A DNA stretch of 64,000 nt, taken from assembly GCA_020161615.1 (NCBI GenBank), contig JAIUPD010000006.1, forward strand, positions 186,001-250,000, read 5' to 3'. The translations under genes were made by a program, and so were the position numbers. The DNA comes from Pseudomonadota bacterium (GTDB lineage: Bacteria > Pseudomonadota > Alphaproteobacteria > Rhodobacterales > Rhodobacteraceae). Shown here piece after piece: positions 1-64,000 of the stretch. Position 1 is the stretch's first letter; the number at the start of each line of letters is the position of its first letter. Under the pieces are notes generated by a model that ran no database searches, was not told the origin of the DNA, and saw only the letters and a list, made by a program, of their open reading frames with translations.

Positions 1-1
1 C

Positions 2-202
2 GGGGTCATCTTCGTGATGACCGTCACCCTGGGCGTGAACACGCCCCCCATCGGCATGAATGTCTTCGTCATCAACTCGATGGCGCGTCATATCGGGTTG
101 GGGCGGATCTATCGCGCCGTGATGCCCTTCGTCGGCGTCGATCTGGTGCGGCTGCTGCTGCTGGTGCTGTTTCCGGCAATCTCACTCTGGCTCGTTTCCT
201 GA
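2..202 (+). CDS. TRAP transporter large permease, C-terminal fragment (window edge)
   Basis: The reading frame is open from base 2 and ends in TGA at 200-202; the start lies outside the window. The visible 66 or so residues carry the typical end of a DctM-type permease: a GVNTPPIGMN motif in the penultimate membrane hairpin, then a hydrophobic segment (VDLVRLLLLVLFPAISLWL). The same motif recurs in the permeases ending at 50387 and 30814 (GMITPPIGMN, GMITPPFGMN), so the family assignment is secure. It is the sodium-driven translocating subunit in the inner membrane. The M20 hydrolase begins 16 bases downstream on the same strand, so transporter and hydrolase are probably co-transcribed. Confidence 0.9.
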   Translation, partial: GVIFVMTVTLGVNTPPIGMNVFVINSMARHIGLGRIYRAVMPFVGVDLVRLLLLVLFPAISLWLVS

Positions 203-218
203 CAATCGAGGTCCTGTC

Positions 219-1511
219 ATGTCCAACCCCCGTTCCGAAACCCTGACCGAGCGCCTCGACCGCCGTGCCGATGAGATCTTCGAGCGGATGATCGCCTGGC
301 GACGCGATTTCCACGCCAACCCCGAGCTGGGCAACCAGGAAATCCGCACCGCGGGCATTGTCGCCGAGCATCTGGAGCGGCTGGGCTTCGACGAGGTGCG
401 GCGCAATCGGGGGGGTAGCACGGGGGTGATCGGCATCCTGAAGGGCGGCCAGCCCGGCCCCTGCGTCGCGCTGCGCGCGGATATGGACGCGCTGCCGGTG
501 CGCGAGGCGACGGGGCTCGACTTTGCCTCGGTCAAGACCGGACTCTGGGGCGGCGAGACGGTGCCGATCATGCATGCCTGCGGCCATGACGCCCATACCG
601 CGGTGCAGATGGCCGTGGCCGAGATCCTCGCCGCCGAGCGCGATGCGCTGAGGGGCAGCGTGATGCTGGTCTTCCAGCCCGCCGAGGAAGGCGCCGAGCC
701 TGATTGGCAGGGGCCGTCCGGCGCCGCGCGGCTGGTCGCGGACGGCGAATTCGACGACCCGAAGCCCGACGCCTTCTTCTGCTTCCACGTCCTGCAGGAC
801 GAGCGTCCCGGCACCGCCGGGGAAATCCGCGTTCATGAGGGCGACGGCACCTATGCGATGAACCTGATGCGGATCAAGATCCACGGGCGGGGTGGCCACG
901 GCGCCTTTCCCTGGCGCACGGTCGATCCGCTGCTGATCGGGGCGCAGATCCTGACCGCGCTGCAGGCGATTCCGGCCAAGAACGTCAATGTCAACGAGAA
1001 CGCCGTCACCCTGTCGATCGGCATCTTCAAGGGTGGCAGCAAGTTCAACGTGATCCCCGAAACGGCCGAGATGGAGGGCGCGCTGCGTTTCACCGATCCC
1101 GCAACCGGCCCCTATCTGGAAAGCCGGGTCGAGGCCGTCTGCCGCGGCATCGCCGAGGCCGCGGGCGGGCGGGCCGAGGTCGATTGGTACATGCGCGTCC
1201 CGCTGATGCACAACGATCCGGCACTGGTGCGGCGGATGCGGCCCTCGCTGGACCGGGCGGCCCCGGCGGACAAGCCGGTGGTCGAGGTCGATAATTGCTT
1301 CCTGGACGATGTGTCGAACTTTTCGGCCATCGCACCACTTCTGTTCTTCACCGTGGGCGTGGGCCTGGACGAGGCCGACACCGCACGCTCGGGGTTCCAC
1401 CATGAGCCAACGTTTCAGGTCAACGAGGCCGGGTTGAAGACGGCGCTCAAGGCGATGGTCAACCTCGCCGTCGACTACGCGGGGGCGTCATTGAAGAACG
1501 ACCCCGCCTGA
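219..1511 (+). CDS. M20D-family metallo-amidohydrolase (hippurate hydrolase-like)
   Basis: 430 residues, the usual length for the M20D aminoacylase/hippuricase group, which hydrolyses N-acyl amino acids with a binuclear metal centre. Visible signatures are ALRADMDALPV (about 84-94), the metal-binding HACGHDAHT (119-127) with its cysteine, and QPAEEG (153-158) carrying the catalytic glutamate pair. GRGGHGAFPWRTVDP lies at the start of the dimerisation lid; the commoner form has PH where this has PW. A GAGG element 8 bases before the ATG supports this start. It follows the TRAP permease directly and converges with the phosphotriesterase-family gene 2 bases away. The substrate (N-acyl amino acid, peptide-like or auxin-conjugate-like) cannot be read from sequence. 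Confidence 0.9.
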   Translation: MSNPRSETLTERLDRRADEIFERMIAWRRDFHANPELGNQEIRTAGIVAEHLERLGFDEVRRNRGGSTGVIGILKGGQPGPCVALRADMDALPVREATGLDFASVKTGLWGGETVPIMHACGHDAHTAVQMAVAEILAAERDALRGSVMLVFQPAEEGAEPDWQGPSGAARLVADGEFDDPKPDAFFCFHVLQDERPGTAGEIRVHEGDGTYAMNLMRIKIHGRGGHGAFPWRTVDPLLIGAQILTALQAIPAKNVNVNENAVTLSIGIFKGGSKFNVIPETAEMEGALRFTDPATGPYLESRVEAVCRGIAEAAGGRAEVDWYMRVPLMHNDPALVRRMRPSLDRAAPADKPVVEVDNCFLDDVSNFSAIAPLLFFTVGVGLDEADTARSGFHHEPTFQVNEAGLKTALKAMVNLAVDYAGASLKNDPA

Positions 1512-1513
1512 GT

Positions 1514-2560
1514 TCAGACCAGGGTCAGCAGCCGCGCCGGGTTGGCGATCAGGATATGGTCGACCTCGGCCTGGTCGAAACCTCGGCGCAGCATCAGCGG
1601 CACGACATTGGCAAAGATGTGCTGGAAGCCATGGCCGCCGAAGCGTTCCAGCCGGCCCTTGGTGCAGACATCGTGGCTGATCAGGATCTGGTCCAGATGC
1701 CCCCGGCCCGCCAGTTTGCGCAGCCAGCGGATGCGGGTCGCGTCATTGGGCAGGTCGATGTCGGGGTTGGGCCAGTAATAGCTCGTCTCCCAGCCGAAGA
1801 GGTCGTATTCCAGCACTGCACCGGTATCGGCCAGGCGGAAGAGCGTGTCCTCGTCAAAGATGGTCCGGTCGATATGGCTGAGGATCAGCCGGTCCATCGG
1901 GCCACCCCGCGCCGCCACGAAATCCGCGACCTCCTGCGGCTGGTCGGCATCGCGCCCGGGATGGACATTGAGCGAGGCGCCGGTCGCCTGCTGCGCCACG
2001 ACGGCGGCTTCCATCACCTTCTTCTCGCGCTCGGTCCAGGGTGACTGGCAGCCGATCTCGCCGATGATCCCCGCCTTGACGTCGGTGCCCCAGGCGCCGA
2101 CCAGCAACTGGTCGGTGATCTGGGCGATCAGTTGATCGACGCTCATCTCCTCCGTCTCGGCCAGTTGATATTGCTCGACATAATGGCCCGCGCCCATGAC
2201 GATGGGCACGCCCGTCTCCTCGGCCATCCGCCGCAGCATCAGGGGCCGCGGCCCGAGCCCGCCCACCGTCAGATCGACCACCGCGCCGCCGCCCGCGCGC
2301 GCCATCTCCTCGATCTCGGCCCGGACCACGGCGAAATCGTCGATGCGGTAATTGTCGGTGAAATGCCCCTGGCCGTATCGCGCCCGGAAGCAGTTGCAGA
2401 GATCGACGGCCGAATCGGTCACGCCCTCCGGCAGGGTCTCGCCCCGAAAGGCGGGCGGGTTCAGGTCGATGAAGAGATGCTCGTGCATCAGCGTCGCGCC
2501 CAGCGTCGCGGGGTCGATCAGGCCGGTAACGCTTTGCACCTTGCCGCGGCGGTCAGTCAT
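1514..2560 (-). CDS. Phosphotriesterase-family metal-dependent hydrolase
   Basis: 348 residues, matching the phosphotriesterase/Php amidohydrolase family (TIM barrel, binuclear metal). Metal-ligand motifs are visible: HEH at 26-28, a glutamate in GIIGEIG (E168) where true phosphotriesterases have a carboxylated lysine, H200 in NVHPG, H229 in SHID, and the final aspartate in ISHD. The glutamate is typical of the Php/lactonase-like branch rather than organophosphate hydrolases, so ester, lactone or amide hydrolysis is more likely than phosphotriester cleavage. It is the last gene of a seven-gene leftward operon; its ATG overlaps the stop of the upstream GTPase gene by 4 bases. Confidence 0.85.
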   Translation of the reverse strand: MTDRRGKVQSVTGLIDPATLGATLMHEHLFIDLNPPAFRGETLPEGVTDSAVDLCNCFRARYGQGHFTDNYRIDDFAVVRAEIEEMARAGGGAVVDLTVGGLGPRPLMLRRMAEETGVPIVMGAGHYVEQYQLAETEEMSVDQLIAQITDQLLVGAWGTDVKAGIIGEIGCQSPWTEREKKVMEAAVVAQQATGASLNVHPGRDADQPQEVADFVAARGGPMDRLILSHIDRTIFDEDTLFRLADTGAVLEYDLFGWETSYYWPNPDIDLPNDATRIRWLRKLAGRGHLDQILISHDVCTKGRLERFGGHGFQHIFANVVPLMLRRGFDQAEVDHILIANPARLLTLV

Positions 2561-3519
2561 GGCTGTCCTCTCTCTGCCAGTTCTTCAAGCCGGGCCCGAG
2601 CAGGCTCGGGGTCGAAACTCGCCCGGTCGCCGATCAAGACCAGCCGGCAGCCCCTGTCCTGTCCGGCCGCGGGCTCGAAGGTGGCCCGTCGACCGACCAT
2701 CTGGAAGAGCAGCGGCGCCCCCGGTCTTTCGCGCAACGAGATGAAGCCCTTGGCCCGGTAGAGCCCGGGCGCCAGATCCTCCATCAGCCGCTGGAAGCCG
2801 TTGAAGGGCAGGGCGCCCGGACTGCTCCATTCCAGCGCGACGAAGCGTCCGGCATCCTGCACCGGCTCGTCTTCGAGCGGGGGGAAGAGCCTGACGTTGC
2901 CGCCGCTGCCCGCCCCCGGGCCGATCCCGGGAAAGAGCAGGTCCAGCGGCAGGGGCTCGCGCGCGTCGACGCTGCGCAGGCGGAACTCCGCCCCCAGCTT
3001 CAGCATCAGGGCCGAGAGATCCTCGTCCTCGGCCTTGGCCAGCAAGGCAAAATCCGAACCCCGGGCCTGCGCCCGCCAGATCGGATCCTGCATCCGCGCC
3101 GGTGTTTCGGCCAGATCCGGGACATCGACGATGCAGATCGTACAATCGAGCCGCACATGCGCCCAGAGCACCGGATCAACCAGCGCCTGCGCGATCCCGC
3201 GCGGGTCCGAGACACCCGAGGCCTCGATCACGATGGCTTCGGGTTCGTGCGCCAGCACCTGTTTCAGCGCCCGCAGCAGGTCGCCCTGCAGGCTGCAGCA
3301 GATGCAGCCGTTCTCCAGCCCGACGACGGTATCGGCCTGCCCTTCGATCAGCGCAACATCGAGGTTGATGGCGCCGAAATCGTTGACGATGGCGGCGATG
3401 CGGCGGTGACCGCTGCTGAGCAGGCGGTTGATGAAGGTGGTCTTGCCCGCCCCCAGAAAGCCGGTGACGACCAGAACCGGCACGGCGGCCGGAAGGGGCG
3501 CTTCTTCGGTGCCGCTCAT
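2557..3519 (-). CDS. G3E-family GTPase (CobW/COG0523 metallochaperone-like)
   Basis: 320 residues. The N terminus has the P-loop VTGFLGAGKTT (18-28) and the G3E-specific CxCC metal-binding motif in GCICCSLQGDL (C72, C74, C75), followed by EASGVSDP. The C-terminal third has the CobW_C character (a GLYRAKGFI stretch). Members of this family couple GTP hydrolysis to delivery of zinc, cobalt, nickel or iron to client enzymes. Here the gene overlaps both neighbours by 4 bases and sits between two metal-dependent amidohydrolases (phosphotriesterase-family and D-aminoacylase-like), which suggests they are its clients. That link is inference from position only. Confidence 0.9.
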   Translation of the reverse strand: MSGTEEAPLPAAVPVLVVTGFLGAGKTTFINRLLSSGHRRIAAIVNDFGAINLDVALIEGQADTVVGLENGCICCSLQGDLLRALKQVLAHEPEAIVIEASGVSDPRGIAQALVDPVLWAHVRLDCTICIVDVPDLAETPARMQDPIWRAQARGSDFALLAKAEDEDLSALMLKLGAEFRLRSVDAREPLPLDLLFPGIGPGAGSGGNVRLFPPLEDEPVQDAGRFVALEWSSPGALPFNGFQRLMEDLAPGLYRAKGFISLRERPGAPLLFQMVGRRATFEPAAGQDRGCRLVLIGDRASFDPEPARARLEELAERGQP

Positions 3520-5027
3520 CTCGGCAAACCCCGGCCCCGGATGGCGCGCCCCGGCGCGGCGCTTTCGAGCAGCGCGCCGTCGCGGATCACCGGTGTGCCG
3601 TTCACCAGCACATGACGCATCCCCTCGGCCGGCCGGTTCATGGCCCGGAACGTCGCCCGGTCGCGCAAACTTGCCAGATCGAAGGCCACGAGATCGGCGT
3701 CGCAGCCCGCTTGCAGCCGGCCCTTGCGGCGCATCGCTGGCGCGGCGGTTTCAATGATCTGCGTCGGGATCAGCGTGCATTTGGCCAGCGCCTCCATCAG
3801 GTCCAGCCTGCCGCGCTCGCGCACATACTCGCCGATGAACCGGCTGAACGTGCCCGAGGAGCGGGGATGCGACACGGCCTTTTCCGGCAGCGGCCAGTCC
3901 TCGCCCTCGTAGAGCGCGCCGTCCGGCATGACCCAAGGCAGCGCGTCCGAGGCGATGGCGCCGCCGGGATAGAGGACCGAGGCATCGAGCAGGCGCTGAT
4001 GCCCGGCGTCGTTCTCGGTATCGAGGAAATGCCACAGGATGATGTCGCCTGCGTCGCGCTCGGCCGCTTGGCGGACCGCCTCGGCATTGGCGAAACGCTC
4101 GCCCGTACGCAGCAATTCCACCCGGTCATAGGGCGAGCCGGTGCGGCCGGTGAAATCGGGCTGTTGCAGGAAGCCCGCGCTGACCACGGTGGAGCCGGTG
4201 CCATAGGGATAGGCCTCGACCGTGATTGGCAGGCCCTGGGCCTGGGCGCGTTGCAGGACCTGAACCGCGCGTTCGATATCCAGCAGCGAGGTCGAATTCA
4301 GGTGGCAGACATGCATATGCGCGCCGGTGGCACCCGCCAGGCCGATGATCTGCACATAGCTGTCGACCGAACTCGCCGGGTCGATGTTCGAGGCATTGGC
4401 GATATGGGTGAAGGTCACGCTGTCCGCCTCGGCCGCAAGGTCGCAGACCAGCGTAAGCTCCTTGATGCCCGCCCCGGGGGCGTAGCCATTGGGGATGCCG
4501 ATGCCGATGGCGCCCTGGTCCATCGCCGCACGCAGGCGGGCGACGATCTGCCCTGCCTCGACCTCGCTGGCGGCCTCGACCGACCAGCGGCGGTTGTCCG
4601 CGCCCTGTCCCATGCCGATCATGGAGGAAACGGTCGGATCGGGCGGCAGGCCGATCATCACCTCCTGCCGGGCAAAGAGCCAAGCGGCGGAGGTGCCGTA
4701 ATTGCACAGCCGCCGGCGACCTTCCTGCGCCGCGTACCAGCCCGCGACCGGCAGCGCGCCGACCTCGAGCTCCAGCGCGGTGGTCACACCGTCGAAAGCC
4801 AGCATCCGGTCCGCGGCCAGAGACTGCCCATGGGCGTGAATGTCGACGAAGCCGGGCGCGACGATCAGGCCGGTCGCGTCCAGCTCCTCGCGGCCCGGTG
4901 CGAGTCCCTCGCCAATGGCGGCGATCTCGCCGCCCCGCAGCGCCACATCGGCGACCCGGTCAAATCCCGTCTCGGGGTCCATGACCCGCCCGCCGCGGAT
5001 CACGCAGTCGAAAGCCGCCTCGGTCAT
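3516..5027 (-). CDS. N-acyl-D-amino-acid deacylase family amidohydrolase
   Basis: 503 residues, in the D-aminoacylase/COG3653 size range. The N terminus reads as an amidohydrolase beta-sandwich plus barrel entry: IRGGRVMDPETG, then VAPGFVDIHAHGQ with the HxH metal motif at 64-66. Later HVCHLNSTS and the C-terminal GCDADLVAFD also fit. A glutamate-rich ALELEVG stretch replaces the region where classical D-aminoacylases carry a metal-binding cysteine, so the substrate may differ (for example N-acyl-D-glutamate, dipeptide or another cyclic or acylated amide). It is translationally coupled on both sides (4-base overlaps with the aminotransferase and the GTPase). Confidence 0.82.
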   Translation of the reverse strand: MTEAAFDCVIRGGRVMDPETGFDRVADVALRGGEIAAIGEGLAPGREELDATGLIVAPGFVDIHAHGQSLAADRMLAFDGVTTALELEVGALPVAGWYAAQEGRRRLCNYGTSAAWLFARQEVMIGLPPDPTVSSMIGMGQGADNRRWSVEAASEVEAGQIVARLRAAMDQGAIGIGIPNGYAPGAGIKELTLVCDLAAEADSVTFTHIANASNIDPASSVDSYVQIIGLAGATGAHMHVCHLNSTSLLDIERAVQVLQRAQAQGLPITVEAYPYGTGSTVVSAGFLQQPDFTGRTGSPYDRVELLRTGERFANAEAVRQAAERDAGDIILWHFLDTENDAGHQRLLDASVLYPGGAIASDALPWVMPDGALYEGEDWPLPEKAVSHPRSSGTFSRFIGEYVRERGRLDLMEALAKCTLIPTQIIETAAPAMRRKGRLQAGCDADLVAFDLASLRDRATFRAMNRPAEGMRHVLVNGTPVIRDGALLESAAPGRAIRGRGLPR

Positions 5028-6325
5028 ACCCCGATGCCCTGTTCCAGCGCCGCCGTGAAGCCCGCGAGTTCCGCCTCTCCAACCGCGAAGGACAGGGCCA
5101 TCAGCCCGCGCGCCGCGAAGTAATAGCCACGTTCCTGCATCGTGAGATGCAGAAGCGCCAGCAGCTTCTGATCCCCCGCGCGGCCGAGGCCGCTGTCGGG
5201 ATGGATGTTCATGATCGCGCCCATGCCGGTGACGCGGAAGGGCAGGGCGCGCGCGGCGAAGAGCGCGGTGAGCGTGGCGCGAAGCGCCTCGCCCCGGGCA
5301 TAGAGCGCTTCGAGCGCGTCTGCCGTCAGATAGGTGTCGATCGCCGCCACCCCGGCCGCCATGGTCAGGCTGTTGTTGTTGAACGTGCCCGCATGGGGCA
5401 GGGCGCCGGGGCGGGCGGGGTTGAAATGGTCCATGATCTCGGCCCGGCCGCCGAAGGCGCCGAAGGCCAGCCCGCCGCCGAAGAATTTGCCCACGGTGGT
5501 CATGTCGGGGATGATCCCCAGCCGCGCCTGCGCGCCGCCCAGGCTCATGCGCGCGGTCTGCACCTCGTCGAAAATGAGATACGCCCCATGCGCGCTGGCC
5601 AGCCGGCGCAGCGCCTGCAGGAAGGCCGGATCGCCCGGGATGCAGCCGCCCGCGCCCAGCATCGGCTCGACCAGAATGCAGGCGATCTCGGCACCACGGG
5701 CCGTGAACTCGGCCTCGGCAGCGGCGATGTCGTTGTAGGGCAGGCAGGCATAGTCGAAGGGCACGTTGACCGGCGAGCCGCCACCGGCGAAGGTCAGGAA
5801 ACCGCCGTGATAACCGCCGTTGAACACGACGATCCTGTCGCGCCCGGTGATGCGCCGCGCGGCGGTCACGGCCATGAGATTGGCCTCGGTCCCGGAATTG
5901 GCGAAGCGCACCCGGTCCATCGACGGGAAGCGCGCGCAGAGGCGTTCGGCCAGCGCGACCTCGTAGGGCGTGTGCGAGGACAGGTTGATGCCCCGCGCAT
6001 GCGCATCGGCCACCGCCCGGGCCAGCACGGGCGAGGAATGGCCGAAGATACCCGCGGTGAATTCACCCAAAAGGTCAACATACTCATGCCCGTCCACGTC
6101 ACGAATCCGGCACCCCGCGCCGCTTTCGATGCAGAGCGGGAAGGGTTCGGACCAGAGCGAGGAGCGGGTGTTGCCGCCGGGCAGTACCTGTCGGGCGCGG
6201 TCGAGCGCGGCGGCGCTGCCGGGATTACGCGCGACATAGGCGGCACGGGCGGCAGCATAGGCGGCCTCCACGCGGGCGGCGTCGATCCGGTGAGCGGGCT
6301 TCGGGGTGACATGAAGGGGTGTCAT
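5024..6325 (-). CDS. Class III aminotransferase (glutamate-1-semialdehyde aminotransferase-like)
   Basis: 433 residues from the ATG at 6325, chosen because AAAGGAT lies upstream and a longer open frame to 7303 runs through the neighbouring gene. PLP fold-type I signatures are clear: NSGTEAN (about 143-149), FDEVQT (252-257) with the PLP-binding aspartate, and the Schiff-base lysine K280 in TVGKFFGGG. It resembles the HemL-like catabolic aminotransferases that act on beta- or omega-amino or D-amino acids rather than the housekeeping HemL. It starts 17 bases after the stop of the D-amino-acid-dehydrogenase-like gene and overlaps the amidohydrolase by 4 bases. Confidence 0.88.
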   Translation of the reverse strand: MTPLHVTPKPAHRIDAARVEAAYAAARAAYVARNPGSAAALDRARQVLPGGNTRSSLWSEPFPLCIESGAGCRIRDVDGHEYVDLLGEFTAGIFGHSSPVLARAVADAHARGINLSSHTPYEVALAERLCARFPSMDRVRFANSGTEANLMAVTAARRITGRDRIVVFNGGYHGGFLTFAGGGSPVNVPFDYACLPYNDIAAAEAEFTARGAEIACILVEPMLGAGGCIPGDPAFLQALRRLASAHGAYLIFDEVQTARMSLGGAQARLGIIPDMTTVGKFFGGGLAFGAFGGRAEIMDHFNPARPGALPHAGTFNNNSLTMAAGVAAIDTYLTADALEALYARGEALRATLTALFAARALPFRVTGMGAIMNIHPDSGLGRAGDQKLLALLHLTMQERGYYFAARGLMALSFAVGEAELAGFTAALEQGIGV

Positions 6326-6342
6326 CTGACCATCCTTTGCCG

Positions 6343-7578
6343 TCAGGCAAGTTGCGCGGCCGGGGCCAGCGCGTCGTGGAGCGGGGTTGTAGCGCCGGTC
6401 ATGACCTCGGTCAGCAGCGCGGCGGTGGTCGGCCCCAGGGTGAATCCCTGATGGCCATGTCCGAAATTGACCCAGAGGCCGGTCTGGCCCGGCACCCGGC
6501 CAACCATCGGCAGCATGCCCGGCAGGCAGGGGCGCGTTCCGAACCACGGCGGGGCCTCGGCACGCCGGCCCAGCTCGATCAGATCGCCGATCTGCCGCTC
6601 GGCACGGCTCAGCTGCCGGGGATTGCCCGGCGCGTCCTGCGCCACCAGCGCAGCGCCGGTGGTCATCCGCAACCCCTGCCGCATGGCCGAAATCACCACG
6701 CCATTGTCGGCGTCGAGGAACGGGCGGCGCGGCCTGAGCGGCGCGTCGTAATGCGCGTGATAGCCGCGTTTCAGCACCATCGGCACCCGCAGTCCAAAGC
6801 GGCGCAGCGCGGCACCGGTCCAAGGGCCGAGGCAGAGGACAGTCTGCGCCGCCTCGATCGGACCATCGGGCCCCGTCAGGCGCCAACCCGAACCAGTCGC
6901 CGCAAGCATACCCGCATCGGCAAGAACGACACGCCCGCCACGCCGCTCGAAAAGATCGGCATAGGCCCGGGTCAACGCCCCCGGGTCGGCCGCGCTCCAG
7001 CTGCCGGTGTAATGCACCACCCCGGCGGGGGCGGATGTCAGCGCGGGTTCCTCGCGCAGCCATTCCGTGCCGGCATAGGCCCGGGAAGAGACCCCATAGC
7101 GCTGCGCCAGCCGCTCGGCAGTCGCGGCCTCGGCCTCGAATGCGGCCTGGCGGCGGAAGACCAGCGCCAATCCCTCGCGGCTGATCAGGTTCTCGCTGCC
7201 CGAGGCCGCGATCAGCGGGGCATGGTCGGCGGTGGCGCGGCCGGTAAGCTGGGCGTAAAGCGCGGCGGCTTTCGCATGGCGAGCGGGCGCCGAGGCCCGC
7301 CAATACTGCCAGAGAGCGGGCGCCATGCGTGTCAGCCCTGCCGGCGACCAGACCAGATCGTTCGACAGGCCTAGCCCGTAGCGCAGCAACTGGCCGGGCG
7401 CGCGGGGCATGGCATAGGGTTCGGCGGCTTCGACCTGGATCACCCCGGCGTTGCCGAAGCTGGTCTCGCGCCCCGGCGCGGTCCGGTCGGCCAGCGTGAC
7501 CGCATGGCCCTGCGCCTGCAACGCCAGCGCGGTGGAAACGCCCACCATCCCGGCGCCCAGCACCAATATCTCGGACAT
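6343..7578 (-). CDS. FAD-dependent oxidoreductase, D-amino-acid dehydrogenase (DadA)-like
   Basis: 411 residues from the ATG at 7578, preceded by GAAAGGAC; an upstream in-frame extension overlaps RidA and is rejected. The N terminus is a Rossmann FAD-binding motif (VLGAGMVGVSTAL, 6-18), followed by TSFGNAGV, a DadA-group signature. The C-terminal part has LPMVGR and LWVNFGHGHQG, also typical of DadA/GlpO-type flavoproteins. The expected reaction is oxidation of a D- or secondary amine to an imine/oxoacid with electrons to a quinone. The next gene upstream is RidA, which removes reactive enamine/imine intermediates, supporting an amino-acid-oxidising role. Confidence 0.88.
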   Translation of the reverse strand: MSEILVLGAGMVGVSTALALQAQGHAVTLADRTAPGRETSFGNAGVIQVEAAEPYAMPRAPGQLLRYGLGLSNDLVWSPAGLTRMAPALWQYWRASAPARHAKAAALYAQLTGRATADHAPLIAASGSENLISREGLALVFRRQAAFEAEAATAERLAQRYGVSSRAYAGTEWLREEPALTSAPAGVVHYTGSWSAADPGALTRAYADLFERRGGRVVLADAGMLAATGSGWRLTGPDGPIEAAQTVLCLGPWTGAALRRFGLRVPMVLKRGYHAHYDAPLRPRRPFLDADNGVVISAMRQGLRMTTGAALVAQDAPGNPRQLSRAERQIGDLIELGRRAEAPPWFGTRPCLPGMLPMVGRVPGQTGLWVNFGHGHQGFTLGPTTAALLTEVMTGATTPLHDALAPAAQLA

Positions 7579-7622
7579 GACGTGTCCTTTCGGCGTAACC
7601 GCCGCGCCCGGGGCGCGGTCGA

Positions 7623-7967
7623 TCAGGCTTCGGCGATGACGGTGATCTCGACCTTGGCGTCGATCATCAGATCGGTGCGGACGGTCGTGCGAACCGGCAG
7701 GGGATCGGAGAAAACGCTGCCATAGACCGCGTTGAACTCGGCGAAATCGTCGGCATCGGTCAGATAGCAGGTGCAGGACACCACATTGGCAAGCCCCAGC
7801 CCCTCGGCTTCCAGCGTGGCCTTGATCCGGTTCAGGCAATTGCGGGTCTGCGCCGCGATTCCGGCCGGCAGGCTGCCGTCGGCCTCGAAGCCCAGCTCGC
7901 CGGACAGATAGACGGTGGAGCCGATACGGCGGACCTTGGAGAAGGGCAGTTTGGGACGTTGGGTCAT
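7623..7967 (-). CDS. RidA/YjgF-family enamine/imine deaminase
   Basis: 114 residues, one full RidA domain. Family features visible are VYLSGELGF near the N terminus, TRNCLNRIKATLEAEG, VVSCTCYLTD, and the C-terminal VRTTVRTDLMIDAKVEITVIA. The family hydrolyses 2-aminoacrylate-like enamines and imines. The typical catalytic arginine lies in the PVRTTVR stretch (R at about 96-99). The gene overlaps the stop of the TetR regulator by 4 bases and lies 44 bases upstream of the flavoprotein whose imine products it probably clears. Confidence 0.93.
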   Translation of the reverse strand: MTQRPKLPFSKVRRIGSTVYLSGELGFEADGSLPAGIAAQTRNCLNRIKATLEAEGLGLANVVSCTCYLTDADDFAEFNAVYGSVFSDPLPVRTTVRTDLMIDAKVEITVIAEA

Positions 7968-8740
7968 CGGGGGCCTTTCGGTTCGGGGTGGGGTTCACGG
8001 TTGGGGGACGGCTTCGGCGCGCGCGCCGAGAGGCCTTCGATCAGCAGATCGAGCAGAAAGTCGAAGCTGCTGGCGTAGGAGACGTGTTTGCCGTTCTCCC
8101 AGCGCAGGACGAAGATCCGGTTCATGAAATCGGGCAGCACCGCATGGGTGAAGGGGAAGCGGTCCGCGTCGATCTCGGCCACGCGCCGCGCGAACAGCGC
8201 CTCCCATTCGTTGGCCTTGTCGTCGGGGGCCGGCGCGAATTCCATGGTCACGAAGCCGCAAAGACCGCCGATCAGCGCGTTGAACGCGTCGCGAAGGGCG
8301 GGGCCGCGATAGCCGGCGTCATGCAGTGCGGTCAGCACCGCCTCGACCAGGGCAAGGTTGGCCACGCCGTTCGATTTCAGCTGCGCGCCAAGGAGCGGCG
8401 CGACATTGGCATGGTCGCTGACCGCATCGCGATAGGACAGGAACACCGTCCTCAGGCGGTCCTGCCAGGGCTTGTCGCGCGGCAGGCTCTGGCTGACTTC
8501 GGCCGTGAATCGCGCGGCAATCTCGCCGAAGAGGTCTTCCTTGGTGCCGCCGACATGCCAGTAGATGTTGTTGGGCGACACCCCCAATGCCCGCGCCAGC
8601 TCGCGCATCGAGAAGGCGTGCAGGCCTTTCTCGTCGATCTGCGCGATGGCGGCATCGACGATCCGCTCCTTGGTGAGCCCGACCGAGGCCGCGCGCCCGC
8701 GCAGCCTGGGGTTCTTGCTCGGTGCTGTTGCGTCGCTCAT
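7964..8740 (-). CDS. TetR-family transcriptional regulator
   Basis: 258 residues from the ATG at 8740; a TTG six codons upstream (8758) is an alternative start. The N-terminal helix-turn-helix is plain: TKERIVDAAIAQI, then FSMRELARALGVSPNNIYWH (about 44-63). The long C-terminal ligand domain (about 180 residues) is larger than average. It is the first gene of the leftward amidohydrolase/amino-acid operon and is divergent from a TRAP transporter operon, with both promoters in the 166-base gap. It probably represses both in the absence of a ligand derived from the imported compound; this is inference. Confidence 0.9.
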   Translation of the reverse strand: MSDATAPSKNPRLRGRAASVGLTKERIVDAAIAQIDEKGLHAFSMRELARALGVSPNNIYWHVGGTKEDLFGEIAARFTAEVSQSLPRDKPWQDRLRTVFLSYRDAVSDHANVAPLLGAQLKSNGVANLALVEAVLTALHDAGYRGPALRDAFNALIGGLCGFVTMEFAPAPDDKANEWEALFARRVAEIDADRFPFTHAVLPDFMNRIFVLRWENGKHVSYASSFDFLLDLLIEGLSARAPKPSPNREPHPEPKGPR

Positions 8741-8906
8741 CTCCGGCTCGATGCACAATTTATGGGCATTATCGAATTATTTCTTGCCATAGGGCGCTTT
8801 CTCCCTTCAGTTATAGAACACTGTGCAATTGAAAGATCAACAGAACTCGACACCGGCTGACGCGATTTTCTGATCGCCGCCGTCCAAGCAGACGATAGGG
8901 AGCCCC
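8741..8906. promoter_or_regulatory. Divergent promoter region between TetR operon and TRAP operon
   Basis: An AT-rich gap between two divergent operons. On the minus strand TTGATC and TATAAC are spaced 19 bases apart (8811-8841 region), a possible promoter for the TetR operon. An imperfect inverted repeat, TATGGGCA (8761-8768) and TGCCATA (8785-8791), is a candidate operator close to the regulator start. TAGGGAG just before the GTG at 8907 is the ribosome site of the TRAP permease. All assignments are by eye. Confidence 0.4.
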
Positions 8907-10193
8907 GTGGCCGCACTTCCGATCCTTCTTTTGTCGACCGCCCTCCTCTTCGGTGGGGCGGTCCTGGCGCATCTGATCGGGGCCGCGTCGGTCCTGTCCT
9001 TCTTTGCCGCCGACCGGGCGCGATTCCTGGCCGCCGCGCCCCAGCGGATCATCGCCCATATCGACCTCTTCTCGATCATGTCGATGCCGCTGTTCATCCT
9101 TGCCGGCGAGATCATGAACCGCGCGGGCGTAACCCGGGCGCTGATCGACCTGGCCATGGCGCTGATGGCGCGGCTCAAGGGCGGGCTCGGGCATGTGAAC
9201 ATCCTGACCTCCGTTTTCTTCGCGGGCATCTCGGGCTCTGCCATGGCCGATGCCGCCTCGGTATCAAACACGCTGGTTCCGGCCATGCGCAAGGCGGGCT
9301 ACACGGCAAGCTATGCGGGGGCCGTGACGGCGGCCTCGTCGGTCATCGGACCGATCATCCCGCCCTCGATCATCATGATCTTCTACGGGGCGCTGATGAA
9401 TACCTCGGTCGCGGCGCTGTTCATCGCCGGGATCCTGCCGGGGCTGGTGATGGCCGCGGCGCTCTTTGCGGCGAATGCCTGGATGGCGCATCGCCACAAC
9501 CACCCCGCGGGCGAGCGGGTGCCCCCGCGCGAAATCCTGCGCCGCTTCGTCTATGCCCTGCCCGCGACGGTGATTCCGGTGATCATCCTGTCGGGCATCG
9601 TCTTCGGCATCATGACCCCGACCGAGGCGGCGGGTGTGGCGGTCTGCTGTGCCATTCTCGCCGGCGTGATCTATGGCCAGATGTCCGTCCGCAAGCTGAT
9701 CGAAAGCCTGGAGCGGACCGCGGTCCTCTCGGGTTCCATCTTCATCCTGCTCTCGGCGGTGGCGATCTTCGGCTATCTGGCGGGGCTTGAGCAGATCCCG
9801 GCGCGGCTGGCCGAACAATTGATCGGGCTGGGCTTCGACGGCTGGAAATACCTGTTGCTGCTGAACCTCGTCTTCCTCGTGGCGGGCATGTTCCTCGAGG
9901 TGCCGGTGGCGCTGGCGCTGCTGGTGCCGCTGCTGGTGCCCACGGGGATCGAGATGGGCGCCGATCCGGTACATCTGGGCATCGTCATCATCGTGAACCT
10001 GACGCTTGGCATCGTCACCCCGCCGTTCGGCGCGGCCCTGCTGGTCGTCTCGGCGGTGTCGGGTACGCCCTATTGGTCGATCGCCCGGGCGGCGGCGCCC
10101 TTCCTGCTTGTGCAGCTGGGTGTTCTGCTGCTGTTGACCTTCGTGCCCGAGATCAGCCTGTTCCTGCCGCGCATCACCGGCTTCGTGAACTGA
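8907..10193 (+). CDS. TRAP transporter large permease (DctM)
   Basis: 428 residues starting with GTG, with TAGGGAG 4-10 bases upstream. The protein is almost entirely hydrophobic, with about a dozen membrane segments. Family landmarks are IDLFSIMSMPLFILAGEIM, the GISGSAMADAASV loop, SSVIGPIIPPSIIMI, and the C-terminal ADPVHLGIVIIVNLTLGIVTPPFG pattern seen here in pieces. It is the sodium-coupled channel subunit in the cytoplasmic membrane. Gene order is permease-M, permease-Q, binding protein, with short gaps, so this is one operon. Divergence from the TetR operon suggests it imports the substrate of those amidohydrolases. Confidence 0.95.
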   Translation: MAALPILLLSTALLFGGAVLAHLIGAASVLSFFAADRARFLAAAPQRIIAHIDLFSIMSMPLFILAGEIMNRAGVTRALIDLAMALMARLKGGLGHVNILTSVFFAGISGSAMADAASVSNTLVPAMRKAGYTASYAGAVTAASSVIGPIIPPSIIMIFYGALMNTSVAALFIAGILPGLVMAAALFAANAWMAHRHNHPAGERVPPREILRRFVYALPATVIPVIILSGIVFGIMTPTEAAGVAVCCAILAGVIYGQMSVRKLIESLERTAVLSGSIFILLSAVAIFGYLAGLEQIPARLAEQLIGLGFDGWKYLLLLNLVFLVAGMFLEVPVALALLVPLLVPTGIEMGADPVHLGIVIIVNLTLGIVTPPFGAALLVVSAVSGTPYWSIARAAAPFLLVQLGVLLLLTFVPEISLFLPRITGFVN

Positions 10194-10203
10194 GGGTCCG
10201 CCG

Positions 10204-10770
10204 ATGAACTTCCCGCTTTCTGCCGATTCCGTCCTGGCCCGCCTTGCTGATCGCGTCTACGCGGTCTCGGAAGCCGTCAACTGGCTTGCCCGGCGGGCGG
10301 CGGGTCTGTTCTTCCTGGGCATGCTGGCAACGATGATGCTGCAGGTCATCGCCCGCTACGCCTTTGCGGCGCCGCCCTTCTGGACCGAGGAGCTGGCGCG
10401 CTGGCTCATGGTCTGGGGCGGGCTGCTGGGGGCTTCCTGCGCCTTTCACACCCATGCAGATCCGGCGATGGTGCATCCCCCCGTCGGCGTGACCTGGCGG
10501 CTCAAGCTGCAGGCGGTCTCGCGCTTCATCGCCTCGTGGCTCTTTTTCCTGCCGGTGCTGTGGTTCACCTATCCCTTCTTCCTGCGCCAGATCGGCCGCA
10601 CCTCGGAAGGGCTGGAAATCTCGACGGCCTGGATGGCCGCGGCGCTTCCCGTCGCCCTGATCCTGATCCTGTTCCATGGCGTCGCGGGATTGGGCGCCCT
10701 GGTATCGCCCCGCGTGCTCGCCCGCGAAACCGCCTACGCCGCCCAATTCTCTTCTCATACCACGGAGTAA
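10204..10770 (+). CDS. TRAP transporter small permease (DctQ)
   Basis: 188 residues with four predicted membrane segments, the norm for DctQ. Typical features are VIARYAFAAPPFWTEELARW (family pattern RY.F..P.PWTEE.AR) at about 52-71 and a WGGLLGASCAF helix. It lies 10 bases after the large permease and 3 bases before the binding-protein gene. A long hydrophilic N-terminal stretch of about 30 residues precedes the first helix. Confidence 0.93.
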   Translation: MNFPLSADSVLARLADRVYAVSEAVNWLARRAAGLFFLGMLATMMLQVIARYAFAAPPFWTEELARWLMVWGGLLGASCAFHTHADPAMVHPPVGVTWRLKLQAVSRFIASWLFFLPVLWFTYPFFLRQIGRTSEGLEISTAWMAAALPVALILILFHGVAGLGALVSPRVLARETAYAAQFSSHTTE

Positions 10771-10773
10771 CGC

Positions 10774-11769
10774 ATGACCCTTGCCTTCCGCCCCCTGTCC
10801 GCCGCCGCGCTGGCTTTCGTCCTGGCCGCCCCGGTTCACGCCCAATCCGTCGCCATCGCCCTCGATTCCACCCCCGACCGCGAGACCCAGGGCAGCTATC
10901 GCTATGTTGACACGCTGGTGTCGACGCTGGCGGGGATGGGCTGGGATACCGAGCTTTTCCCCCGCGATTCCATCGGGGGCGAGGATGAGCGTCTGGACCA
11001 GATCCGCGCCGGGATCCTGGACATGTCGATGTCGAACTACGCCGTGACCTATCAGTTCGTGCCCGAAATGCGGGTCATGCAGCTGCCCTATACCTTCGCC
11101 AATTCGCGCCATGTCTTCGATTTCTTCACCGAAAGCGACTACCTCGACAGCGTGAACGAGCAGCTTGCGGCCGAGGGGATGCATGTGCTGGCCATCGTGC
11201 CCACCGGTGGCATGCTGGGCATCTTCAACAACCAGAAAGAAGTCCGGTCGGTTGCGGACATGCAGGGCCTGCGGATGCGCGCGCTCGACGCCAACCAGCT
11301 TGAGATGTTCCGCATGATGGGCGCCGACGGCGTGGTGATCCCGTTCTCGGAAGTGCCGAACGCGCTGCAGACGGGCATCGCCAACGGCTATGTCAACGCC
11401 TCGGTGGTGCCGTTGGCCTTTGGGCAGGCCGATCTGTTCACCAATTTCACCGACGCCCGCGTGATCATCTCGGCCCGGGTGGCGCTGGTCTCGACCGCGT
11501 GGTGGGACGGGCTCTCGGACGAACAGCGGGCTCAGGTCGAGGAGGCTTCGCTCACCGCGCTGCGCGATGTCTTCGACTGGGTGGAGGTGACGCAGGAGCA
11601 ATCGCTGGAGGCGCTTGAGGCCGCCGGCATCGCTGTCTACCGGCCGACCGAGGAAGAACTCGCGACTTTCCGGGAGGCGACTGCCGACATGGCCGACCTG
11701 CTGGAGGGCGTGGACGCCGCCCGGATCGCCGAACTCCGCGCTATGGTCGCCGAGCATCAGCCGGAATAA
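10774..11769 (+). CDS. TRAP transporter substrate-binding protein (DctP)
   Basis: 331 residues. An N-terminal signal peptide of about 24 residues ends in VHAQ, so the mature protein is periplasmic. The body has the DctP layout: ELFPRDSIGGEDERLDQIRAG early, YTFANSRHVFDF, then the QGLRMRALDANQLEMFRMMGA region containing the conserved arginine (in LRMRA) that salt-bridges a substrate carboxylate. A carboxylate ligand is therefore likely. It ends the operon and is followed 23 bases later by a strong hairpin terminator. Confidence 0.94.
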   Translation: MTLAFRPLSAAALAFVLAAPVHAQSVAIALDSTPDRETQGSYRYVDTLVSTLAGMGWDTELFPRDSIGGEDERLDQIRAGILDMSMSNYAVTYQFVPEMRVMQLPYTFANSRHVFDFFTESDYLDSVNEQLAAEGMHVLAIVPTGGMLGIFNNQKEVRSVADMQGLRMRALDANQLEMFRMMGADGVVIPFSEVPNALQTGIANGYVNASVVPLAFGQADLFTNFTDARVIISARVALVSTAWWDGLSDEQRAQVEEASLTALRDVFDWVEVTQEQSLEALEAAGIAVYRPTEEELATFREATADMADLLEGVDAARIAELRAMVAEHQPE

Positions 11770-11792
11770 TCCCGGCCGCAGTCGGAACGAGG

Positions 11793-11822
11793 AAGGGCGC
11801 CGTTTGTCGGCGCCCTTTTTCC
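11793..11822 (+). terminator. Rho-independent terminator after the TRAP operon
   Basis: A perfect 10-base stem, AAGGGCGCCG (11793-11802) with CGGCGCCCTT (11808-11817), loop TTTGT, followed by a run of T. The T-run is on the plus-strand side, so it serves the TRAP operon; the stem may also slow readthrough from the converging amidase gene. Confidence 0.9.
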
Positions 11823-11837
11823 TATACAGAGGAACTC

Positions 11838-13343
11838 TCAGAAGCTCAGGAAACCCGGCGCCTCGGACAGCGGCCTTGCCGCCCTGAGGGCATTCAGGTC
11901 CGGTCCCTGCGGTGCCAGATCGGGGATCGCTGCGACAATCGCCTCGATCTCGGCTGCCACGGCCAGCACCGCCCGGTCGGCATGGCGCCGGCCGACGATC
12001 TGCAGGCCGAAGGGCATGCCGTTCGCGTCAAGCCCGCAGGGAATGGTGATCGACGGATGCCCCGCCAGGGTCGAGGCATAGGCCAGCGCGAGCCAATGGT
12101 AATAGCTCTGCGTCGCCACGCCGTCGATCTCGGCCGGATAGAGCTCGTGCCAGTCGCGGGGGCTGACCGTGACCGCAGGCGAGAGGATCACGTCCCAGTC
12201 GCGGAACCAGGATTGCCAGCGCAGGTAATAGGCCGTCTGCTCGGTGAAGGCGGCGGCGAAATCGTCGGCGCCATAGCTGCGCCCCTCGATCACGTTATCC
12301 CGCACATTGGGCCCGATCTTGTCGGGGTGACGGTCGAAGCGCGCGCCATGGGTCGAGACGAACAGCAATCCGCGCAGCACGGCAAAGATCCGGTCCGCGC
12401 CGCTGCAATCGGGCGAGGTCTCGTCCATCCGGCCGAGGAAGGGAGCGAGCGCCGCCAGCACCTTGCGGAACTGGTCGCGCACGATCCCCTCGGTGGGGGC
12501 GAAGCCGAAATCCTCGGTCGTGGCGATGCGCAGGCCGGTCAGGTCGACCGGCGGCAGGTTCGCAAAGCCATGGGCATCCCAGGCGGTGCGCTCCTCGACC
12601 ACGGCGGTGAAGGGATCGCGCGCATCCGGGCGCGACATGACCGACAGCATGAGTCCCGCATCGGCAACGTTCCGCGCCATCGGTCCCGCGCTTGACAAGG
12701 GCACCAGACCGATGCCCCGCGTATCACCCGGCACGACACCGGGGCTGGGGCGGAAACCCACCACCCCGCAATAGGCGGCCGGATTGCGCAGCGAGCCCCC
12801 GGTATCCGAACCGGTGGCAAGGGGCGCGTAGCCACAGGCGAGCGCCACGGCCGAGCCGCCCGAGGAACCCGCACAACTGCGCGTCAGGTCATAGGGATTG
12901 GCGGTCGCGCCATAGACCCGGTTGCGGGTGTTGCCGCCCGCGCTCCATTCCGGGTTGTTGGTCTTGCCCAACGGGATCGCCCCCGCCTGCCGCAGGGCTG
13001 CGACCAGCGCGTCGTCCCTGGTGGCGATGTTATCCACGAACAATTCCGAGCCGAAGGTCGTGGGCAGGCCCTTCACATCGAGCATGTCCTTGACGCCAAA
13101 GGGCAGTCCATGCAGCGGGCCGAGTGCCTCGCCCCTTGCCTGCGCTTCGTCGGCGGCGAGGGCCGTGGCGCGCAGCCCGTCGAAGTCCCGCGCGACCAGC
13201 GCGTTGACCGCGTGATCCACGGCCTCGACCCGGGCGATGCAGGCCTCGGCCAGTTCGCGCGCGCTCAGCGCCCTGCGGGCGATGGCCCGCCGCGCCTCGG
13301 TTGCCGAGAGATCGGCGGGATCGGTGGCGTCTGGCTGGATCAT
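11838..13343 (-). CDS. Amidase (amidase signature family)
   Basis: 501 residues from the ATG at 13343, chosen for a GGAG 6 bases upstream; an ATG at 13355 is possible but has no clear ribosome site. The Ser-cisSer-Lys triad is complete: K85 in PFGVKDM, the cis-serine in GSSGGSAVA (about 159-167) and the nucleophile S184 in GSDTGGSLRNPA. The family hydrolyses amides of varied acids. It is divergent from a GntR/FCD regulator, which likely controls it. A physical link to the TRAP system on its left is possible but it has its own promoter region. Substrate unknown. Confidence 0.9.
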   Translation of the reverse strand: MIQPDATDPADLSATEARRAIARRALSARELAEACIARVEAVDHAVNALVARDFDGLRATALAADEAQARGEALGPLHGLPFGVKDMLDVKGLPTTFGSELFVDNIATRDDALVAALRQAGAIPLGKTNNPEWSAGGNTRNRVYGATANPYDLTRSCAGSSGGSAVALACGYAPLATGSDTGGSLRNPAAYCGVVGFRPSPGVVPGDTRGIGLVPLSSAGPMARNVADAGLMLSVMSRPDARDPFTAVVEERTAWDAHGFANLPPVDLTGLRIATTEDFGFAPTEGIVRDQFRKVLAALAPFLGRMDETSPDCSGADRIFAVLRGLLFVSTHGARFDRHPDKIGPNVRDNVIEGRSYGADDFAAAFTEQTAYYLRWQSWFRDWDVILSPAVTVSPRDWHELYPAEIDGVATQSYYHWLALAYASTLAGHPSITIPCGLDANGMPFGLQIVGRRHADRAVLAVAAEIEAIVAAIPDLAPQGPDLNALRAARPLSEAPGFLSF

Positions 13344-13473
13344 CGGGCGCTCCATGGCGTTGGATCAGGCGGACCCTCGGCCAGGGGCGGCTGTCCGGGC
13401 CTGCGGCCGCTGCCTCGTGCCGGTCGGTCCCGACTGTTCCCCGGCAACGGCGGATACCGCCTTCTAACAAGAA

Positions 13474-13503
13474 TTGAACCCTGTGCAAGCAAGATTGTAT
13501 ACA
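13474..13503 (+). promoter_or_regulatory. Candidate promoter of the GntR gene
   Basis: TTGAAC (13474-13479) and TATACA (13498-13503) with an 18-base spacer, 44 bases upstream of the GntR start. The -10 box lies inside the 12-base palindrome described separately, the arrangement expected for autorepression. Confidence 0.5.
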
Positions 13504-13505
13504 AT
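13494..13505. promoter_or_regulatory. GntR-type operator palindrome ATTGTATACAAT
   Basis: A perfect 12-base palindrome in the gap between the amidase and the divergent GntR/FCD gene. Its TTGTATACAA core fits the GT...AC half-site style of FadR/FCD-type GntR regulators (family knowledge). It is the only perfect long palindrome seen in this gap. Confidence 0.65.
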
Positions 13506-13546
13506 AATATTGCCATTGGGAACAATCGGCGGGGGAGGGCAGGCGC

Positions 13547-14215
13547 ATGGGGCGGGATCGCGTCGACGAGATCGAAACGGCGCTGCAGGATGCCATCTTC
13601 GAGGGCCGATACGCCGATGGCGAGCGGCTGGACGAGACGCGGCTTGCCGCCCGTTTCGGGGTCTCCCGCACCCCGGTACGCGAGGCTCTGCGTCGCCTCT
13701 CGGCCGCGGGTCTCGTGCAGCAGCAGGTCAATCGGGGCAGTTTCGTTCGCCAGCCCGGGCCGCTGGACCTCTATGAGATGTTTCAGGTGATGGCCCAGCT
13801 TGAAGGTTTCTGCGCCGAGCTGGCGAGCGAGCGGGTGACGCCCGAGACCATCGCCGAACTGCGCGGCCTGAACGAGGCCTGCGCGGCGGCGGCGCAGGCC
13901 GGGGATGTCGATGGCTATTATGGCGCCAACGAATCCCTGCATCAGCGGATCTACCGCGAAAGCGGCAACGAGTTCCTGGCCGAGAATTGTCGCGCCCTGC
14001 AGAAACGTCTGCGGCCCTACCGGCGCACGCAGTTGCGGACCCCGGGGCGGCTGGAGCAATCATTGGCGGAACATGCGCAGGTCATCGAGGCGATGGCAGC
14101 GCGCCAGCCGCAGAGGGCCAGCGCGCTGCTACGCGATCATGTCTCGGTCCAGGGAGAGCGGTTTCACCGCCTGATGAGCCATTGGCGGACGCGCGAGCAA
14201 GGCGCGCCCGCCTAG
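13547..14215 (+). CDS. GntR-family regulator (FadR/FCD subfamily)
   Basis: 222 residues. The winged helix is at 8-75: LQDAIFEGRYADGERLDETRL in two parts, then the GntR hallmark FGVSRTPVREALRRL (about 39-53) and GLVQQQVNRGSFV. The C-terminal FCD helical domain has the metal-ligand type pattern NESLHQRIY and HAQVIEAMA plus a final LLRDHV. Such regulators sense small carboxylates. It is divergent from the amidase with an operator-like palindrome between them, and ends 4 bases before the converging TRAP permease. Confidence 0.93.
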   Translation: MGRDRVDEIETALQDAIFEGRYADGERLDETRLAARFGVSRTPVREALRRLSAAGLVQQQVNRGSFVRQPGPLDLYEMFQVMAQLEGFCAELASERVTPETIAELRGLNEACAAAAQAGDVDGYYGANESLHQRIYRESGNEFLAENCRALQKRLRPYRRTQLRTPGRLEQSLAEHAQVIEAMAARQPQRASALLRDHVSVQGERFHRLMSHWRTREQGAPA

Positions 14216-14219
14216 GCTG

Positions 14220-16115
14220 TCACAGCGCGACGGCCCGCTGTTGCGCATTGTCCCGACGGGCAAGCAGGTAGACGCAGACCACCATCGCCCAACCGCAGCC
14301 GAACCCAAGCGCCCAGGGCAGGGAGCCGGTGGGCGCGATGACCGCGACCAGACCCGCGGCGCCGATGACCAGACGCGCCAGCGGCCCCAGCGAACGCCCG
14401 CACCAGCCCGCGAAGGCGACGGCCCAAAGCGTGGTCGAGGCCAGCATCGCCGCGGCCCCGGCGGCGATTTCCAGCGTGCTGCCTTCCCCCAGGATCGCCG
14501 GGTCGAAGACGAAGCTGAAGGGCACGAAAAAGGCCACGAGGCTGAGGCCGAAGGCCGACCAGCTGGTCTTCATCACCGGCGCGTCGCCCACCGCGGCGGC
14601 CGCGAACGAGGCCAGCGCCACCGGCGGCGTCACCATCGACAGCACGCAATAATAGAAGATGAAGAAATGCGCGGCCAGCGGATCGACGCCCAGGTTCTGG
14701 ATCGCCGGGACGAACAGCACCGCGCCGATGATATAGGCCGCAACCGTGGGCAGCCCCATGCCCATGATGATGCAGCCGACCATGGCCAGGGCCAGCGACA
14801 GGAAGATCGACCCCTCGGCCAGCGTGACCAGCGAGCCCGCGAATTTGAGCGCGAGGTTCGATTGCACGGCGACGGCGATCACCAGACCGATCGAGGCGAT
14901 GGGCACCGCGACCTCGGCCGCCTGCCGCGGCGCCTCGCGCAGGCCCTGCACCAGCGCGGACCAGCCGATCCAGGTGTTTCGGCGCAGGAAGGGCACAATG
15001 AAGCAGCTGACCGAGGCGATGGCGGCGGAATAGGCGGCTGAATAGCCCCAAACCAGCGCGCCGATCAGGATCAGCGGCGGCAACAGCAGATGCAGGCGCG
15101 GCAGGATCGGGTCGATGGCGGCGACCTCGGCCTCGGTCATGGCCCGAACATTGTCGCGCCGCGCGGTCAGGTCGACCACCAGAAGCAGCGCCAGATAGAA
15201 GGCGAGGGCCGGGATCAGCCCCGCCAGCGCGATCCGCGCGTAGGGCAGGTTCAGCATCTCGGCCATGATGAAGGCAGCGACGCCCATGATCGGCGGCATG
15301 AGCTGCCCTCCGGTCGAAGCAATGGCCTCGATCCCCGCCGCGCGGTGGCCGGGCACGCCGGTGCGCTTCATCAGCGGGATCGTCAACACGCCGGTGGAAA
15401 CGACATTGGCCACCGCCGAGCCCGAGATCGACCCCATCAGCGAGGACGAGAGGACCGCAGCCTTGGCCGTGCCGCCGGTGGCGCGGCCCGCCAGGCGGAT
15501 CGCCAGGTCGATGAACAGCTGGCCGCCGCCCGCCGCGGCATAGAAGGCGCCGAAGAGGATGAAGTAGAAGATGAAATTGACCGAGGTCGAGGTGGTGATC
15601 CCCAGCACCCCCGCCGTGGTCATGGTCGAAATCTCGATGGCGGCATCGAGGCCGAAGCCGCGGAACGACAGCCAGCCGGGCAGCAGGTTGCCCCAGAAGG
15701 CATAGGCGATGAAGGCCGCCAGCACACCGACGAGGATCATGCCCACGGCGCGCCGCGCCCCTTCCAGCAGCAGCGCCACCAGCACCACCCCGGCCCAGAG
15801 GTCGCGGTCGAAGACCGGCGAGACATTCTCCATCCGCGTCGTGAGCCGCTGGAATTCCACAAGATAGTAAGCGCCGACGCCCAGGGTTGCGACGATCAGC
15901 AGCGCGTCGATGGCGCGGCGGGTCCAGAGGGGCAGGGCGGGGGCCTCAAGGGGCTTGCTGAGGAACAGAAGCACCAGCGCAAAGGTCAGGTGGACCGGGC
16001 GCTCGAAGAGCGGCTGTTGCGGGGTGAGCAGGATCCAGGCCTGGAAGGCCACGAAGGCCACACCGATCACGAAGGCCGGCGACAAAAGGGTTTGGCGAAG
16101 CGCGGGGGCGGGCAT
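14220..16115 (-). CDS. TRAP transporter fused permease (TAXI-type, DctQM fusion)
   Basis: 631 residues from the ATG at 16115, which has a strong GAGGAGGAGA ribosome site; the frame is open further upstream but without a site. It is a large membrane protein with small (about 1-150) and large permease parts in one chain, as in the 4TM/12TM TAXI systems. Landmarks are SSSLMGSISGSAVANVVSTG and GGQLMPPIMGVAAFIMAEM, and a second MGMGLPTVAAYIIGAVLFVPA re-entrant region. The substrate-binding partner is the TAXI protein directly upstream. Confidence 0.93.
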   Translation of the reverse strand: MPAPALRQTLLSPAFVIGVAFVAFQAWILLTPQQPLFERPVHLTFALVLLFLSKPLEAPALPLWTRRAIDALLIVATLGVGAYYLVEFQRLTTRMENVSPVFDRDLWAGVVLVALLLEGARRAVGMILVGVLAAFIAYAFWGNLLPGWLSFRGFGLDAAIEISTMTTAGVLGITTSTSVNFIFYFILFGAFYAAAGGGQLFIDLAIRLAGRATGGTAKAAVLSSSLMGSISGSAVANVVSTGVLTIPLMKRTGVPGHRAAGIEAIASTGGQLMPPIMGVAAFIMAEMLNLPYARIALAGLIPALAFYLALLLVVDLTARRDNVRAMTEAEVAAIDPILPRLHLLLPPLILIGALVWGYSAAYSAAIASVSCFIVPFLRRNTWIGWSALVQGLREAPRQAAEVAVPIASIGLVIAVAVQSNLALKFAGSLVTLAEGSIFLSLALAMVGCIIMGMGLPTVAAYIIGAVLFVPAIQNLGVDPLAAHFFIFYYCVLSMVTPPVALASFAAAAVGDAPVMKTSWSAFGLSLVAFFVPFSFVFDPAILGEGSTLEIAAGAAAMLASTTLWAVAFAGWCGRSLGPLARLVIGAAGLVAVIAPTGSLPWALGFGCGWAMVVCVYLLARRDNAQQRAVAL

Positions 16116-16197
16116 CGGGGTCTCCTCCTCGGGACCGGGATGATGGGACAGGCGGGGCGTTGCGGGCCGGTGCAGGAATGCCGGCCCGCAGGCGGGA

Positions 16198-17199
16198 TTA
16201 CTGGATCCAGCCGTGTTCGCGGTAATACCGCTCGGCACCCGGATGCAGCGGGATGCCGACATTCTCGGGCCGCCAGGCGTTCTCGGGCACGAAGGCGCGC
16301 CAGGCGGCATGGGCCTCGCCCATCGCGGCGGCATTCTCGATCACGGTGCGGGTGATCTGATAGGCGGTCTCGTCCGGCACCGAGGCATTGGCGATCAGCA
16401 CCGTGCCCAGGTTCGCGCCGACCGTGGGGGCGTCCTGACCGTCAAACCAGGGGCCGAAGGTTCCGGCGCCGAGCCCGTTCGCGGTCAGCACCTCCATCGC
16501 CGCCTGGGGGATGTCGATGAAGCGCATCCCGGCGGTGAGCGTCACCTCAGTGATGGTCGGATGGCCGCGGACGATGGTGTCGATATAGAGGTCGGCGTCG
16601 CCGTTCCTGAGGATATCGGGGATCTGCGGCGTGTCCACCTGCACGATGTCCCCGCCATTCGCGCGGATCTCCTCGGCGCTGGTGCCAAGGGCCTGGAGGA
16701 TCATCTCGGCCGCCGGAACGGCGCTGGAACCTGCCGGTTTCAGCAGGATCCGCACCGGCTGGTCCGAGGCGAGGATCGCGGCCAGGTCCGTGGTGCCGCG
16801 CGCGTCCAGGAACGCCTGCCGCGCCATGACGCCGATGTAGACATCGTTGAGCCCGCCGACCAGCGCGCGGATATCCGGGGCCGAGGCGCCTTCGTAGACC
16901 GGCGCCCCCTCCATGGCCCAGACGGCGGTGGCGGTGTTCGACAAAGCGATCTCGGCCCGGCCGGCCTGCACGACCATCGGGTTGGCGACTCCGCCGCCGC
17001 GCGCCACGACCTCGACGGTATTGGCGCCGAGAATGGGCTCGATCATCTGTTCCAGGGTCGCGGCGAAGACATACCACGAGGTCCCCTCGCGCATGGCGCC
17101 GATGCGGATGTCCTGCGCCGGGGCGATGGTGGTGGTGACGGCCAATGCCGCCATGCCGAAGGCCGCCTTGCGCAGCGCATTCGTGATGGTGTGAAACAT
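16198..17199 (-). CDS. TAXI-family TRAP transporter solute-binding protein
   Basis: 333 residues from the ATG at 17199, with GGGAGGAGAGACC before it. The signal peptide is about 29 residues, ending APAQ, so the protein is exported. The TAXI signature is clear: MREGTSWYVFAATL, EVVARGGGVANPMVVQAGRAE in two parts, and ALSNTATAVWAM. TAXI proteins deliver glutamate/glutamine-like or other small organic acids to fused permeases. It lies between the DapA-family lyase and the fused permease in a LacI-flanked operon. Confidence 0.93.
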   Translation of the reverse strand: MFHTITNALRKAAFGMAALAVTTTIAPAQDIRIGAMREGTSWYVFAATLEQMIEPILGANTVEVVARGGGVANPMVVQAGRAEIALSNTATAVWAMEGAPVYEGASAPDIRALVGGLNDVYIGVMARQAFLDARGTTDLAAILASDQPVRILLKPAGSSAVPAAEMILQALGTSAEEIRANGGDIVQVDTPQIPDILRNGDADLYIDTIVRGHPTITEVTLTAGMRFIDIPQAAMEVLTANGLGAGTFGPWFDGQDAPTVGANLGTVLIANASVPDETAYQITRTVIENAAAMGEAHAAWRAFVPENAWRPENVGIPLHPGAERYYREHGWIQ

Positions 17200-17255
17200 G
17201 GTCTCTCCTCCCAGGTCAAAGGGTATGCCCCCGCGACCGGCGCGGGGGCAACGGC

Positions 17256-18197
17256 TCATTCGGCGGCCAGCAGGTTTTCGACCCGGCCGATGCCCGCCGC
17301 GTCGAAGGCGGCGAAGATCTCGGCCTCGGCGGCGGCGCCCAGGTTCTTCAACGGCTCGCGGATCGTGGCGTGATCCAGCACGCCGCGTTTCACGAGGCCC
17401 AGTTTCAGCGCGACCGTGCCCTCCATGTGCGAGCCGCGGTGATAGACCGCGCGGGTCACCGGCAGCAGCCGCTCGAAGATGGCGCGGGCGGTGGGGTAGT
17501 CCTGCGCCTTGCCGGCCTTGATCAGGTCGATCAGCAGTTCGGGCGCGATGTTGCCGTAGCCCACCAGCAGGCCGTCCACGTCGAACATCGTCGGCAGCAG
17601 CCATTCGTCATGGCAGGACAGGACCTGCAGATCGGGCTGCGCGGCCTTCAACTGCGGGATCTCGACATACCAGCGCTTCATGTTGCGCACGCCGTTCTTG
17701 GTGGCGACGACGCCCGGCTGCGCGGCGATCTCGAGCTGCGTGTCCAGATCATAGCTTGCCTTGGTGGCATCGGGGTACTGGAACAGGATCTCCTGCAGGC
17801 CGGAGGCCTCCCAGATCGCCTTGTAGCGGTCCTGCGGCGCGCCTTTCTGGAAGCCGAAGCGCAGCCAGCCGTGGTTGGGATAGACCAGCGCGCCGGTCGC
17901 GCCCGCGTCCTTGCACTTGCGCGCCTCTTCGGCGGCAACCTTGGTGCCTTCGCCGGTGATGCCGGCGATGATCGGAATATCGACCGCATCGGCATAGGCG
18001 CGGATCAGGTCCAGACGCTCGCCTTCGGTCAGGAAGGTGCCCTCGCCGGCATGGCCCAGGATCACCAGCGAGGTTACGTCCTCGAACGAGGCCAGCCATT
18101 TGGCGATGCGCACATTGGCGTCGAAATCGACATCGCCGTTTTTCTTGAAGGCGGTGACGGGGGCGGGGCTGAGGCCGCGCAGGTTCATCGGTTTCAT
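17256..18197 (-). CDS. Dihydrodipicolinate synthase (DapA)-family aldolase/lyase
   Basis: 313 residues from the ATG at 18197 (AGGAG upstream). It is a single TIM-barrel DapA/NanA-family protein, first gene of the operon. The N terminus LRGLSPAPVTAFKKNGDVD and the GHAGEGTFLTEGER segment fit the family, and the Schiff-base lysine is probably the one in VVATKNGVRNM. The usual YNxPGR motif is replaced by FQYPDATK and the GTTGE motif by GHAGE, so it is not a housekeeping DapA. A catabolic keto-acid or sugar-acid lyase is likely. Two LacI-type operators lie upstream. Confidence 0.85.
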   Translation of the reverse strand: MKPMNLRGLSPAPVTAFKKNGDVDFDANVRIAKWLASFEDVTSLVILGHAGEGTFLTEGERLDLIRAYADAVDIPIIAGITGEGTKVAAEEARKCKDAGATGALVYPNHGWLRFGFQKGAPQDRYKAIWEASGLQEILFQYPDATKASYDLDTQLEIAAQPGVVATKNGVRNMKRWYVEIPQLKAAQPDLQVLSCHDEWLLPTMFDVDGLLVGYGNIAPELLIDLIKAGKAQDYPTARAIFERLLPVTRAVYHRGSHMEGTVALKLGLVKRGVLDHATIREPLKNLGAAAEAEIFAAFDAAGIGRVENLLAAE

Positions 18198-18224
18198 GGT
18201 GGTCTCCTGGTGAGTATCGTTTGC

Positions 18225-18236
18225 GGGAACGTTCCC
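18225..18236. promoter_or_regulatory. LacI-family operator 1, GGGAACGTTCCC
   Basis: A perfect 12-base palindrome centred on CG, 28 bases upstream of the DapA-family start. An identical copy lies 67 bases away, centre to centre. LacI-family operators typically have a central CG (family knowledge). Confidence 0.85.
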
Positions 18237-18291
18237 ACACTGGGGCGAGTTTTTGCTTGCTGCGGATCGGCCGGTGTGTGAGAACGATAGC

Positions 18292-18303
18292 GGGAACGTT
18301 CCC
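18292..18303. promoter_or_regulatory. LacI-family operator 2, GGGAACGTTCCC
   Basis: The second identical palindrome in the DapA/LacI divergent gap, 87 bases before the GTG of the LacI gene. Both copies have flanking A/T matching beyond the core (GGGAACGTTCCCA). The pair could allow looping and simultaneous control of the operon and the regulator. Confidence 0.85.
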
Positions 18304-18390
18304 ATCTAGAGCCGACGAGCGGCAGGCGTCAACCAAAAAAATGACACCGCCGGATCCGGCCGCTACAAGGACAGAGGACAGGAGAGTGCC

Positions 18391-19413
18391 GTGGCCAACG
18401 ACCTATCAGACAAAAAGACGACCGGCCGGGTGACGATCCTTGACGTGGCGGCGGCGGCGGGCGTGTCGAAATCCACGGTCTCGCGCATCCTGGACGAACG
18501 CCTGCCGCGCGCCAGCAATCCAACGGCGGACCGGGTCCGTCAGGTCGCGGCCGAGCTGGGCTATGTGCGCGACGTCAGCGCCGCCAATCTGCGCCGGGGC
18601 ACGTCACTGACGCTGGGCATGATCGTGCCGCGCCTGACCGATACGGTGATGGCCATGCTTTACGAGAGTTTCGCCCGTGCCTGCGCCCGCCGGGGCCGTT
18701 TCGCCATTGTCGCCACCACCGACGACCGGCCCGAGGCGGTGCGCGCGGCGGCCGATTCGTTGTTCAACCGGGGGGTGGACGGGCTGGTGTTGGCGACGAC
18801 GCGCACCGATGACGACTTTGCCACCGAGTTGACGAACCGGCGCATTCCCTTCGTCCTGGCGCTGCGCGGGGACGGTCACAGCGCCGCCTCGCTGGGGGAT
18901 GACGCGCTGGGGGGCTGGCTGGCGACCCGGCACCTGATCGACCTGGGCCATCGCCACATTGCCCTGATCGCCGGGCCCGAACATGCCTCGAACGCGCGCG
19001 GCCGCGTGGCAGGCTACCACCGGGCGATGGCCGAGGCCGGGCTGGCAGTCCACCCGTCCTGGGTCGTGCCCTCGGGTTTCAGCATCGAGGCGGGGGCCGA
19101 GGCCGTTCAGGGCATCCTGACGCTCGACCCAAGGCCGACCGCGGTTTTTGCCGTCAACGACAACACCGCCATCGGTGCCATGTCCGCGATCCAACGTGCC
19201 GGGCTGAAGATCCCGGACGACATCTCGCTGGTCGGCTACAACGACATTCCGCTGGTCTCGCATCTGTCGATGCCCCTGACCAGCGTCCGCGTGCCCTTCG
19301 ACCAGATTGCGGCCGGGGCGCTGGATCTGCTGCTGGCCGGTTCCGCGACTGAGCAGCGGATCGCCACGCCGACGCTGATCCCCAGGGCCACGACCGCGGC
19401 CCCGAGGCGGTAG
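18391..19413 (+). CDS. LacI-family transcriptional regulator
   Basis: 340 residues starting with GTG (AGGACAGGAGAG upstream). The helix-turn-helix is VTILDVAAAAGVSKSTVSRI (about 14-33), followed by the hinge region NPTADRVRQVAAELGY. The periplasmic-binding-protein-like domain has VDGLVLATTR, FAVNDNTAIGAM and ISLVGYNDIPL, all LacI landmarks. It is divergent from the DapA-family/TAXI operon and very likely binds the two GGGAACGTTCCC sites between them. Confidence 0.95.
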   Translation: MANDLSDKKTTGRVTILDVAAAAGVSKSTVSRILDERLPRASNPTADRVRQVAAELGYVRDVSAANLRRGTSLTLGMIVPRLTDTVMAMLYESFARACARRGRFAIVATTDDRPEAVRAAADSLFNRGVDGLVLATTRTDDDFATELTNRRIPFVLALRGDGHSAASLGDDALGGWLATRHLIDLGHRHIALIAGPEHASNARGRVAGYHRAMAEAGLAVHPSWVVPSGFSIEAGAEAVQGILTLDPRPTAVFAVNDNTAIGAMSAIQRAGLKIPDDISLVGYNDIPLVSHLSMPLTSVRVPFDQIAAGALDLLLAGSATEQRIATPTLIPRATTAAPRR

Positions 19414-19416
19414 CGG

Positions 19417-19992
19417 CTATCCGGCCTTCGGCGGCTCTGTCGCGGGCGCGTGCCCCCCGATGACCTGGCGATAGCGGTCGGCAATCGCCGCGTCCACGGG
19501 CGGGTCGAAGCTGTTCAGCAGATAGGCCAATGTCGTATAAAACCCGACCGTGGCGATGATATCCATCATGCCCGGTATGCCGAGCGTTTCGACCAGCGAT
19601 TGCTGCAAGCGATCCGAGACACGGTTGTTGTCGATCAGCTCATCCACCGCGCCGGCCAGAAGCCGGTCGGCGGGCTCCATCCCCTCCAGCGCCCCTTTCA
19701 CCGTCAGGATCCGATCACGGGGAAGTCCGCAATCGAGCGCGCGCACGACGTGATGCGCCCATTCGTAGGTCGATCCGCGCCGCCATCCGGTGCGCAGGAT
19801 CACCACTTCGCTTTGCGCCGGGCTCAGGGCCGACCGGCGTACGACATGCTCGCGCAGATCCGACCAGGCGCGCAGCAGCGGCGGATGATGCGCCATGACC
19901 CGGTAGACATTCAGCGCCCCGGCGAAGCCGTCCCGCAGATCCTCGATTGCCCGCGGCCAATCCTTGTCGTCAAGCGGCGGCAGGCGCGTCAT
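19417..19992 (-). CDS. Carboxymuconolactone decarboxylase-family protein
   Basis: 191 residues with the all-helical CMD/AhpD-like pattern: LSPAQSEVVILRTGWRRGS followed by YEWAHH and a second helix bundle containing ETLGIPGMMDIIATVGFY. The AhpD CxxC pair is absent, so a peroxidase-type thiol function is unlikely; the group is close to gamma-carboxymuconolactone decarboxylase-like proteins of unknown reaction. It is the most distal gene of the leftward aromatic-type cluster, separated from it by a 306-base gap with a decayed gene. Confidence 0.82.
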   Translation of the reverse strand: MTRLPPLDDKDWPRAIEDLRDGFAGALNVYRVMAHHPPLLRAWSDLREHVVRRSALSPAQSEVVILRTGWRRGSTYEWAHHVVRALDCGLPRDRILTVKGALEGMEPADRLLAGAVDELIDNNRVSDRLQQSLVETLGIPGMMDIIATVGFYTTLAYLLNSFDPPVDAAIADRYRQVIGGHAPATEPPKAG

Positions 19993-20102
19993 CGCCTCGG
20001 CCCCGGCGACCGGATCGCCAGGCCCGGCTTGGTCACCTCAGCCCCAGCGGAGGGCGTCACCGCGCCACAGACCGGGCCTGTCCGAAGGTTGTGGGGAAGC
20101 GA

Positions 20103-20245
20103 TGTGTTCATGAGCGGACTGAATCCAAAGAGGGGCGTGATGACCCCAAGCTCCAGCAGGATCGGTACGACCATGCCCACCGGATCGGATCGAGGCAATA
20201 GGGCCAGAGCGGCGACAGCAAGATCGGCCCGGTGGCGCCCTTCAT
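20103..20245 (-). pseudogene. Decayed fragment of a TRAP large permease (DctM) C-terminal part
   Basis: In the 306-base gap 19993-20298, two adjacent reading frames together spell a DctM-like tail. One frame gives GPILLSPLWPYCLDPIRWAW (from about 20239 down), the other continues as GMVVPILLELGVITPLFGF (about 20177-20121). The same DP..(W)G...L.LE.G.ITP..G arrangement occurs in the intact permeases of this window (for example GYDPIWWGVL...EIGMITPPIG). A single frameshift near 20180 would join them. There is no start, and nothing longer is preserved. Confidence 0.5.
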
Positions 20246-20298
20246 CGCCTCGGCGCCCCTCCCGGAAAGCTGCTGGTCGACGACCGCCGCAGACGCGC

Positions 20299-21288
20299 TC
20301 AGCCATCAAGGTCCGCCAGACAGCGCGCGACCAATTGACCGGCCGTCTCGTCGCCTTGGAATCCCGCGGCGCGGGCCCTTTCCGCGACAAGGGGCGGAAG
20401 GCGTCCGAAAAGCGCTTCAATGGCGGCATCGGGGGCAAAGTTGATGCCGGCGACCGCCTCGCTCCCCAGCGCCGCGCCCAGAGCCTCGATCACGGCGCCG
20501 ACCGGGGCATGAAATGCCGGCAGCAACAGGCTGCGCCCGGAGGGCAGGCGCGCGGGATCCAGCCGCGCGGCATGCGCCAGCGCCGCCACGCAGGTCGGCC
20601 GGGACATCCACCAGGCGGTGGCCCCGGGCGAGACGGGGCAACGATAGGCGGTCCTCGCCCGGGCGGCATGAAAGATCTCGCTCATGAAGGCCGAACCGAA
20701 ACCGCCTGCCCCGGGGGGCCGCGCGACAATGCCGGGCAGGCGCAGGCTGATCGCATCCACCTCGCCGCGCCGGGTCAGATCGGCCAGAAGGATCTCGGTC
20801 ATCCATTTCTGCGCGCCATAGCTGAGCGTCGGGGCAGGCGGGTGAGCGTCGCCGACGGGATCGGAACCCAACCGCCCCAGCACGGCGATCGAACTGGCGA
20901 AGACGACCCGCGCCACCGGCCCGCCCTCGCGCGCCTGCCGGGCCAGCCGCAGCGCCAAGTGCTGCGAGGCGACGAGGTTGACGGCGGCGCCCAGCTCCGG
21001 CTGGCCCTCGGCCGCGGCGCCGGGCAGGCTGGCCAAGTGAAAGACCAGATCCAGCGGATCCTCGGTCAGCGATGCCAGATAGGCGGGGTCGGCCAGATCG
21101 CCGGCTTTCCACCGGGCTGGCAATCCGGCGGGCATGCGGCCGGCGGTCCGGTCGGCCAGCAGCAGCACGTCCAGCGGCGCGCCCAGCAAGGCCGCTGCCA
21201 TGCCGGGCCGGGCGAGGGCCGCAACCAGCCCTTGCCCCACGAAGCCATCCGCCCCGGTGATCAGCACCCGCAAGCCCGTGCCTGGCAT
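20299..21288 (-). CDS. NAD-dependent epimerase/dehydratase (DenD-like extended SDR)
   Basis: 329 residues from the ATG at 21288 (GGAGAA upstream). The N terminus has the extended-SDR cofactor motif LITGADGFVGQG (9-20), then VFHLASLPG and SYGAQKWMTE with the YxxxK pair, and IVARPP. These are characteristic of the D-erythronate dehydrogenase-like branch, though substrate cannot be fixed from sequence. It follows the MBL hydrolase with a 13-base gap in the leftward cluster, an odd partner for aromatic degradation enzymes. Confidence 0.85.
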   Translation of the reverse strand: MPGTGLRVLITGADGFVGQGLVAALARPGMAAALLGAPLDVLLLADRTAGRMPAGLPARWKAGDLADPAYLASLTEDPLDLVFHLASLPGAAAEGQPELGAAVNLVASQHLALRLARQAREGGPVARVVFASSIAVLGRLGSDPVGDAHPPAPTLSYGAQKWMTEILLADLTRRGEVDAISLRLPGIVARPPGAGGFGSAFMSEIFHAARARTAYRCPVSPGATAWWMSRPTCVAALAHAARLDPARLPSGRSLLLPAFHAPVGAVIEALGAALGSEAVAGINFAPDAAIEALFGRLPPLVAERARAAGFQGDETAGQLVARCLADLDG

Positions 21289-21301
21289 GGCCTGTTCTCC
21301 G

Positions 21302-22198
21302 TCAGTAGCTGCCCAGATCGCGACCGATGGACACCCGCCCGCCAAAGCGCGCGGCGATCCTTGCGGCATAATCCCCGGCCGTCTCGGGTGTGGCGCAGCC
21401 GGGGGCGAAATGGGTGGCGACGATATGCGCCGCGCCCACCCTGGCGGCCAGGTCGCCCACATCCTCGGGGCTGAGGTGGTGGCCGGACAGATGCGCGCGG
21501 ATCTTGGCGATCGCTTCCTCGGGCATCTGCGGATTGGCGGCGCGCACCCGACCCATGGTCATGTCCAGGTCCATCATCTCGCTCACCAGAAGATCGACGC
21601 CCTGCGCCAGTTCCTCGACCGCCGCGCAGGGGCCGGTATCGCCGGTGAAGACGATGCCGCGCCCGGGCAGATCGAAGCGCAGGGACAGCGAGACGGGGCC
21701 CGGTGTCCCCAGCTCGCTTTCCGGGCGGTAATGGGTGTTTTCGCAGGCGGTGACGACCATTTCGCCCAGCTCGACCCGCGCGCCGTCGGTCAGTTCCACC
21801 ACCTCCACGAAGTCGCGCGGATGCGGCAGGGTCTGGCCCTTGACTCCGAAGCCGATGGCCTGCGGCACGTCGCAGGCCGCGATCAGCCCGTCGACGATGG
21901 CCCTTGTCCCGGGCGGACCGTAGATCGTCAGCGGCGTCTTGCGCTGCACCATCATGTTCAGCCCGAGGCAGGCGAAGAGGCTGCCGATATGGTCGAAATG
22001 ATGATGAGTCAGAAAGATCTGATCGACGGCGCGAAAATCGATCCCGGCGCGTCTGAGCTGGCCCATCGCCCCCTCGCCGCAATCGACCAGGACCGGGCTT
22101 TCGCCGTTCATCACCAGATGCGCGGGCTGCCAGCCCAGCGGGTTCAGCATCGGACCGCCGCCGGTGCCGAGGATGGTGAAGCTGGAGGGTGCAGGCAT
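21302..22198 (-). CDS. MBL-fold metallohydrolase (RNase Z-like group)
   Basis: 298 residues. The metallo-beta-lactamase signature THHHFDHIG (64-72) provides the HxHxDH zinc ligands; further ligands are in ENTHY, FTGDTGP and the C-terminal ATHFAPG. The N terminus FTILGTGGGP is typical of the RNase Z/ElaC-like sub-branch, but catabolic members of this shape hydrolyse lactones or thioesters. Given its neighbours, hydrolysis of a lactone intermediate is possible. It lies 33 bases after the FAH-family gene. Confidence 0.87.
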   Translation of the reverse strand: MPAPSSFTILGTGGGPMLNPLGWQPAHLVMNGESPVLVDCGEGAMGQLRRAGIDFRAVDQIFLTHHHFDHIGSLFACLGLNMMVQRKTPLTIYGPPGTRAIVDGLIAACDVPQAIGFGVKGQTLPHPRDFVEVVELTDGARVELGEMVVTACENTHYRPESELGTPGPVSLSLRFDLPGRGIVFTGDTGPCAAVEELAQGVDLLVSEMMDLDMTMGRVRAANPQMPEEAIAKIRAHLSGHHLSPEDVGDLAARVGAAHIVATHFAPGCATPETAGDYAARIAARFGGRVSIGRDLGSY

Positions 22199-22231
22199 GG
22201 GGATATCCTCGATCTCGACAGGGGGGGGTGG

Positions 22232-23197
22232 TCAGCCGCGGGTGACGATCTGGTCGATGGCGCCGAACAGGGGCGTGCCGTCGCGCAGACGCGCCTCCAT
22301 GCGAACGCGGTCGCCGAAGGCCATGAAGGGCGTGACCGGCGCGCCGTGATCGGCCATTTCGATGCCGCGACGCTCGGAAATGCACGAGGAGCCGATCTCG
22401 CGGTAATTCGCGTTCGAGACGGTGCCCGAGCCGATCACCGTACCCGCCACCAGCGACCGGGAATAGGCGGCATGGGCCACCAGCCCGTCGAAACCGGTGC
22501 TCATCGCGTAACCCTCGGCCGCCCCGAACCGCTCGCCGTTCCAGTCGACGATCAGCGGCAGGTCGATCTGCGCCTCGCGCCAGGCTGCGCCCAGCTCGTC
22601 AGGGGTGACCGCGACGGGGGCCATGGAACAGGCGGGCTTGGCCTGGATCCAGCCGAACCCCGTCTTCATCTCAAGGGGCGCGAGGCGGCGAAGCGACCAG
22701 TCGTTGATCTGCACCAGCAGGCGGATATGGCCGCGGGCCTCTTCGGGCGTGGTGCCCATCGGCACGGCATCGGTGATCACGCCGAATTCGCCTTCGAAAT
22801 CGATCCCATCCTCTTCCGAAGGAAGCGGGACATCCGCACAGGGGGGAAGGAACTGGTGCGACAGGCCCTGATACATCAGGGGTTTGCCCTGCGTGTCGAC
22901 GGGGGCCAGCTTGAAGGCGATCTGCATCAATTCGCCATGGCTGTCATAGGCCGACCCGTCGAGCCATTGCCAGGCGCGGGGCAGGGGGGCCAGCGCGGTG
23001 GCAGGATCGAAGGGGAAGCCGCCGCCCGCGTTCAGCGCCGCGTAGTCGGCCTGAAGCTGCGGGGCGAGGCGGTCCCAGTCTTCCAGCAGCGCTTGCAGGG
23101 TCGCCGCGGCCTGGGCGGGCGCGGCCCGCGTCAGGTCTCGGCTGACCAGATGCAGGCGGCCGTCGGGCGTGCCATCGGGCAGGGTTGCCAGTTTCAT
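22232..23197 (-). CDS. Fumarylacetoacetate hydrolase (FAH)-family protein
   Basis: 321 residues. The FAH catalytic core is visible: GIDFEGEFGVITDAV (metal-binding glutamates, about 129-143), LLVQINDWSLR with the aspartate, GFGWIQAKP, and C-terminal VIGSGTVSNAN. The family cleaves C-C bonds in, or hydrates and isomerises, 2-oxo-acid ring-cleavage products. Its length and N-terminal domain match fumarylacetoacetase-like two-domain members. In the cluster it would process the product of the extradiol-type or cupin enzyme. Confidence 0.9.
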   Translation of the reverse strand: MKLATLPDGTPDGRLHLVSRDLTRAAPAQAAATLQALLEDWDRLAPQLQADYAALNAGGGFPFDPATALAPLPRAWQWLDGSAYDSHGELMQIAFKLAPVDTQGKPLMYQGLSHQFLPPCADVPLPSEEDGIDFEGEFGVITDAVPMGTTPEEARGHIRLLVQINDWSLRRLAPLEMKTGFGWIQAKPACSMAPVAVTPDELGAAWREAQIDLPLIVDWNGERFGAAEGYAMSTGFDGLVAHAAYSRSLVAGTVIGSGTVSNANYREIGSSCISERRGIEMADHGAPVTPFMAFGDRVRMEARLRDGTPLFGAIDQIVTRG

Positions 23198-23278
23198 GGT
23201 ATCGACTCCTGTCTGGAAGGGATGAACGGCGCTCGATGCCGGGGCCTGTCGGGTGGCCGCCGGGATCGACAGAGGCGC

Positions 23279-23854
23279 TCATCCGGCCGTGGGAATGCCG
23301 GGCTGGAACGCGCCGTCCACCAGCACGAAGAGCATGCGGCAGATTGCGCCCGACCGGTTGGCCCAGGCGTGGTTCGTGCCGCGCTGGATGACGACATGGC
23401 CGGGCTTCAGCAGCACCTCGCCTCGGTCCAGCACCAGCGTGCATTCGCCCGCCAGCACCACGCCGTAATCCACCGTCTCGGTCCGGTGCATGAGGGGATG
23501 CGGACTGTCCGCCGCCACGGTCGAGGCGGCGGCGTCGCCGATCTGGGCAAAGGCGTCCTGCATCCGCGCGGCGCCCTCGCGCAGGAAATCCTCGGTATCG
23601 GGCGGAATATCGACGATGCGGATGCGGGTGCCATGCCTCGGCGGGGGCAGCATCATCGGGGCCAGCGTCGGGTCCAGGGTGTTGCCGACCGGGGCCGGGG
23701 TTCCCTCGGTCGCCCAGATCTCGTGAAAGACGGTGCCGGGTATCGCCTCTATGCGTGCGACATGCGGCAGCGGACCGACCTCGGCCAGGAAAGCGCGGCC
23801 CTCGGCATCGTGGCCGGTGACGACGCGGGTGATCGGCGGCAGCACGGGCGCCAT
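23279..23854 (-). CDS. Cupin-domain protein
   Basis: 191 residues with one C-terminal cupin barrel: HPLMHRTETVDYGVVLAGEC (in two pieces), LVLDRGEVLLKPGHVVIQRGTNHAW. The two HxH/E-type motifs (HRTETVDYG and the later GTNHAW) are close to the pattern G(X)5HXH(X)3,4E(X)6G with partial changes. Small cupins of this type are found in aromatic clusters as regulators or accessory enzymes. Its ATG overlaps the stop of the FAD monooxygenase by one base (TGATG). Confidence 0.85.
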   Translation of the reverse strand: MAPVLPPITRVVTGHDAEGRAFLAEVGPLPHVARIEAIPGTVFHEIWATEGTPAPVGNTLDPTLAPMMLPPPRHGTRIRIVDIPPDTEDFLREGAARMQDAFAQIGDAAASTVAADSPHPLMHRTETVDYGVVLAGECTLVLDRGEVLLKPGHVVIQRGTNHAWANRSGAICRMLFVLVDGAFQPGIPTAG

Positions 23855-24975
23855 CAGATCGGCGCCGCCAGAGCGCCGAGGGTCTGTCCCATCAGGCGCT
23901 GGTGTTCCTCCTGCGTGCCATGGCCCTGCTCGATCTCGGCCAGACGGCCCGAATTCTCGACCACCATGCGGCAGCGCTCCCAGCGGCGGTTCTGAAAGGC
24001 CTCCAGTGCGGTTTCGATGTCCTGCTTGGCCAGCTCGTCGGCCAGCACGACCGCATCCTCCATGCCGATCATCGCGCCGGCGGCCATGTGCGGCGTGGTG
24101 GCATGCACCGCGTCGCCGATCAGCACGACGCGGCCGCGATGCCAGGGGCGGGGCATCAGCATCTGTTCGATCGGGCGGTAGATCACCTGACTGTCCGGGT
24201 TCAGCCCGGCGGCGATCTCCTGAACGGTCTTGGCAGGGAAGCGCTGCAGAAGCTCGCGCAGCATTTCCAGCTGGGCGCCCTCGGGGATACGGTCATTGGT
24301 CGGCCGGTCCTCGGTGACGAAGAGATAGGCGCGGCCGTCCGAGACGCCGTTGACGCCGTATTTCAGCTTCGAGCCGATCCACATGGTCACCGTCTCGATC
24401 CCCTCGGGCAGCGGCAGCACGGCGCGCCAGACGGCCTGACCGACATAGCGCGGCTTGGGCGCTTCGGGGAAGACCGCGGCGCGGGTGGTGGAATAGAGGC
24501 CGTCGGCGCCGATCACGAGGTCGTACTCCCCGCGGGTGCCGTCGCTGAAGGTGACCGTGATCCCATCGTCGCGGTTGTCGAACCCGGTGGCGCTGAGCCC
24601 GAGACGCACATTCGTCGCGGTCGACCGAACCCGATCCGAGAGCAGCTTCGCCAGCACCGGGCGCATGATGCCGCCATTGCCGGTTGCGCCCTCTTGCAGC
24701 GAGGGCGTGGGCAGGCGGGCGACGACCGTATCGGCCGGGCTGCGCATCTCGACCCCGTCGCACATCGCACCGACCGCCTTGAAGGCCTCGAGGATCCCCA
24801 GGCGGTGGAACACCCGGAAAATCCCGCCGTTGAGGCTGATCCCCGCGCCATAGCTGCGCCAGCCCGCGTCGATCTCGACCAGATCGACCGCGTTGCCGGC
24901 CTCGGCCAGCAGGATCGCCGCGCTCATGCCGGAAAAGCCGCCCCCCACGATGAGGATACGCCGTTTGTCACCCAT
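23854..24975 (-). CDS. FAD-dependent aromatic-ring-type monooxygenase
   Basis: 373 residues. The N terminus carries the GxGxxG FAD fold (ILIVGGGFSGMSAAILLAEAG, shown to position 25 in parts), the middle has the DG motif in LVIGADGLYSTTR, and the end has the GD motif LIGDAVHATTPHMAAGA. This is the group A flavin hydroxylase layout (salicylate hydroxylase and 3-hydroxybenzoate 6-hydroxylase relatives), acting with NAD(P)H and oxygen. It lies between a Rieske ferredoxin and the cupin gene. Confidence 0.92.
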   Translation of the reverse strand: MGDKRRILIVGGGFSGMSAAILLAEAGNAVDLVEIDAGWRSYGAGISLNGGIFRVFHRLGILEAFKAVGAMCDGVEMRSPADTVVARLPTPSLQEGATGNGGIMRPVLAKLLSDRVRSTATNVRLGLSATGFDNRDDGITVTFSDGTRGEYDLVIGADGLYSTTRAAVFPEAPKPRYVGQAVWRAVLPLPEGIETVTMWIGSKLKYGVNGVSDGRAYLFVTEDRPTNDRIPEGAQLEMLRELLQRFPAKTVQEIAAGLNPDSQVIYRPIEQMLMPRPWHRGRVVLIGDAVHATTPHMAAGAMIGMEDAVVLADELAKQDIETALEAFQNRRWERCRMVVENSGRLAEIEQGHGTQEEHQRLMGQTLGALAAPI

Positions 24976-24993
24976 AATTCCCTCCCTCAGGGT

Positions 24994-25320
24994 TCAGCGG
25001 TCCAGATGGATGCCGCCCTCCTCGTCCAGTCGCAGGGCTACGCGGGTCAGCCGCTTGCCCAGACAGGGCCCCTGCACGCAGGTGCCCGTCTCGATATCGA
25101 ACCACGCCCCGTGGGCATGGCAGGCCAGATGCGTGCGCGCGCCGTTCAGATAGGCGTCGCGCTTCCAGGCCATCGGCGTGCCGCCCGCGTAATGCGGGCA
25201 GAGGTCGCGCCAGGCATGGATGCGCCCCTCCCGGCGTACCAGTATCACCTTCGCCCTGAGGCCCGGGACCTCGAAGCCCCGCGCCTCCCCCTCGGCCAGA
25301 TCCTCCAGCCGGCACAGCAT
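24994..25320 (-). CDS. Rieske [2Fe-2S] ferredoxin-like protein
   Basis: 108 residues from the ATG at 25320 (GAAGGG upstream, 2 bases after the previous stop). A complete Rieske site is present: CPH (C41, H43) and CHAHG (C67, H70), 23 residues apart. The short single-domain length fits a ferredoxin component of an oxygenase rather than a terminal oxygenase. No Rieske oxygenase alpha subunit or reductase is nearby, so its partner is unknown; the adjacent FAD monooxygenase does not normally need one. Confidence 0.9.
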   Translation of the reverse strand: MLCRLEDLAEGEARGFEVPGLRAKVILVRREGRIHAWRDLCPHYAGGTPMAWKRDAYLNGARTHLACHAHGAWFDIETGTCVQGPCLGKRLTRVALRLDEEGGIHLDR

Positions 25321-25322
25321 AC

Positions 25323-26282
25323 TCAGCCCTTCGGCCCGGCCGGAGATCCGCCCGGAGGCCCGCCGCCCGGCGCCCATTTCGCGCGCCATTGCAACAGGAA
25401 GGCCTGGCTGGCCTCGGGGCCCATCGGGGCCTCGCGCGGGGCCCAATCGTCGTCATGGGTGTCCATGTCGGCGTCGAACTCGACGTTGCACCCGAGAGGC
25501 GACTTGAAATACCAGAACCAGTTGGACCCGAATTTGTGGCGCCCCGGCCCCCAGAACGACTCGAAGCCCTGTTCCATCATCCGGCTGCCGGCGAGCATCA
25601 ACTCGGTCGGCCCGCCCAGATGGAAGGCCAGATGCTCGACCCCCTGCATGTAGACGGGCGTGCGGATGAAGAAATGCGTGTGATGGTCGGGGTTGGCCTG
25701 CGGGCGCAGGAAGGGGCCGGCGCCGGTCAGCGTGTCGGTGATGCGAAAGCCCAGCCGGTCGCGGTAGAAGCCGACGGCGACGTCGATATCGGGCACGAAG
25801 AGCACGACATGCGACAGGGTGCGGGGCTTGGCCGGCATGTCCTGCGTCACGCCCACGGCATTGACCGGGCGGCCCGGATGATAGGGCGCGTTGACCTTCT
25901 CGCCCACCAGATCCAAGGGCTTGCGGGTGCTGACGCGGAAGGCGAGCTCGAAGCCCTGATCGTCCTGCGTGCGCAAGGACCCGTCGGCCAGCCGCAGCAC
26001 CTGCCGGTCGCGCGAAAGCTCGGCCTCGACCGCCTCCAGCGCCGCCTCATCCACCACGCCGATCACCTGCAGGCGCAGCATGTTGCCGGTCTTCAAGGGC
26101 GGCGGCAGCGAAGGGTCGTCACGGCGGCGGATCTCCAGCCCCGTGCCGTCAAGGGCGAGATACCGCCCGCCCTTCTCGGGGCTGTAGCCTTGGGGCTCCA
26201 GCCCATAGGCGGTCAGGAAGTCGTGGCAGGCGGGCACGTCGTCCACGCCGAAGACCAGAAAATCGGGGCCGATGATCTGCAT
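25323..26282 (-). CDS. VOC-family extradiol-type ring-cleavage dioxygenase
   Basis: 319 residues made of two glyoxalase-like (VOC) modules, the layout of type I extradiol dioxygenases. The metal triad fits: H158 (LSHVVLF), H217 (VEHLAFHL) and E268 (NVEFDAD). The HTHFF and YFKSPLGC segments are also as in catechol/biphenyl 2,3-dioxygenase relatives. Expected action is Fe(II)-dependent meta-cleavage of a catechol-type ring. It lies 12 bases after the hydrolase gene, and a G/P-rich tail of about 20 residues follows the last helix. Confidence 0.88.
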   Translation of the reverse strand: MQIIGPDFLVFGVDDVPACHDFLTAYGLEPQGYSPEKGGRYLALDGTGLEIRRRDDPSLPPPLKTGNMLRLQVIGVVDEAALEAVEAELSRDRQVLRLADGSLRTQDDQGFELAFRVSTRKPLDLVGEKVNAPYHPGRPVNAVGVTQDMPAKPRTLSHVVLFVPDIDVAVGFYRDRLGFRITDTLTGAGPFLRPQANPDHHTHFFIRTPVYMQGVEHLAFHLGGPTELMLAGSRMMEQGFESFWGPGRHKFGSNWFWYFKSPLGCNVEFDADMDTHDDDWAPREAPMGPEASQAFLLQWRAKWAPGGGPPGGSPAGPKG

Positions 26283-26294
26283 GGTTTCTCCCCC

Positions 26295-27452
26295 TCAGGC
26301 GATGCGGCCGCCGAGGCATTCGGCGACGAAATCGGAAATGCAATCGAGCGCGGGGCCCGAATTGTCGACGCTGGAATGCTGAACGCCGCCGGTGCGCTCA
26401 TCAAAGATCACCAGCTCGCGGCGCGGGCTGTTGACCAGCTGCTCATAGGTGCGATGCGCCCATTTCAGCGGGATCTGGCTGTCGTGCTTGCCGTGCGTGA
26501 CAAGGTAGGGCACGCGGATGCGGTCCAGCACGCCGTCGAGATGCATGTGCTCGGCTTTCTGCATGAAATCCTCGGTATCCTTGGCCCCGAAGACCCAAGC
26601 TGCATGCGCCCAGTAATGCGGCACGGGCAGGTTGCCCTCGCGCTCGAGCCGGCGCTTCTGCACGTCGCGCCAGTCGTGGTTGGCGCCCCAGCTCACGCCG
26701 CAGGCAAAGCGCGGCTCGAAGGCGACGGCGCGCGGGGCGTAATAGCCGCCCAGGCTGACGCCCTCCATGCCGATGCGCGCGGCGTCCACATCAGGCCGGG
26801 CGGCAAGCCACTCATAGACCGGCGTCGCCCAATGCTCGCTGTCATGCCGCGCGGTCAGGCCCTGCAGGCGCAGGGCCTCGCCCGTGCCCGGCTGGTCCAG
26901 CACGAGGGAGGCGATGCCGCGCTTGGCCAGCATCCCCGGCAGCTGCGCCATGAAGCGCATTTCCTTGGTGCTGTCGAAGCCGTTGACCTGCACCAGCACG
27001 GGTTGCGGGCCGGTGACGCCCTCGGCCGGCAGGAAGATGCCGGAAAGATGCTTGCCGGCATAGGGGATCGAAACGCGGTAGGCCCCGGTCCCGCCCAGCC
27101 CCAGCGCCTGATAGAAGGTCGCCAGATGCTTGCGGTAGAGCGCCATGCGCCCTTCGGAGCCATGCGCCTGCAGGCGTTCCGCGGTGATGAGGTAATTGGC
27201 CGCGCGCATCAGCTTGTTCGAGGCCGACAGGCTGCGCCCGCGCGCCAGATCGTCCTGCGCGAGGTCGATGAGGTTGTCGGCCCCCTCGGACCAGACCTTG
27301 CGGAAGGCGAGCGTGCCGCCATCCTCGGGCGTGCGCGCGGCTTCCTTCAGCGGCGCGCACATGGCCTCGATCTCGCCCAGCCGGCCGCCCATCTCGATCG
27401 ACAGGTTGATCGACAGGTCCCAGACATAATTCGTGGGGAAATAGCGGAACAC
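26295..27452 (-). CDS. Alpha/beta hydrolase (2,6-dihydroxypseudooxynicotine hydrolase-like)
   Basis: 385 residues from a GTG at 27452 with GGGAGG six bases upstream; an ATG at 27488 adds 12 residues but lacks a ribosome site. A helical N-terminal domain (about 1-125) precedes an alpha/beta core with S233 in GVSLGGYY, D324 in HGKHDSQIP and H359 in GVQHSS, the catalytic triad. The layout matches C-C bond hydrolases such as 2,6-dihydroxypseudooxynicotine hydrolase. It is first in the leftward cluster, next to the LysR gene, and with the VOC enzyme suggests ring cleavage followed by C-C hydrolysis. Confidence 0.85.
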   Translation of the reverse strand: MFRYFPTNYVWDLSINLSIEMGGRLGEIEAMCAPLKEAARTPEDGGTLAFRKVWSEGADNLIDLAQDDLARGRSLSASNKLMRAANYLITAERLQAHGSEGRMALYRKHLATFYQALGLGGTGAYRVSIPYAGKHLSGIFLPAEGVTGPQPVLVQVNGFDSTKEMRFMAQLPGMLAKRGIASLVLDQPGTGEALRLQGLTARHDSEHWATPVYEWLAARPDVDAARIGMEGVSLGGYYAPRAVAFEPRFACGVSWGANHDWRDVQKRRLEREGNLPVPHYWAHAAWVFGAKDTEDFMQKAEHMHLDGVLDRIRVPYLVTHGKHDSQIPLKWAHRTYEQLVNSPRRELVIFDERTGGVQHSSVDNSGPALDCISDFVAECLGGRIA

Positions 27453-27503
27453 GCGGACCCTCCCTTGCCATTCGGTCGAGGGGACCATAGCGAGGCAAAT
27501 GGC

Positions 27504-27544
27504 ATTGATGAAATTGTAAGTATCAATGTATGGTATTCATCAAT
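27504..27544. promoter_or_regulatory. LysR-type operator region between hydrolase and LysR genes
   Basis: Perfect 9-base inverted repeat ATTGATGAA (27504-27512) and TTCATCAAT (27536-27544) with an extra ATCAAT half-site (27522-27527) between them, in a 109-base divergent gap. The ATCAAT/ATTGAT spacing resembles LysR-type recognition and activation sites. A related ATTCATGAAT lies at 28460. Confidence 0.6.
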
Positions 27545-27561
27545 TTTGTGGAAATAGGGCG

Positions 27562-28467
27562 ATGCGTTTCCAGAATCTCGATCTCAACCTGCTGGCGGCC
27601 TTGGACAAGCTGATCCGCCTGCAAAGCGTGAGCCGCGCCGCGGATGAGCTGGCGATCACCCAATCGGCGATGTCCAATGCGCTGAACCGGCTGCGGCAAT
27701 ATTTCGACGACCCGCTTCTGGTGCAGGTCGGGCGACGCATGGAACTGACGCCGCGGGCCGAGGCATTGGCGGGTCCGGTGCGCGACATCCTGGTCCGAAT
27801 CGAGGCCGCGGTCGCCACGCCGCCGGATTTCGACCCCGCCACCAGCACCCGCAACGTGGCGCTGATGGTGTCCGACTACAGCCTGGCCACGGTGGTGCCG
27901 CCCTTCGTGCAGCGCATCGCGCGCGAGGCGCCCGCGATGCGGCTGACGATCAAGCCGCAGCGTACCTATCCCGGTTTGCAATTGGAGCGCGGCGACACGG
28001 ACCTTCTGATTGCACCGCGGGTCTATTCCTCGCCCGATCATCCGTCCGAGGCGCTGCTGGCCGATCCGATGGTCTGCGTTCTCGACGCGGCGAATCCCGC
28101 GGCGCGGCACCTCGACCTTGCCACCTTTTCCGAGTTGCAGCATGTGGGGATGGAACCCCCGGTCGGCGGGCAGAGTTATGCGGCGCATCTGTTGCGCGAC
28201 GCCGGGGTGAGTGTGACGATGGCGGTGACGACCTTCTCCTTCTCCTCGCTAGGGGATCTGGTGCGCGGGACCGACCGGATCGCGCTGGTCCAGCAGCGGC
28301 TGGCCCGGCGCATGGCGCAGGAGGGGGGCGGGTTGGCGGTTGTCGATCCGCCGGTTCCGCTGGCACCGCTGGAGCAGGTGGTCCAATGGCACAGCATGCG
28401 CGACACCGACCCGGCGCTGGTCTGGCTGCGGCGCAAGCTGGCCGAGGTCGTGGCGGATAATTCATGA
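27562..28467 (+). CDS. LysR-family regulator (NodD/NahR-like)
   Basis: 301 residues from the ATG at 27562 (an upstream in-frame ATG at 27526 sits inside the operator region). The N terminus RFQNLDLNLLAALDKLIRL (2-20) and SVSRAADELAITQSAMSNAL form the LysR winged helix, with the DLNLL start typical of the NodD/NahR/LinR branch that senses aromatic or flavonoid inducers. The rest is the two-lobed ligand domain. It is divergent from the aromatic-type cluster and upstream of a TRAP binding protein, so it may control both. Confidence 0.92.
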   Translation: MRFQNLDLNLLAALDKLIRLQSVSRAADELAITQSAMSNALNRLRQYFDDPLLVQVGRRMELTPRAEALAGPVRDILVRIEAAVATPPDFDPATSTRNVALMVSDYSLATVVPPFVQRIAREAPAMRLTIKPQRTYPGLQLERGDTDLLIAPRVYSSPDHPSEALLADPMVCVLDAANPAARHLDLATFSELQHVGMEPPVGGQSYAAHLLRDAGVSVTMAVTTFSFSSLGDLVRGTDRIALVQQRLARRMAQEGGGLAVVDPPVPLAPLEQVVQWHSMRDTDPALVWLRRKLAEVVADNS

Positions 28468-28478
28468 ATCCCATGAAT
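28460..28478. promoter_or_regulatory. ATTCAT/ATGAAT repeats before the TRAP binding-protein gene
   Basis: ATTCATGAAT (28460-28469, a perfect palindrome overlapping the LysR stop) followed by ATGAAT (28473-28478). They differ by one base from the ATTCATCAAT arm at 27535-27544, so the same LysR protein may act here. A candidate TTGAAC -35 follows at 28487. Confidence 0.4.
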
Positions 28479-28538
28479 ACCACGCATTGAACCAATCAAA
28501 TTTTCAAAAGCATCGGCCGCGACTACGCTTTTCCCCGG

Positions 28539-28557
28539 CCCCCCGCGTTGCGGGGGC
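28539..28557 (+). repeat. GC-rich hairpin between LysR and DctP genes
   Basis: CCCCCGC (28540-28546) and GCGGGGG (28550-28556) with a GTT loop. There is no T-run after it, so it is a weak terminator at best, or an mRNA 5' structure of the binding-protein transcript, 27 bases before its start. Confidence 0.45.
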
Positions 28558-28583
28558 ATGCCAAGTCTTTAGGGGAGGAACCC

Positions 28584-29594
28584 ATGATCCGTCGCACTCT
28601 CGCCGCGCTTCTGTCCAGCGCGGCGCTTCTCGCCGCCGTGCCCGCGGGCGCCCAGGAAATCCTGAGCTTCGGCACCGCCAACCCGGACCAGCACCCGCTC
28701 GTTACCCGCATCCTGACCCCCTGGGTCGAGGCGATCAACGCCGAGGATCCGTCGGTCCTGCAGATCGAGCTGCGCAACGGGCCGATGATCGTCAACCACG
28801 CGAATTTCTTCGACCGGCTCCAGGATGACGTGGTGCAGATCGTCTGGGGCATCACTGCCTTCGATCCGGGCCGGTTCCCGCGCTCGCTGGTCACCACGCT
28901 GCCGTTCATGGTGCAGAATTCCGAACAGGGCGCCGTCGCCGCCTGCCTGATGCACGAACGCGGAATGCTGGATGGCGAGATGTCCGAGATCGTGCCGCTG
29001 GCCTTCGTGCAATTCCCGCAGGCCAGCCTACATTTCCAGAACCATCCGGCGACCTCGATGGAGGATATGGCGGGGATGAAGGTGATGACCGGCAGCCCGG
29101 TCGTTGCGGGTCTGGTGCAAGCCTATGGCGGCACGCCCCTGTCGATCAACGTGCCCGAGATGTACCAGGCCCTGCAACGCGGCACGGCCGAGGGGCTGGT
29201 GATGAATTTCACTGCCTTCCCGGGGTTCCGGCTGCACGAGGTCACCACCGACCACCTGATCGCACCGCTGGGCGGCGCGCTCGGCATGGTCTTCATGATG
29301 CGCGACCGCTACGAGGCGCTGCCCGAGGCGGCGCGGGCGATCCTCGACCGGCATTCGGGATGCGAAGTGGCGCGTGAGCTGGGGGTCGAGGTCGATGCCT
29401 GGGAAGCGGACGCTTTGGGATTTGTCCAGGCCAATGGCGAACGCCGCTTCCACACGCTGAGCGAGGAACAGATCGCCGAACTGGTCGCCCGCGTCGGCGC
29501 GCCCATCGAGGCGGCCTATGTCGAACGCACCCCGGGCGGCGCCGAGGTGCTGGAGGCGTATCGGCAGGCGTTGGGGGATGCCAGCGGGGAGTGA
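28584..29594 (+). CDS. TRAP transporter substrate-binding protein (DctP)
   Basis: 336 residues from the ATG at 28584 (AGGGGAGGAA upstream). The signal peptide is about 24 residues, ending AGAQ. DctP features are HPLVTRILTPWVEAIN, the EMYQALQRGTAEG stretch and MKVMTGSPVVAGLVQAYGG. Expected conserved arginine context is less obvious than in the other DctP proteins here. No permease genes follow on this strand; the nearest is the leftward fused permease at 30814-32742, beyond the SDR gene. A hairpin terminator follows. Confidence 0.92.
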   Translation: MIRRTLAALLSSAALLAAVPAGAQEILSFGTANPDQHPLVTRILTPWVEAINAEDPSVLQIELRNGPMIVNHANFFDRLQDDVVQIVWGITAFDPGRFPRSLVTTLPFMVQNSEQGAVAACLMHERGMLDGEMSEIVPLAFVQFPQASLHFQNHPATSMEDMAGMKVMTGSPVVAGLVQAYGGTPLSINVPEMYQALQRGTAEGLVMNFTAFPGFRLHEVTTDHLIAPLGGALGMVFMMRDRYEALPEAARAILDRHSGCEVARELGVEVDAWEADALGFVQANGERRFHTLSEEQIAELVARVGAPIEAAYVERTPGGAEVLEAYRQALGDASGE

Positions 29595-29620
29595 TCACCT
29601 GCACCAGGAACAAAGCGAAG

Positions 29621-29645
29621 GGCCCCCGGATGGGGCCTTTCTTGT
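29621..29645 (+). terminator. Rho-independent terminator after DctP
   Basis: GGCCCC (29621-29626) and GGGGCC (29632-29637), loop CGGAT, followed by TTTCTTGTTT. It ends the binding-protein transcript. Confidence 0.75.
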
Positions 29646-29761
29646 TTGGGAAAGGTCTTTACGGGCGGTGAGCAGAAGTTCGCTGCGCTGGCGAGACCTT
29701 TTTGAGAGATTTGTCCAAAGCGGCCGCTCGCCGCGACGAGTGCTGATGACGGCTCATCGAA

Positions 29762-29802
29762 CGAAGCGGACGCTGGCATTTGATAGGCCATTGTCCGCTT
29801 CG
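29762..29802. repeat. Long stem-loop downstream of the SDR gene
   Basis: Perfect 10-base arms CGAAGCGGAC (29762-29771) and GTCCGCTTCG (29793-29802), with inner TGGC/GCCA pairing in the 21-base loop. It sits 6 bases beyond the SDR stop and could end its transcript, though no T-run follows. Its AGCGGAC/GTCCGCT style recalls dispersed intergenic repeats of Rhodobacterales (from memory, unverified). Confidence 0.6.
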
Positions 29803-29808
29803 CGTGCC

Positions 29809-30561
29809 TCAGAGTTTGTTGATCGAATTTCCACCGTCCGCGAGCAACGCGGTCCCGGTAACGAAGGACCCATGGTCGGACAGAAGGAAGAGAGCGGCCC
29901 GCGCAATCTCGGACGGATCAGCCATGCGCTTCAGCGCGTGGAAACCCCGCACGATCTCATGATAACCGGCATCCTCACCAGCCATCGGCGTCATGGTGCC
30001 TCCAGGCAGGAGCGCATTGATGCGGATGTTCTCGGGCCCATGTTCCGCCGCCAGGACCTGGGTCATGCCAATCAGGCCCGCCTTTGCCGCTGCATAGGCG
30101 GCCATGCCGGGCAGCCCGATCGTATGCCCGACAAAGGAGGACGTGAAGACAATCGAGCCGCCGCCGCGTTTACGCATTGCCGGTATCTGATGCTTTGCCG
30201 CATAAAATCCGCTGTTGAGATTCACTGCCATCACTTTGTGCCAGTTGCTCTCATCCATGTCGGGGACCGGTCCGATGTCTCCTATCGTGCCTGCATTGTT
30301 GAACGCCCCATCAAGGCCACCGAAGCGCACTTCAGCGCGTTTCACCAATTCTTCTGCATAGCCGTTTTCCTCAACGTCTCCGGCGATGAAGTCCGCTTCG
30401 CCACCGTCAGCCGAAATCTCGTTGACGATCGTCTCAAGCAGTTCAGCACGGCGCGCACCGAGGACAAGTCTTGCGCCCTCCGCCGCGAAGAGCTTTGCAG
30501 CCGCGGCTCCGATGCCGCTGCTTGCGCCGGTAATGATGATCGTCTTTCTTTCAAGAAGCAT
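29809..30561 (-). CDS. Short-chain dehydrogenase/reductase (classical SDR)
   Basis: 250 residues from the ATG at 30561 (GGAGAC upstream). All classical SDR elements are present: TGASSGIG (11-18), NNAG (88-91), a catalytic serine in FTSS (about 141-142), and Y156/K160 in YAAAK. It is thus a complete NAD(P)-dependent alcohol/ketone oxidoreductase. Base composition is visibly lower in G+C than its neighbours (34 of 60 bases in 30241-30300), and both flanks are gene-free tracts of about 200 bases. It separates a TRAP binding protein from the nearest permease, suggesting later insertion. Confidence 0.95.
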   Translation of the reverse strand: MLLERKTIIITGASSGIGAAAAKLFAAEGARLVLGARRAELLETIVNEISADGGEADFIAGDVEENGYAEELVKRAEVRFGGLDGAFNNAGTIGDIGPVPDMDESNWHKVMAVNLNSGFYAAKHQIPAMRKRGGGSIVFTSSFVGHTIGLPGMAAYAAAKAGLIGMTQVLAAEHGPENIRINALLPGGTMTPMAGEDAGYHEIVRGFHALKRMADPSEIARAALFLLSDHGSFVTGTALLADGGNSINKL

Positions 30562-30813
30562 TTTTGTCTCCGTCTGATTATGTACCTGAGACTGCTTAAG
30601 CAATGCCTTGCTGGCCGCTCGACCCGCTTCTTGCGCAAACGCCCTCGTTCGAGGGCCGACTTCAGTCATTCGATTTATGGTGCGGTATTCCGGAGGTTGG
30701 GCTCTTTGCAGCTGTCCCCTGAGCTCGTCGTGAATGGCAGCTTCGACAGGCCGCGTTGCAGCATAATGAGCCGTGGCTGAACGACCGCTAAGGGCCGTAA
30801 ACTGCTGCCCCCC
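30562..30813. other. Gene-free tract upstream of the SDR gene
   Basis: 252 bases, no convincing ORF. It contains the perfect 10-base palindrome TGCTTAAGCA (30593-30602), 32 bases upstream of the SDR start and so a possible operator, and TTGCTT followed 17 bases later by TAATCA on the minus strand as a weak promoter. The part 30720-30800 has a GACCGCTAAGGGCC string reminiscent of dispersed intergenic repeats. Confidence 0.4.
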
Positions 30814-32742
30814 TCACCGCATCGTCCCCGGCAGCCACAGTGACAGCGCAGGCACGGCGACCAGCAGCACGATCTTCACCAGATCGGCCAGGATGAACGG
30901 CACCACCCCTCGCATCACCGTCCCCAGCGGCACATCCTTCTGCAGCGCCTTCAGCACGAAGAGGTTCATGCCGAAGGGGGGCGTGATCATCCCGGTCTCG
31001 ACCACCACCAGCATCAGCACGCCCCAGAACAGGATGTCATAGCCCAGATCCAGCACCAGGGGCGTCACCACCGGCACGGTGATCACCATCACCGCGAAAC
31101 TGTCCATGATCGAGCCGAGCGCCAGGTAGAACAGGATCAGCACGCCCAGGATCACCACGGGCCGCGCCTCGATCCCGCCGATCCAGTCCGTCACCATCTG
31201 CGGCGTGCCGCCGAGGTTGATGAAGAAGGAAAACGCCAGCGCGCCGAAGATCAGGGCGTAGATCATCGCTGTCGAGGCCGTCGTCTCGGAAAAGACGCCG
31301 AGCAGCGTGGCGCGGTTCAGCCGCCCGCGGCCGAGCGCCAGCAGAAAGGCCCCGACCGCGCCGACCGCGGCGCTTTCCGTCGCGGTGAAGAGGCCGCCAT
31401 AAAGCCCGCCGATCACCACGGCGAACAGCAGAATCACCGGGAAGGAACCGATCAGCGCCGGGATCAGGTCGGCGCGCGAGCCGGACTCGGCCTCGGGCAC
31501 CAGCGCGGGGTTCAGCCGGATCGTCAGCCAGATCGTCGCGAAATAGAGCAGGATTGCCAGCAGCGCCGGGACCATGGCCGCGACGAAGAGCGCGGCGATG
31601 GATTCTTCGGTCAGCAGCGCGAAGAGGATGATCACGCCTGAGGGCGGCACCAGCGCCCCCAACGTGCCCCCGGCGGCGACGGTCGCGGTGGACAGCGCCG
31701 GGGCATAGCCGCGTTGCGTCATCTCGGGCAGGGCGAGGCGGCCAAAAGTGGCCGAGGTGGCGACGGAATTGCCGCTGACCGCGCCGAAACCGGCGCAGCC
31801 CGCCACGGTGGCATAGGCCAGCCCGCCCCTGATTCCGCCCAGCAGGGCCTGCGCCACGCGGAACAGATCGTCCGAGACCCCGGCCGCGACGGCAAAGGCG
31901 CCCATGATCAGGAACAGCGGCAGCGTCGCCACCTGGGGGTCACGCAGGAAATCGGCGCTGTCCGAGGCAAAGACATTCCCTGCAGTCGGACCGCCAAGAT
32001 AGAGCAGGGTTCCTGTCACGCCGATTGCCGCCGTCACCGTGGCAAGCGGCAGTTGCAGCAGCACCCCGAGCCACAGGACGACGAAGGCCAGAACGACCGC
32101 CAGGGCCGGATGGGCACCGGCCCAGCCGGCAAGCCCCGCGAAATCGATCGCAGCCCAGACGAGGCCGCCCAGAACCAGCCCCACCAGCGCCGCCGCCAGC
32201 CCGATCACCACGGGTCGCGATCCCCGGCCGCGCGGGACGGCTCGGGCCAGCCGCAGATCGTCGAGCGCATTGACCAACTGCACTAGTGCGGACAGCGCCA
32301 TGAACCCCGCGATGGCGAAATAGGTGGGTGCCAGCGGCCAGTTCCAGATCGCCGTCGCCCGTCCCTGCACCTGATAGCGCAGGCCCAGGACCGACAGCCG
32401 CCAGGCCAGCACCGCGAAGAACGCGGCCAGCATCAGGGATCCCGCCAGCGTCAGCCAGGCCGTCATGCGCGGTCCCGTCTGGGCACCCAGCAGGTCGATC
32501 CGCAGATTGACCCGCCGTGCGGCCCCCGCGGGCAGCGTCGCCGCCACCGCCACGGCAAAGACGCTCGACATGATCTCGTTCAGCGCGACGATGGCGGTGC
32601 CGAAGAGCCAGCGCGCCAGCACATCGCCCACGACGATCATCGCCCCCGCCAGGATCCCCGCCACCGCGACCACGGCGACCAGGCCGGTGACACGCTCGAC
32701 CCATCGCGCCAGGGATCCGGCGCTGCCCGTTTCGCTCTGCAT
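30814..32742 (-). CDS. TRAP transporter fused permease (DctQ-DctM fusion)
   Basis: 642 residues. The first 180 residues form a DctQ-like four-helix part (VLARWLFGTAIVALNEIMSS is the QxxxRY/E-type region), then an extended linker and a full DctM part with VSGNSVATSATFGRLALPEM and ETGMITPPFGMNLFVLKAL. It differs from the TAXI permease at 14220 in having the DctM C-terminal motif of DctP-type systems. A binding-protein gene at 28584, on the other strand and past the SDR gene, is the likely partner. The cyclase-family gene lies 24 bases upstream on the same strand. Confidence 0.92.
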   Translation of the reverse strand: MQSETGSAGSLARWVERVTGLVAVVAVAGILAGAMIVVGDVLARWLFGTAIVALNEIMSSVFAVAVAATLPAGAARRVNLRIDLLGAQTGPRMTAWLTLAGSLMLAAFFAVLAWRLSVLGLRYQVQGRATAIWNWPLAPTYFAIAGFMALSALVQLVNALDDLRLARAVPRGRGSRPVVIGLAAALVGLVLGGLVWAAIDFAGLAGWAGAHPALAVVLAFVVLWLGVLLQLPLATVTAAIGVTGTLLYLGGPTAGNVFASDSADFLRDPQVATLPLFLIMGAFAVAAGVSDDLFRVAQALLGGIRGGLAYATVAGCAGFGAVSGNSVATSATFGRLALPEMTQRGYAPALSTATVAAGGTLGALVPPSGVIILFALLTEESIAALFVAAMVPALLAILLYFATIWLTIRLNPALVPEAESGSRADLIPALIGSFPVILLFAVVIGGLYGGLFTATESAAVGAVGAFLLALGRGRLNRATLLGVFSETTASTAMIYALIFGALAFSFFINLGGTPQMVTDWIGGIEARPVVILGVLILFYLALGSIMDSFAVMVITVPVVTPLVLDLGYDILFWGVLMLVVVETGMITPPFGMNLFVLKALQKDVPLGTVMRGVVPFILADLVKIVLLVAVPALSLWLPGTMR

Positions 32743-32766
32743 CCGAGCCTCCTCCCTCTCAGCCCG

Positions 32767-33540
32767 TCAGCCGTCGATCAGCGCGACCGGGCGGCACCAA
32801 CCGGCCGAGCCGCGCTCGACCTTGACCGGCAGCGCGATGACGCGGAAGCCCGTGGCAGGCAGTTTGTCCAGATTGGCCAGTTTCTCCACGTGGCAATAGA
32901 CGGTGTCGGCGCCCGCCTTGTGTCCCTCCCAGAACACGGACCAATCGCCCGTCTCGCGGGCCCGTGCCGCCTGCATGGCCAGAGGCGGATCCCAGCTCCA
33001 GGCGTCGGTGCCGCAGACTTTCACCCCGCGTTCGGTCAGATACAGCGTCGCCTCGCGCCCCATGCCGCAACCGGTGGCAAGATAGTCGTCCTGGCCATAG
33101 CGGGCGCCCGCGGCGGTATTGACCAGCACGATATCGCCCGGCTGCAGCCCATGGCCGATGCGGGCAAGCTCTGCCTCGACCTCGGCCGCGCTGACCGTAT
33201 GGCCGTTCGGCAGGTGGCGGAAATCCAGCTTCACGCCGGGGCCGAAGCACCAGTCCAGCGGGATCTCGTCGATGGTCAGCGCGCGTTCGCCGCCGTTCAT
33301 CGTGGGATGGTAATGCCAGGGCGCATCCATATGCGTGCCATTATGCGTGGTGATGGCGCAGCGCTCGGCGGCCGCACCTGCCCCGTCCCGCAGTACACCG
33401 TCCGGCAATCCGAACATGCGCTGGAAATCCGCGGCGCCAGTGGCGTGGTCGAGATAGGTGATCTCGGGTCCCAGGCCCGGCGGATCGGAGCGGATGCCCG
33501 CGGTCAGGCTCACGGCCAGGTCGATGATGGTTTGCGGCAT
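32767..33540 (-). CDS. Cyclase-family (kynurenine formamidase-like) metal hydrolase
   Basis: 257 residues from the ATG at 33540 (GAGGGGGGA upstream). The family metal motif HNGTHMDAPWHYH (66-78) is intact, with the downstream DIVLVNTAAG and ATGCGMG segments typical of COG1878 cyclases. These Mn/Zn hydrolases act on formyl-kynurenine, isatin or cyclic imide-like amides. It appears co-transcribed with the fused TRAP permease, so the imported compound may be its substrate. Confidence 0.88.
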   Translation of the reverse strand: MPQTIIDLAVSLTAGIRSDPPGLGPEITYLDHATGAADFQRMFGLPDGVLRDGAGAAAERCAITTHNGTHMDAPWHYHPTMNGGERALTIDEIPLDWCFGPGVKLDFRHLPNGHTVSAAEVEAELARIGHGLQPGDIVLVNTAAGARYGQDDYLATGCGMGREATLYLTERGVKVCGTDAWSWDPPLAMQAARARETGDWSVFWEGHKAGADTVYCHVEKLANLDKLPATGFRVIALPVKVERGSAGWCRPVALIDG

Positions 33541-33906
33541 GATCCCCCCTCGCACATGCAGCACCGCACCCGCGCTGGCGGGCCGATCCTGCAACGCCAC
33601 GCTAACGGGTCGGGAGGCATCAGTCGAATTTATAGTTTAAATGCAGAGGATACATACGGTGAATACAAAGTCGGTTAGCCCTGCGTCAGCTAAGGATTGC
33701 GAACAACCAGCGCAGATCGGGGCTGCCGTCCCGTTTTGGCAGGCAGGTCGCACGGGCTTCTGAAGTGACATAACACATCTTATCAGACTATTGCGCCGCG
33801 TCCCTTATGCAAGGCAAAGCACCCGCCCCGGCGTGGGGCCGTGGCGGGTGTCGGGTTCGGTCGGTCACGGCGCAGGACCCCGGGAGCCCGGGATCCGCCC
33901 TTCCCG
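33541..33906. other. Gene-free region with possible promoter
   Basis: 366 bases without a credible gene. The segment 33620-33680 is AT-rich, with a minus-strand TATAAA-like box near 33630, and may hold the promoter of the cyclase/TRAP operon. The region 33820-33850 holds a hairpin listed separately. Nothing else is recognisable. Confidence 0.4.
33820..33850 (-). terminator. Possible terminator of the Liv/ligase/oxygenase operon
   Basis: CACCCGCC (33820-33827) and GGCGGGTG (33843-33850) form an 8-base stem with a 15-base loop, 57 bases after the LivK stop. Only CTTTGCCTTG follows, so it is a weak or Rho-assisted signal. Confidence 0.4.
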
Positions 33907-35079
33907 TCAGAACGGTTCGGTCTGCGGCACCCAGGCGCCGCCCTCGATCCGGTCGATGGAGACCAGCTCGGGCATCGCGTGGTTGTTCTCGAACCCGGCC
34001 TCGGCATAGGTGGTGAAGTCCGAATGCCGTGTCTGCCGCGCGCCTTCGGTGAAGCTCTCGGCGGTCAGATCGGCGCCAGCGGCCTCCAGCGAGGCGAGGA
34101 ACCATTTCGTATAAGAATAGGCGTTGGCCGCATTCTCGTCGGGGATGTCGCCATAGGCCGCCTGATAGGCATCCATGAAGGCCCGCGCACCGGGATCGGT
34201 GGTATCGGCGCTGTGCAGACGCCAGCCCCCGACGCCATAGAGCCCTTCGGTATCCGCCCCGCCCAGCCGCGCCACCACGGTCGAACGGCCCGGGATGGCG
34301 GTAAGCACGCGCACATCGTCCCAGCCCAGGCGCTTGACCTCGGCCATGACGCCGACCGTTTCACGCGTGATGGTCGCGGCGACGATCGTGTCGACATTGG
34401 CGGCGCGCATCCGTGCCACCTGGCTGGAGAAGTCGATGTCGCCCGGCCGGTAGGCAGCGGTCGCGGCCTCGGTCAGGCCGGCGGCTTCCAGCGCCGGGGT
34501 GACGCCGGCATGGATCAGGTCGCCGAAGGGGCCTTCCATATAGATCCCGCCCAGCCGCTCGACCCCCCATTCGGGCAGCAGCCGCGCCAGCGCCCGGTTC
34601 ATGGTGGTATTGTAGTTCTGCACCGTGGTGAACAGCAGGTCCGATCCCCCCGCGACCTGATGCATGACCGAGGAGGCGGCCCAGGGCGCGAAGACCACGG
34701 TTCCCGCCTGTACCGCCTGGCCGATGGTCGCGGCATTGGTGCCCGAGCCGAACGGGTTGAGCAGCGCGAAAACCTCGTCCGAACGGATGAGTTTCTGTAC
34801 CGCCCGCACGGCGAGCTGCGGCTGCGAGCCGTTGTCCTCGACAATCAGCCGGATCTGGCGGCCATGCACGCCCCCCGCCGCATTGGCCTCGGCCAGTGCC
34901 AACTCTGTGGCGTTGCGCAGCGCGGGCATCCCGGCCGCGGCCGGTCCCGACAGGTCGAGATGCGTACCGATGACGATCTCGTCCGAATGAACCCCCGCCG
35001 CGCGGGCCGGCCGCAGGCTTGCGCCCAGCGTCAGCGTGGCCGCGCTGCCGGCCAACATTTGCCGTCTGTTCAGTTTCAT
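33907..35079 (-). CDS. livK: Branched-chain-amino-acid-type ABC transporter binding protein
   Basis: 390 residues from the ATG at 35079 (AGGGAGG upstream). The N terminus has a twin-arginine-like NRRQMLAGSAA before a signal peptide of about 27 residues. The body is a type I periplasmic-binding fold: DEIVIGTHLDLSGPAA, ANAAGGVHGRQIRLIVED. LivK-type proteins bind amino acids but also aromatic or short carboxylic acids. It ends an operon of catabolic genes and belongs with the LivHMGF genes, from which it is separated by an acyl-CoA ligase. Confidence 0.92.
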   Translation of the reverse strand: MKLNRRQMLAGSAATLTLGASLRPARAAGVHSDEIVIGTHLDLSGPAAAGMPALRNATELALAEANAAGGVHGRQIRLIVEDNGSQPQLAVRAVQKLIRSDEVFALLNPFGSGTNAATIGQAVQAGTVVFAPWAASSVMHQVAGGSDLLFTTVQNYNTTMNRALARLLPEWGVERLGGIYMEGPFGDLIHAGVTPALEAAGLTEAATAAYRPGDIDFSSQVARMRAANVDTIVAATITRETVGVMAEVKRLGWDDVRVLTAIPGRSTVVARLGGADTEGLYGVGGWRLHSADTTDPGARAFMDAYQAAYGDIPDENAANAYSYTKWFLASLEAAGADLTAESFTEGARQTRHSDFTTYAEAGFENNHAMPELVSIDRIEGGAWVPQTEPF

Positions 35080-35145
35080 AGAAGCCTCCCTTGCTTGTTT
35101 GGCGGACGTGACACTAGACATGCTCCCCACCCCGTTCCTGCCGCC

Positions 35146-36987
35146 TCAGGAGGGGTACATGCCGTCGATAAGGCGTGCGTATTTCTGTGCGATGACCTTG
35201 CGCTTGAGCTTCATGGTCGGCGTCAGCTCCTCGTCCTCGGCCGTCAGCAACTGGTCGATGATGCGGAAATCCTTGATCTGCTCGACCCGGGCGAGGCGCG
35301 GATTGACGGCCTCGATCTCGGCCCGGATCAGCTGGACGACGCCCTCGGCCCGCGTGAGGCTGGCAAAATCCGTGTAGGGAATCGCCTGTTCCTGCGCGCA
35401 GCGGCTGACGTGTTCCAGGTCGATCATCACCAGCGCGGTGAGGTATCGCCGCCCCTCGCCGATCACCACCGCATCGGTGATGAAGGGGCTGAACTTCAGC
35501 TGGCTCTCGATCTGCGTCGGCGTGATGTTCTTGCCGCCCGCGGTGATGATGATGTCCTTGATCCGGTCGCGGATCGCCAGATAGCCGTCCGGGCTGACCT
35601 CGCCGCAGTCGCCGGTCCTGAGCCAGCCGCCGGGCAGGATCGTCTCGGCCGTCTTGTCGGCCTGCCGCCAGTAGCCGGCAAAGACATTGGGGCCACGGAT
35701 CTGGATCTCGCCCTCCTCGGCGATGCGGATCTCGGTGCCCTTGGCGGCGATTCCCGCCCAGCCCAGCCGGATCGCGCCCGAGGGGGTGGAGGCCGCGAAA
35801 CCGGCGGTTTCGGTCATCCCGAAAGCCTCGCGCAGCTCGATCCCGATGGAGAGGAACCAGCGGATCAGGTCGGGCGGCACCGGCGCGGCGCCGGTCAGCG
35901 CGCTGCGGCAGTTCTGAAGCCCTAGGAACACCTTGATGTTGCGAAAGGCCAGCCGGTTCAGCAGCGCATCGACGGGCCCGGGCCGCGGCGGGGTTGTGCC
36001 GGCAAGCCGCGCCTCAACCCCTGCCCGGCCGCGTTTCAGCGCCGTGCCATAGGTCCAGCGGGCGGGCGCCGTGGCGTCGCGCAGGAACAGCTCGACCGCC
36101 GAATGCATCTTCTCCCAAAAGCGCGGCGGGGCGAAAACCACGTGGGGCGCGACCTCGCGCAGGTCGTTCTGCACGGTGCCCGCGTTTTCGGGGAAATGCA
36201 CGATCAGCCCCAGGGCCAAGGGGTTGAAGACCGAGGCCATGCGCTCGGCGATATGGCAAAGCGGCAGAAAACTCAGCGATTTGTCGCCGGGTTTGGCGTC
36301 CAGATATTCGGTCGCCTTCTGCATCTGGAAGATGGTGTTGGCGTTCGAGATCATCGCCCCCTTGGGCGCCCCGGTGGTCCCCGACGTATAGACCAGAAAC
36401 GCCAGATCCGCCGAACGGCCCGCGTCGATTGCTGCCTCGAACTCGGCCGCGCGGGTCTGGGCCAGCGTCATCCCCCGGTCCAGAAGGTCGGTCCAGAACA
36501 GCACATCAGGATCGGCCAGCTTGCGCAGCCCCTCGGGGTCGATCACCACGATCTTGACCAGCGCGGGGCATTCCGCCCTCACCGCCAGCGCCTTTTCCAG
36601 CTGCTCCTGGTTCTCGACGATCAGCACCCGGGTTTCGCTGTCTTGCAGAATGTAGCGCATCTGTTCGGGCGAGGCGGTGGGATAGATGCCGTTGCCGACG
36701 ATCCCCATCGCCTGCGCGCCGATATCGGCGATCACCCATTCCGGCCGGTTCTCGGCCAGGACCGCCACGACCTCGCCCCGCCGGACGCCCAGATCGGCCA
36801 GCGCCAGACCCAGCGCCCGGGCCTGCGCGTAATATTCCGCCCAGCTCAGGCTCTGCCAGAGGCCGCGCCGCTTGTGGCGCAGGGCGGGCATCGCCGCCCA
36901 TTCCTGCGCCCTGGCGCGAAAGACGCCGGCCGGGGTTGCGTGGCCCAGAAAAGTCAGCGGCTGCTCCATCATCGCGTTCATCGCCAT
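35146..36987 (-). CDS. AMP-dependent acyl-CoA ligase (long-chain-type)
   Basis: 613 residues. The ANL superfamily signatures are present: YTSGTTGAPKGAMISN (about 200-215), FGMTETAGF, WLRTGDCGE and the C-terminal lysine region. The N-terminal RHKRRGLWQSLSWAEYY and long length match the FACL/AFD class I long-chain group, but such enzymes in catabolic clusters also activate aromatic or isoprenoid acids. The start overlaps the LivF gene by 10 bases; the next gene downstream is LivK. In context it would activate the imported or cleaved acid. Confidence 0.92.
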   Translation of the reverse strand: MAMNAMMEQPLTFLGHATPAGVFRARAQEWAAMPALRHKRRGLWQSLSWAEYYAQARALGLALADLGVRRGEVVAVLAENRPEWVIADIGAQAMGIVGNGIYPTASPEQMRYILQDSETRVLIVENQEQLEKALAVRAECPALVKIVVIDPEGLRKLADPDVLFWTDLLDRGMTLAQTRAAEFEAAIDAGRSADLAFLVYTSGTTGAPKGAMISNANTIFQMQKATEYLDAKPGDKSLSFLPLCHIAERMASVFNPLALGLIVHFPENAGTVQNDLREVAPHVVFAPPRFWEKMHSAVELFLRDATAPARWTYGTALKRGRAGVEARLAGTTPPRPGPVDALLNRLAFRNIKVFLGLQNCRSALTGAAPVPPDLIRWFLSIGIELREAFGMTETAGFAASTPSGAIRLGWAGIAAKGTEIRIAEEGEIQIRGPNVFAGYWRQADKTAETILPGGWLRTGDCGEVSPDGYLAIRDRIKDIIITAGGKNITPTQIESQLKFSPFITDAVVIGEGRRYLTALVMIDLEHVSRCAQEQAIPYTDFASLTRAEGVVQLIRAEIEAVNPRLARVEQIKDFRIIDQLLTAEDEELTPTMKLKRKVIAQKYARLIDGMYPS

Positions 36988-37748
36988 GTCCTCCGGCGCT
37001 TCCAGCGTTGGGCGGTGCCGCTCAGCCCCTCGGCCTCGCGCCCGCCCAGATAGGCCTCGCGCACATCCTCCTTGCGCGACAGCGCGGCGCAGGTATCGGC
37101 GGCGACGATGCGGCCCAGTTCCATGATATAGCCGTCGTCGCCATGCTTGAGCGCGACGGCGGCGTTCTGTTCGACCACCAGAACGGCGGTGCCGGTCTCG
37201 TCCCGGATGCGGCGGATGATGCCGAAGATCTCCTGCACCAGACGGGGCGACAGGCCGAGGCTGGGCTCGTCCAGCATGAGGAGTTTCGGCGCGGAAAGAT
37301 AGGCGCGTCCAATGGCGACCATCTGTTGTTCGCCGCCCGAAAGCAGCCCGGCATGCTGGGCGTCGCGTTCCTTGAGGCGGGGAAACCAGCTCTGGACCTT
37401 CTCCAGATCGCGGGCCACCGCGTCGCGGTCGCGCCGGGCATAGGCGCCCATCATCAGATTGTCGCGCACCGTCAGGAACGGGTAGATCTGCCGCCCCTCG
37501 GGCACCAGCACGAGGCCGCGCCGGGCGACTTCATCGGCGTCGAGGCCCTGCACCTCGGCGCCCTGAAACAGCGCCTTGCCCTTGAACGGGTCGATGACAC
37601 CGGCGAGCGTGTTGAGAAGCGTGGTCTTCCCCGCCCCGTTGGCACCCAGGACGGCGACGATCCGCCCCTCGGCCACAGTCAGGTTCACCCCCTTCATCGC
37701 CGCGATGGGGCCGTACCAGGTTTCCAGATTCTGTACGTCCAGCAGCAT
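36978..37748 (-). CDS. livF: Liv-type ABC transporter ATP-binding protein (LivF)
   Basis: 256 residues from the ATG at 37748, one base after the LivG stop. It has Walker A GANGAGKT (35-42), the signature LSGGEQQM and Walker B LLMLDEPS, and the LivF-specific pattern VPEGRQIYPFLTVRDNL. The C terminus is extended by an arginine-rich stretch (about 20 residues) overlapping the ligase gene. It energises the LivHM channel. Confidence 0.95.
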   Translation of the reverse strand: MLLDVQNLETWYGPIAAMKGVNLTVAEGRIVAVLGANGAGKTTLLNTLAGVIDPFKGKALFQGAEVQGLDADEVARRGLVLVPEGRQIYPFLTVRDNLMMGAYARRDRDAVARDLEKVQSWFPRLKERDAQHAGLLSGGEQQMVAIGRAYLSAPKLLMLDEPSLGLSPRLVQEIFGIIRRIRDETGTAVLVVEQNAAVALKHGDDGYIMELGRIVAADTCAALSRKEDVREAYLGGREAEGLSGTAQRWKRRRTWR

Positions 37749-37749
37749 G

Positions 37750-38511
37750 TTACGTCCCCAGATAGGCGGCGATGACATCGGGATGGCCCTGCACCTTGGC
37801 GGGCGTGCCCTCGGCCAGCATCTTGCCCTGCGCCATGCAGACCACCCGGTCGGCCACGGCCGAGACCAGCGACATGTCGTGTTCGATCATCACCACGGTG
37901 ATGCCGAGTTCGGTGCGGATATCCTCGATCCAGAAAGCCAGATCGCGGGTTTCCTCGGGATTGAGGCCCGAGGCAGGCTCATCGAGGAACAGCAGTTCCG
38001 GTTCGGCGCAAAGCGCGCGGCCCAGCTCCACCACCTTGCGCACGCCATAGGGCAGGCCCGCGACCCGGGCGTTGCGCCAGGGCGAGAGGTCGAGGAATTC
38101 GATCACCTCCTCGGCCTTTGCGCGGTGGCTTTCTTCCAGTCTTGTCAGCGCGGGGGTGCGCAGGATCTGCTGCCACCAGCGCCCCGAACCGAAGCGGTGA
38201 CGGCCCAGTAGCAGGTTGTCGAGGACGGTGGCCGCGTCGAACAGTTCGATGTTCTGAAAGGTCCGGGCGATCCCCAGATGCGCGATCCGGGCGCGCGGCA
38301 TCTGGGCAATGTCCTGCCCCTTGAAGCGGATCCGCCCGCGGCGCGCGGTGAAAACGCGCGTCACCAGGTTGAGCATCGAGGTCTTGCCGGCGCCATTGGG
38401 GCCGATCACCGCAAGCACCTCGCCCTTGTCGACCCGCAGCGACAGGCCGCCGATGGCGACCAGCCCGCCGAAGGCCAGTTCCACCTCGTCGAGTTCCAGG
38501 AGCGCGGTCAT
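37750..38511 (-). CDS. livG: Liv-type ABC transporter ATP-binding protein (LivG)
   Basis: 253 residues from the ATG at 38511, overlapping the LivM stop by 4 bases. Walker A is GPNGAGKT (about 37-44), the Q-loop region has IARTFQNIELF (LivG hallmark), and Walker B is LLFLDEPA. The signature motif is replaced by LPYGVRKVVEL, the usual LivG form. It acts with LivF, LivH and LivM. Confidence 0.95.
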   Translation of the reverse strand: MTALLELDEVELAFGGLVAIGGLSLRVDKGEVLAVIGPNGAGKTSMLNLVTRVFTARRGRIRFKGQDIAQMPRARIAHLGIARTFQNIELFDAATVLDNLLLGRHRFGSGRWWQQILRTPALTRLEESHRAKAEEVIEFLDLSPWRNARVAGLPYGVRKVVELGRALCAEPELLFLDEPASGLNPEETRDLAFWIEDIRTELGITVVMIEHDMSLVSAVADRVVCMAQGKMLAEGTPAKVQGHPDVIAAYLGT

Positions 38512-39584
38512 CGGTTTCTCTCCGAACGCATGTAGCTTTTCTGGCGGCGGAAGGTGTCGCGGCGGTACAGCGGGAAGCTCTCCAGCAGCGCGCGCAGCTT
38601 CAGCCAGCGACCGTTCAGGCCCATCGGCTCGAAGAGGACGAAGAAGGCCAGCACCGCGCCCGCGACGAAGATCTCCATTCCCGATTGGCGGGCCATGGCC
38701 TCCGGCAACAGCGCCTTCAGCGCCGCGACGGCGCGCGGCAGTAGGCTGATCAGGATCGCGCCCAGAATGGCGCCGCGCAGGCTGCCCATGCCGCCGATCA
38801 CCACCATCAGCACCAGATCCAGCGACAGAAGCAGGGTGAAGGCGTCGGGCGTCAGATAGCCGATGTGATGGGCCATCAGCGCGCCCGCCAGCCCGGTGAC
38901 CCCGGCCGACAGGCCGAAGGCGCCGACCTTGACCCGCTTGACCGGAATGCCGAGCGCATAGGCCGCAGCCTCGGAATCCCGGACGCCGACGAAGGCCCGC
39001 CCGATGCCCGAGCGCATCAGGTTCAGAAGCGCGAGCAGCACCGCCAGCGCGAAGAACAGGCAGACGTAATAGAAGGCGCGCGGCGAGGACAGCGACAGGC
39101 CCAGCAGCTCTGGATTGGGCACCAGCATGCCCATGAAGCCGCCGGTCACCCCGCGCCAGAGGCCGATCACCTGCTCGACGACGATGGAAAAGGCCAGCGT
39201 CACCATGGCGAGGTACAGGCCCGAGACGCGGATCGCCGGGATCCCGACGACCAGCCCTGCCCCGGCCGAGATTAGCGCGGCCAGGGGCAGCGACAGGGCA
39301 AAGGGCAGACCCTGCGTCATCAGCCAGGCATGGGCATAGGCGCCGATGGCCACGAAACTCGCATGCCCCAGGCTCACCTGCCCGGTGAAGCCGGTCAGCA
39401 CCATCAGCCCCATGGCGGCGATGCACAGGATCAGCACATAGCCCAGTTCCCCCAGCAGATAGGTCGAGGCGAAGAAGGGCACCGCCAGCAAGAGCGCGAT
39501 CAGCAGGCCATAGAGGACGCGGTCGCTGGTATGGGGCAGCAGCGCGAAACCCTGTCGGTATGCGGTGTGGTAATCGAAGCGCAT
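38508..39584 (-). CDS. livM: Liv-type ABC transporter permease (LivM)
   Basis: 358 residues with about ten membrane segments. LivM features are LTGFTGQVSLGHASFVAIGAYA (in two parts) and the EAA-like loop GRAFVGVRDSEAAAYALGI, followed by MVVIGGMGSLRGAILGA. The C-terminal 35 residues are hydrophilic. Its start is 3 bases from the LivH stop. Confidence 0.95.
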   Translation of the reverse strand: MRFDYHTAYRQGFALLPHTSDRVLYGLLIALLLAVPFFASTYLLGELGYVLILCIAAMGLMVLTGFTGQVSLGHASFVAIGAYAHAWLMTQGLPFALSLPLAALISAGAGLVVGIPAIRVSGLYLAMVTLAFSIVVEQVIGLWRGVTGGFMGMLVPNPELLGLSLSSPRAFYYVCLFFALAVLLALLNLMRSGIGRAFVGVRDSEAAAYALGIPVKRVKVGAFGLSAGVTGLAGALMAHHIGYLTPDAFTLLLSLDLVLMVVIGGMGSLRGAILGAILISLLPRAVAALKALLPEAMARQSGMEIFVAGAVLAFFVLFEPMGLNGRWLKLRALLESFPLYRRDTFRRQKSYMRSERNR

Positions 39585-39587
39585 CGC

Positions 39588-40472
39588 TCAGACCCTCCGC
39601 CCATGGGCTTCGCCCATGATCCCGGTCGGCCGCAGGATCAGCACCAGGATCAGCACCAGATAGGCGGCGATGTCCTTGACGCCATGCATCAGATAGACGC
39701 CCGCATATTGCTCGATCAGCCCGATCAGGATGCCGCCGATCACCGCGCCCGGCAGGCTGCCGAAGCCGCCCAGCACGATCGCCGCCAGCGCCTTCAGGGT
39801 AATCAGCCACAGCGAGGTATCGACCAGCGTGATCGGCGCCAGGAAAATCCCGGCGATGGCGGCGGTGACCCCGGCCAGCGCCCAGACCAGCGAATTCACC
39901 CGCTTCACCCGCACCCCGTTCAGATGCGCCGCCAGCTGGTTCTGGCTGGCCGCCTGCATGGCGATGCCAAGCCGCGTGTAACGGAAAAAGAGCCACAGCA
40001 GCGCCGCGATCAGCAGGACCGAGCCCATGATGACCAGCGACAGATCCGCGACGGTTACACCCAGAATCTCGGTCGAGGCGCCGGTCCAGGGCGTCGCATA
40101 GCTTTGCGATTCCGTGCCGAAGCCCATGCTGACCAGCCCCCGCATCATGAAAGCGATGGCGATGGTCAGCATCACGCCCGCGAATTGCGGCTGACCGACG
40201 ATCCGCCGCACCACCAGCGCGTCCAGCCCATAGGCCAGCACCCCCATGGCCAGCGCCACCAGCGGCAGCACCAGCCAGAAGGACAGCCCCGCCTTGTCGA
40301 TCAGCGCCCAGGCGCTGAAAGCCGCGACCACCAGCAGGTCGCCATGGGCGAAGTTCAGCACCTCGGTCGCCTTGTGGATCAGCACGATCCCCAGCGCGAC
40401 CAGCGCATAGATCGACCCCACGGCGATGCCATTGGCGGTAAGTTGGGCAAAAAGTTCCAGATGGCTGCTCAT
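39588..40472 (-). CDS. livH: Liv-type ABC transporter permease (LivH)
   Basis: 294 residues from the ATG at 40472, overlapping the HxlR-type regulator stop by 4 bases. LivH landmarks are GSIYALVALGIVLIHKATEVL with NFAHGDLL, the loop GIAMQAASQNQLAAHLNGV, and IVLGGFGSLPGAVIGG. It forms the channel with LivM. The first gene of the Liv block, it is directly behind the regulator gene. Confidence 0.95.
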   Translation of the reverse strand: MSSHLELFAQLTANGIAVGSIYALVALGIVLIHKATEVLNFAHGDLLVVAAFSAWALIDKAGLSFWLVLPLVALAMGVLAYGLDALVVRRIVGQPQFAGVMLTIAIAFMMRGLVSMGFGTESQSYATPWTGASTEILGVTVADLSLVIMGSVLLIAALLWLFFRYTRLGIAMQAASQNQLAAHLNGVRVKRVNSLVWALAGVTAAIAGIFLAPITLVDTSLWLITLKALAAIVLGGFGSLPGAVIGGILIGLIEQYAGVYLMHGVKDIAAYLVLILVLILRPTGIMGEAHGRRV

Positions 40473-41404
40473 GTTCCCTGCCCTGTTTCGAAGGTCACGT
40501 CCCAGGCCTGCAGCCGCTGGTGGCAATGGCCGCAGGTCGCGCGCGGCACGAAAGGCTTGCCGCAAGATTTGTGATAGGGGCGGATCGAGCTCGGCTCGTG
40601 AAAGAGCTGCTCGCTCGCCCAGGTCGAGAGCAGCGTGATATAGGGGAACAGCGCGCGGCTTGCGGGCGTCAGCAGATAGACCCGGCGCCGCCCGTCCTCG
40701 CGGTCCTGCTCAACCGTCAGAAGCCCCGCCTCGACCATGGCCGCCAGCCTGCGGCTGAGCAGAGGCGCGCTGATCCTGAGGACATAGGCCATCTGGTCGA
40801 AATGCCGGCAGCCCAGCACTTGCGCGGCGACGATCATCAGCGACCAGCGGTCGAGCCTGAGCGCCAGATGCGACATCGCCCCGTCCTTGACGGTGACCTT
40901 GGGCGCCCGGTCCGGCCCGCCGGTGTCATGCGGCAGATGCGGGTTCGGCTTCAGCCGCAATTCCAGCTCGTGCATCGTCGCGGGCTCGCCGCAATGCTCG
41001 CAGACCAGTTGCGGCAGGAAGCGGTGACCGCAGGTCTTGTGGATCAGCCGCGAGGGCAGCGCGATGCGGTTCTCGCCGAAGCGATGCTCCCAATCCCAGG
41101 TCATCAGCGTGGCTTCATAGATCGCCATCCCCTTGCGGGTCAGGTGATAGGCGTAGCGCTCGGGCCGCTCCTGATAGAGCCGGGGCCGGAGCATATCCAT
41201 CGCCACCAGCGCCCGAAGCCGGTCCGACAGGGTGCGGCGGGGGATGTTCAGCCGGGTCTGGAAATCGTCGAAACGCTTCACCCCGGTGAAGGCGCCCATC
41301 AGGATCTGCATGGTCCAGCGGTCGCCGATCAGTTTCAGCGCATGGCTGAGAACCGAGCTGGACAGCGCGTCGCGCAGCAGGTCGAGGTCGGGGGCCTCGC
41401 TCAC
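40469..41404 (-). CDS. Tandem HxlR-type regulator with two zinc-ribbon-like tails
   Basis: 311 residues containing the same unit twice. Unit 1 has the HxlR winged helix (LKLIGDRWTMQILMGAF, RRTLSDRLRAL) followed by HKTCGHRFLPQ and CEHCGEP. Unit 2 has the analogous LRLDRWSLMIVAAQVL, APLLSRRLAAM, then YHKSCGKPF and CGHCHQ. Each tail has four Cys/His that could bind zinc. Ordinary HxlR proteins are about 110-130 residues with one domain. A paralogue with the same organisation is at 59705. It overlaps the thiolase stop and the LivH start by 4 bases each. A sensor of an aromatic or CoA-linked effector is likely, but that is inference. Confidence 0.85.
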   Translation of the reverse strand: MSEAPDLDLLRDALSSSVLSHALKLIGDRWTMQILMGAFTGVKRFDDFQTRLNIPRRTLSDRLRALVAMDMLRPRLYQERPERYAYHLTRKGMAIYEATLMTWDWEHRFGENRIALPSRLIHKTCGHRFLPQLVCEHCGEPATMHELELRLKPNPHLPHDTGGPDRAPKVTVKDGAMSHLALRLDRWSLMIVAAQVLGCRHFDQMAYVLRISAPLLSRRLAAMVEAGLLTVEQDREDGRRRVYLLTPASRALFPYITLLSTWASEQLFHEPSSIRPYHKSCGKPFVPRATCGHCHQRLQAWDVTFETGQGT

Positions 41405-42585
41405 GCCGGTCGCTCGACGATCACGGCCGAGGCCAGGCCCGCCGCGCCGCAGGCGGCGATCAGCGCCCGGCGGGCGCCGCGGCGTTCCAGCTCGTCCAGC
41501 GCGGTGCCGATCAGTGCGGTCCCGGTCGAGCCCATGGCATGACCCAGCGCGATGGCGCCGCCGTTGACGTTGAGCCGGTCTTGCGGCACGCCCATGTGGC
41601 GGGCGAAATGCAGGGCGAGGGCGGCGAAACTCTCGTTCACCTCGTAGAGGTCGATGTCCTCAGGCGTAAGCCCGGCCTTGGCCAGCGCCGCCCGCGCCGC
41701 ATCGACCGAGCCGGTCAGCGCCAGCACCCGATCAACCGAGAGCTCCGCCACGGCCAGCAGGCGCGCGCGAGGTTTCAGCCCGGTCCGCGAGGCGGCCTCG
41801 GCCGTGCCCAGCAGCACCGCCGAAGCGCCATCGGCCATGGCCGGCGAATTGCCCGCGTGATGGACGTGATCGACCCTCTGCAACCCGGTATGGGCCATGA
41901 TCGCCGCGTCGAGCCCATATTTCTCGCCCATCTCGGCAAAGGCGGGGGAGAGGGCCGAGAGGCTCTCGGCACTGGTGCCCGCGCGGGGCGTTTCGTCCTG
42001 CGCCAGACCCGCGACCGGCACGAGCGAGGCAAAGGCCCCGCTTTCGCGCGCGGCGATTGCCCGGGCCTGACTTTCGGCCGCGAAAGCGTCGCATTCGGCG
42101 CGGCTGAAACCCTCAACCGTGGCCACGGCATCGGCGCTGATGCCGATGGGGATCAGGCCCGCTGCCTTCTGAAACGAGAAATCATGGGTCAGCGGGCCCT
42201 TGTCCGAGGCCATCGGCACCCGCGACATGCTCTCGACCCCGCCGGCGATGGCCAGGCCATTCTCGGCCCCGGCCCTGAGCGCGGCCAGTCCCAGCGCGCT
42301 GAGGCCGCTGGCGCAATAGCGGTTGATGGTCAACCCGGGCACGCTGTCGCCATAGCCCGCGGCGATCAATCCCAGCTTGCCGATATTGGCGCCCTGCTCG
42401 GCCGTCTGGGTGACGCAGCCGAAGACCGCATCGGCCAGCGCCCGCCCGCGCAGATCGTGCCGCTCGGCCAGCGCAGACAGTGGCGCGGCCAGCAGGTCCA
42501 CGGGCTTCACGCCCGCCAGCGCGCCCTTAGCATTGCCCCGTCCGCGCGGGGTCCGCAGGGCGTCGATGATGACAATATCCGACAC
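41401..42585 (-). CDS. Acetyl-CoA acetyltransferase-type thiolase
   Basis: 394 residues from a GTG at 42585 (GGGAGAAG upstream); an ATG 15 codons earlier is possible. The nucleophilic cysteine is C91 in NRYCASGLSA, and the C-terminal cysteine lies in AACGAAG. The histidine motif reads GAIALGHAMGSTG, with alanine replacing the usual proline of GHP. It belongs to the FadA/PcaF-type degradative thiolases. It comes after the SCP2-type thiolase in the operon, so the two may act sequentially. Confidence 0.9.
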   Translation of the reverse strand: MSDIVIIDALRTPRGRGNAKGALAGVKPVDLLAAPLSALAERHDLRGRALADAVFGCVTQTAEQGANIGKLGLIAAGYGDSVPGLTINRYCASGLSALGLAALRAGAENGLAIAGGVESMSRVPMASDKGPLTHDFSFQKAAGLIPIGISADAVATVEGFSRAECDAFAAESQARAIAARESGAFASLVPVAGLAQDETPRAGTSAESLSALSPAFAEMGEKYGLDAAIMAHTGLQRVDHVHHAGNSPAMADGASAVLLGTAEAASRTGLKPRARLLAVAELSVDRVLALTGSVDAARAALAKAGLTPEDIDLYEVNESFAALALHFARHMGVPQDRLNVNGGAIALGHAMGSTGTALIGTALDELERRGARRALIAACGAAGLASAVIVERPA

Positions 42586-42610
42586 GTTCTTCTCCCTGTC
42601 CGGCCGAGGC

Positions 42611-43819
42611 TCAGGCGCTTTCGACGACAAAGCTGACCACGGTGCCGAAACTGCCGCCGATGTTCAGCGTCTGTATGCGCCGCGCCCCCTCGATCTGCAC
42701 GTCGCCCGCCTGCCCCGTCACCTGCCGTGCCGCGTCGCGCAGCATCCGCGTGCCCGTGGCGCCAACCGGATGGCCGCAACCGATGAGCCCGCCCGACAGG
42801 TTCACCGGGCATCGCCCGCCCGCCTCGATGCTGCCGTCCTCGATGGCTTGCCAGCTCTGGCCCGGCGCGGTCAGGCCCAGGTGGTCGATGGCGATGTATT
42901 CGGTGGTCGTAAAGCAATCATGCGTCTCGACCCCGCTGATCGCCTCGATCCCGCCGATGCCCGCGCGGCGCCAGGCGTCCTCGATGGTCTGGCGGACATG
43001 CGGGAAGACGTATTCCCCCTGCCGCGCTAGCTTGTCTCTGAACCTGAGCCCCGCGTTATGGTGCCCCCAACCGGCGATCCGTGCCGCCTGCCGCCCGGTG
43101 CGGCGCGACCACTCGGCGGCGAAGGCGGGCGAGGCCAGCACCAGCGAGGCGGCGCCGTCGGTGATCTGGCCGCAATCCTGCCGCCGCGTGCCGGGCTCGA
43201 TCACCGGATTGGCGTTGTCGTCATCGGTGAAGCTGAGCGCGTTGAATTCCCAGCCGCGGGTCTGGGCCAGCGGGTTCTTTCGGGCATTCGCGTAATTCAA
43301 TTCGGCGATGCGGTTCAGGTGGCGGCGGTCGAGGCCATAGCGCGCCTCGTATTCCTGCGCGGCGAGGCCGAAGACCGCGGGCCAGAGGAAGCGGCAGTCG
43401 ATCTCCTCGTGCCCCTGCCACCCGGCGGCGTTCTGGTTGACCGAGGCGACGTCACCCCTGGTGTTCTTCAGCTCCTCGGCGCCGACCACCAGAATGCACT
43501 CGTAGCGCCCGGCCTCGATCTCGGCCATGGCGGCCAGCACGGCGAGCGAGGCGCTGGCGCAGGCCCCTTCGTGGCGCATGGCGGGCACGCCCCAGAGTTC
43601 GGGCACCACCTGCGCCACCATCGAGCCCAGATGCGCCTGCTGGCGCTGCAATTCGCCGAAGGCGTTGCCGACATGGATGCTGCCGATCTGGGCCGGGCTG
43701 ACCTGGGCATCCTCCAGCGCGTCCAGTACCGAGGCGCGGATCATGTCCGACAGGTCCAGCCCTTCACGCGACCAGACGCGGGCGAAATCGCTTTGCGACG
43801 AACCGAGGATATAGGTCAT
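42611..43819 (-). CDS. SCP2-type (lipid-transfer) thiolase-fold enzyme, copy 1
   Basis: 402 residues. The N terminus ILGSSQSDFARVW and HEGACASASLAV (C87) match the SCP2-thiolase/Ltp branch, as do THDCFTTTEY and GHPVGATGTRM near the end. This branch includes thiolases and retro-aldolases (Ltp2-type) acting on CoA esters. Ltp2-type aldolases normally pair with a DUF35 protein, but no such gene is in the window. It is closely related in layout to the protein at 53331 (conserved NANGKRNP/NYANARKNP region). Its ATG overlaps the stop of the flavoprotein upstream by 4 bases. Confidence 0.88.
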   Translation of the reverse strand: MTYILGSSQSDFARVWSREGLDLSDMIRASVLDALEDAQVSPAQIGSIHVGNAFGELQRQQAHLGSMVAQVVPELWGVPAMRHEGACASASLAVLAAMAEIEAGRYECILVVGAEELKNTRGDVASVNQNAAGWQGHEEIDCRFLWPAVFGLAAQEYEARYGLDRRHLNRIAELNYANARKNPLAQTRGWEFNALSFTDDDNANPVIEPGTRRQDCGQITDGAASLVLASPAFAAEWSRRTGRQAARIAGWGHHNAGLRFRDKLARQGEYVFPHVRQTIEDAWRRAGIGGIEAISGVETHDCFTTTEYIAIDHLGLTAPGQSWQAIEDGSIEAGGRCPVNLSGGLIGCGHPVGATGTRMLRDAARQVTGQAGDVQIEGARRIQTLNIGGSFGTVVSFVVESA

Positions 43820-44751
43820 GCCAGGCTCCGTTCGCGCCGGGCGGCAAGCCGCGCCTGCGCCGCGTCGTATTCCCGCGCCAGCCGTTCAACGATCACCGCC
43901 GCGGGCTCCGTCCCCTTGACCGCGCCAACGCCCTGCCCCGCCGACCAGACATCGGCCCAGCGTTTGCCCTTGAAGCTCTGGCTGCTGTCATAGGCCCGGC
44001 CGGGCGCATCGGGCATGTTGTCGGGGTCCATCCCGTTGTCGCGCAGCGAGGGTTTCAGCCAGCTGGCCGGCGTGCCGGTGATCCCGGCGCTGACCAGCAG
44101 ATCCTCGATCTGCGCCGCCGCGAGCATGTCCTTGTAAGCGGCTGGTGCCAGACTTTCCTCGGCGGCGATGAAGGAGGTTCCCATATAGACGTAATCCGCC
44201 CCCGCGGCGATGGCGCCGGCCACGCCTGCGCCGTCGCTGATCCCCCCGCCGACGATCAGCGGCCCGTCGAAGAAGGCCCTGACCGCGCTGATGAAGGCGA
44301 AGGGCGAGAGCGTGCCGGTATGCCCGCCCGCCCCTGCGCAGATGCAGGCCAGCCCGTCGGCTCCCGCCGCGATGGCCTTCTTGGCCAGCGCGACGCTGGT
44401 CACATCGGCAATGACCGTACCGCCATAGGCGTGAACCGTCTCGATGGCCGGTTTCGGCGAGCCGAGGGCGGTCACCACGAAGGGCGGCTGATGCTTGGCG
44501 ATCAGGGCCAGATCCTGCGGCAGGCGCGCGTTCGAGGAATGGGTGACCAGGTTCGCGCACCAAGGCCGCGTGCCGACCTCGGCTTTGATGCGGGTCATCC
44601 ACTCGTCCAGCTGCTCGATGCTGCGGCAATTGGGGGTCGGGAAGGCACCGACGATCCCCGCCTTGCAGGCGGCGATCACCAGATCGGGGCCGGAGACGAG
44701 GAACATCGGCGCGGCAAAGACCGGCAGGCGCAGGGGATCAGGCATTCGCAT
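43816..44751 (-). CDS. Nitronate monooxygenase-like FMN protein (NPD family), copy 1
   Basis: 311 residues. The NPD/COG2070 TIM-barrel pattern is clear: LPVFAAPMFLVSGPDLVIAA, then GADGLACICAGAGGHTG and GGGISDGAGVAGAIAAGADYV with the FMN-phosphate loop. Family members include nitronate monooxygenases and CoA-linked enoyl/ring reductases (IpdC-like in steroid catabolism). In this operon of CoA ligases and thiolases the latter role fits better. Its closest neighbour in the window is the protein at 56244, with which it shares the start APMFLVSGPDLV. Its start overlaps the PaaN-like gene by 14 bases. Confidence 0.85.
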   Translation of the reverse strand: MRMPDPLRLPVFAAPMFLVSGPDLVIAACKAGIVGAFPTPNCRSIEQLDEWMTRIKAEVGTRPWCANLVTHSSNARLPQDLALIAKHQPPFVVTALGSPKPAIETVHAYGGTVIADVTSVALAKKAIAAGADGLACICAGAGGHTGTLSPFAFISAVRAFFDGPLIVGGGISDGAGVAGAIAAGADYVYMGTSFIAAEESLAPAAYKDMLAAAQIEDLLVSAGITGTPASWLKPSLRDNGMDPDNMPDAPGRAYDSSQSFKGKRWADVWSAGQGVGAVKGTEPAAVIVERLAREYDAAQARLAARRERSLA

Positions 44752-46414
44752 CTCTCACGGGTCGGCGGGATTGGGTCACGGCAAAGCGCGAGGCGACGAA
44801 GGCCAGCGTGGTCAGCGCGGCATTGCCCGCGCCGTTCAGGCCGGTGACGTGGTAATCGCTGTAGGCGGCGGCGAAATTGAGCGGCATGGCGCCGGTCAGG
44901 TTGATGGTCAACTGGGCGCCGGCGCGGGCATAGGCGGCTTCCGCCCGGCCGATGAAATCCTCGTCCCGCGCATAGAGGAAGCCGGTGATCCCGCCCTGTT
45001 CGCGCGCGTCCCGCGTCGCCTGCTCCAGCGCATCCTTGGCGCTGTCGCAGGCGATGACGAAGCCGATGGGGCCGAAGCGCTCCTCGGCGTAGAGGTCGCG
45101 CGCTTCCTTGCCCAGGCTGACCAGCAAGGGCGTGGCGGTCCGGGCATCGGGGAAATCGGGATGGGCATAGGGGCGGCTCTCCAGCAGCACCCGGCCCCGC
45201 GCCTGCCCGTCGCGCCGCATCGCCTCGATCAGCGCCAGCGTTCCCTCGCTCTGCACGGTGGCAAGGATCATCGAGGCTCGGCGCGGATCCTCGGTCAGCC
45301 GGGCGATGGCGGCGGCGAGGCGGGCCGCGACCTCATCCCGGGCAACGGGGCCCTCGGGCGTGTCGATCCAGGGCGGCAGATAGACATTCTGCGGGCTGGT
45401 ACACATCTGCGCCGAGAACATGCACATCGTGGTCGCCAGCGAGCGGATCGCCGCGTCCAGATCCTCGGCCCCCGCCAGAACCACGGTGTTGCAGCCCGAA
45501 GTTTCGGTGAAGGCCAGCGCCGGATGGGCATTGGCCTCGACCCATTGGCCGAAGCGGGCCGAGCCGGTGAAATCGACGATGGCGCAATCCTCGTGCTTGA
45601 TCAGCACCTTGCCCAGCGGATCCTCCAGCCTGTCGAGGCAGAGCGTCACCAGGTTCGGATCGAAACCTTGCTCCGCCAGCAGGTCGCGGAAGACGCGGAC
45701 GGTGATCGCCATCGGCAGAACGCTCGCCGGATGTGGCTTCACGATCACCGCATTGCCGGTGGCGAGGCTGGCCAGCATCGAGGGCCAGGCGTTCCAGGTC
45801 GGGAAGCTGGCGCAGGTGAAACAGACAGCGACGCCGCGCGGCACCAGGCGGTAAGTCTTGTCCAGCGCGATCTCGTCGGGGCCAAAGCGTCGGGTCCAGC
45901 GGGCCTGCGGCGCCACCGCCCGCATCGCCTGCTCGGCATAGACCAAAGCCTCGATCCCGCGGTCGAGCGCATTCACGCCCGATCCGGCATAGGCCATGTT
46001 GTAGCTTTGCCCGGCGGTATGCATCACCGCATGAACCAGCGTGAACAGGTGCTGGCGATAGAGCCGGTCCAGACCTTCCATCAGCAGGTTCAGCCGCGTG
46101 TCGATCCCGGCCCCGGCCCAGCCCGGGATCGCGGCCCGGGCGGCGGCAAAGAGCGTATCGGGATCGGCCTGCGGATAGGTGATGCCGAGAGGGGCTTGCG
46201 TATAGGGCGAGATTTCCTCGCCCGCCTGCCCGGTCACCCCCGGCAGATCCAGCGCGAAGGTCTGACCCAGCAACGCCTCGAACGCGGCCTTGCCGGCAGC
46301 GGCGGCGGCCTCGCCCTCGGGGTAGAGCTTCGGCATCTCGGGATAGGGCGACCAGCAGGCGCGGTCGGCGCAGGCCTGGCGCGCGCGGGCCAGAAGGTCG
46401 GAATGGTCGAGCAT
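44738..46414 (-). CDS. paaN: Aldehyde dehydrogenase family protein, PaaN-like
   Basis: 558 residues from the ATG at 46414, which overlaps the upstream stop as TGATG; a longer frame to 46882 runs through the lipocalin gene. The protein resembles PaaN: LVPRGVAVCFTCASFPTWNAW, SLATGNAVIVKPHPASVL, ETSGCNTVVL (catalytic Glu region) and the catalytic cysteine in AQMCTSPQNVYLP. PaaN-type aldehyde dehydrogenases oxidise ring-derived or aryl aldehydes. No other phenylacetate genes (paaABCDE) are seen, so here it probably handles the aldehyde products of the two neighbouring carotenoid-oxygenase-type enzymes. Confidence 0.85.
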   Translation of the reverse strand: MLDHSDLLARARQACADRACWSPYPEMPKLYPEGEAAAAAGKAAFEALLGQTFALDLPGVTGQAGEEISPYTQAPLGITYPQADPDTLFAAARAAIPGWAGAGIDTRLNLLMEGLDRLYRQHLFTLVHAVMHTAGQSYNMAYAGSGVNALDRGIEALVYAEQAMRAVAPQARWTRRFGPDEIALDKTYRLVPRGVAVCFTCASFPTWNAWPSMLASLATGNAVIVKPHPASVLPMAITVRVFRDLLAEQGFDPNLVTLCLDRLEDPLGKVLIKHEDCAIVDFTGSARFGQWVEANAHPALAFTETSGCNTVVLAGAEDLDAAIRSLATTMCMFSAQMCTSPQNVYLPPWIDTPEGPVARDEVAARLAAAIARLTEDPRRASMILATVQSEGTLALIEAMRRDGQARGRVLLESRPYAHPDFPDARTATPLLVSLGKEARDLYAEERFGPIGFVIACDSAKDALEQATRDAREQGGITGFLYARDEDFIGRAEAAYARAGAQLTINLTGAMPLNFAAAYSDYHVTGLNGAGNAALTTLAFVASRFAVTQSRRPVRDANA

Positions 46415-46824
46415 CAGCGCCTCCAGCGCAGCCGGTGATGGCGTGGGCCTTCCTGCGCCGAGAGGATCAGCCGGTCGCCCGAAAGGTCGATCCGCCGCAC
46501 CTGCTCGGTGCCCGGGAAATCGGGGTTCAGGCTGTGGGTCACGGCATGAACCACATGGGGGATGCCGTCCCGCTCCTCGATCCGCCAAGTCCCGGCGTAG
46601 TGGAAATAGCTCTCGAAAGCCGCGAGCCGTTCGGCATCCGGCGCCTTGCGCGGGTTGCCGGTCGACCAGCGGGGCCGGTCGGCGCGGGCGATGCAGGCCG
46701 ACATGAAACCATCGGCCGTGTAGCAGATCATCCCGGTCGGGGCCTCGCCGAAGGGATGCGTGACGCGCCCCTCCGTCTCGATCTCCCAGCCGATCAGATG
46801 CCAGGTTCCTCCCAGATCCGGCAT
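46414..46824 (-). CDS. Lipocalin-like domain protein
   Basis: 136 residues. The N terminus GTWHLIGWEIETEGRVTHPF and PTGMICYTADGFMSACIARAD match the Lipocalin_5-type beta-barrel domain. There is no signal peptide, so it acts in the cytoplasm and could bind a hydrophobic intermediate. It is sandwiched between an oxygenase and the PaaN-like dehydrogenase, with TGATG junctions on both sides, which fits shuttling of an apolar cleavage product. This is inference. Confidence 0.8.
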   Translation of the reverse strand: MPDLGGTWHLIGWEIETEGRVTHPFGEAPTGMICYTADGFMSACIARADRPRWSTGNPRKAPDAERLAAFESYFHYAGTWRIEERDGIPHVVHAVTHSLNPDFPGTEQVRRIDLSGDRLILSAQEGPRHHRLRWRR

Positions 46825-48308
46825 CAGGCCACCTGTGCGGCCGTAAGTTGGTCTTCGCGCACCCAGCAGGAATGGAAGCCATGCGGCACCCGCTGCGGCA
46901 CGATCACCCGGGCGATCGGCCCTTTCGAGATGTCGCGCGCATCCGTGACCCAGACCTCGGAGCGGTTGGCGAGCCCGTTCCAGACGAAGCCCACGACATA
47001 GCCGTCGTCCTCCTCCGTCGCACCGTCGCGCGGCGCGAAGGGCGCTTCCGAGAACCAGTAGCCCTCGCCCGGGTGATAGGCGACCGCTGCGCCGGTTTGC
47101 AGGTCATATTTGGCGAGGCCCGCGAAATGCGGCTGTTCCAGCGTCCGGGGCCGGCCCATCAGCACGTTATAGGTGTAGCGGTTCTTCAGCCCCTGGAAGC
47201 GGGTGTTGATCATCGGAAATTCGGTATTCAGGATGTCGTCGACAATCCCTTCCCGCGTCATCCCGGTGTCGAGGTTCATGCGCCACTGGTAAAGCTCGTA
47301 ATCCGTGCCCTGCGTGCCGATGGTGAAGAGCAGCCGCTGCACATCGAGCCCGCCATCATAGCCGCGCGGCATGGCATAGGGCGTGCCCAGCATCACCAGC
47401 TCACGCTCGCCCTGCGCGTTGACCTCTTCCCAGGCGTTCGAGACATGCAGCATGTAGCGCGGGTTGAATTCGAACCAGCGGATCTGGTCGGGGGTGCCGT
47501 GGCGCGGAATTACCGCAAAACGGGTCGGCCAGTCCTGATGGAATTCCAGCGAATAGCGGCCGCGTTGCAGGGCCTCGCGGTTATTTACCAAGGGGAAGTC
47601 GTGCAGGATGGTGAAGTTCGGCGTGATGGCGCAATCATGCGGCAGCCGCGGCCCGGGCAATTCGACCGGCATGAAGGTTTTCAGCGCCCCGTCCGGCCCG
47701 ATCACCCCGTAATGCATATAGGGATGGCGGTTGCCATAGGCGAAGAAGATGAACTCGCCCGTCGCCTCGTCGATCCGGCTATGGGCCGAGATCTGCAGGC
47801 CGACCAGCCGCGGGTCCTGCTCCAGCTTCCCCAGCGTCTGCAGGCTGCCGGGATCGACGGTATAGACCGCGCCCCCGCGATACCACATCGAGTAGAGCTT
47901 GCCGTTATGGAATTTCACATCGGTGTTGGCGGTGTTCTTCAGCGCATCGTCCGGCAGCGCGCCGTCGGGCATGCGGTCCTTGAGCCCGGGCCAGAGCGCC
48001 CTGCCCGCCTCGCGTTCGGCCTTCAGCCCGTCGGTTTCCACCATCCGGTTGCGATAGGTCGCGCGGCCACCCTGAAAGCGCACGGCATGCAGCATGCCGT
48101 CGCCGTCGAACCAATGGTATTTGCCATGCGGTGCATGGGCGGGGGACGGCCCGTTCCTGACGTAAAGCCCGTTCAGGTCCTCGGGCAGATCGCCGATGAC
48201 CTCAAGGTCTTGCGCCACGATCTCGTTGTGCAAGGGCGCGAACGGCCCCTGCATCGAGGCATTCTCGACCAGCCAGTCCTGGTTCGGGGGTATCGTCTCG
48301 AGTCCCAT
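46824..48308 (-). CDS. Carotenoid-oxygenase-family dioxygenase (stilbene-cleavage type), copy 1
   Basis: 494 residues, the normal size of the RPE65/CCD/lignostilbene dioxygenase family. All four iron-ligand histidines are in place: H176 (SAHSRID), H224 (LPHDCAIT), H288 (MLHVSNAWEE) and H479 (HGFHSCW). The N terminus VRNGPSPAHAPHGKYHWFDG is diagnostic. The family cleaves C=C bonds of carotenoids, stilbenes or propenylphenols with O2 into two carbonyls. There is no signal peptide. It follows copy 2 by 11 bases, forming a tandem pair. Confidence 0.92.
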   Translation of the reverse strand: MGLETIPPNQDWLVENASMQGPFAPLHNEIVAQDLEVIGDLPEDLNGLYVRNGPSPAHAPHGKYHWFDGDGMLHAVRFQGGRATYRNRMVETDGLKAEREAGRALWPGLKDRMPDGALPDDALKNTANTDVKFHNGKLYSMWYRGGAVYTVDPGSLQTLGKLEQDPRLVGLQISAHSRIDEATGEFIFFAYGNRHPYMHYGVIGPDGALKTFMPVELPGPRLPHDCAITPNFTILHDFPLVNNREALQRGRYSLEFHQDWPTRFAVIPRHGTPDQIRWFEFNPRYMLHVSNAWEEVNAQGERELVMLGTPYAMPRGYDGGLDVQRLLFTIGTQGTDYELYQWRMNLDTGMTREGIVDDILNTEFPMINTRFQGLKNRYTYNVLMGRPRTLEQPHFAGLAKYDLQTGAAVAYHPGEGYWFSEAPFAPRDGATEEDDGYVVGFVWNGLANRSEVWVTDARDISKGPIARVIVPQRVPHGFHSCWVREDQLTAAQVA

Positions 48309-48319
48309 GGCTCTCTCCC

Positions 48320-49813
48320 TCAGCCCATCGCCGCGCGCGCCAGGATCCCGCCATCGCGGAAATCGGCGCCATTGGCCCAGCAGGAATGCGTCCCGCTGGC
48401 CATCTGGTGCGGCAGTTGCAATTTGCAGACCGCGCCCTTGTCGAAGTCCTGGGCGTCGATCAGCCAGACCTCGGATTTGCCGGTCTTCTCGTTGATGACG
48501 AAGGTGACGAGGTAACCGTCATCCTCGGCCTTCGCACCGATGCGGGGCGCGAAGGGCGCCTCGCTGGCGTAGAGCCCCTCGGGCAGGCTCAGCTGCCAGC
48601 TTTCGCCCGTCTGAAGGTCGTGCTTCACATAGCCGTTGAAGATGAACCAGCCCGGCACCTGAACGGCGGAATAGGCGTAGCGATAGGGCCGCCCCGCGTA
48701 TTTCTGGTTGATCATCCCGAATTCGAGGGTGCGGTCATCCAGCCGTTCCTCGCGCGTCTCGCCCGTCTTGAGGTTGAAGCGCCAGCGATGCAGGCGGGTG
48801 CCCATCTTGTACTGGTCGAGGTAGGACATCATCCGTTCGTAACCCGGTTGCGCCCCCTCATAGTTCGTGGGCATCGGGTCTTCCTGGAAATAGCCGTCCA
48901 GCACGATCTCGTCGCCCTCTTCATAGGCGTTGAGCCAATGCAGGACGAAGGTCGGCGTCGCCTCGAACCAGCGGATATCCTCGGCCCCGCCCCGGCGCGG
49001 GATCACCGCAAAGCGCGACGGCCGGTCCTTATAGAAGCGCACCACATGCTTGTCGCGCTTCAGCAGTTCCGGGTCCCAATGCAGCGGGAAGTCGTTGAGG
49101 ATCGCGTAATTCTGCGTGAAGGCCATGTCATGCGGCAGGCGCGGCCCGGGCAGCGGCACCGGCGTGTAATGCACCAACCGGTCCGAGCGGTCGACCACGC
49201 CGTAATGCATGTAGGGCGGGGTCTTCGAATAGTTGAAGAACAGCAGTTCCCCGGTCGCCTCGTCCACCTTGGTATGGGCCGAGATGCCGTGTTCGGGCGA
49301 CCATTCGGGCACCCCCTGCTGATCGAGGGTGAGGGGATCCATCCGATACCCCTCGCCGCATTGGTAATAGGTCGAAAGCGCCTTGCCCGCATGCACCACC
49401 ACATCGGTGCTGCTCGCGTCCTTCAACGCGCCATGCGCGCCCCAGCCCGGGCGCTTCGAGAGCGCGGGATCTTCCATCAGCCCGGCCCAGAGCCGCTCGC
49501 CGCTGTCGATCTCGGCGTTCAGGCCCTTGGTCTGAACAAAACGGTTACGATACTGTACCTTTCCGTCGCGAAAGGCGGCCATGTGGATCATGCCGTCGCC
49601 GTCAAAGGGATGGTAGCGATCCAGCGCCTGATGCAGCGGATTTTGCGTGTTGCGCAGGTAAACCCCGTCGATATCCAGGGGGACCTCACCCTCAAGAAGA
49701 ACGAGGTCGTCGGCGTCCACCTCCTCGTGCAGCGGGGTCCAGGGCCCTTGCAGATAAGGGTGATCACCGGCTTCGATGGTGCCAGCATAGCTTCTGACCA
49801 CGACAGGGGGCAT
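48320..49813 (-). CDS. Carotenoid-oxygenase-family dioxygenase (stilbene-cleavage type), copy 2
   Basis: 497 residues. The iron ligands are H180 (ISAHTKVD), H228 (LPHDMAFT), H292 (VLHWLNAYEEG) and H476 (GTHSCW). It is a distinct paralogue of copy 1 rather than a recent duplicate (only motif-level identity by eye) and closer in layout to copy 3 (DPMP motif, MMSYL/MMAYRR segments). It begins the leftward operon that includes copy 1, PaaN, thiolases and the Liv transporter. A different substrate side-chain or cleavage position from copy 1 is likely. Confidence 0.92.
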   Translation of the reverse strand: MPPVVVRSYAGTIEAGDHPYLQGPWTPLHEEVDADDLVLLEGEVPLDIDGVYLRNTQNPLHQALDRYHPFDGDGMIHMAAFRDGKVQYRNRFVQTKGLNAEIDSGERLWAGLMEDPALSKRPGWGAHGALKDASSTDVVVHAGKALSTYYQCGEGYRMDPLTLDQQGVPEWSPEHGISAHTKVDEATGELLFFNYSKTPPYMHYGVVDRSDRLVHYTPVPLPGPRLPHDMAFTQNYAILNDFPLHWDPELLKRDKHVVRFYKDRPSRFAVIPRRGGAEDIRWFEATPTFVLHWLNAYEEGDEIVLDGYFQEDPMPTNYEGAQPGYERMMSYLDQYKMGTRLHRWRFNLKTGETREERLDDRTLEFGMINQKYAGRPYRYAYSAVQVPGWFIFNGYVKHDLQTGESWQLSLPEGLYASEAPFAPRIGAKAEDDGYLVTFVINEKTGKSEVWLIDAQDFDKGAVCKLQLPHQMASGTHSCWANGADFRDGGILARAAMG

Positions 49814-49953
49814 GGGGTTCCTTCCGCGAGGCTCGAATCTTACTTACGTTCTTGAACTATTGATTCCGGTAAAAGATGAGTCTGTCAATAAGGGATTTCG
49901 GCACCGGGGCGGTTCGGACGGAGGGTTCGGCGAAATCCGGTCGGGGAACGCGG

Positions 49954-49975
49954 AAAAGCCCCGCCGCTGCGGGGC
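49954..49975 (-). terminator. Terminator after the ABM-type monooxygenase gene
   Basis: GCCCCGC and GCGGGGC (49958-49975, loop CGCT) followed on the minus strand by TTTT (49957-49954). It closes the leftward TRAP/ligase operon of module B. Confidence 0.7.
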
Positions 49976-49992
49976 ATGGGAGGTGGGACCGA

Positions 49993-50030
49993 CCCCGCCC
50001 GGCGTGCCGCCAACGGCACCCCGGGCGGGG
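49993..50030 (-). terminator. Second, longer hairpin just after the same gene
   Basis: CCCCGCCCGG (49993-50002) with CCGGGCGGGG (50021-50030), extended inwards by GTGCCG (50004-50009) and CGGCAC (50014-50019) around a CCAA loop. A stem this stable only 8 bases after the stop can act as a stabilising or terminating structure, in tandem with the T-run hairpin. Confidence 0.6.
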
Positions 50031-50038
50031 AAATCCTG

Positions 50039-50377
50039 TCAGAGTGACGGCAGATAGACCGGGCGCAGGGCGGCGATGGTAGCGCGCGCCTCGGCCCCCG
50101 GGTCGCCATAGACGACCATCCGCTCAGGCTTCAGGATGGCAAAGAGCGGTCGCGCCCATCGGCGGTTGAAGCCCTGAACATGGGTCAACAGGGCCGCGTC
50201 GTCGGCATAGCCCTCGATGATATGGCAGCGGCTGCCGTCCTCGCTCAGATGCCAGTCGTAGCGCAGGCAGCCGGGTTCCTCGGCCCGCACGATCTCGCTC
50301 ATTTCCCCGGCCAGGCGGCGCAGTTCGCCGGTTCGGGTCGGGTCGAGGCTGGTTTCCAGGATCCACAGAATGGCCAT
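50039..50377 (-). CDS. Antibiotic biosynthesis monooxygenase (ABM)-domain protein
   Basis: 112 residues with the ferredoxin-like ABM/YgiN fold: LWILETSLDP, then RAEEPGCLRYDWHLSEDG and HIIEGYADDAALLTHVQG. Members include quinol monooxygenases and many small accessory proteins that dimerise. It is the last gene of the leftward module B operon, 9 bases after the TRAP permease. Function is unknown. Confidence 0.8.
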   Translation of the reverse strand: MAILWILETSLDPTRTGELRRLAGEMSEIVRAEEPGCLRYDWHLSEDGSRCHIIEGYADDAALLTHVQGFNRRWARPLFAILKPERMVVYGDPGAEARATIAALRPVYLPSL

Positions 50378-50386
50378 GATGCCCCC

Positions 50387-51700
50387 TCAGCGCGGCAGGT
50401 TGAAGAGGTTGACGAGATACAGCGACAGCGCGGGAAAGGCGATCAGGATCGCCAGCCGCACCAGATCGGCCGCGATGAACGGCGCGACCCCGGCAAAGAT
50501 CGTCGACAACTTGGTTCGCGGAAGCATCGCCTTCATGACAAAGACATTCATCCCGATGGGCGGCGTGATCATCCCGATCTCGATCACCATCACCGTCAGC
50601 ACGCCCCACCAGATCGGATCGTAGCCATAGCCGATGATCAGCGGAAAGACGAAGGGGATGGTGATGACCATGCTGGAGATCGTCTCGAAGATGGACCCCA
50701 GGATCAGATACATGACCATGAGCAGCATCACCACCCAGATCCCCGGCAGGCCGGTGTCCTGGATGCCGGCGACGATCAGCCGGGGCAGGCCCGAGATGGT
50801 CACCGCATAGGTGAAGATCGAGGCGCCGATGGTCATCAGATAGATCATCGAGGTGGTGGCCGCGGTTTCCTGAAGCGCCGACCAGAAGCGCGGCCAGGTC
50901 AGGCGGCGGCGCAGGAGCGCGATCAGGAAGGCCAGGAACGCCCCCACCGCCGCACTTTCGTTGACCGAGAAGATCCCGGCATAGATCCCGCCCGACACCG
51001 CCGCCATCAGCAGGACCGCCGTCCAGCCGTCCCGGAGGGCGCGCAGCGTTTCGACCCAGGGCTGTTTCTCGCCCGAGGAGGCGAGTTCTGGCTTCAGCCG
51101 GACCAGGATCATGATGGTGACGATATGCAGCGCCACGGCCAGAAGCCCCGGCAACAGCGCAGCCACGAACAGCGTCTTGACGAATTGCTCGGTCAGGACG
51201 CCATAGAGGACCAGGATGATCGAGGGCGGGATCAGCATGCCCAGCGTCCCGCCCGCGGCGATCGAGCCGGTGGCGAGGCGCTCGGAATAATTCCGCTTCA
51301 TCATCTCGGGCAGGGCGATGCGGGTCATCGTCGTGGCCGTGGCGACGGAAGATCCGCAGATCGCCCCGAACCCCGCGCAGCCGCCGATGGTGGCGACGGC
51401 CAGCCCGCCCCGGATATGGCCGATCAGCGCATGGGCGATGCGGTAGAGGTCGGCCGATAGCCCCCCCACCGTGGCGAAACTGCCCATGAGCAGGAAGAGC
51501 GGGATCACCGCGAGTTCGGCGCTGGAGACTTTGCTGACGGTCTCGGTGCCGAAAAGGGTCAGCGCCGGGCCCAGATCGCCGCGGATCATCCCGAAGGTGG
51601 CGACGCCGGCGATGCCCATGGCGACGCCAATGGGCACATGCAGCACAATCAGCGCGAACATGACGCCCATGCCGAGCAGGCCGATGAGATAGGGCTCCAT
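50387..51700 (-). CDS. TRAP transporter large permease (DctM)
   Basis: 437 residues from the ATG at 51700, one base after the DctQ stop. DctM landmarks are the helix-rich structure, CGSSVATATTMTRIALPEMM, GGTLGMLIPPSIILV and the C-terminal VIEIGMITPPIGMNVFVMKA. Gene order here is binding protein, small permease, large permease, the reverse of the system at 8907. It sits in the oxygenase module B operon and is its importer. Confidence 0.95.
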   Translation of the reverse strand: MEPYLIGLLGMGVMFALIVLHVPIGVAMGIAGVATFGMIRGDLGPALTLFGTETVSKVSSAELAVIPLFLLMGSFATVGGLSADLYRIAHALIGHIRGGLAVATIGGCAGFGAICGSSVATATTMTRIALPEMMKRNYSERLATGSIAAGGTLGMLIPPSIILVLYGVLTEQFVKTLFVAALLPGLLAVALHIVTIMILVRLKPELASSGEKQPWVETLRALRDGWTAVLLMAAVSGGIYAGIFSVNESAAVGAFLAFLIALLRRRLTWPRFWSALQETAATTSMIYLMTIGASIFTYAVTISGLPRLIVAGIQDTGLPGIWVVMLLMVMYLILGSIFETISSMVITIPFVFPLIIGYGYDPIWWGVLTVMVIEIGMITPPIGMNVFVMKAMLPRTKLSTIFAGVAPFIAADLVRLAILIAFPALSLYLVNLFNLPR

Positions 51701-51701
51701 G

Positions 51702-52214
51702 TCAGGCCTCGCCGTCTGCGTGATGGTCGGGGGCGCCATGGCCGAGGATCTCGGCCACCAGCACGAAGGTCTGCGCGGGGATACAGATCCAGAAACAGGC
51801 GGCGGCCACCCACCACCAGGGCGCGACCGGCCAATGCAGGATCATCGTATATTCCTCTGACGCGGTGACACGCTGCGCGTGCAGGGTGACGTACCAGGCG
51901 ATGGCCAGAAACATCGCGCCGGTGCAGAGCGCGCCGAAGACCTCGAGCGCGCGGTTCGCCCCCCTTGGCAGCAGCGCGCCCAGGAAAGCCACCTTGATCT
52001 GGCGCCGTTCCAGCAGACCGGCCGGGAAACAGGCGGCGATGACGATGATCGTCAGCAGTTCCGCCAAGTCATGGGCGCCGCGGATCGGGCGACCCGACAC
52101 CTCGCGCGTGAGGATATCGGCGACCGACAGGGCCGCCACGAAAAGCAGGAACAGCACGCCGAGGATGGCGGCGGCGCGCGACACGATGAGGAAAGGCCTC
52201 TCGAGACGGTTCAC
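51702..52214 (-). CDS. TRAP transporter small permease (DctQ)
   Basis: 170 residues, four membrane helices. It has the REVSGRPIRGAHDLAELLTI region (arginine/glutamate pattern typical of DctQ) and ERRQIKVAFLGALLP. It is 64 bases downstream of the binding-protein stop. It pairs with DctM at 50387. Confidence 0.92.
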   Translation of the reverse strand: MNRLERPFLIVSRAAAILGVLFLLFVAALSVADILTREVSGRPIRGAHDLAELLTIIVIAACFPAGLLERRQIKVAFLGALLPRGANRALEVFGALCTGAMFLAIAWYVTLHAQRVTASEEYTMILHWPVAPWWWVAAACFWICIPAQTFVLVAEILGHGAPDHHADGEA

Positions 52215-52278
52215 GGGCGGGCTCCAGTCTGGCCAGGGAAAGCGCCGGGCCCATGGCGGGGCCCGGCGGCGGCAGGCA

Positions 52279-53271
52279 TCAGCGGGCGCGGATGTCTTCG
52301 AGCTTGGCGGTATAGGCCTCGATCAGGCCTTCGCTGGCCGAAGCGGCGACCCGGTCGATCACCGGCTGCACGCGGCGCGCGATCTCGGCCTCGTCCTCGG
52401 CCGAGGGGACGACCAGCGTGTGATCCGGGCTTTCGGCCCAGGCGGCGACATTGGCCTCGATGGCGGGCGCGTAGCTTTCCACCTGCCGGTCGACGATGAA
52501 CTGGCCCGATTGCGCCAGCAATTCGTGGACACGGGGCGGCAGACTGTCATAGACGCTGCGGTTCATCAGGATCGAGAAGACCAGCACGCCCAGGCTGCTC
52601 TCGTAATGGTGCGGCGCCACATCGGCCACGCGGAAGGTGCGCGCGACCGAGGCATCGGTCATCGCCCCGTCGATCAGCCCGCGGTCGATGGCCTCGGCCA
52701 TCTCGCCCGCGCCCATCGCCTGCGGCACGCCACCCAGCGCCTCGATCACCTCGGTCTGGATCTGACCGGCGACGCGGAAGCGCTGCCCCTCGATATCGGC
52801 GACGCTGCCGATCGGTTCGCGCGAATGCAGCATGTAGGCGCCCGAGGTATACATGGCGACCACGTAATAATCCTCGTACCCCCTCAGCGCGCCCTCCTGA
52901 TAGAGTTCCAGCGCCGCCTGCGAGCCCTCGGCGGTGTTGCGCGCGAAGCCCGGCAGTTCGAAGACGTCGAAATCGGGATAGACGCCGGGCGTGTAGCTGG
53001 GCACGGTCAGGCCGATATCGGCCACGCCATCCGCCACCATCTGCGCCTGGGCCAGCGGGTTGCGGCCCAGCGTGCCGCCCGCATAGAGCGTGATCTGCAC
53101 ATCATCGGCGGCGGCCTGTTCGTTGAACCAGTCCACCCAGGGCTGATAGACATGCTGCACCGTCGGCGAGGCCGCGGGCACAAAGACCGCGAAGGCCAGA
53201 TCGCGGGCCGAGGCCCCGGTGGCAAAGGTCAGGGCCAGTCCGGCGGCAAGGCCGGTGAGTGTCGTCTTCAT
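52279..53271 (-). CDS. TRAP transporter substrate-binding protein (DctP)
   Basis: 330 residues from the ATG at 53271 (GGGAGGAGATCACC upstream); longer open frames are not credible. The signal peptide is about 22 residues, ending ASAR. Body features are VYQPWVDWFNEQ, GGTLGRNPLAQAQMVADG and the EGQRFRVAGQIQTEVIEALGG (in parts) arginine region. A carboxylated substrate such as an aromatic or isoprenoid acid would fit. Confidence 0.93.
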   Translation of the reverse strand: MKTTLTGLAAGLALTFATGASARDLAFAVFVPAASPTVQHVYQPWVDWFNEQAAADDVQITLYAGGTLGRNPLAQAQMVADGVADIGLTVPSYTPGVYPDFDVFELPGFARNTAEGSQAALELYQEGALRGYEDYYVVAMYTSGAYMLHSREPIGSVADIEGQRFRVAGQIQTEVIEALGGVPQAMGAGEMAEAIDRGLIDGAMTDASVARTFRVADVAPHHYESSLGVLVFSILMNRSVYDSLPPRVHELLAQSGQFIVDRQVESYAPAIEANVAAWAESPDHTLVVPSAEDEAEIARRVQPVIDRVAASASEGLIEAYTAKLEDIRAR

Positions 53272-53330
53272 GGTGATCTCCTCCCAGGATCGTGAAGAAA
53301 TGTCCGGGTCTTGGGCCCGGTCGGGTCGTC

Positions 53331-54566
53331 TCAGCCGCGCCCCACGACGAAGGCGGCGATGGTGGTGGTCGAGCCGCCGATGTTCAGCAGACCGACGCGC
53401 TTGGCGCCCTCGACCTGGCAGTCGCCGGCGCGTCCGGTCACCTGCTTGTAGCCGTCGAGCATCATCCGCACGCCGGTCGCACCGACCGGATGGCCAAGGC
53501 CGATGAGCCCGCCCGAGGGGTTGATGGGCAGCCGTCCGCCGGGGGCGATCACCCCCTCCTCGACGGCCTTCCAGCTCTCGCCGGGGGCGGTGATCTCGTA
53601 GCTGTCGATGGCCGCGTATTCGGTCATGGCGAAGCAATCATGCGTTTCGATGGCATCGAGCTGAAACGGGCTGTCGATGCCGGCGCGGGCGAAACTCTCG
53701 CGGATCGCCTTGTTCACATGCGGCAGCACGAAGCGGTCGTTGCGGCTTTCGGCCAGTTTCTCGGCCAGCATCATCGGCGCGGTGCGGTGGCCCCAGCCGT
53801 CGATCTTCGCCAGATCGGCAAGGGTCAGGCCGCGCTCCTCGGCATATTGGGCCGCCCGGGCGGCCGAGGCAAGGAAGACCACCGCCGCGCCATCCGTGAC
53901 CTGCCCGCAATCGTTGCGCCGGACGCGGCCCTCGATCACCGGGTTGGCCTGGTCATCCTCGGTGAAGGACCGGTCGTTGAAGTCCCATTTGCGGGTCTGG
54001 GCATAGGGGTTGCGCTTGCCGTTCGCGTAGTTGATCCGCGCGATCTCGCCCAGATGGGCATAGTCGATGCGGCCGAATTTCTCGGAATAGGCTTCGATCA
54101 GATCGGCGAAGGCGGCAGGCCAGACATAGGTCGCGTCCTGCCATTCGCGCCCGGCCCAGGCCGCGGCGCCCAGGTGTTCCGCCGCCCGCTGGCCCGGCAC
54201 GTTGCGCATGTATTCGACGCCCAGCACCGCCACCAGATCGTAGCGCCCCGCCTCGATCTCGGCCGCCGCCGCCAGCATCGCCATGGAGCCCGAGGCACAG
54301 GCGGCCTCGTGCCGCTGGGTCGGGATGCCCGACAGGTCGGGGTGAAGCGAGGCGATCATGCCGCCCAATTGACCCTGCCCGCAGAACAATTCGGCGACGA
54401 AATTGCCGACATGCACCGCTTGCAGGTCGCGGGGCTCCAGCCGGGTGTTCTCCAGCCCCTCGAACAGCACCTCGCGCATCATCGCGTCGATGCCCAAGCC
54501 CTCGCGCGACCAGTTACGGGCGAAGTCGCTTTGCGCGCCTCCCAGGATATAGACGGGTTCAGGCAT
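53331..54566 (-). CDS. SCP2-type (lipid-transfer) thiolase-fold enzyme, copy 2
   Basis: 411 residues. The nucleophile is C90 in HEAACASGSM; the histidine motifs are THDCFAMTEY and GHPVGATGVRM. The N terminus ILGGAQSDFARNW and the NYANGKRNPYAQTRKWDF region align with copy 1 (NYANARKNPLAQTRGWEF), so the two modules share an ancestral gene. As with copy 1, no DUF35 partner is present. It overlaps the ligase gene by 8 bases. Confidence 0.88.
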   Translation of the reverse strand: MPEPVYILGGAQSDFARNWSREGLGIDAMMREVLFEGLENTRLEPRDLQAVHVGNFVAELFCGQGQLGGMIASLHPDLSGIPTQRHEAACASGSMAMLAAAAEIEAGRYDLVAVLGVEYMRNVPGQRAAEHLGAAAWAGREWQDATYVWPAAFADLIEAYSEKFGRIDYAHLGEIARINYANGKRNPYAQTRKWDFNDRSFTEDDQANPVIEGRVRRNDCGQVTDGAAVVFLASAARAAQYAEERGLTLADLAKIDGWGHRTAPMMLAEKLAESRNDRFVLPHVNKAIRESFARAGIDSPFQLDAIETHDCFAMTEYAAIDSYEITAPGESWKAVEEGVIAPGGRLPINPSGGLIGLGHPVGATGVRMMLDGYKQVTGRAGDCQVEGAKRVGLLNIGGSTTTIAAFVVGRG

Positions 54567-56247
54567 GGATCTCTCCGGTTTTCTGGGATTCGGCCAGGCG
54601 CCTGGTCAGCGCCTTGCGGTCGAGCTTTGCCAAGGGGGTGCGCGGCAGGGCAGGCAGGAATTCCAGCCGCTCGGGCCATTTGAACTTGGCCAGCCCCACC
54701 CGGTCGCAGAAGTCCGCAACCTCGGCGAGGGTGAGACCGCGGCCGGGTTCCATCACGGCGAAAAGGCAGACCTTCTCGCCCATGCGGGGATCGGCATAGG
54801 CCGCGACCGCCACCTCACGCACCCCGGGCAGGGCAGAGAGGGCGTTGTCCAGCTCCACTGGCGCGATCTTCATCCCGCCGCGGACGATCAATTCCCGGGC
54901 GCGGGCGTGGAAGCGGATCAGCCCGCCGCAGTCCGAAATCTGGAACAGGTCGCCCGAGGGGAAATAGCCGTCTGCGGTGAATTTTGACCGGTCATAGCCC
55001 TTGCGCGAGAAATAGCCGGGCATCATGGCCGGACCGCGCAGCTGCATCTCGCCCAGGCCCCCGGGTTCGGTGACGGCCGCGCCCGTCGCGGGATCGACCA
55101 GCCGGAAGGTGCCGCCATTGGCGGTGCGGCTGGTGGCGTCCCAGCCCTCGTCCCCGTCGCGGGGAAAGAAGCGGGCCCGGGCGCGGGGATCGGGCACGCG
55201 GCTGGCGGCCGAGCACATCTGCGCCCCCTCGTTCGAGCCGAAGAAATTCACCACCGGGATGGCGAAACGCTCCTCGAAGAAGACGAAGACCTCCGGGTCC
55301 GGCGGGGCCGAGCCGGTGCCGAGCGCCACCAGCCGGTGCAGCGCGGCGCGCAGATCGGGATCGTCCGCCTGATCGCGCAGATAGGTCAACAGCGTCGGCG
55401 CCACCATCGTATAGGCGATGTCCTCGGTCTTCAGTTGCTGCAGGAAGACGTTCAGATCGAAGGGGTGGTGAAGGAAGAGCGCGCCGGCGGTTCGCATCCA
55501 GCACATCATCAGCCCGCCGACCGCGGCCGCGTTCACGAAGGGAAAGGGCGCGAGGATATTGGCGCCGTCGGGCAGATCCAGCAGCCGCCAGGCGCCCAGG
55601 GACGAGGCCATGAGGTTGTTGTGCGTCTTCGGCACCGCCTTTGGCACGCCCTCGGTGCCCGAGGTCCAGAAGACCGCGAAGGGCGCATCGGCGTCGATGC
55701 TGACCGGTGCCAGCGGCGCGGGCGCGGGACCGTCGAGCGAGACCATGCCGGCGGGCAGATCGCCGCCGATGCCAAGCCGCCGCACGCTGTCGGGCAGCGC
55801 GGCCAGACGATCGGGATCGAAGGGCTGGCCCTTGAAATGGCCGATCGAGATGAAGGCGTCGAAGCCCGCGACCCGGCTCAGGTCTGCCAGTTCCGCGGCG
55901 CGATAGGCCATCGACACCGGGCTCAACACCCCGCCGATCCGGCTGATGGCAAGATAGAGCAGCACGGTTTCGGCGATATTGGGCAGCTGGGTCGCGATCA
56001 GCGATCCCTGCCCCAGACCCTGCGCCTGCAGATGCGCCGCATAGCGCGCGACCTCGGCCTCCATCTGGGCATAGGTCAGGCGCTTCGGCGTCCCTTCGAA
56101 CAGCGTTTCGCGGTTCGGCGCATCGACCAGCGCCAGCCGGTCGGGCACCCGCGCCACTGTCGCCGCGAACATCTGCGGCAGGGTGACATCGGCCCAATGC
56201 CCCTCGGCGCGGAAGCGCGTGTAATCTTCGGGCGGGAACAGACTCAT
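54559..56247 (-). CDS. AMP-dependent acyl-CoA ligase (cyclohexanecarboxylate/benzoate-ligase-like)
   Basis: 562 residues. ANL superfamily features are present, but the P-loop reads WTSGTEGVPKAVPKTHNN, not the common TSGTTGxPKG. This variant resembles EntE/aryl-acid AMP ligases (PK..PRTHNDY). Later motifs are FGSNEGAQ, SGDLFQISDCGG and RGGMKIAP. The substrate is therefore probably an aryl or alicyclic acid. It differs clearly from the long-chain-type ligase of module A. Start overlaps the NPD gene by 4 bases. Confidence 0.9.
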   Translation of the reverse strand: MSLFPPEDYTRFRAEGHWADVTLPQMFAATVARVPDRLALVDAPNRETLFEGTPKRLTYAQMEAEVARYAAHLQAQGLGQGSLIATQLPNIAETVLLYLAISRIGGVLSPVSMAYRAAELADLSRVAGFDAFISIGHFKGQPFDPDRLAALPDSVRRLGIGGDLPAGMVSLDGPAPAPLAPVSIDADAPFAVFWTSGTEGVPKAVPKTHNNLMASSLGAWRLLDLPDGANILAPFPFVNAAAVGGLMMCWMRTAGALFLHHPFDLNVFLQQLKTEDIAYTMVAPTLLTYLRDQADDPDLRAALHRLVALGTGSAPPDPEVFVFFEERFAIPVVNFFGSNEGAQMCSAASRVPDPRARARFFPRDGDEGWDATSRTANGGTFRLVDPATGAAVTEPGGLGEMQLRGPAMMPGYFSRKGYDRSKFTADGYFPSGDLFQISDCGGLIRFHARARELIVRGGMKIAPVELDNALSALPGVREVAVAAYADPRMGEKVCLFAVMEPGRGLTLAEVADFCDRVGLAKFKWPERLEFLPALPRTPLAKLDRKALTRRLAESQKTGEIHA

Positions 56248-57185
56248 GCGCAGAGCCTCCGGGCGCGGGCCTTGGCGGCCTCGTATTCCCGGGCCAGCCG
56301 GTCGACGATGGCGGCGGCGGGCTCGATCCGCTCGATCTTGCCGACCCCCTGCCCCGCGCCCCAGATGCCGGACCAGGGCTTGACGGCCTCGTTCTGGCGC
56401 CCGGTGAAGTTGAGTTTCGCCACCTTGAACTCAAGCTCGGCCGGGTCCAGCCCCTTGGCCACCATCGAGGGTTTCAGCATCGAGGCGCGGGCACCGGTAA
56501 AGGCGCGGGTAACCAGCAGGTCGGTCGCGTCCGAGGTCACGCACATCGCCCGGTATTCGGGGCTGGCGAGGTTCTCCTCGGCCACCAGAAAGGCGGTCCC
56601 GATATAGCCGAAATCCGCGCCCAGCACCTGTGCGGCCAGAATCGCCTCGCCGGTGTTGATCGCGCCGGCCAAGGCAATCGGCCCGTCGAAGAACTGGCGC
56701 ACCCGCTCGACAAAGACCAGCGGGCTCAGCTCGCCCGTATGCCCGCCCGCGCCGGAACAGACCAGCACCAGACCATCGGCCCCGGCCTCGACCGCTTTTT
56801 TCGCCAGCGCGACCGAGATGACATCGGCAAAGACCAGCCCGCCATAGGCATGGACCGTGGGCAGCACGGGCTTGGGGCTGCCGAGCGCGGTGATCACCAC
56901 CGGCGGCTGATGGATCGCCACCTGCTCCAGATCGCCCTGCAACCGGGGCGAAGTGGAATGGGTCACGAGGTTCAAGGCCCAGGGTGCATCCGCCTCGGTC
57001 AGCTGCGCGCGGATCTGGGCCATCCAGTCGCCCAGTTCGGCACTGGTCCGCAGGTTGGGCGCGGGAAAACTGCCGACGATGCCCGCCTTGCAGCATGCCA
57101 CCACCAGATCCGGCCCCGAAACCAGGAACATCGGCGCCGCAAAGGCGGGCAACCGCAAGGCTGCCAGCCGGTCTTTCGGAGTCAT
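56244..57185 (-). CDS. Nitronate monooxygenase-like FMN protein (NPD family), copy 2
   Basis: 313 residues. N terminus LPAFAAPMFLVSGPDLVVAC, then GADGLVLVCSGAGGHTG and LAGAINTGEAILAAQVLGADF (FMN phosphate loop). Compared with copy 1 the active-site loop FLVAEENLASPEYRAM is conserved (FIAAEESLAPAAYKDM). The pairing of this flavoprotein with an SCP2-type thiolase and a CoA ligase in both modules argues for a role on CoA esters. Start overlaps the hydrolase gene by 4 bases. Confidence 0.86.
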   Translation of the reverse strand: MTPKDRLAALRLPAFAAPMFLVSGPDLVVACCKAGIVGSFPAPNLRTSAELGDWMAQIRAQLTEADAPWALNLVTHSTSPRLQGDLEQVAIHQPPVVITALGSPKPVLPTVHAYGGLVFADVISVALAKKAVEAGADGLVLVCSGAGGHTGELSPLVFVERVRQFFDGPIALAGAINTGEAILAAQVLGADFGYIGTAFLVAEENLASPEYRAMCVTSDATDLLVTRAFTGARASMLKPSMVAKGLDPAELEFKVAKLNFTGRQNEAVKPWSGIWGAGQGVGKIERIEPAAAIVDRLAREYEAAKARARRLCA

Positions 57186-57916
57186 CGGGCGTCTTCCTTC
57201 GTGTTCGTCGCGATCCGGGTCAGAAATTCGGCCAGATGCCCGGCCACTATCTGCGGCGCCTCCAGCACCGCCAGATGACCGGTGCCGGGAAGCGCGATGC
57301 AGCGCCCCTCGGGCACCGCCTCGGCCAGGGCACGCCCGGCCTCCAGCGGGGTCACGCCATCCTCGGTGCCGCAGAGCACCAGCAGCGGACAGGTCAGTCC
57401 GCCCAGGGCCGCACGCTGATCGGGGCGCGCGGCCAGGGCTTTCTGATGCTCGGTGAACCGCGCCACGCCCTGCGCCAGCGCCATGCGGACGATCCGCTCT
57501 CGCAGGGCCTTTTCCGACCGGCGGGCGGGGGCGACAAGGCTGTCGGCCAGGCTGGCGGCCAGCGCCTCCATCCCCTCGCGCGCGGCCCAGCGGGCGACCT
57601 TGCCGCGCATCGCGGCGGCATCGGGCGTGTCGGCGGCGGCATTGGTGCCGATCAGCACCAGACCCGCCAGCTTGCCGGGATGGGTAAGGGCCACGCGCAG
57701 CGCCAGATAGCTGCCCATCGACATGCCCAGAAGAACCGCGCCATCGGGGATATCGGCCGCCAGCGACCGGGCCAGCGCGGCGAAATCATCACCCCCGGGC
57801 AGCGGCAGGACCCGCATGTCGACCGGCGCCCCCTCCTGCTGCGGTAGGACGGCGCGCATCGGGTCGAAAACTTCGGGCTCGCAGAGCAGACCCGGCAGGC
57901 AGACCAGCGTCGTCAT
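57182..57916 (-). CDS. Alpha/beta-fold hydrolase
   Basis: 244 residues, a compact alpha/beta hydrolase. The triad is S in LGMSMGSYL (about residue 85), D in CGTEDGVTP and H in GTGHLAV near the C terminus. Related proteins hydrolyse enol-lactones, esters or ring-fission products. It is first in the leftward module B operon and divergent from the third oxygenase gene. Confidence 0.88.
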   Translation of the reverse strand: MTTLVCLPGLLCEPEVFDPMRAVLPQQEGAPVDMRVLPLPGGDDFAALARSLAADIPDGAVLLGMSMGSYLALRVALTHPGKLAGLVLIGTNAAADTPDAAAMRGKVARWAAREGMEALAASLADSLVAPARRSEKALRERIVRMALAQGVARFTEHQKALAARPDQRAALGGLTCPLLVLCGTEDGVTPLEAGRALAEAVPEGRCIALPGTGHLAVLEAPQIVAGHLAEFLTRIATNTKEDAR

Positions 57917-57931
57917 GATGGCTCCCCCTTC

Positions 57932-57951
57932 TTTATGATTATTTCTAGACC
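57932..57951 (+). promoter_or_regulatory. Operator-like motif TTTATGATTATTTCTAGACC
   Basis: Begins 16 bases from the leftward hydrolase start and is the near-mirror of a motif at 58126-58143 on the other strand beside the oxygenase start (TTTATG, TTAT and CTAGACC conserved, with a 2-base length difference). Such paired sites at both divergent promoters suggest one regulator controls both. Confidence 0.55.
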
Positions 57952-57983
57952 TCGATTCGCGTAGGCGTCAAGATGAAACTCTG

Positions 57984-57994
57984 ATTTTCAGAAT
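57984..57994 (-). promoter_or_regulatory. ATTCTGAAAAT motif, part of the 13-base palindrome TCTGATTTTCAGA
   Basis: The palindrome TCTGA-TTT-TCAGA lies at 57980-57992 in the divergent gap. The 11-base string ATTCTGAAAAT (minus strand) recurs exactly, in plus orientation, at 60782-60792 upstream of the IclR gene. Confidence 0.45.
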
Positions 57995-58096
57995 GATGTT
58001 TTGCTTGATGAAACATCTATCGTCGGGATTTCCGTGTATTCTCAAGCATGCGCCACGATCTGGACGGGCATTCAGGGGCCTAGCCAAGCGTTTCGC

Positions 58097-58143
58097 TTGA
58101 CTTTGCGCATGCGATCACGACATATGGTCTAGATAAACATAAA
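58097..58143 (+). promoter_or_regulatory. Promoter and operator region of oxygenase copy 3
   Basis: TTGACT (58097-58102) is followed 18 bases later by CATATG/TATGGT-like hexamers, a weak promoter. GGTCTAGATAAACATAAA (58126-58143), the mirror of the motif at 57932, lies between it and the start codon. An additional short palindrome, CGCATGCG, is at 58106-58113. Confidence 0.5.
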
Positions 58144-58154
58144 TGGAGGCCGCC

Positions 58155-59708
58155 ATGTCCCTCGACCCGCATCACGACCATGACGAGACCCCGCTGGCGG
58201 TGACGCGGGCGAATGTCCGCATGTATGCGCCCGACGGCACGCCGCCGCCCGATGCGCCGGACTGGATCTGGCATTACGACCATCCGTATCTGCATGGCGG
58301 ATTCGCGCCCTCGGATATCGAGTACGAAGCCGAGGATCTGGAGGTCGAGGGCGAGATCCCGGCGGATCTGTGCGGCGCCTATGTGATGAACGGCCCCTCG
58401 CAGCGCTTCGAGCCGGTCAATTCCAAGTACCATTACTATGATGGCGACGCGCAGCTTCGGGCGATCTATTTCCGGGACGGCAGGGCCAGCTTTCGCCAGC
58501 GCTACCTGCGCTCGGGCGCTTTTCTGGTCGAGGAGATGGCGGGCCGCAGCATCTGGCCGGGCCTCGCCGGGCCCTATGATTTCCGCCTGCCCGGCTCGCC
58601 GATCAAGGATGTCTCGAACACTGATGTCATCTTCTACAACGGCAGCCTTCTGTCGCTGTGGTACATGGCGGGCGATCCCTATACGGTCGATCCGCTGACC
58701 TTGGAAACCACCGGGCGCGAGACGCTGGGCGGCAAGCTGCACCATTCGGTTTCGGCGCATTCGAAGACCGATCCCTTCTCGAAGGAACTCTTCTTCTTCA
58801 ATTATCAGGACGAGCCGCCCTACATGTCCTACGGCATGGCGGATGCCACGGGGAACCTGGTCTTCGACATCGACATCGACCTCGCCGGTCCCCGCTCGCC
58901 CCACGACATGGGGCTGACGCAGAATTACGCGATCCTGCATGACCTGCCGTTTTATCACGACGTCGATCTGCTGAAGAAGCACAAGCGCCGGGTGATGGGC
59001 TTCCATCGCGATCAACCCGCCCGCTTCGGGCTGATCGACCGCTACGGCCGCTCGGCAAAGGTGCAGTGGTTCGAGGCCGAACCTTGCTACATCCTCCATA
59101 TCGCCAACGCCTGGGAGGAAGGCGCCTGGGTCCATATGATCGGCTGTCGGCAGGAAGACCCGATGCCGGTCAAGGACCCGGCCGACCATCACCTGGCCTC
59201 GATGATGGCCTACAGGCGGCGCTCGCATGTGCTTTACCGCTGGTCCTTCAACACGCAGACGGGCGAGACGCGCGAAGGGCCGATCGACGACCGCAACACC
59301 GAGTTCCCGACCGTCAACGCGCATTTCATGGGCCGCAAGACGCGCTATTCCTTCAACCAGATCATCCCGATGCCGCAGGAGGGCTCGCTGGAAGGGCGCT
59401 GCCAGACCTTCAACGGGCTGCTGCGCTACGATCTGGAGACGGGCGCGACGCAGCGCTACGATTACGGTGAAGGCGTCTATGGCTCCGAGGCGCCGGTCGC
59501 CCCGGCGCAGGGCAGCGGGCGCGACGGGGCCGAGGGGCGGGCCTATCCGGTCAGCTTCATCACCGATACCAACGACTGGTCCTCGGCCTGCCTGATCTTC
59601 GACGCCGAAGACATCACCAAACCCATCGCCAAGGTGAAGATCCCGCGCCGCATCTCGATCGGATTCCACACCACCTGGGTGGATAGCGCGGATATCTGGA
59701 ACCTGTGA
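58155..59708 (+). CDS. Carotenoid-oxygenase-family dioxygenase (stilbene-cleavage type), copy 3
   Basis: 517 residues from the ATG at 58155 (GGAGG six bases upstream; an ATG at 58143 lies before the ribosome site). The iron ligands are H202 (VSAHSKTD), H250 (SPHDMGLT), H315 (ILHIANAWEE) and H505 (IGFHTTW). A histidine/aspartate-rich N terminus (PHHDHDE) is unlike copies 1 and 2. It has a partner HxlR-type regulator overlapping its stop and is the only rightward gene of module B's enzyme set. Confidence 0.93.
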   Translation: MSLDPHHDHDETPLAVTRANVRMYAPDGTPPPDAPDWIWHYDHPYLHGGFAPSDIEYEAEDLEVEGEIPADLCGAYVMNGPSQRFEPVNSKYHYYDGDAQLRAIYFRDGRASFRQRYLRSGAFLVEEMAGRSIWPGLAGPYDFRLPGSPIKDVSNTDVIFYNGSLLSLWYMAGDPYTVDPLTLETTGRETLGGKLHHSVSAHSKTDPFSKELFFFNYQDEPPYMSYGMADATGNLVFDIDIDLAGPRSPHDMGLTQNYAILHDLPFYHDVDLLKKHKRRVMGFHRDQPARFGLIDRYGRSAKVQWFEAEPCYILHIANAWEEGAWVHMIGCRQEDPMPVKDPADHHLASMMAYRRRSHVLYRWSFNTQTGETREGPIDDRNTEFPTVNAHFMGRKTRYSFNQIIPMPQEGSLEGRCQTFNGLLRYDLETGATQRYDYGEGVYGSEAPVAPAQGSGRDGAEGRAYPVSFITDTNDWSSACLIFDAEDITKPIAKVKIPRRISIGFHTTWVDSADIWNL

Positions 59709-60739
59709 CGGGCCGTCGCCCCGATGGACAGAGAGGACCGGGCATGCTTGGGTCGCGCAAGGAAGATGACCGCATGCCCGATCCGATGTCCCAGTTGATG
59801 CCCGACGCCCCTGCCCTGCCCGAAGGCCCGCCCGCGACCTCGTTGCGGCGGGCCCTGCGCATTCTCTCTGATCCCTGGACCATGCTGATCCTCAAGGAGG
59901 CCTTCAACGGCACCCGCCGGTTCAGCGCCTTCCAGCGGGCGCTGAACATCCCCAAGCAGACGCTCTCGCTGCGGCTGACGGCGCTGTGCCACGAGCAGAT
60001 GCTCTACCGCCGGTTTCCGGCGCCGCAATCGGGGGGAACGCAGGCCGCGCCCGAATACGCGCCGACCGCCAAGACCTTCGATCTGGCCGATGCGATGTAT
60101 GCGATCTGGCTCTGGCACCGGGCCAACCCGGGGATCGAGGACGTGTTGCCTTTCGATATCGTGCACAAGAGCTGCGGTCATCTGCTGGAGGCCGATTATT
60201 GCTGCACCGCCTGCGGCGAGCCCGCGCATTCCGCCAGCGTCACCATCCAGCGCAGCCAGCCCGAGCAGGTCGAGACCGAGCCCCGCCCCCGCCTCGCCCG
60301 GCGCAATGATGCCAGCTTCACCGCTACCTCCTCGCAGTCGGGCGGGATGGTCGCGGCCTCGCTGGTGGGCGACCTGCCCTGCAACGAGATCCTGTTCCTG
60401 CTATTCCAGGGACCGCGCCATCCGCTGGCCATCACGCAGGAGCTGGCCCTGGGCGCGCCGGTGGTGCGCGACCGGCTGGACAAGCTGAAGGCGCTGAACC
60501 TGGTGCGGGAAGAGGTGCAGGGGCGGCGACTGGTCTATCACCTGCTGCCCCGGGCCGAGGGGTTCTTTCCGCTTCTGCTGGCGATCGCCGAGTGGGGGGA
60601 TCGCTGGTGCAACGACGGCCAGCCCCCCCCCGACCCGCGCCTCCATGCCTGCGGGGCGATCCTGCGCGGCCGCTACCGCTGCCGGCATTGCCGGGAATGG
60701 GTCAGCCGGGACCAGCTTGAACTGCGCTTCCATGCGTGA
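59705..60739 (+). CDS. Tandem HxlR-type regulator with two zinc-ribbon-like tails, copy 2
   Basis: 344 residues from the GTG that overlaps the oxygenase stop (GTGA); an ATG at 59744 with AGAGGA upstream gives 331 residues and is an equally good start. Unit 1: LRILSDPWTMLILKEAF, KQTLSLRLTAL, tail HKSCGHLLEADYCCTACGEP. Unit 2: LVGDLPCNEILFLLF, APVVRDRLDKL, tail HACGAILRGRYRCRHCREW. So both halves end in a Cys/His ribbon, as in the module A regulator. It probably governs the CCD3/hydrolase divergent promoters. Confidence 0.85.
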   Translation: MTGRRPDGQRGPGMLGSRKEDDRMPDPMSQLMPDAPALPEGPPATSLRRALRILSDPWTMLILKEAFNGTRRFSAFQRALNIPKQTLSLRLTALCHEQMLYRRFPAPQSGGTQAAPEYAPTAKTFDLADAMYAIWLWHRANPGIEDVLPFDIVHKSCGHLLEADYCCTACGEPAHSASVTIQRSQPEQVETEPRPRLARRNDASFTATSSQSGGMVAASLVGDLPCNEILFLLFQGPRHPLAITQELALGAPVVRDRLDKLKALNLVREEVQGRRLVYHLLPRAEGFFPLLLAIAEWGDRWCNDGQPPPDPRLHACGAILRGRYRCRHCREWVSRDQLELRFHA

Positions 60740-60761
60740 CGCGGCGGGCCGAGGCGCTTGC

Positions 60762-60778
60762 GTTCCGATTAGCGGAAC
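60762..60778. promoter_or_regulatory. IclR-type operator GTTCCGATTAGCGGAAC
   Basis: A perfect inverted repeat GTTCCG/CGGAAC with a 5-base spacer, 35 bases before the IclR start. This is a good candidate for autoregulation. Confidence 0.65.
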
Positions 60779-60781
60779 TTT

Positions 60782-60792
60782 ATTCTGAAAAT
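60782..60792 (+). promoter_or_regulatory. ATTCTGAAAAT motif, second copy
   Basis: Exact 11-base match to the minus-strand motif at 57984-57994, 4 bases after the IclR palindrome. It could be a site shared with the oxygenase/hydrolase promoter region. Confidence 0.4.
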
Positions 60793-60812
60793 TCGCGAAG
60801 GCAGGAAGTCCC

Positions 60813-61643
60813 ATGCAGCAAGACGTCGAGCAGACGGCCGAGGGCGACAGCCCCCTCGACGACAGCAGCGATCCGAAATTCGTCACCGCGCTGGCGCGAG
60901 GATTGTCGCTGCTGCGCGCCTTCCGGCCGAACGAGGTGCATCTGTCCAACCACACCCTCGCACAGCGCGCCGGTCTGCCCAAGGCGACGGTCACCCGGCT
61001 GACCTATACGCTGTGCAAGCTGGGCTACCTGGTGCAATCCGAGCCCAGTGGCGAATACCGTCTGGGGCCGGGCGTGCTGACGCTGGGCTATGGCGTCCTC
61101 TCGGGGATGGAGCTGAAGGAACGCGCGGCGCTGGAGCTGGCCGAGGTCTGCAAGGGCGAGAACGTGAATGTCGCCGCCGCTCTGGGCGAGCGTTACGGTC
61201 AATCCGTGGTCTATCTCGCCACGCATCGCTTCCCCAATTCGGTGTCGATGGTCTTTCACCTCGGCGCGCAGGTGCCGCTTTTCCATTCCTCGATCGGCCG
61301 GGCGATCCTGATGGGGCTCACCGAGGACGAGCAGGCGGCCTTGCTGGACGAAGCGCAGCGCGCCACTGAAAGCGCCGACGAACGGGCGCGGCTGGCGCAG
61401 GGCCTGTCCCGCGCGCGCGAGGATTTCGCGCGCTGGGGTTTCTGCACGTCTTTCGGGGAATGGCGCAAGGAAATCAACGGTGTCGCGGCGCCGGTCCGGC
61501 CGATTCAGGGACGCTCTCTCTATGCGATCAACGTGGGCGGCTTCGGGTTCCTCAACCCGCCCGAGGACCTGCTGGCCCATTACGCCCCCCGCCTGCTGCG
61601 GGCGGCGCGGGCGCTGTCGCTGAGGCCCGAGACGGATGGCTGA
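60813..61643 (+). CDS. IclR-family transcriptional regulator
   Basis: 276 residues. The N-terminal winged helix is ALARGLSLLRAF, NHTLAQRAGLPKATVTRLTY (about 46-65), then the IclR signature LGYLVQSEPSGEYRLGPGVL. The effector domain has the characteristic PLFHSSIGRAIL and GEWRKEINGVAAPVR (metal/ligand pocket). Many members regulate aromatic acid catabolism. It overlaps the thioesterase by 8 bases. Confidence 0.94.
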   Translation: MQQDVEQTAEGDSPLDDSSDPKFVTALARGLSLLRAFRPNEVHLSNHTLAQRAGLPKATVTRLTYTLCKLGYLVQSEPSGEYRLGPGVLTLGYGVLSGMELKERAALELAEVCKGENVNVAAALGERYGQSVVYLATHRFPNSVSMVFHLGAQVPLFHSSIGRAILMGLTEDEQAALLDEAQRATESADERARLAQGLSRAREDFARWGFCTSFGEWRKEINGVAAPVRPIQGRSLYAINVGGFGFLNPPEDLLAHYAPRLLRAARALSLRPETDG

Positions 61644-62043
61644 GGAGACGACCGCCGCCGCCGCGCCCCATGGCTTCCTGCATCTGCTGGGGCTCAAGCG
61701 CGCCCATTTCGCCGAGGGCATCGCCCGGTTCGAACTGGAGGCTGCGGCGCAGCACATGAACCGGATGGGCATCCCGCATGGCGGGGTCTATGCGACGATG
61801 CTCGACAGCGCGCTGGGGGCGGCGGGCTGCTGGGCGGGGGCGCCCGACCGTTTCCGCCCGGCGGTCACCCTGACCCTGAATGTCAGCTTCATCGGCAGGC
61901 CGCAGGGTCAGCGCCTGATTGCCGAGGGGCGGCGCGTGGGGGGCGGGCGGTCGATCTATTTCTCGGAAGGCGAGGTGCGCGACGAACTGGGCGTGCTGGT
62001 GGCCCAGGCCACCGGCTCGTTCAAGGTGGTGACCCAGCGCTAG
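61636..62043 (+). CDS. PaaI-family (hotdog) acyl-CoA thioesterase
   Basis: 135 residues, a single hotdog domain. The active-site pattern is MGIPHGGVYATMLDSALGAA (about 50-69), with HGG and the catalytic aspartate in MLDSA. PaaI-type thioesterases release aryl- or acyl-CoA and protect CoA pools. It is in the IclR operon, and its 3' end overlaps the converging ligase gene by 23 bases. Confidence 0.9.
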   Translation: MAEETTAAAAPHGFLHLLGLKRAHFAEGIARFELEAAAQHMNRMGIPHGGVYATMLDSALGAAGCWAGAPDRFRPAVTLTLNVSFIGRPQGQRLIAEGRRVGGGRSIYFSEGEVRDELGVLVAQATGSFKVVTQR

Positions 62044-63502
62044 GCAGAGCCAGCGCCACCAGTTCGGCCTTGCGGATCTTGCCGGCCGCGGTCATCGGCA
62101 TCGCCTCGACCACCACCAGATGCTGCGGCCGCTTGTAGGGCGCGAGGCGCGCGTTCAGCCAGTCGCTGACCGAAGCGGCCTCGGTGCCGGGCGCAAGGGT
62201 GACGAAGGCCAGAACCTCTTCATTGTCGTCCGTCGGTCGGCCGGTCACGGCGGCCTGGAGCACGCCCGGGCAGGAAAGCAGCACTGATTCCACCTCGACC
62301 GGATAGACATTGAAGCCTGAACGGATGATCAATTCCTTCGCCCGGCCGACCAGATGCAGGGCGCCGTCCGGGTCTTGCCGCACCAGATCGCCGGTACGCA
62401 GGAAGCCGTCCTCGGTCAGGGCCTCGGCCGTCAGCCCCGGCGCGCGGTAATAGCCAAGCATCACCCCCGGCCCCCGGACCAGCAGCTCGCCGACGCCCGC
62501 GGCATCGGGCCGGTCCAGCCGCAGCCGCAGCCCCGGGAAAGGATAGCCGACCGAGCCATCGGCACGCAGCGGCCCCTGGGTGGTCGAGGCGATGCCGGGT
62601 CCGGCCTCGGTCATGCCATAGCCGTTGTGCAGCGGCAGACCGAAGACCGCTTCCACCTGCGCCTTCAATGCTGGATCGAGCGGCGCCCCGCCGCAACCCA
62701 GCTGCCGCAGTTGCGGGGCCTGCGGCGGCACCCCCTCAAGCCGGGCAAGAATCTGGCGATAGACCTGCGGCACGACCGACAGCACACTCGCCCCTTGCGC
62801 CAGACCCTCAAGCACCCCCTCGACGCTGAAACGCGCCATCAGCCGGACTGAAGCGCCCGCCTGCAGCCCGGCCAGAAGGCCCGTCGCCAGCGCCATGATA
62901 TGCGTCGCGGGAATGGCCAGCAGCAATTGGTCCTGCGGGCCAAGCCCGCGCATCTCGGCCGCGATCTGGGCGTTCCAGACCAGCGACCGATGGCTCAGCA
63001 TGACCCCTTTCGGCTGGCCGGTGGTTCCCGAAGTATAGACCAACGCCGCGACCTGCGCGGCCGGGTCCTCCGCCACCCGTTCGGGTTTCGAGGGGGCGGG
63101 GCGGGCAGCAAGCCCCAGGGCGCCCAGGCGGCCCGCGCTCTCTGCGCCGTCCCGCTCGGCATGGGCGCGGGCGGCGGGGGCGGCCATGGTATAGAGCGTC
63201 ATGCGCGGTTCGGCATGCGCGCTCAACCCCGCCAGTTCGGCCGCCGTGAGGCGAGCGTTCACCGGCACGAACCAGGCCCGCAACCGGGACGTGGCCAGGG
63301 CGATGATGGCCACGGCGGCGCTGTTCTCCGCGATCAGCATCACGCGGTCACCCGGCGCGACACCCGCCTCGCGTAGGGCCTCAGCAGCCTCCGCCACCGC
63401 CGCCCTGAGCGCGCCATAGGTCAGGCAAAGGCCATCGGGTTCGACAAGAGCCGGCGCCGTCGCCGGATGCCCCGCAATCAGCTCATCCAACCACGCCATC
63501 AT
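62021..63502 (-). CDS. Class I adenylate-forming acyl-CoA ligase
   Basis: 493 residues (two adjacent ATG codons at 63502 and 63499; the GGGAGG spacing favours the second). Motifs are YTSGTTGQPKGVMLSH (about 155-170), NGYGMTEAGPG, LRTGDLVRQD and GRAKELIIRSGFNVYP, with the C-terminal AAGKIRK lysine. It is of the short (medium/aryl acid) type. Its relation to modules A and B is unknown, but it is divergent from an IclR gene and converges with the thioesterase. Confidence 0.93.
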   Translation of the reverse strand: MMAWLDELIAGHPATAPALVEPDGLCLTYGALRAAVAEAAEALREAGVAPGDRVMLIAENSAAVAIIALATSRLRAWFVPVNARLTAAELAGLSAHAEPRMTLYTMAAPAARAHAERDGAESAGRLGALGLAARPAPSKPERVAEDPAAQVAALVYTSGTTGQPKGVMLSHRSLVWNAQIAAEMRGLGPQDQLLLAIPATHIMALATGLLAGLQAGASVRLMARFSVEGVLEGLAQGASVLSVVPQVYRQILARLEGVPPQAPQLRQLGCGGAPLDPALKAQVEAVFGLPLHNGYGMTEAGPGIASTTQGPLRADGSVGYPFPGLRLRLDRPDAAGVGELLVRGPGVMLGYYRAPGLTAEALTEDGFLRTGDLVRQDPDGALHLVGRAKELIIRSGFNVYPVEVESVLLSCPGVLQAAVTGRPTDDNEEVLAFVTLAPGTEAASVSDWLNARLAPYKRPQHLVVVEAMPMTAAGKIRKAELVALALPSAGSPP

Positions 63503-63765
63503 CGCCCTCCCATCCTGCTCGCGGCGAGACTAGGCGAGCACGGCAGGCGGGGTCAAGTCCATGGAATATAGTACCGTCAGGCGAAACATTACGCCAAGGC
63601 GAGATCCTGGCGCGCGCGCCCGGAACCGCGTCGGACCGAGCGACGAGCCGACCACACCGGCGCCTGTTGACTTTACCCGGCGACAGGACAATTTTTCGCA
63701 CGATATGATATCAGCAACGGCGCGGCGGCCGCCGCAGCCCTTTCCACTGGACAGAAAGCAAGATC
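63503..63765. promoter_or_regulatory. Divergent promoter region, ligase and IclR gene
   Basis: 263 bases. It contains the palindrome GATATgATATC (63702-63712) and a TTGACT (63667-63672) that could be the -35 of the IclR gene; no clear -10 is seen. No gene fits. Confidence 0.4.
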
Positions 63766-64000
63766 GTGACCGCATTGTCGACGCAAACAACGCTGATGAT
63801 CCTGGATCTCTTCCAGGGACCGCAGGCCGAGCTTTCGACCGAAGACATCGCCTCGGCCCTCGGAAAGCCGGTCTCCACCTGTTACCGGTATCTCAAGGTC
63901 ATGAGCGACATGGGGTATCTGGTCAGCACCTCGGGCTCGGGCTACAGCCTTGGCCCGAAGATCATGCTGCTGGGCTATCACCTGCGCCAGAACGATCCGG
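63766..64000 (+). CDS. IclR-family transcriptional regulator, N-terminal part (window edge)
   Basis: The frame is open from a GTG at 63766 to the window end, 78 codons. The readable protein begins MTALSTQTTLMILDLFQG and contains the helix-turn-helix DIASALGKPVSTCYRYLKVM and the wing MGYLVSTSGSGYSLGPKIM, matching IclR. The upstream ribosome site is weak, so the start is uncertain. It is divergent from the acyl-CoA ligase and probably controls it. Confidence 0.85.
   Translation, partial: MTALSTQTTLMILDLFQGPQAELSTEDIASALGKPVSTCYRYLKVMSDMGYLVSTSGSGYSLGPKIMLLGYHLRQNDP

Follow-up and report, generated by a model that had tools for sequence, protein, structure and literature searches.

Lignostilbene dioxygenases hold the 4-hydroxyphenyl ring of their substrates through Tyr101 and Lys134, which bind the 4-hydroxyl, and the second-sphere acidic residues of LSD4 are Glu135, 353 and 418, of which Glu135 is reported as conserved (PMC8191317, text available in part). 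Concerning lignin-dimer pathways, PMC12997858 includes a feruloyl-CoA ligase, and a count of the word 'thiolase' in the main text gives 0 for both this paper and PMC11323797. A paper on the pairing of carotenoid-cleavage-type oxygenases (CCOs, profile PF03055) with CoA genes was not found among the matches listed for openly licensed PMC papers (titles and abstract starts). The families themselves are already known.

The window presented here, that is the whole stretch of 64,000 nucleotides analyzed, bears three CCOs (CCO1-3) beside two gene blocks of CoA catabolism (Table 1), which confirms what an earlier note on this DNA had observed. Block A extends from 49813 to 33907 entirely on the minus strand, with CCO1, CCO2, a lipocalin, a PaaN_2-type aldehyde dehydrogenase, an NPD, an SCP2-type thiolase, a classical thiolase, a duplicated HxlR, LivHMGF, a ligase and a Liv binding protein. 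Block B (57916 to 50039, minus strand) comprises an alpha/beta hydrolase, an NPD, a ligase, an SCP2-type thiolase, TRAP P/Q/M and an ABM protein, while CCO3 and a second HxlR lie on the opposite strand. Common to both are the SCP2-type thiolase, the NPD flavoprotein, the AMP-forming ligase, a transporter and a duplicated HxlR nearby, all found where the earlier note had placed them, and profile matches agree with its assignment of a Liv ABC system to A and a TRAP system to B. The classical thiolase, lipocalin, ABM protein and hydrolase were missing from its list. Gaps between genes range from -14 to +15 bp in 17 of 21 cases, the rest being 64, -38, 225 and 28 bp (some starts are estimated). 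Identity between A and B is 51% for the SCP2s, 55% for the NPDs, 30% for the HxlRs and 25% over 326 residues for the ligases; judged by sequence, the two modules are not twins.

Table 1. Features of the two blocks and of the adjoining CCO3/HxlR2 pair, in window coordinates.
Feature	Position	Strand	Evidence
Liv-type periplasmic binding protein	33907..35130	-	PF13458, 2.4e-64
AMP-forming acyl-CoA ligase, module A	35146..36987	-	PF00501, 2e-70
LivF ATPase (start estimated)	36978..37748	-	PF00005, scanned as 36978-37778
LivG ATPase	37750..38511	-	PF00005, PF12399
LivM permease	38508..39584	-	PF02653, 3.1e-40
LivH permease (start estimated)	39588..40472	-	PF02653, 8.1e-33, scanned as 39588-40565
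HxlR1, duplicated HxlR + zinc-ribbon-like unit	40469..41404	-	PF01638, 2 stretches
Classical thiolase ThlA (start estimated)	41401..42585	-	PF00108, PF02803, scanned as 41401-42630
SCP2-type thiolase a (SCP2a)	42611..43819	-	NF004936, 572.2 bits, cut-off 375
NPD/FabK-like protein a (NPDa)	43816..44751	-	PF03060; best PDB chains FabK-type
PaaN_2-type aldehyde dehydrogenase	44738..46414	-	TIGR02288, 581.4 bits, cut-off 578.75
Lipocalin-like protein	46414..46824	-	PF13924; AlphaFold2; Foldseek 4gzv
CCO2	46824..48308	-	PF03055, 1.1e-124
CCO1	48320..49813	-	PF03055, 3.3e-123
Hairpin between blocks, without T run	49993..50030	-	17-nt arms, 94% complementary
ABM-family small protein	50039..50377	-	PF03992, 1.6e-09
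TRAP DctM	50387..51739	-	PF06808
TRAP DctQ	51702..52214	-	PF04290
TRAP DctP (start estimated)	52279..53316	-	PF03480, 3.6e-35, scanned as 52279-53637
SCP2-type thiolase b (SCP2b)	53331..54566	-	NF004936, 616 bits, cut-off 375
AMP-forming acyl-CoA ligase, module B	54559..56247	-	PF00501, 5.1e-54
NPD/FabK-like protein b (NPDb)	56244..57185	-	PF03060, 9e-26
Alpha/beta hydrolase	57182..57916	-	PF00561, 1.1e-14
CCO3	58155..59708	+	PF03055, 1.3e-110, scanned from 58143
HxlR2, second duplicated HxlR + zinc-ribbon-like unit	59705..60739	+	PF01638, 1 stretch

All three oxygenases match PF03055 (CCO2 417.6, CCO1 412.7 and CCO3 371.1 bits; cut-off 27) and have the four iron-binding His aligned, as the earlier note had read them; the CCO3 ORF covers 58143-59708 and its ATG at 58155 is preceded by GGAGG. 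By overall similarity only, the closest solved sequence for CCO1, CCO2 and CCO3 alike is a carotenoid 9,10-dioxygenase. They score below the cut-off of the 8'-apo-carotenoid 13,14-cleaving dioxygenase NF052295 (675; CCO2 245.9, CCO1 216.4, CCO3 217.5 bits). In an alignment of relatives that left out five near-self rows, neither Tyr101 nor Lys134 was present in CCO1-3 or in any of the 100 aligned relatives. Positions 353 and 418 are Glu in CCO1-3 and in 100/100 rows, and position 135 reads Q, R and M in CCO1-3 and Glu in 3/100 rows, at a register made uncertain by a one-residue insertion. The second-sphere columns were chosen by motif in LsdA and not taken from a structure, and an L-INS-i run reproduced the columns of the first alignment, of which it is not independent. 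Because Glu135 was not found by alignment, catalysis by CCO1-3 is only predicted. Because the Tyr101/Lys134 pair is absent, 4-hydroxystilbenes and propenylphenols are disfavored as substrates; what remains would be an alkene acid that is non-phenolic, apocarotenoid-like or otherwise. Of the substrates modeled in the earlier note, the stilbene and propenylphenol are thus the less likely ones and the apocarotenoid-like compound stays.

The same missing pair weighs against a role of the blocks in degrading aromatic alkenes of the lignin type (stilbenes, propenylphenols, hydroxycinnamate-like acids), in which a CCO would break the C=C of the side chain and the resulting aromatic aldehydes would be oxidized and activated. 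That explanation, which we regard as unlikely, agrees with the CCO fold, with the feruloyl-CoA ligase of lignin-dimer pathways (PMC12997858, in part) and with a Rhodobacteraceae CCO that makes vanillin from isoeugenol and 4-vinylguaiacol (PMC6700365, in part), compared by description only. It is opposed by the scores of CCO1-3 below the cut-off of lignostilbene dioxygenase NF053778 (800 bits; CCO2 252.5, CCO1 215, CCO3 215.4) and by the tree, a check that the earlier note had proposed, where CCO1-3 stand apart from the lignostilbene dioxygenases LsdA/NOV1. SnoaL-like neighbors in Caulobacteraceae loci could also speak for it, their tie to lignin-dimer lyases (PMC11323797, in part) being a guess, and one of these neighbors is without a clear PDB relative.

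Concerning the CoA-ester enzymes, SCP2a and SCP2b exceed the NF004936 cut-off, which places them in the PRK06289 family. We were able to read CAS, HDCF and GHP stretches in both, and SCP2b was aligned to solved thiolase-like chains; we take the CAS Cys to be the nucleophile, and HDCF and GHP to be motifs of SCP2-type thiolases. SCP2-type thiolases as a class take 2-methyl-3-oxoacyl-CoA. A reading of the SCP2 thiolases as lacking a nucleophile was rejected, the CAS cysteine being present. The nearest PDB relatives of NPDa are FabK-type enoyl reductases, and at 112 bits it stays below the FabK enoyl reductase profile TIGR03151 (cut-off 453.1 bits). Likewise, the module A ligase reaches 407 bits with NCBIfam FadD11, below the cut-off of 950. 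The PaaN_2-type dehydrogenase passes TIGR02288 narrowly and is the sole protein above that cut-off in its genome; that it is part of the genome's phenylacetate set was rejected, the PaaA/PaaC-family genes being on another contig (C15). The lipocalin-like protein was modeled by AlphaFold2 with a pLDDT of 95.9, its best Foldseek match being lipocalin 4gzv. Profile scans of the block genes reported no enoyl-CoA hydratase or 3-hydroxyacyl-CoA dehydrogenase families, so a complete beta-oxidation cycle would have to draw on enzymes encoded elsewhere.

Across 398 Pseudomonadota genomes (phylum sample), the PRK06289 thiolase occurs in 13, and a CCO is present in 13/13 of those vs 59/398 overall. The two lie <= 11 kb apart in 11/13 genomes, against ~0.2 expected under simple random placement, a limit chosen after the distances were known; in G533 and G725 they are far apart or on different contigs. 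Loci of 27 well-flanked CCO1 relatives contain SCP2 (18/27), NPD (18/27), classical thiolase (20/27), HxlR (22/27), PaaN (10/27), lipocalin (9/27) and ligases (8/27, cut-off 30% identity). As controls, 25 genes from window 1-33 kb were searched in the same loci and gave 0/27 at the SCP2 cut-off (50%) vs 18/27 for SCP2; the best control at laxer cut-offs reached 1/27 (40% and 37%) and 7/27 (25%), and the ligase count was taken as no excess over the latter. Six Sphingomonadales-type loci (L048, L052, L053, L055, L056, L057) share an identical one-strand run of NPD, CCO1, ligase, SCP2, thiolase, PaaN and lipocalin. Alpha- and Betaproteobacteria show linkage of CCO, SCP2-type thiolase, NPD and HxlR, and in five actinobacterial loci (L065, L066, L068, L069, L070) CCO1 is linked to SCP2. 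The linkage of CCO and SCP2-type thiolase is more than local.

A CCO occurs in 3/120 genomes of the window's own family, and the other two, G014 and G029, have no PRK06289 match above cut-off. The class sample has the pair close in only 2/6 thiolase genomes (own, G275), on different contigs in G120, G184 and G218, and without a CCO at the limit used in G296; the family sample around G275 comprised 3 genomes only. Oxygenases without the CoA genes, which the earlier note had named as evidence against itself, were found in part, since the thiolase is absent from 46/59 CCO genomes of the phylum sample and SCP2 from 7/27 flanked CCO1 loci. Both counts would suit separate pathways, in which CCO and CoA genes merely share an inducer or location, as would the L084-type actinobacterial CCO1, which sits among genes of other kinds with no CoA-catabolism partner among the ten neighbors scanned. 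The spacing in 11/13 genomes and the identical Sphingomonadales-type run speak against such separation, which we hold to be improbable.

HxlR1 (AlphaFold2 pLDDT 88.1) has His/Cys residues conserved across 36 aligned rows; HxlR2 shows 32% identity to it in an alignment, and C-x2-C pairs were read in its sequence. A stretch of 68 nt containing the hairpin folds at -45.5 kcal/mol (z -4.08), and scans of 49700-50450 found 0 terminators and no promoter pattern. A single operon across A and B is not favored because 225 bp and this strong hairpin lie between them, although genes of both blocks stand in one run in Comamonadaceae loci L018, L020 and L027. Two candidates were rejected: a LivM-LivG fusion, a long-ORF artefact that the profile scan separates, and a rare-operator reading of TCTAGA, which occurs 3 times in the window vs 2.14 expected.

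It appears somewhat probable that A and B are adjacent catabolic blocks of one conserved kind, for a conjugated alkene acid degraded via CoA esters. From gene content, conserved linkage, thiolase motifs, iron ligands and loss of the phenol-binding pair, which are observed, we infer every reaction, the step order, the regulator role and the substrate. Liv ABC (A) or TRAP (B) would take up an amphipathic acid bearing a conjugated C=C, which the AMP-forming ligases would convert to its CoA ester. Cleavage of the double bond by the CCO would yield carbonyls; the aldehyde would be oxidized by the PaaN_2-type dehydrogenase, and remaining conjugated double bonds would be reduced by the FabK-like NPD. 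C2 units may then be removed by the classical thiolase and alpha-methyl-branched (C3) units by the SCP2-type thiolase, with the lipocalin as putative holder of a hydrophobic ligand and the duplicated HxlR as candidate control of the block. The order given in the earlier note (cleavage, aldehyde oxidation, CoA activation, shortening) broadly fits the families, and its interpretation as a whole is partly supported.

Our first guess at the substrate is an isoprenoid polyene acid, such as an apocarotenoid. A farther-reaching reading, less likely than not, would be a widespread CoA-dependent breakdown route for apocarotenoid-like (isoprenoid polyene) acids, with a CCO subfamily without the phenol-binding pair and, if the register holds, without the second-sphere Glu, and with PRK06289 as its alpha-methyl-branched thiolase. 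Counting against it, C40 carotenoids would hardly be carried by a Liv or TRAP transporter. A conjugated acid that is neither isoprenoid nor phenolic (e.g., polyene or dienoic) entering an otherwise identical pathway seems rather more doubtful; the transporter and ligase families are consistent with it and this analysis gave no sign of an isoprenoid, while the closest solved relatives, by overall similarity only, are carotenoid-cleaving enzymes. If the apocarotenoid route is true, the PRK06289 SCP2-type thiolase gains a role as the alpha-methyl-branched thiolase of apocarotenoid-like acid breakdown. The conserved linkage ties this thiolase family to alkene-cleaving oxygenases and gives a gene set that can be tested for a substrate presumably of the conjugated-alkene type, and the active site of the CCO subfamily differs from those studied so far in the phenol-binding pair and perhaps also in the second-sphere Glu.

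Compared with known systems, the locus resembles the lignostilbene pathways of Sphingobium SYK-6 and Novosphingobium, in which a CCO holding its iron by 4 His cleaves a C=C and aldehyde oxidation follows (PMC8191317, PMC12997858, PMC11323797, each in part). Unlike lignostilbene dioxygenases, CCO1-3 lack Tyr101/Lys134, and unlike in those pathways they sit with thiolases, NPD and HxlR. With the carotenoid 9,10-dioxygenase (PDB 9m6z, 9m3e, 9luz), presumably of the plant CCD1 type, CCO1-3 share the four iron His and the closest solved similarity, whereas they occupy a separate tree branch and its Glu135 was not found in them by alignment. The dehydrogenase is like PaaN_2 (TIGR02288) by a narrow pass and unlike a phenylacetate-set PaaN in not lying beside the PaaA/PaaC-family genes. 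Finally, SCP2a and SCP2b belong with the PRK06289 acetyl-CoA acetyltransferase family (NF004936), and their linkage to CCOs is what this analysis adds to that family name.

Gene layout of the two blocks and the divergent unit
Feature	Positions	Strand	Basis of family calls
Block A	49813 down to 33907	minus	Pfam families
Block B	57916 down to 50039	minus	Pfam families
CCO3 and second HxlR regulator (HxlR2)	from 58155	plus, opposite to both blocks	Pfam families

NCBIfam calls were added for ten of the proteins. Intergenic gaps range from -14 to +15 bp in 17 of 21 cases, and blocks A and B are separated by 225 bp. This gap contains a hairpin (-45.5 kcal/mol, z -4.08) with no T run in the sequence read 3' of it, and a pattern scan of the interblock stretch detected neither promoters nor terminators. 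The divergent region is bracketed by two TCTAGA sites (57932-58143) with inverted, partly matching flanks (11-nt arms, 91% complementary); in L008, the locus of Pararhodobacter aggregans, one counterpart is TCTAGA and the other TCTAGG. Beside block A (28548-33600) lies a second TRAP set, made up of a binding protein and a fused DctQ-DctM and accompanied by a cyclase-family protein and a short-chain dehydrogenase; an IclR-type regulator, a 4HBT thioesterase and a further AMP-forming ligase adjoin HxlR2 (60813-63502).

The carotenoid-cleavage-type oxygenases (CCOs) and the SCP2-type thiolase (PRK06289) were found to co-occur in whole genomes. In the phylum sample (n = 398) all 13 genomes with the thiolase also carry a CCO, vs 59/398 overall, some genomes having had only part of their CCO candidates scored and our own being entered with its five CCOs. 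The two genes lie within 11 kb in 11 of the 13 (largest distance 10.8 kb, a limit chosen after the distances were seen) and within 4 kb in seven, while simple random placement would give about 0.2 close pairs; the exceptions are G533 (170 kb apart) and G725 (different contigs). In the class sample (n = 289, CCO limit E 1e-70 or better) five of six thiolase genomes have a CCO, vs 46/289 overall, and G296 has none at that limit. The pair is close together only in our own genome and in G275, and is split between contigs in G120, G184 and G218, whose assemblies comprise roughly 120 to 640 pieces each. The associations (P 5e-12 for the phylum and 0.00045 for the class; 3e-11 and 0.0023 without our own genome) assume independent genomes, and relatives are not independent. 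Among 120 genomes of the family, three carry a CCO and only our own passes the thiolase cut-off, so the other two (G014 and G029) are without PRK06289.

The surroundings of CCO1 were compared using the best 80 of 98 relatives as loci, of which 27 were flanked by at least 8 kb on each side; neighbours were counted within 8 kb. SCP2 (50% identity) and the FabK-like flavoprotein NPD (40%) were each present in 18/27 loci, the classical thiolase (37%) in 20/27 and the duplicated HxlR regulator (25%) in 22/27, followed by PaaN (10/27), lipocalin and LivH (9/27 each, all at 40%) and any of three ligases (8/27 at 30%). Twenty-five control genes from the first 33 kb of the window (1-33 kb), run on the same loci, reached at best 0/27 at 50%, 1/27 at 40% and 37%, and 7/27 at 30% and 25%; against these counts of 0-7/27, all neighbours except the ligases stand above the best control. 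At a stricter 37%, HxlR was still found in 9/27 loci vs a control maximum of 1. SCP2 at 50% identity was absent from the entire locus in 7/27. A conserved CCO-thiolase neighbourhood, the check named in the earlier note, is seen in most phylum pairs and most flanked loci, but not in the two family genomes with a CCO alone or the seven loci lacking SCP2. Near CCO1 in Caulobacteraceae loci (e.g., L033, L036, L041), SnoaL/LEH-like proteins recur, as do TonB receptors and short-chain dehydrogenases.

Concerning the history of the modules, a quick, midpoint-rooted thiolase tree (49 rows) placed SCP2a and SCP2b on opposite sides, which makes it seem unlikely that modules A and B arose by recent duplication. 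The SCP2a side holds Pararhodobacter, Comamonadaceae, Actinomycetota and one row each of Phenylobacterium, Acetobacteraceae and Myxococcales; the SCP2b side holds Caulobacterales, Sphingomonadales and some others, including a second row of the same Myxococcales locus. The nearest named relative of CCO1 among those found is that of P. aggregans (97% identical). Five loci of Pararhodobacter type (L006, L007, L008, L010, L011) extend 10 kb upstream of CCO1, and L008 alone is listed with the module B ligase, SCP2b and hydrolase in that stretch; for L011 a DctM-like gene at 32% is listed. NPDb is absent from the L008 gene listing between hydrolase and ligase, yet a stretch near 3086 resembles it and may have been hidden by the ORF filter. 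Of the five CCOs in our own genome, three lie inside the window; one of the others, on contig C14 (L086:7843-14837), also adjoins an aldehyde dehydrogenase and a thiolase, and a ligase and an alpha/beta hydrolase run divergently from it.

Regarding the accessory proteins, NPDa is closest among solved chains to FabK-type enoyl reductases and falls far below the FabK NCBIfam cut-off. The lipocalin model (17 rows, pLDDT 95.9) best matched lipocalin 4gzv (E 8.9e-5, TM about 0.6), followed by retinoid and fatty-acid binders (E about 0.01) that do not identify the ligand. Alignment of HxlR1 and HxlR2 with 34 of 44 locus rows revealed invariant H122, C125, C135, C138, H278, C291 and C294 and a nearly invariant C281, putative metal ligands; H278 is unmatched in HxlR2 when the two regulators are aligned alone. 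The HxlR1 model (pLDDT 88.1) best matched the single HxlR-type proteins PA1374 and PA1607.

The alignment used for the active-site count joined CCO1-3 to four solved enzymes and to 100 locus rows (98 from the 80 loci and two further CCOs of our own genome); five rows repeating the window CCOs (from L001, L002, L005) had been left out beforehand. Columns were located by a motif that we chose in the lignostilbene dioxygenase LsdA, with residue numbers after the sections consulted of PMC8191317. The iron histidines are kept across the aligned rows, one row being gapped at the last. The Tyr101 and Lys134 columns, whose pair holds the 4-hydroxyphenyl ring in lignostilbene dioxygenases, contain Leu 85, Ile 10, Thr 4 and Trp 1, and Tyr 89, Phe 5, Trp 2, Val 2 and Ser 2, respectively (100 rows each). 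Phe59, set by offset, is Phe in 97/101 rows (LsdA included) and Tyr in CCO3. At the column of the second-sphere Glu135, made uncertain in register by a one-residue insertion, CCO1 has Q, CCO2 has R and CCO3 has M, and Glu stands in 3/100 rows (L065 and two distant rows); pairwise phmmer alignments, which use other registers, placed no acid opposite this Glu in the window CCOs. Since the phenol-binding pair is missing in CCO1-3, the stilbene- and propenylphenol-like options among the substrates of the earlier note become less favoured.

A quick maximum-likelihood tree (107 rows, only four reference enzymes, rooted by us on LsdA and NOV1) set CCD1 and VP14 apart from the 101-row set holding CCO1-3 (SH-aLRT 98), with long branches, two suspect joins (one being the other two CCOs of our own genome) and one row of odd composition. 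SCP2-type thiolases are known to serve alpha-methyl-branched chains. Together with the nearest solved relatives, this role leads us to guess, with moderate weight, at an isoprenoid substrate; the putative pathway steps we infer from family membership.

Among titles and abstract starts of openly licensed PMC papers, our search found no description of a CCO paired with a PRK06289 thiolase, and in the main text of PMC12997858 and PMC11323797 the word 'thiolase' occurs 0 times. A Rhodobacteraceae CCO described in PMC6700365 is reported to act on isoeugenol.
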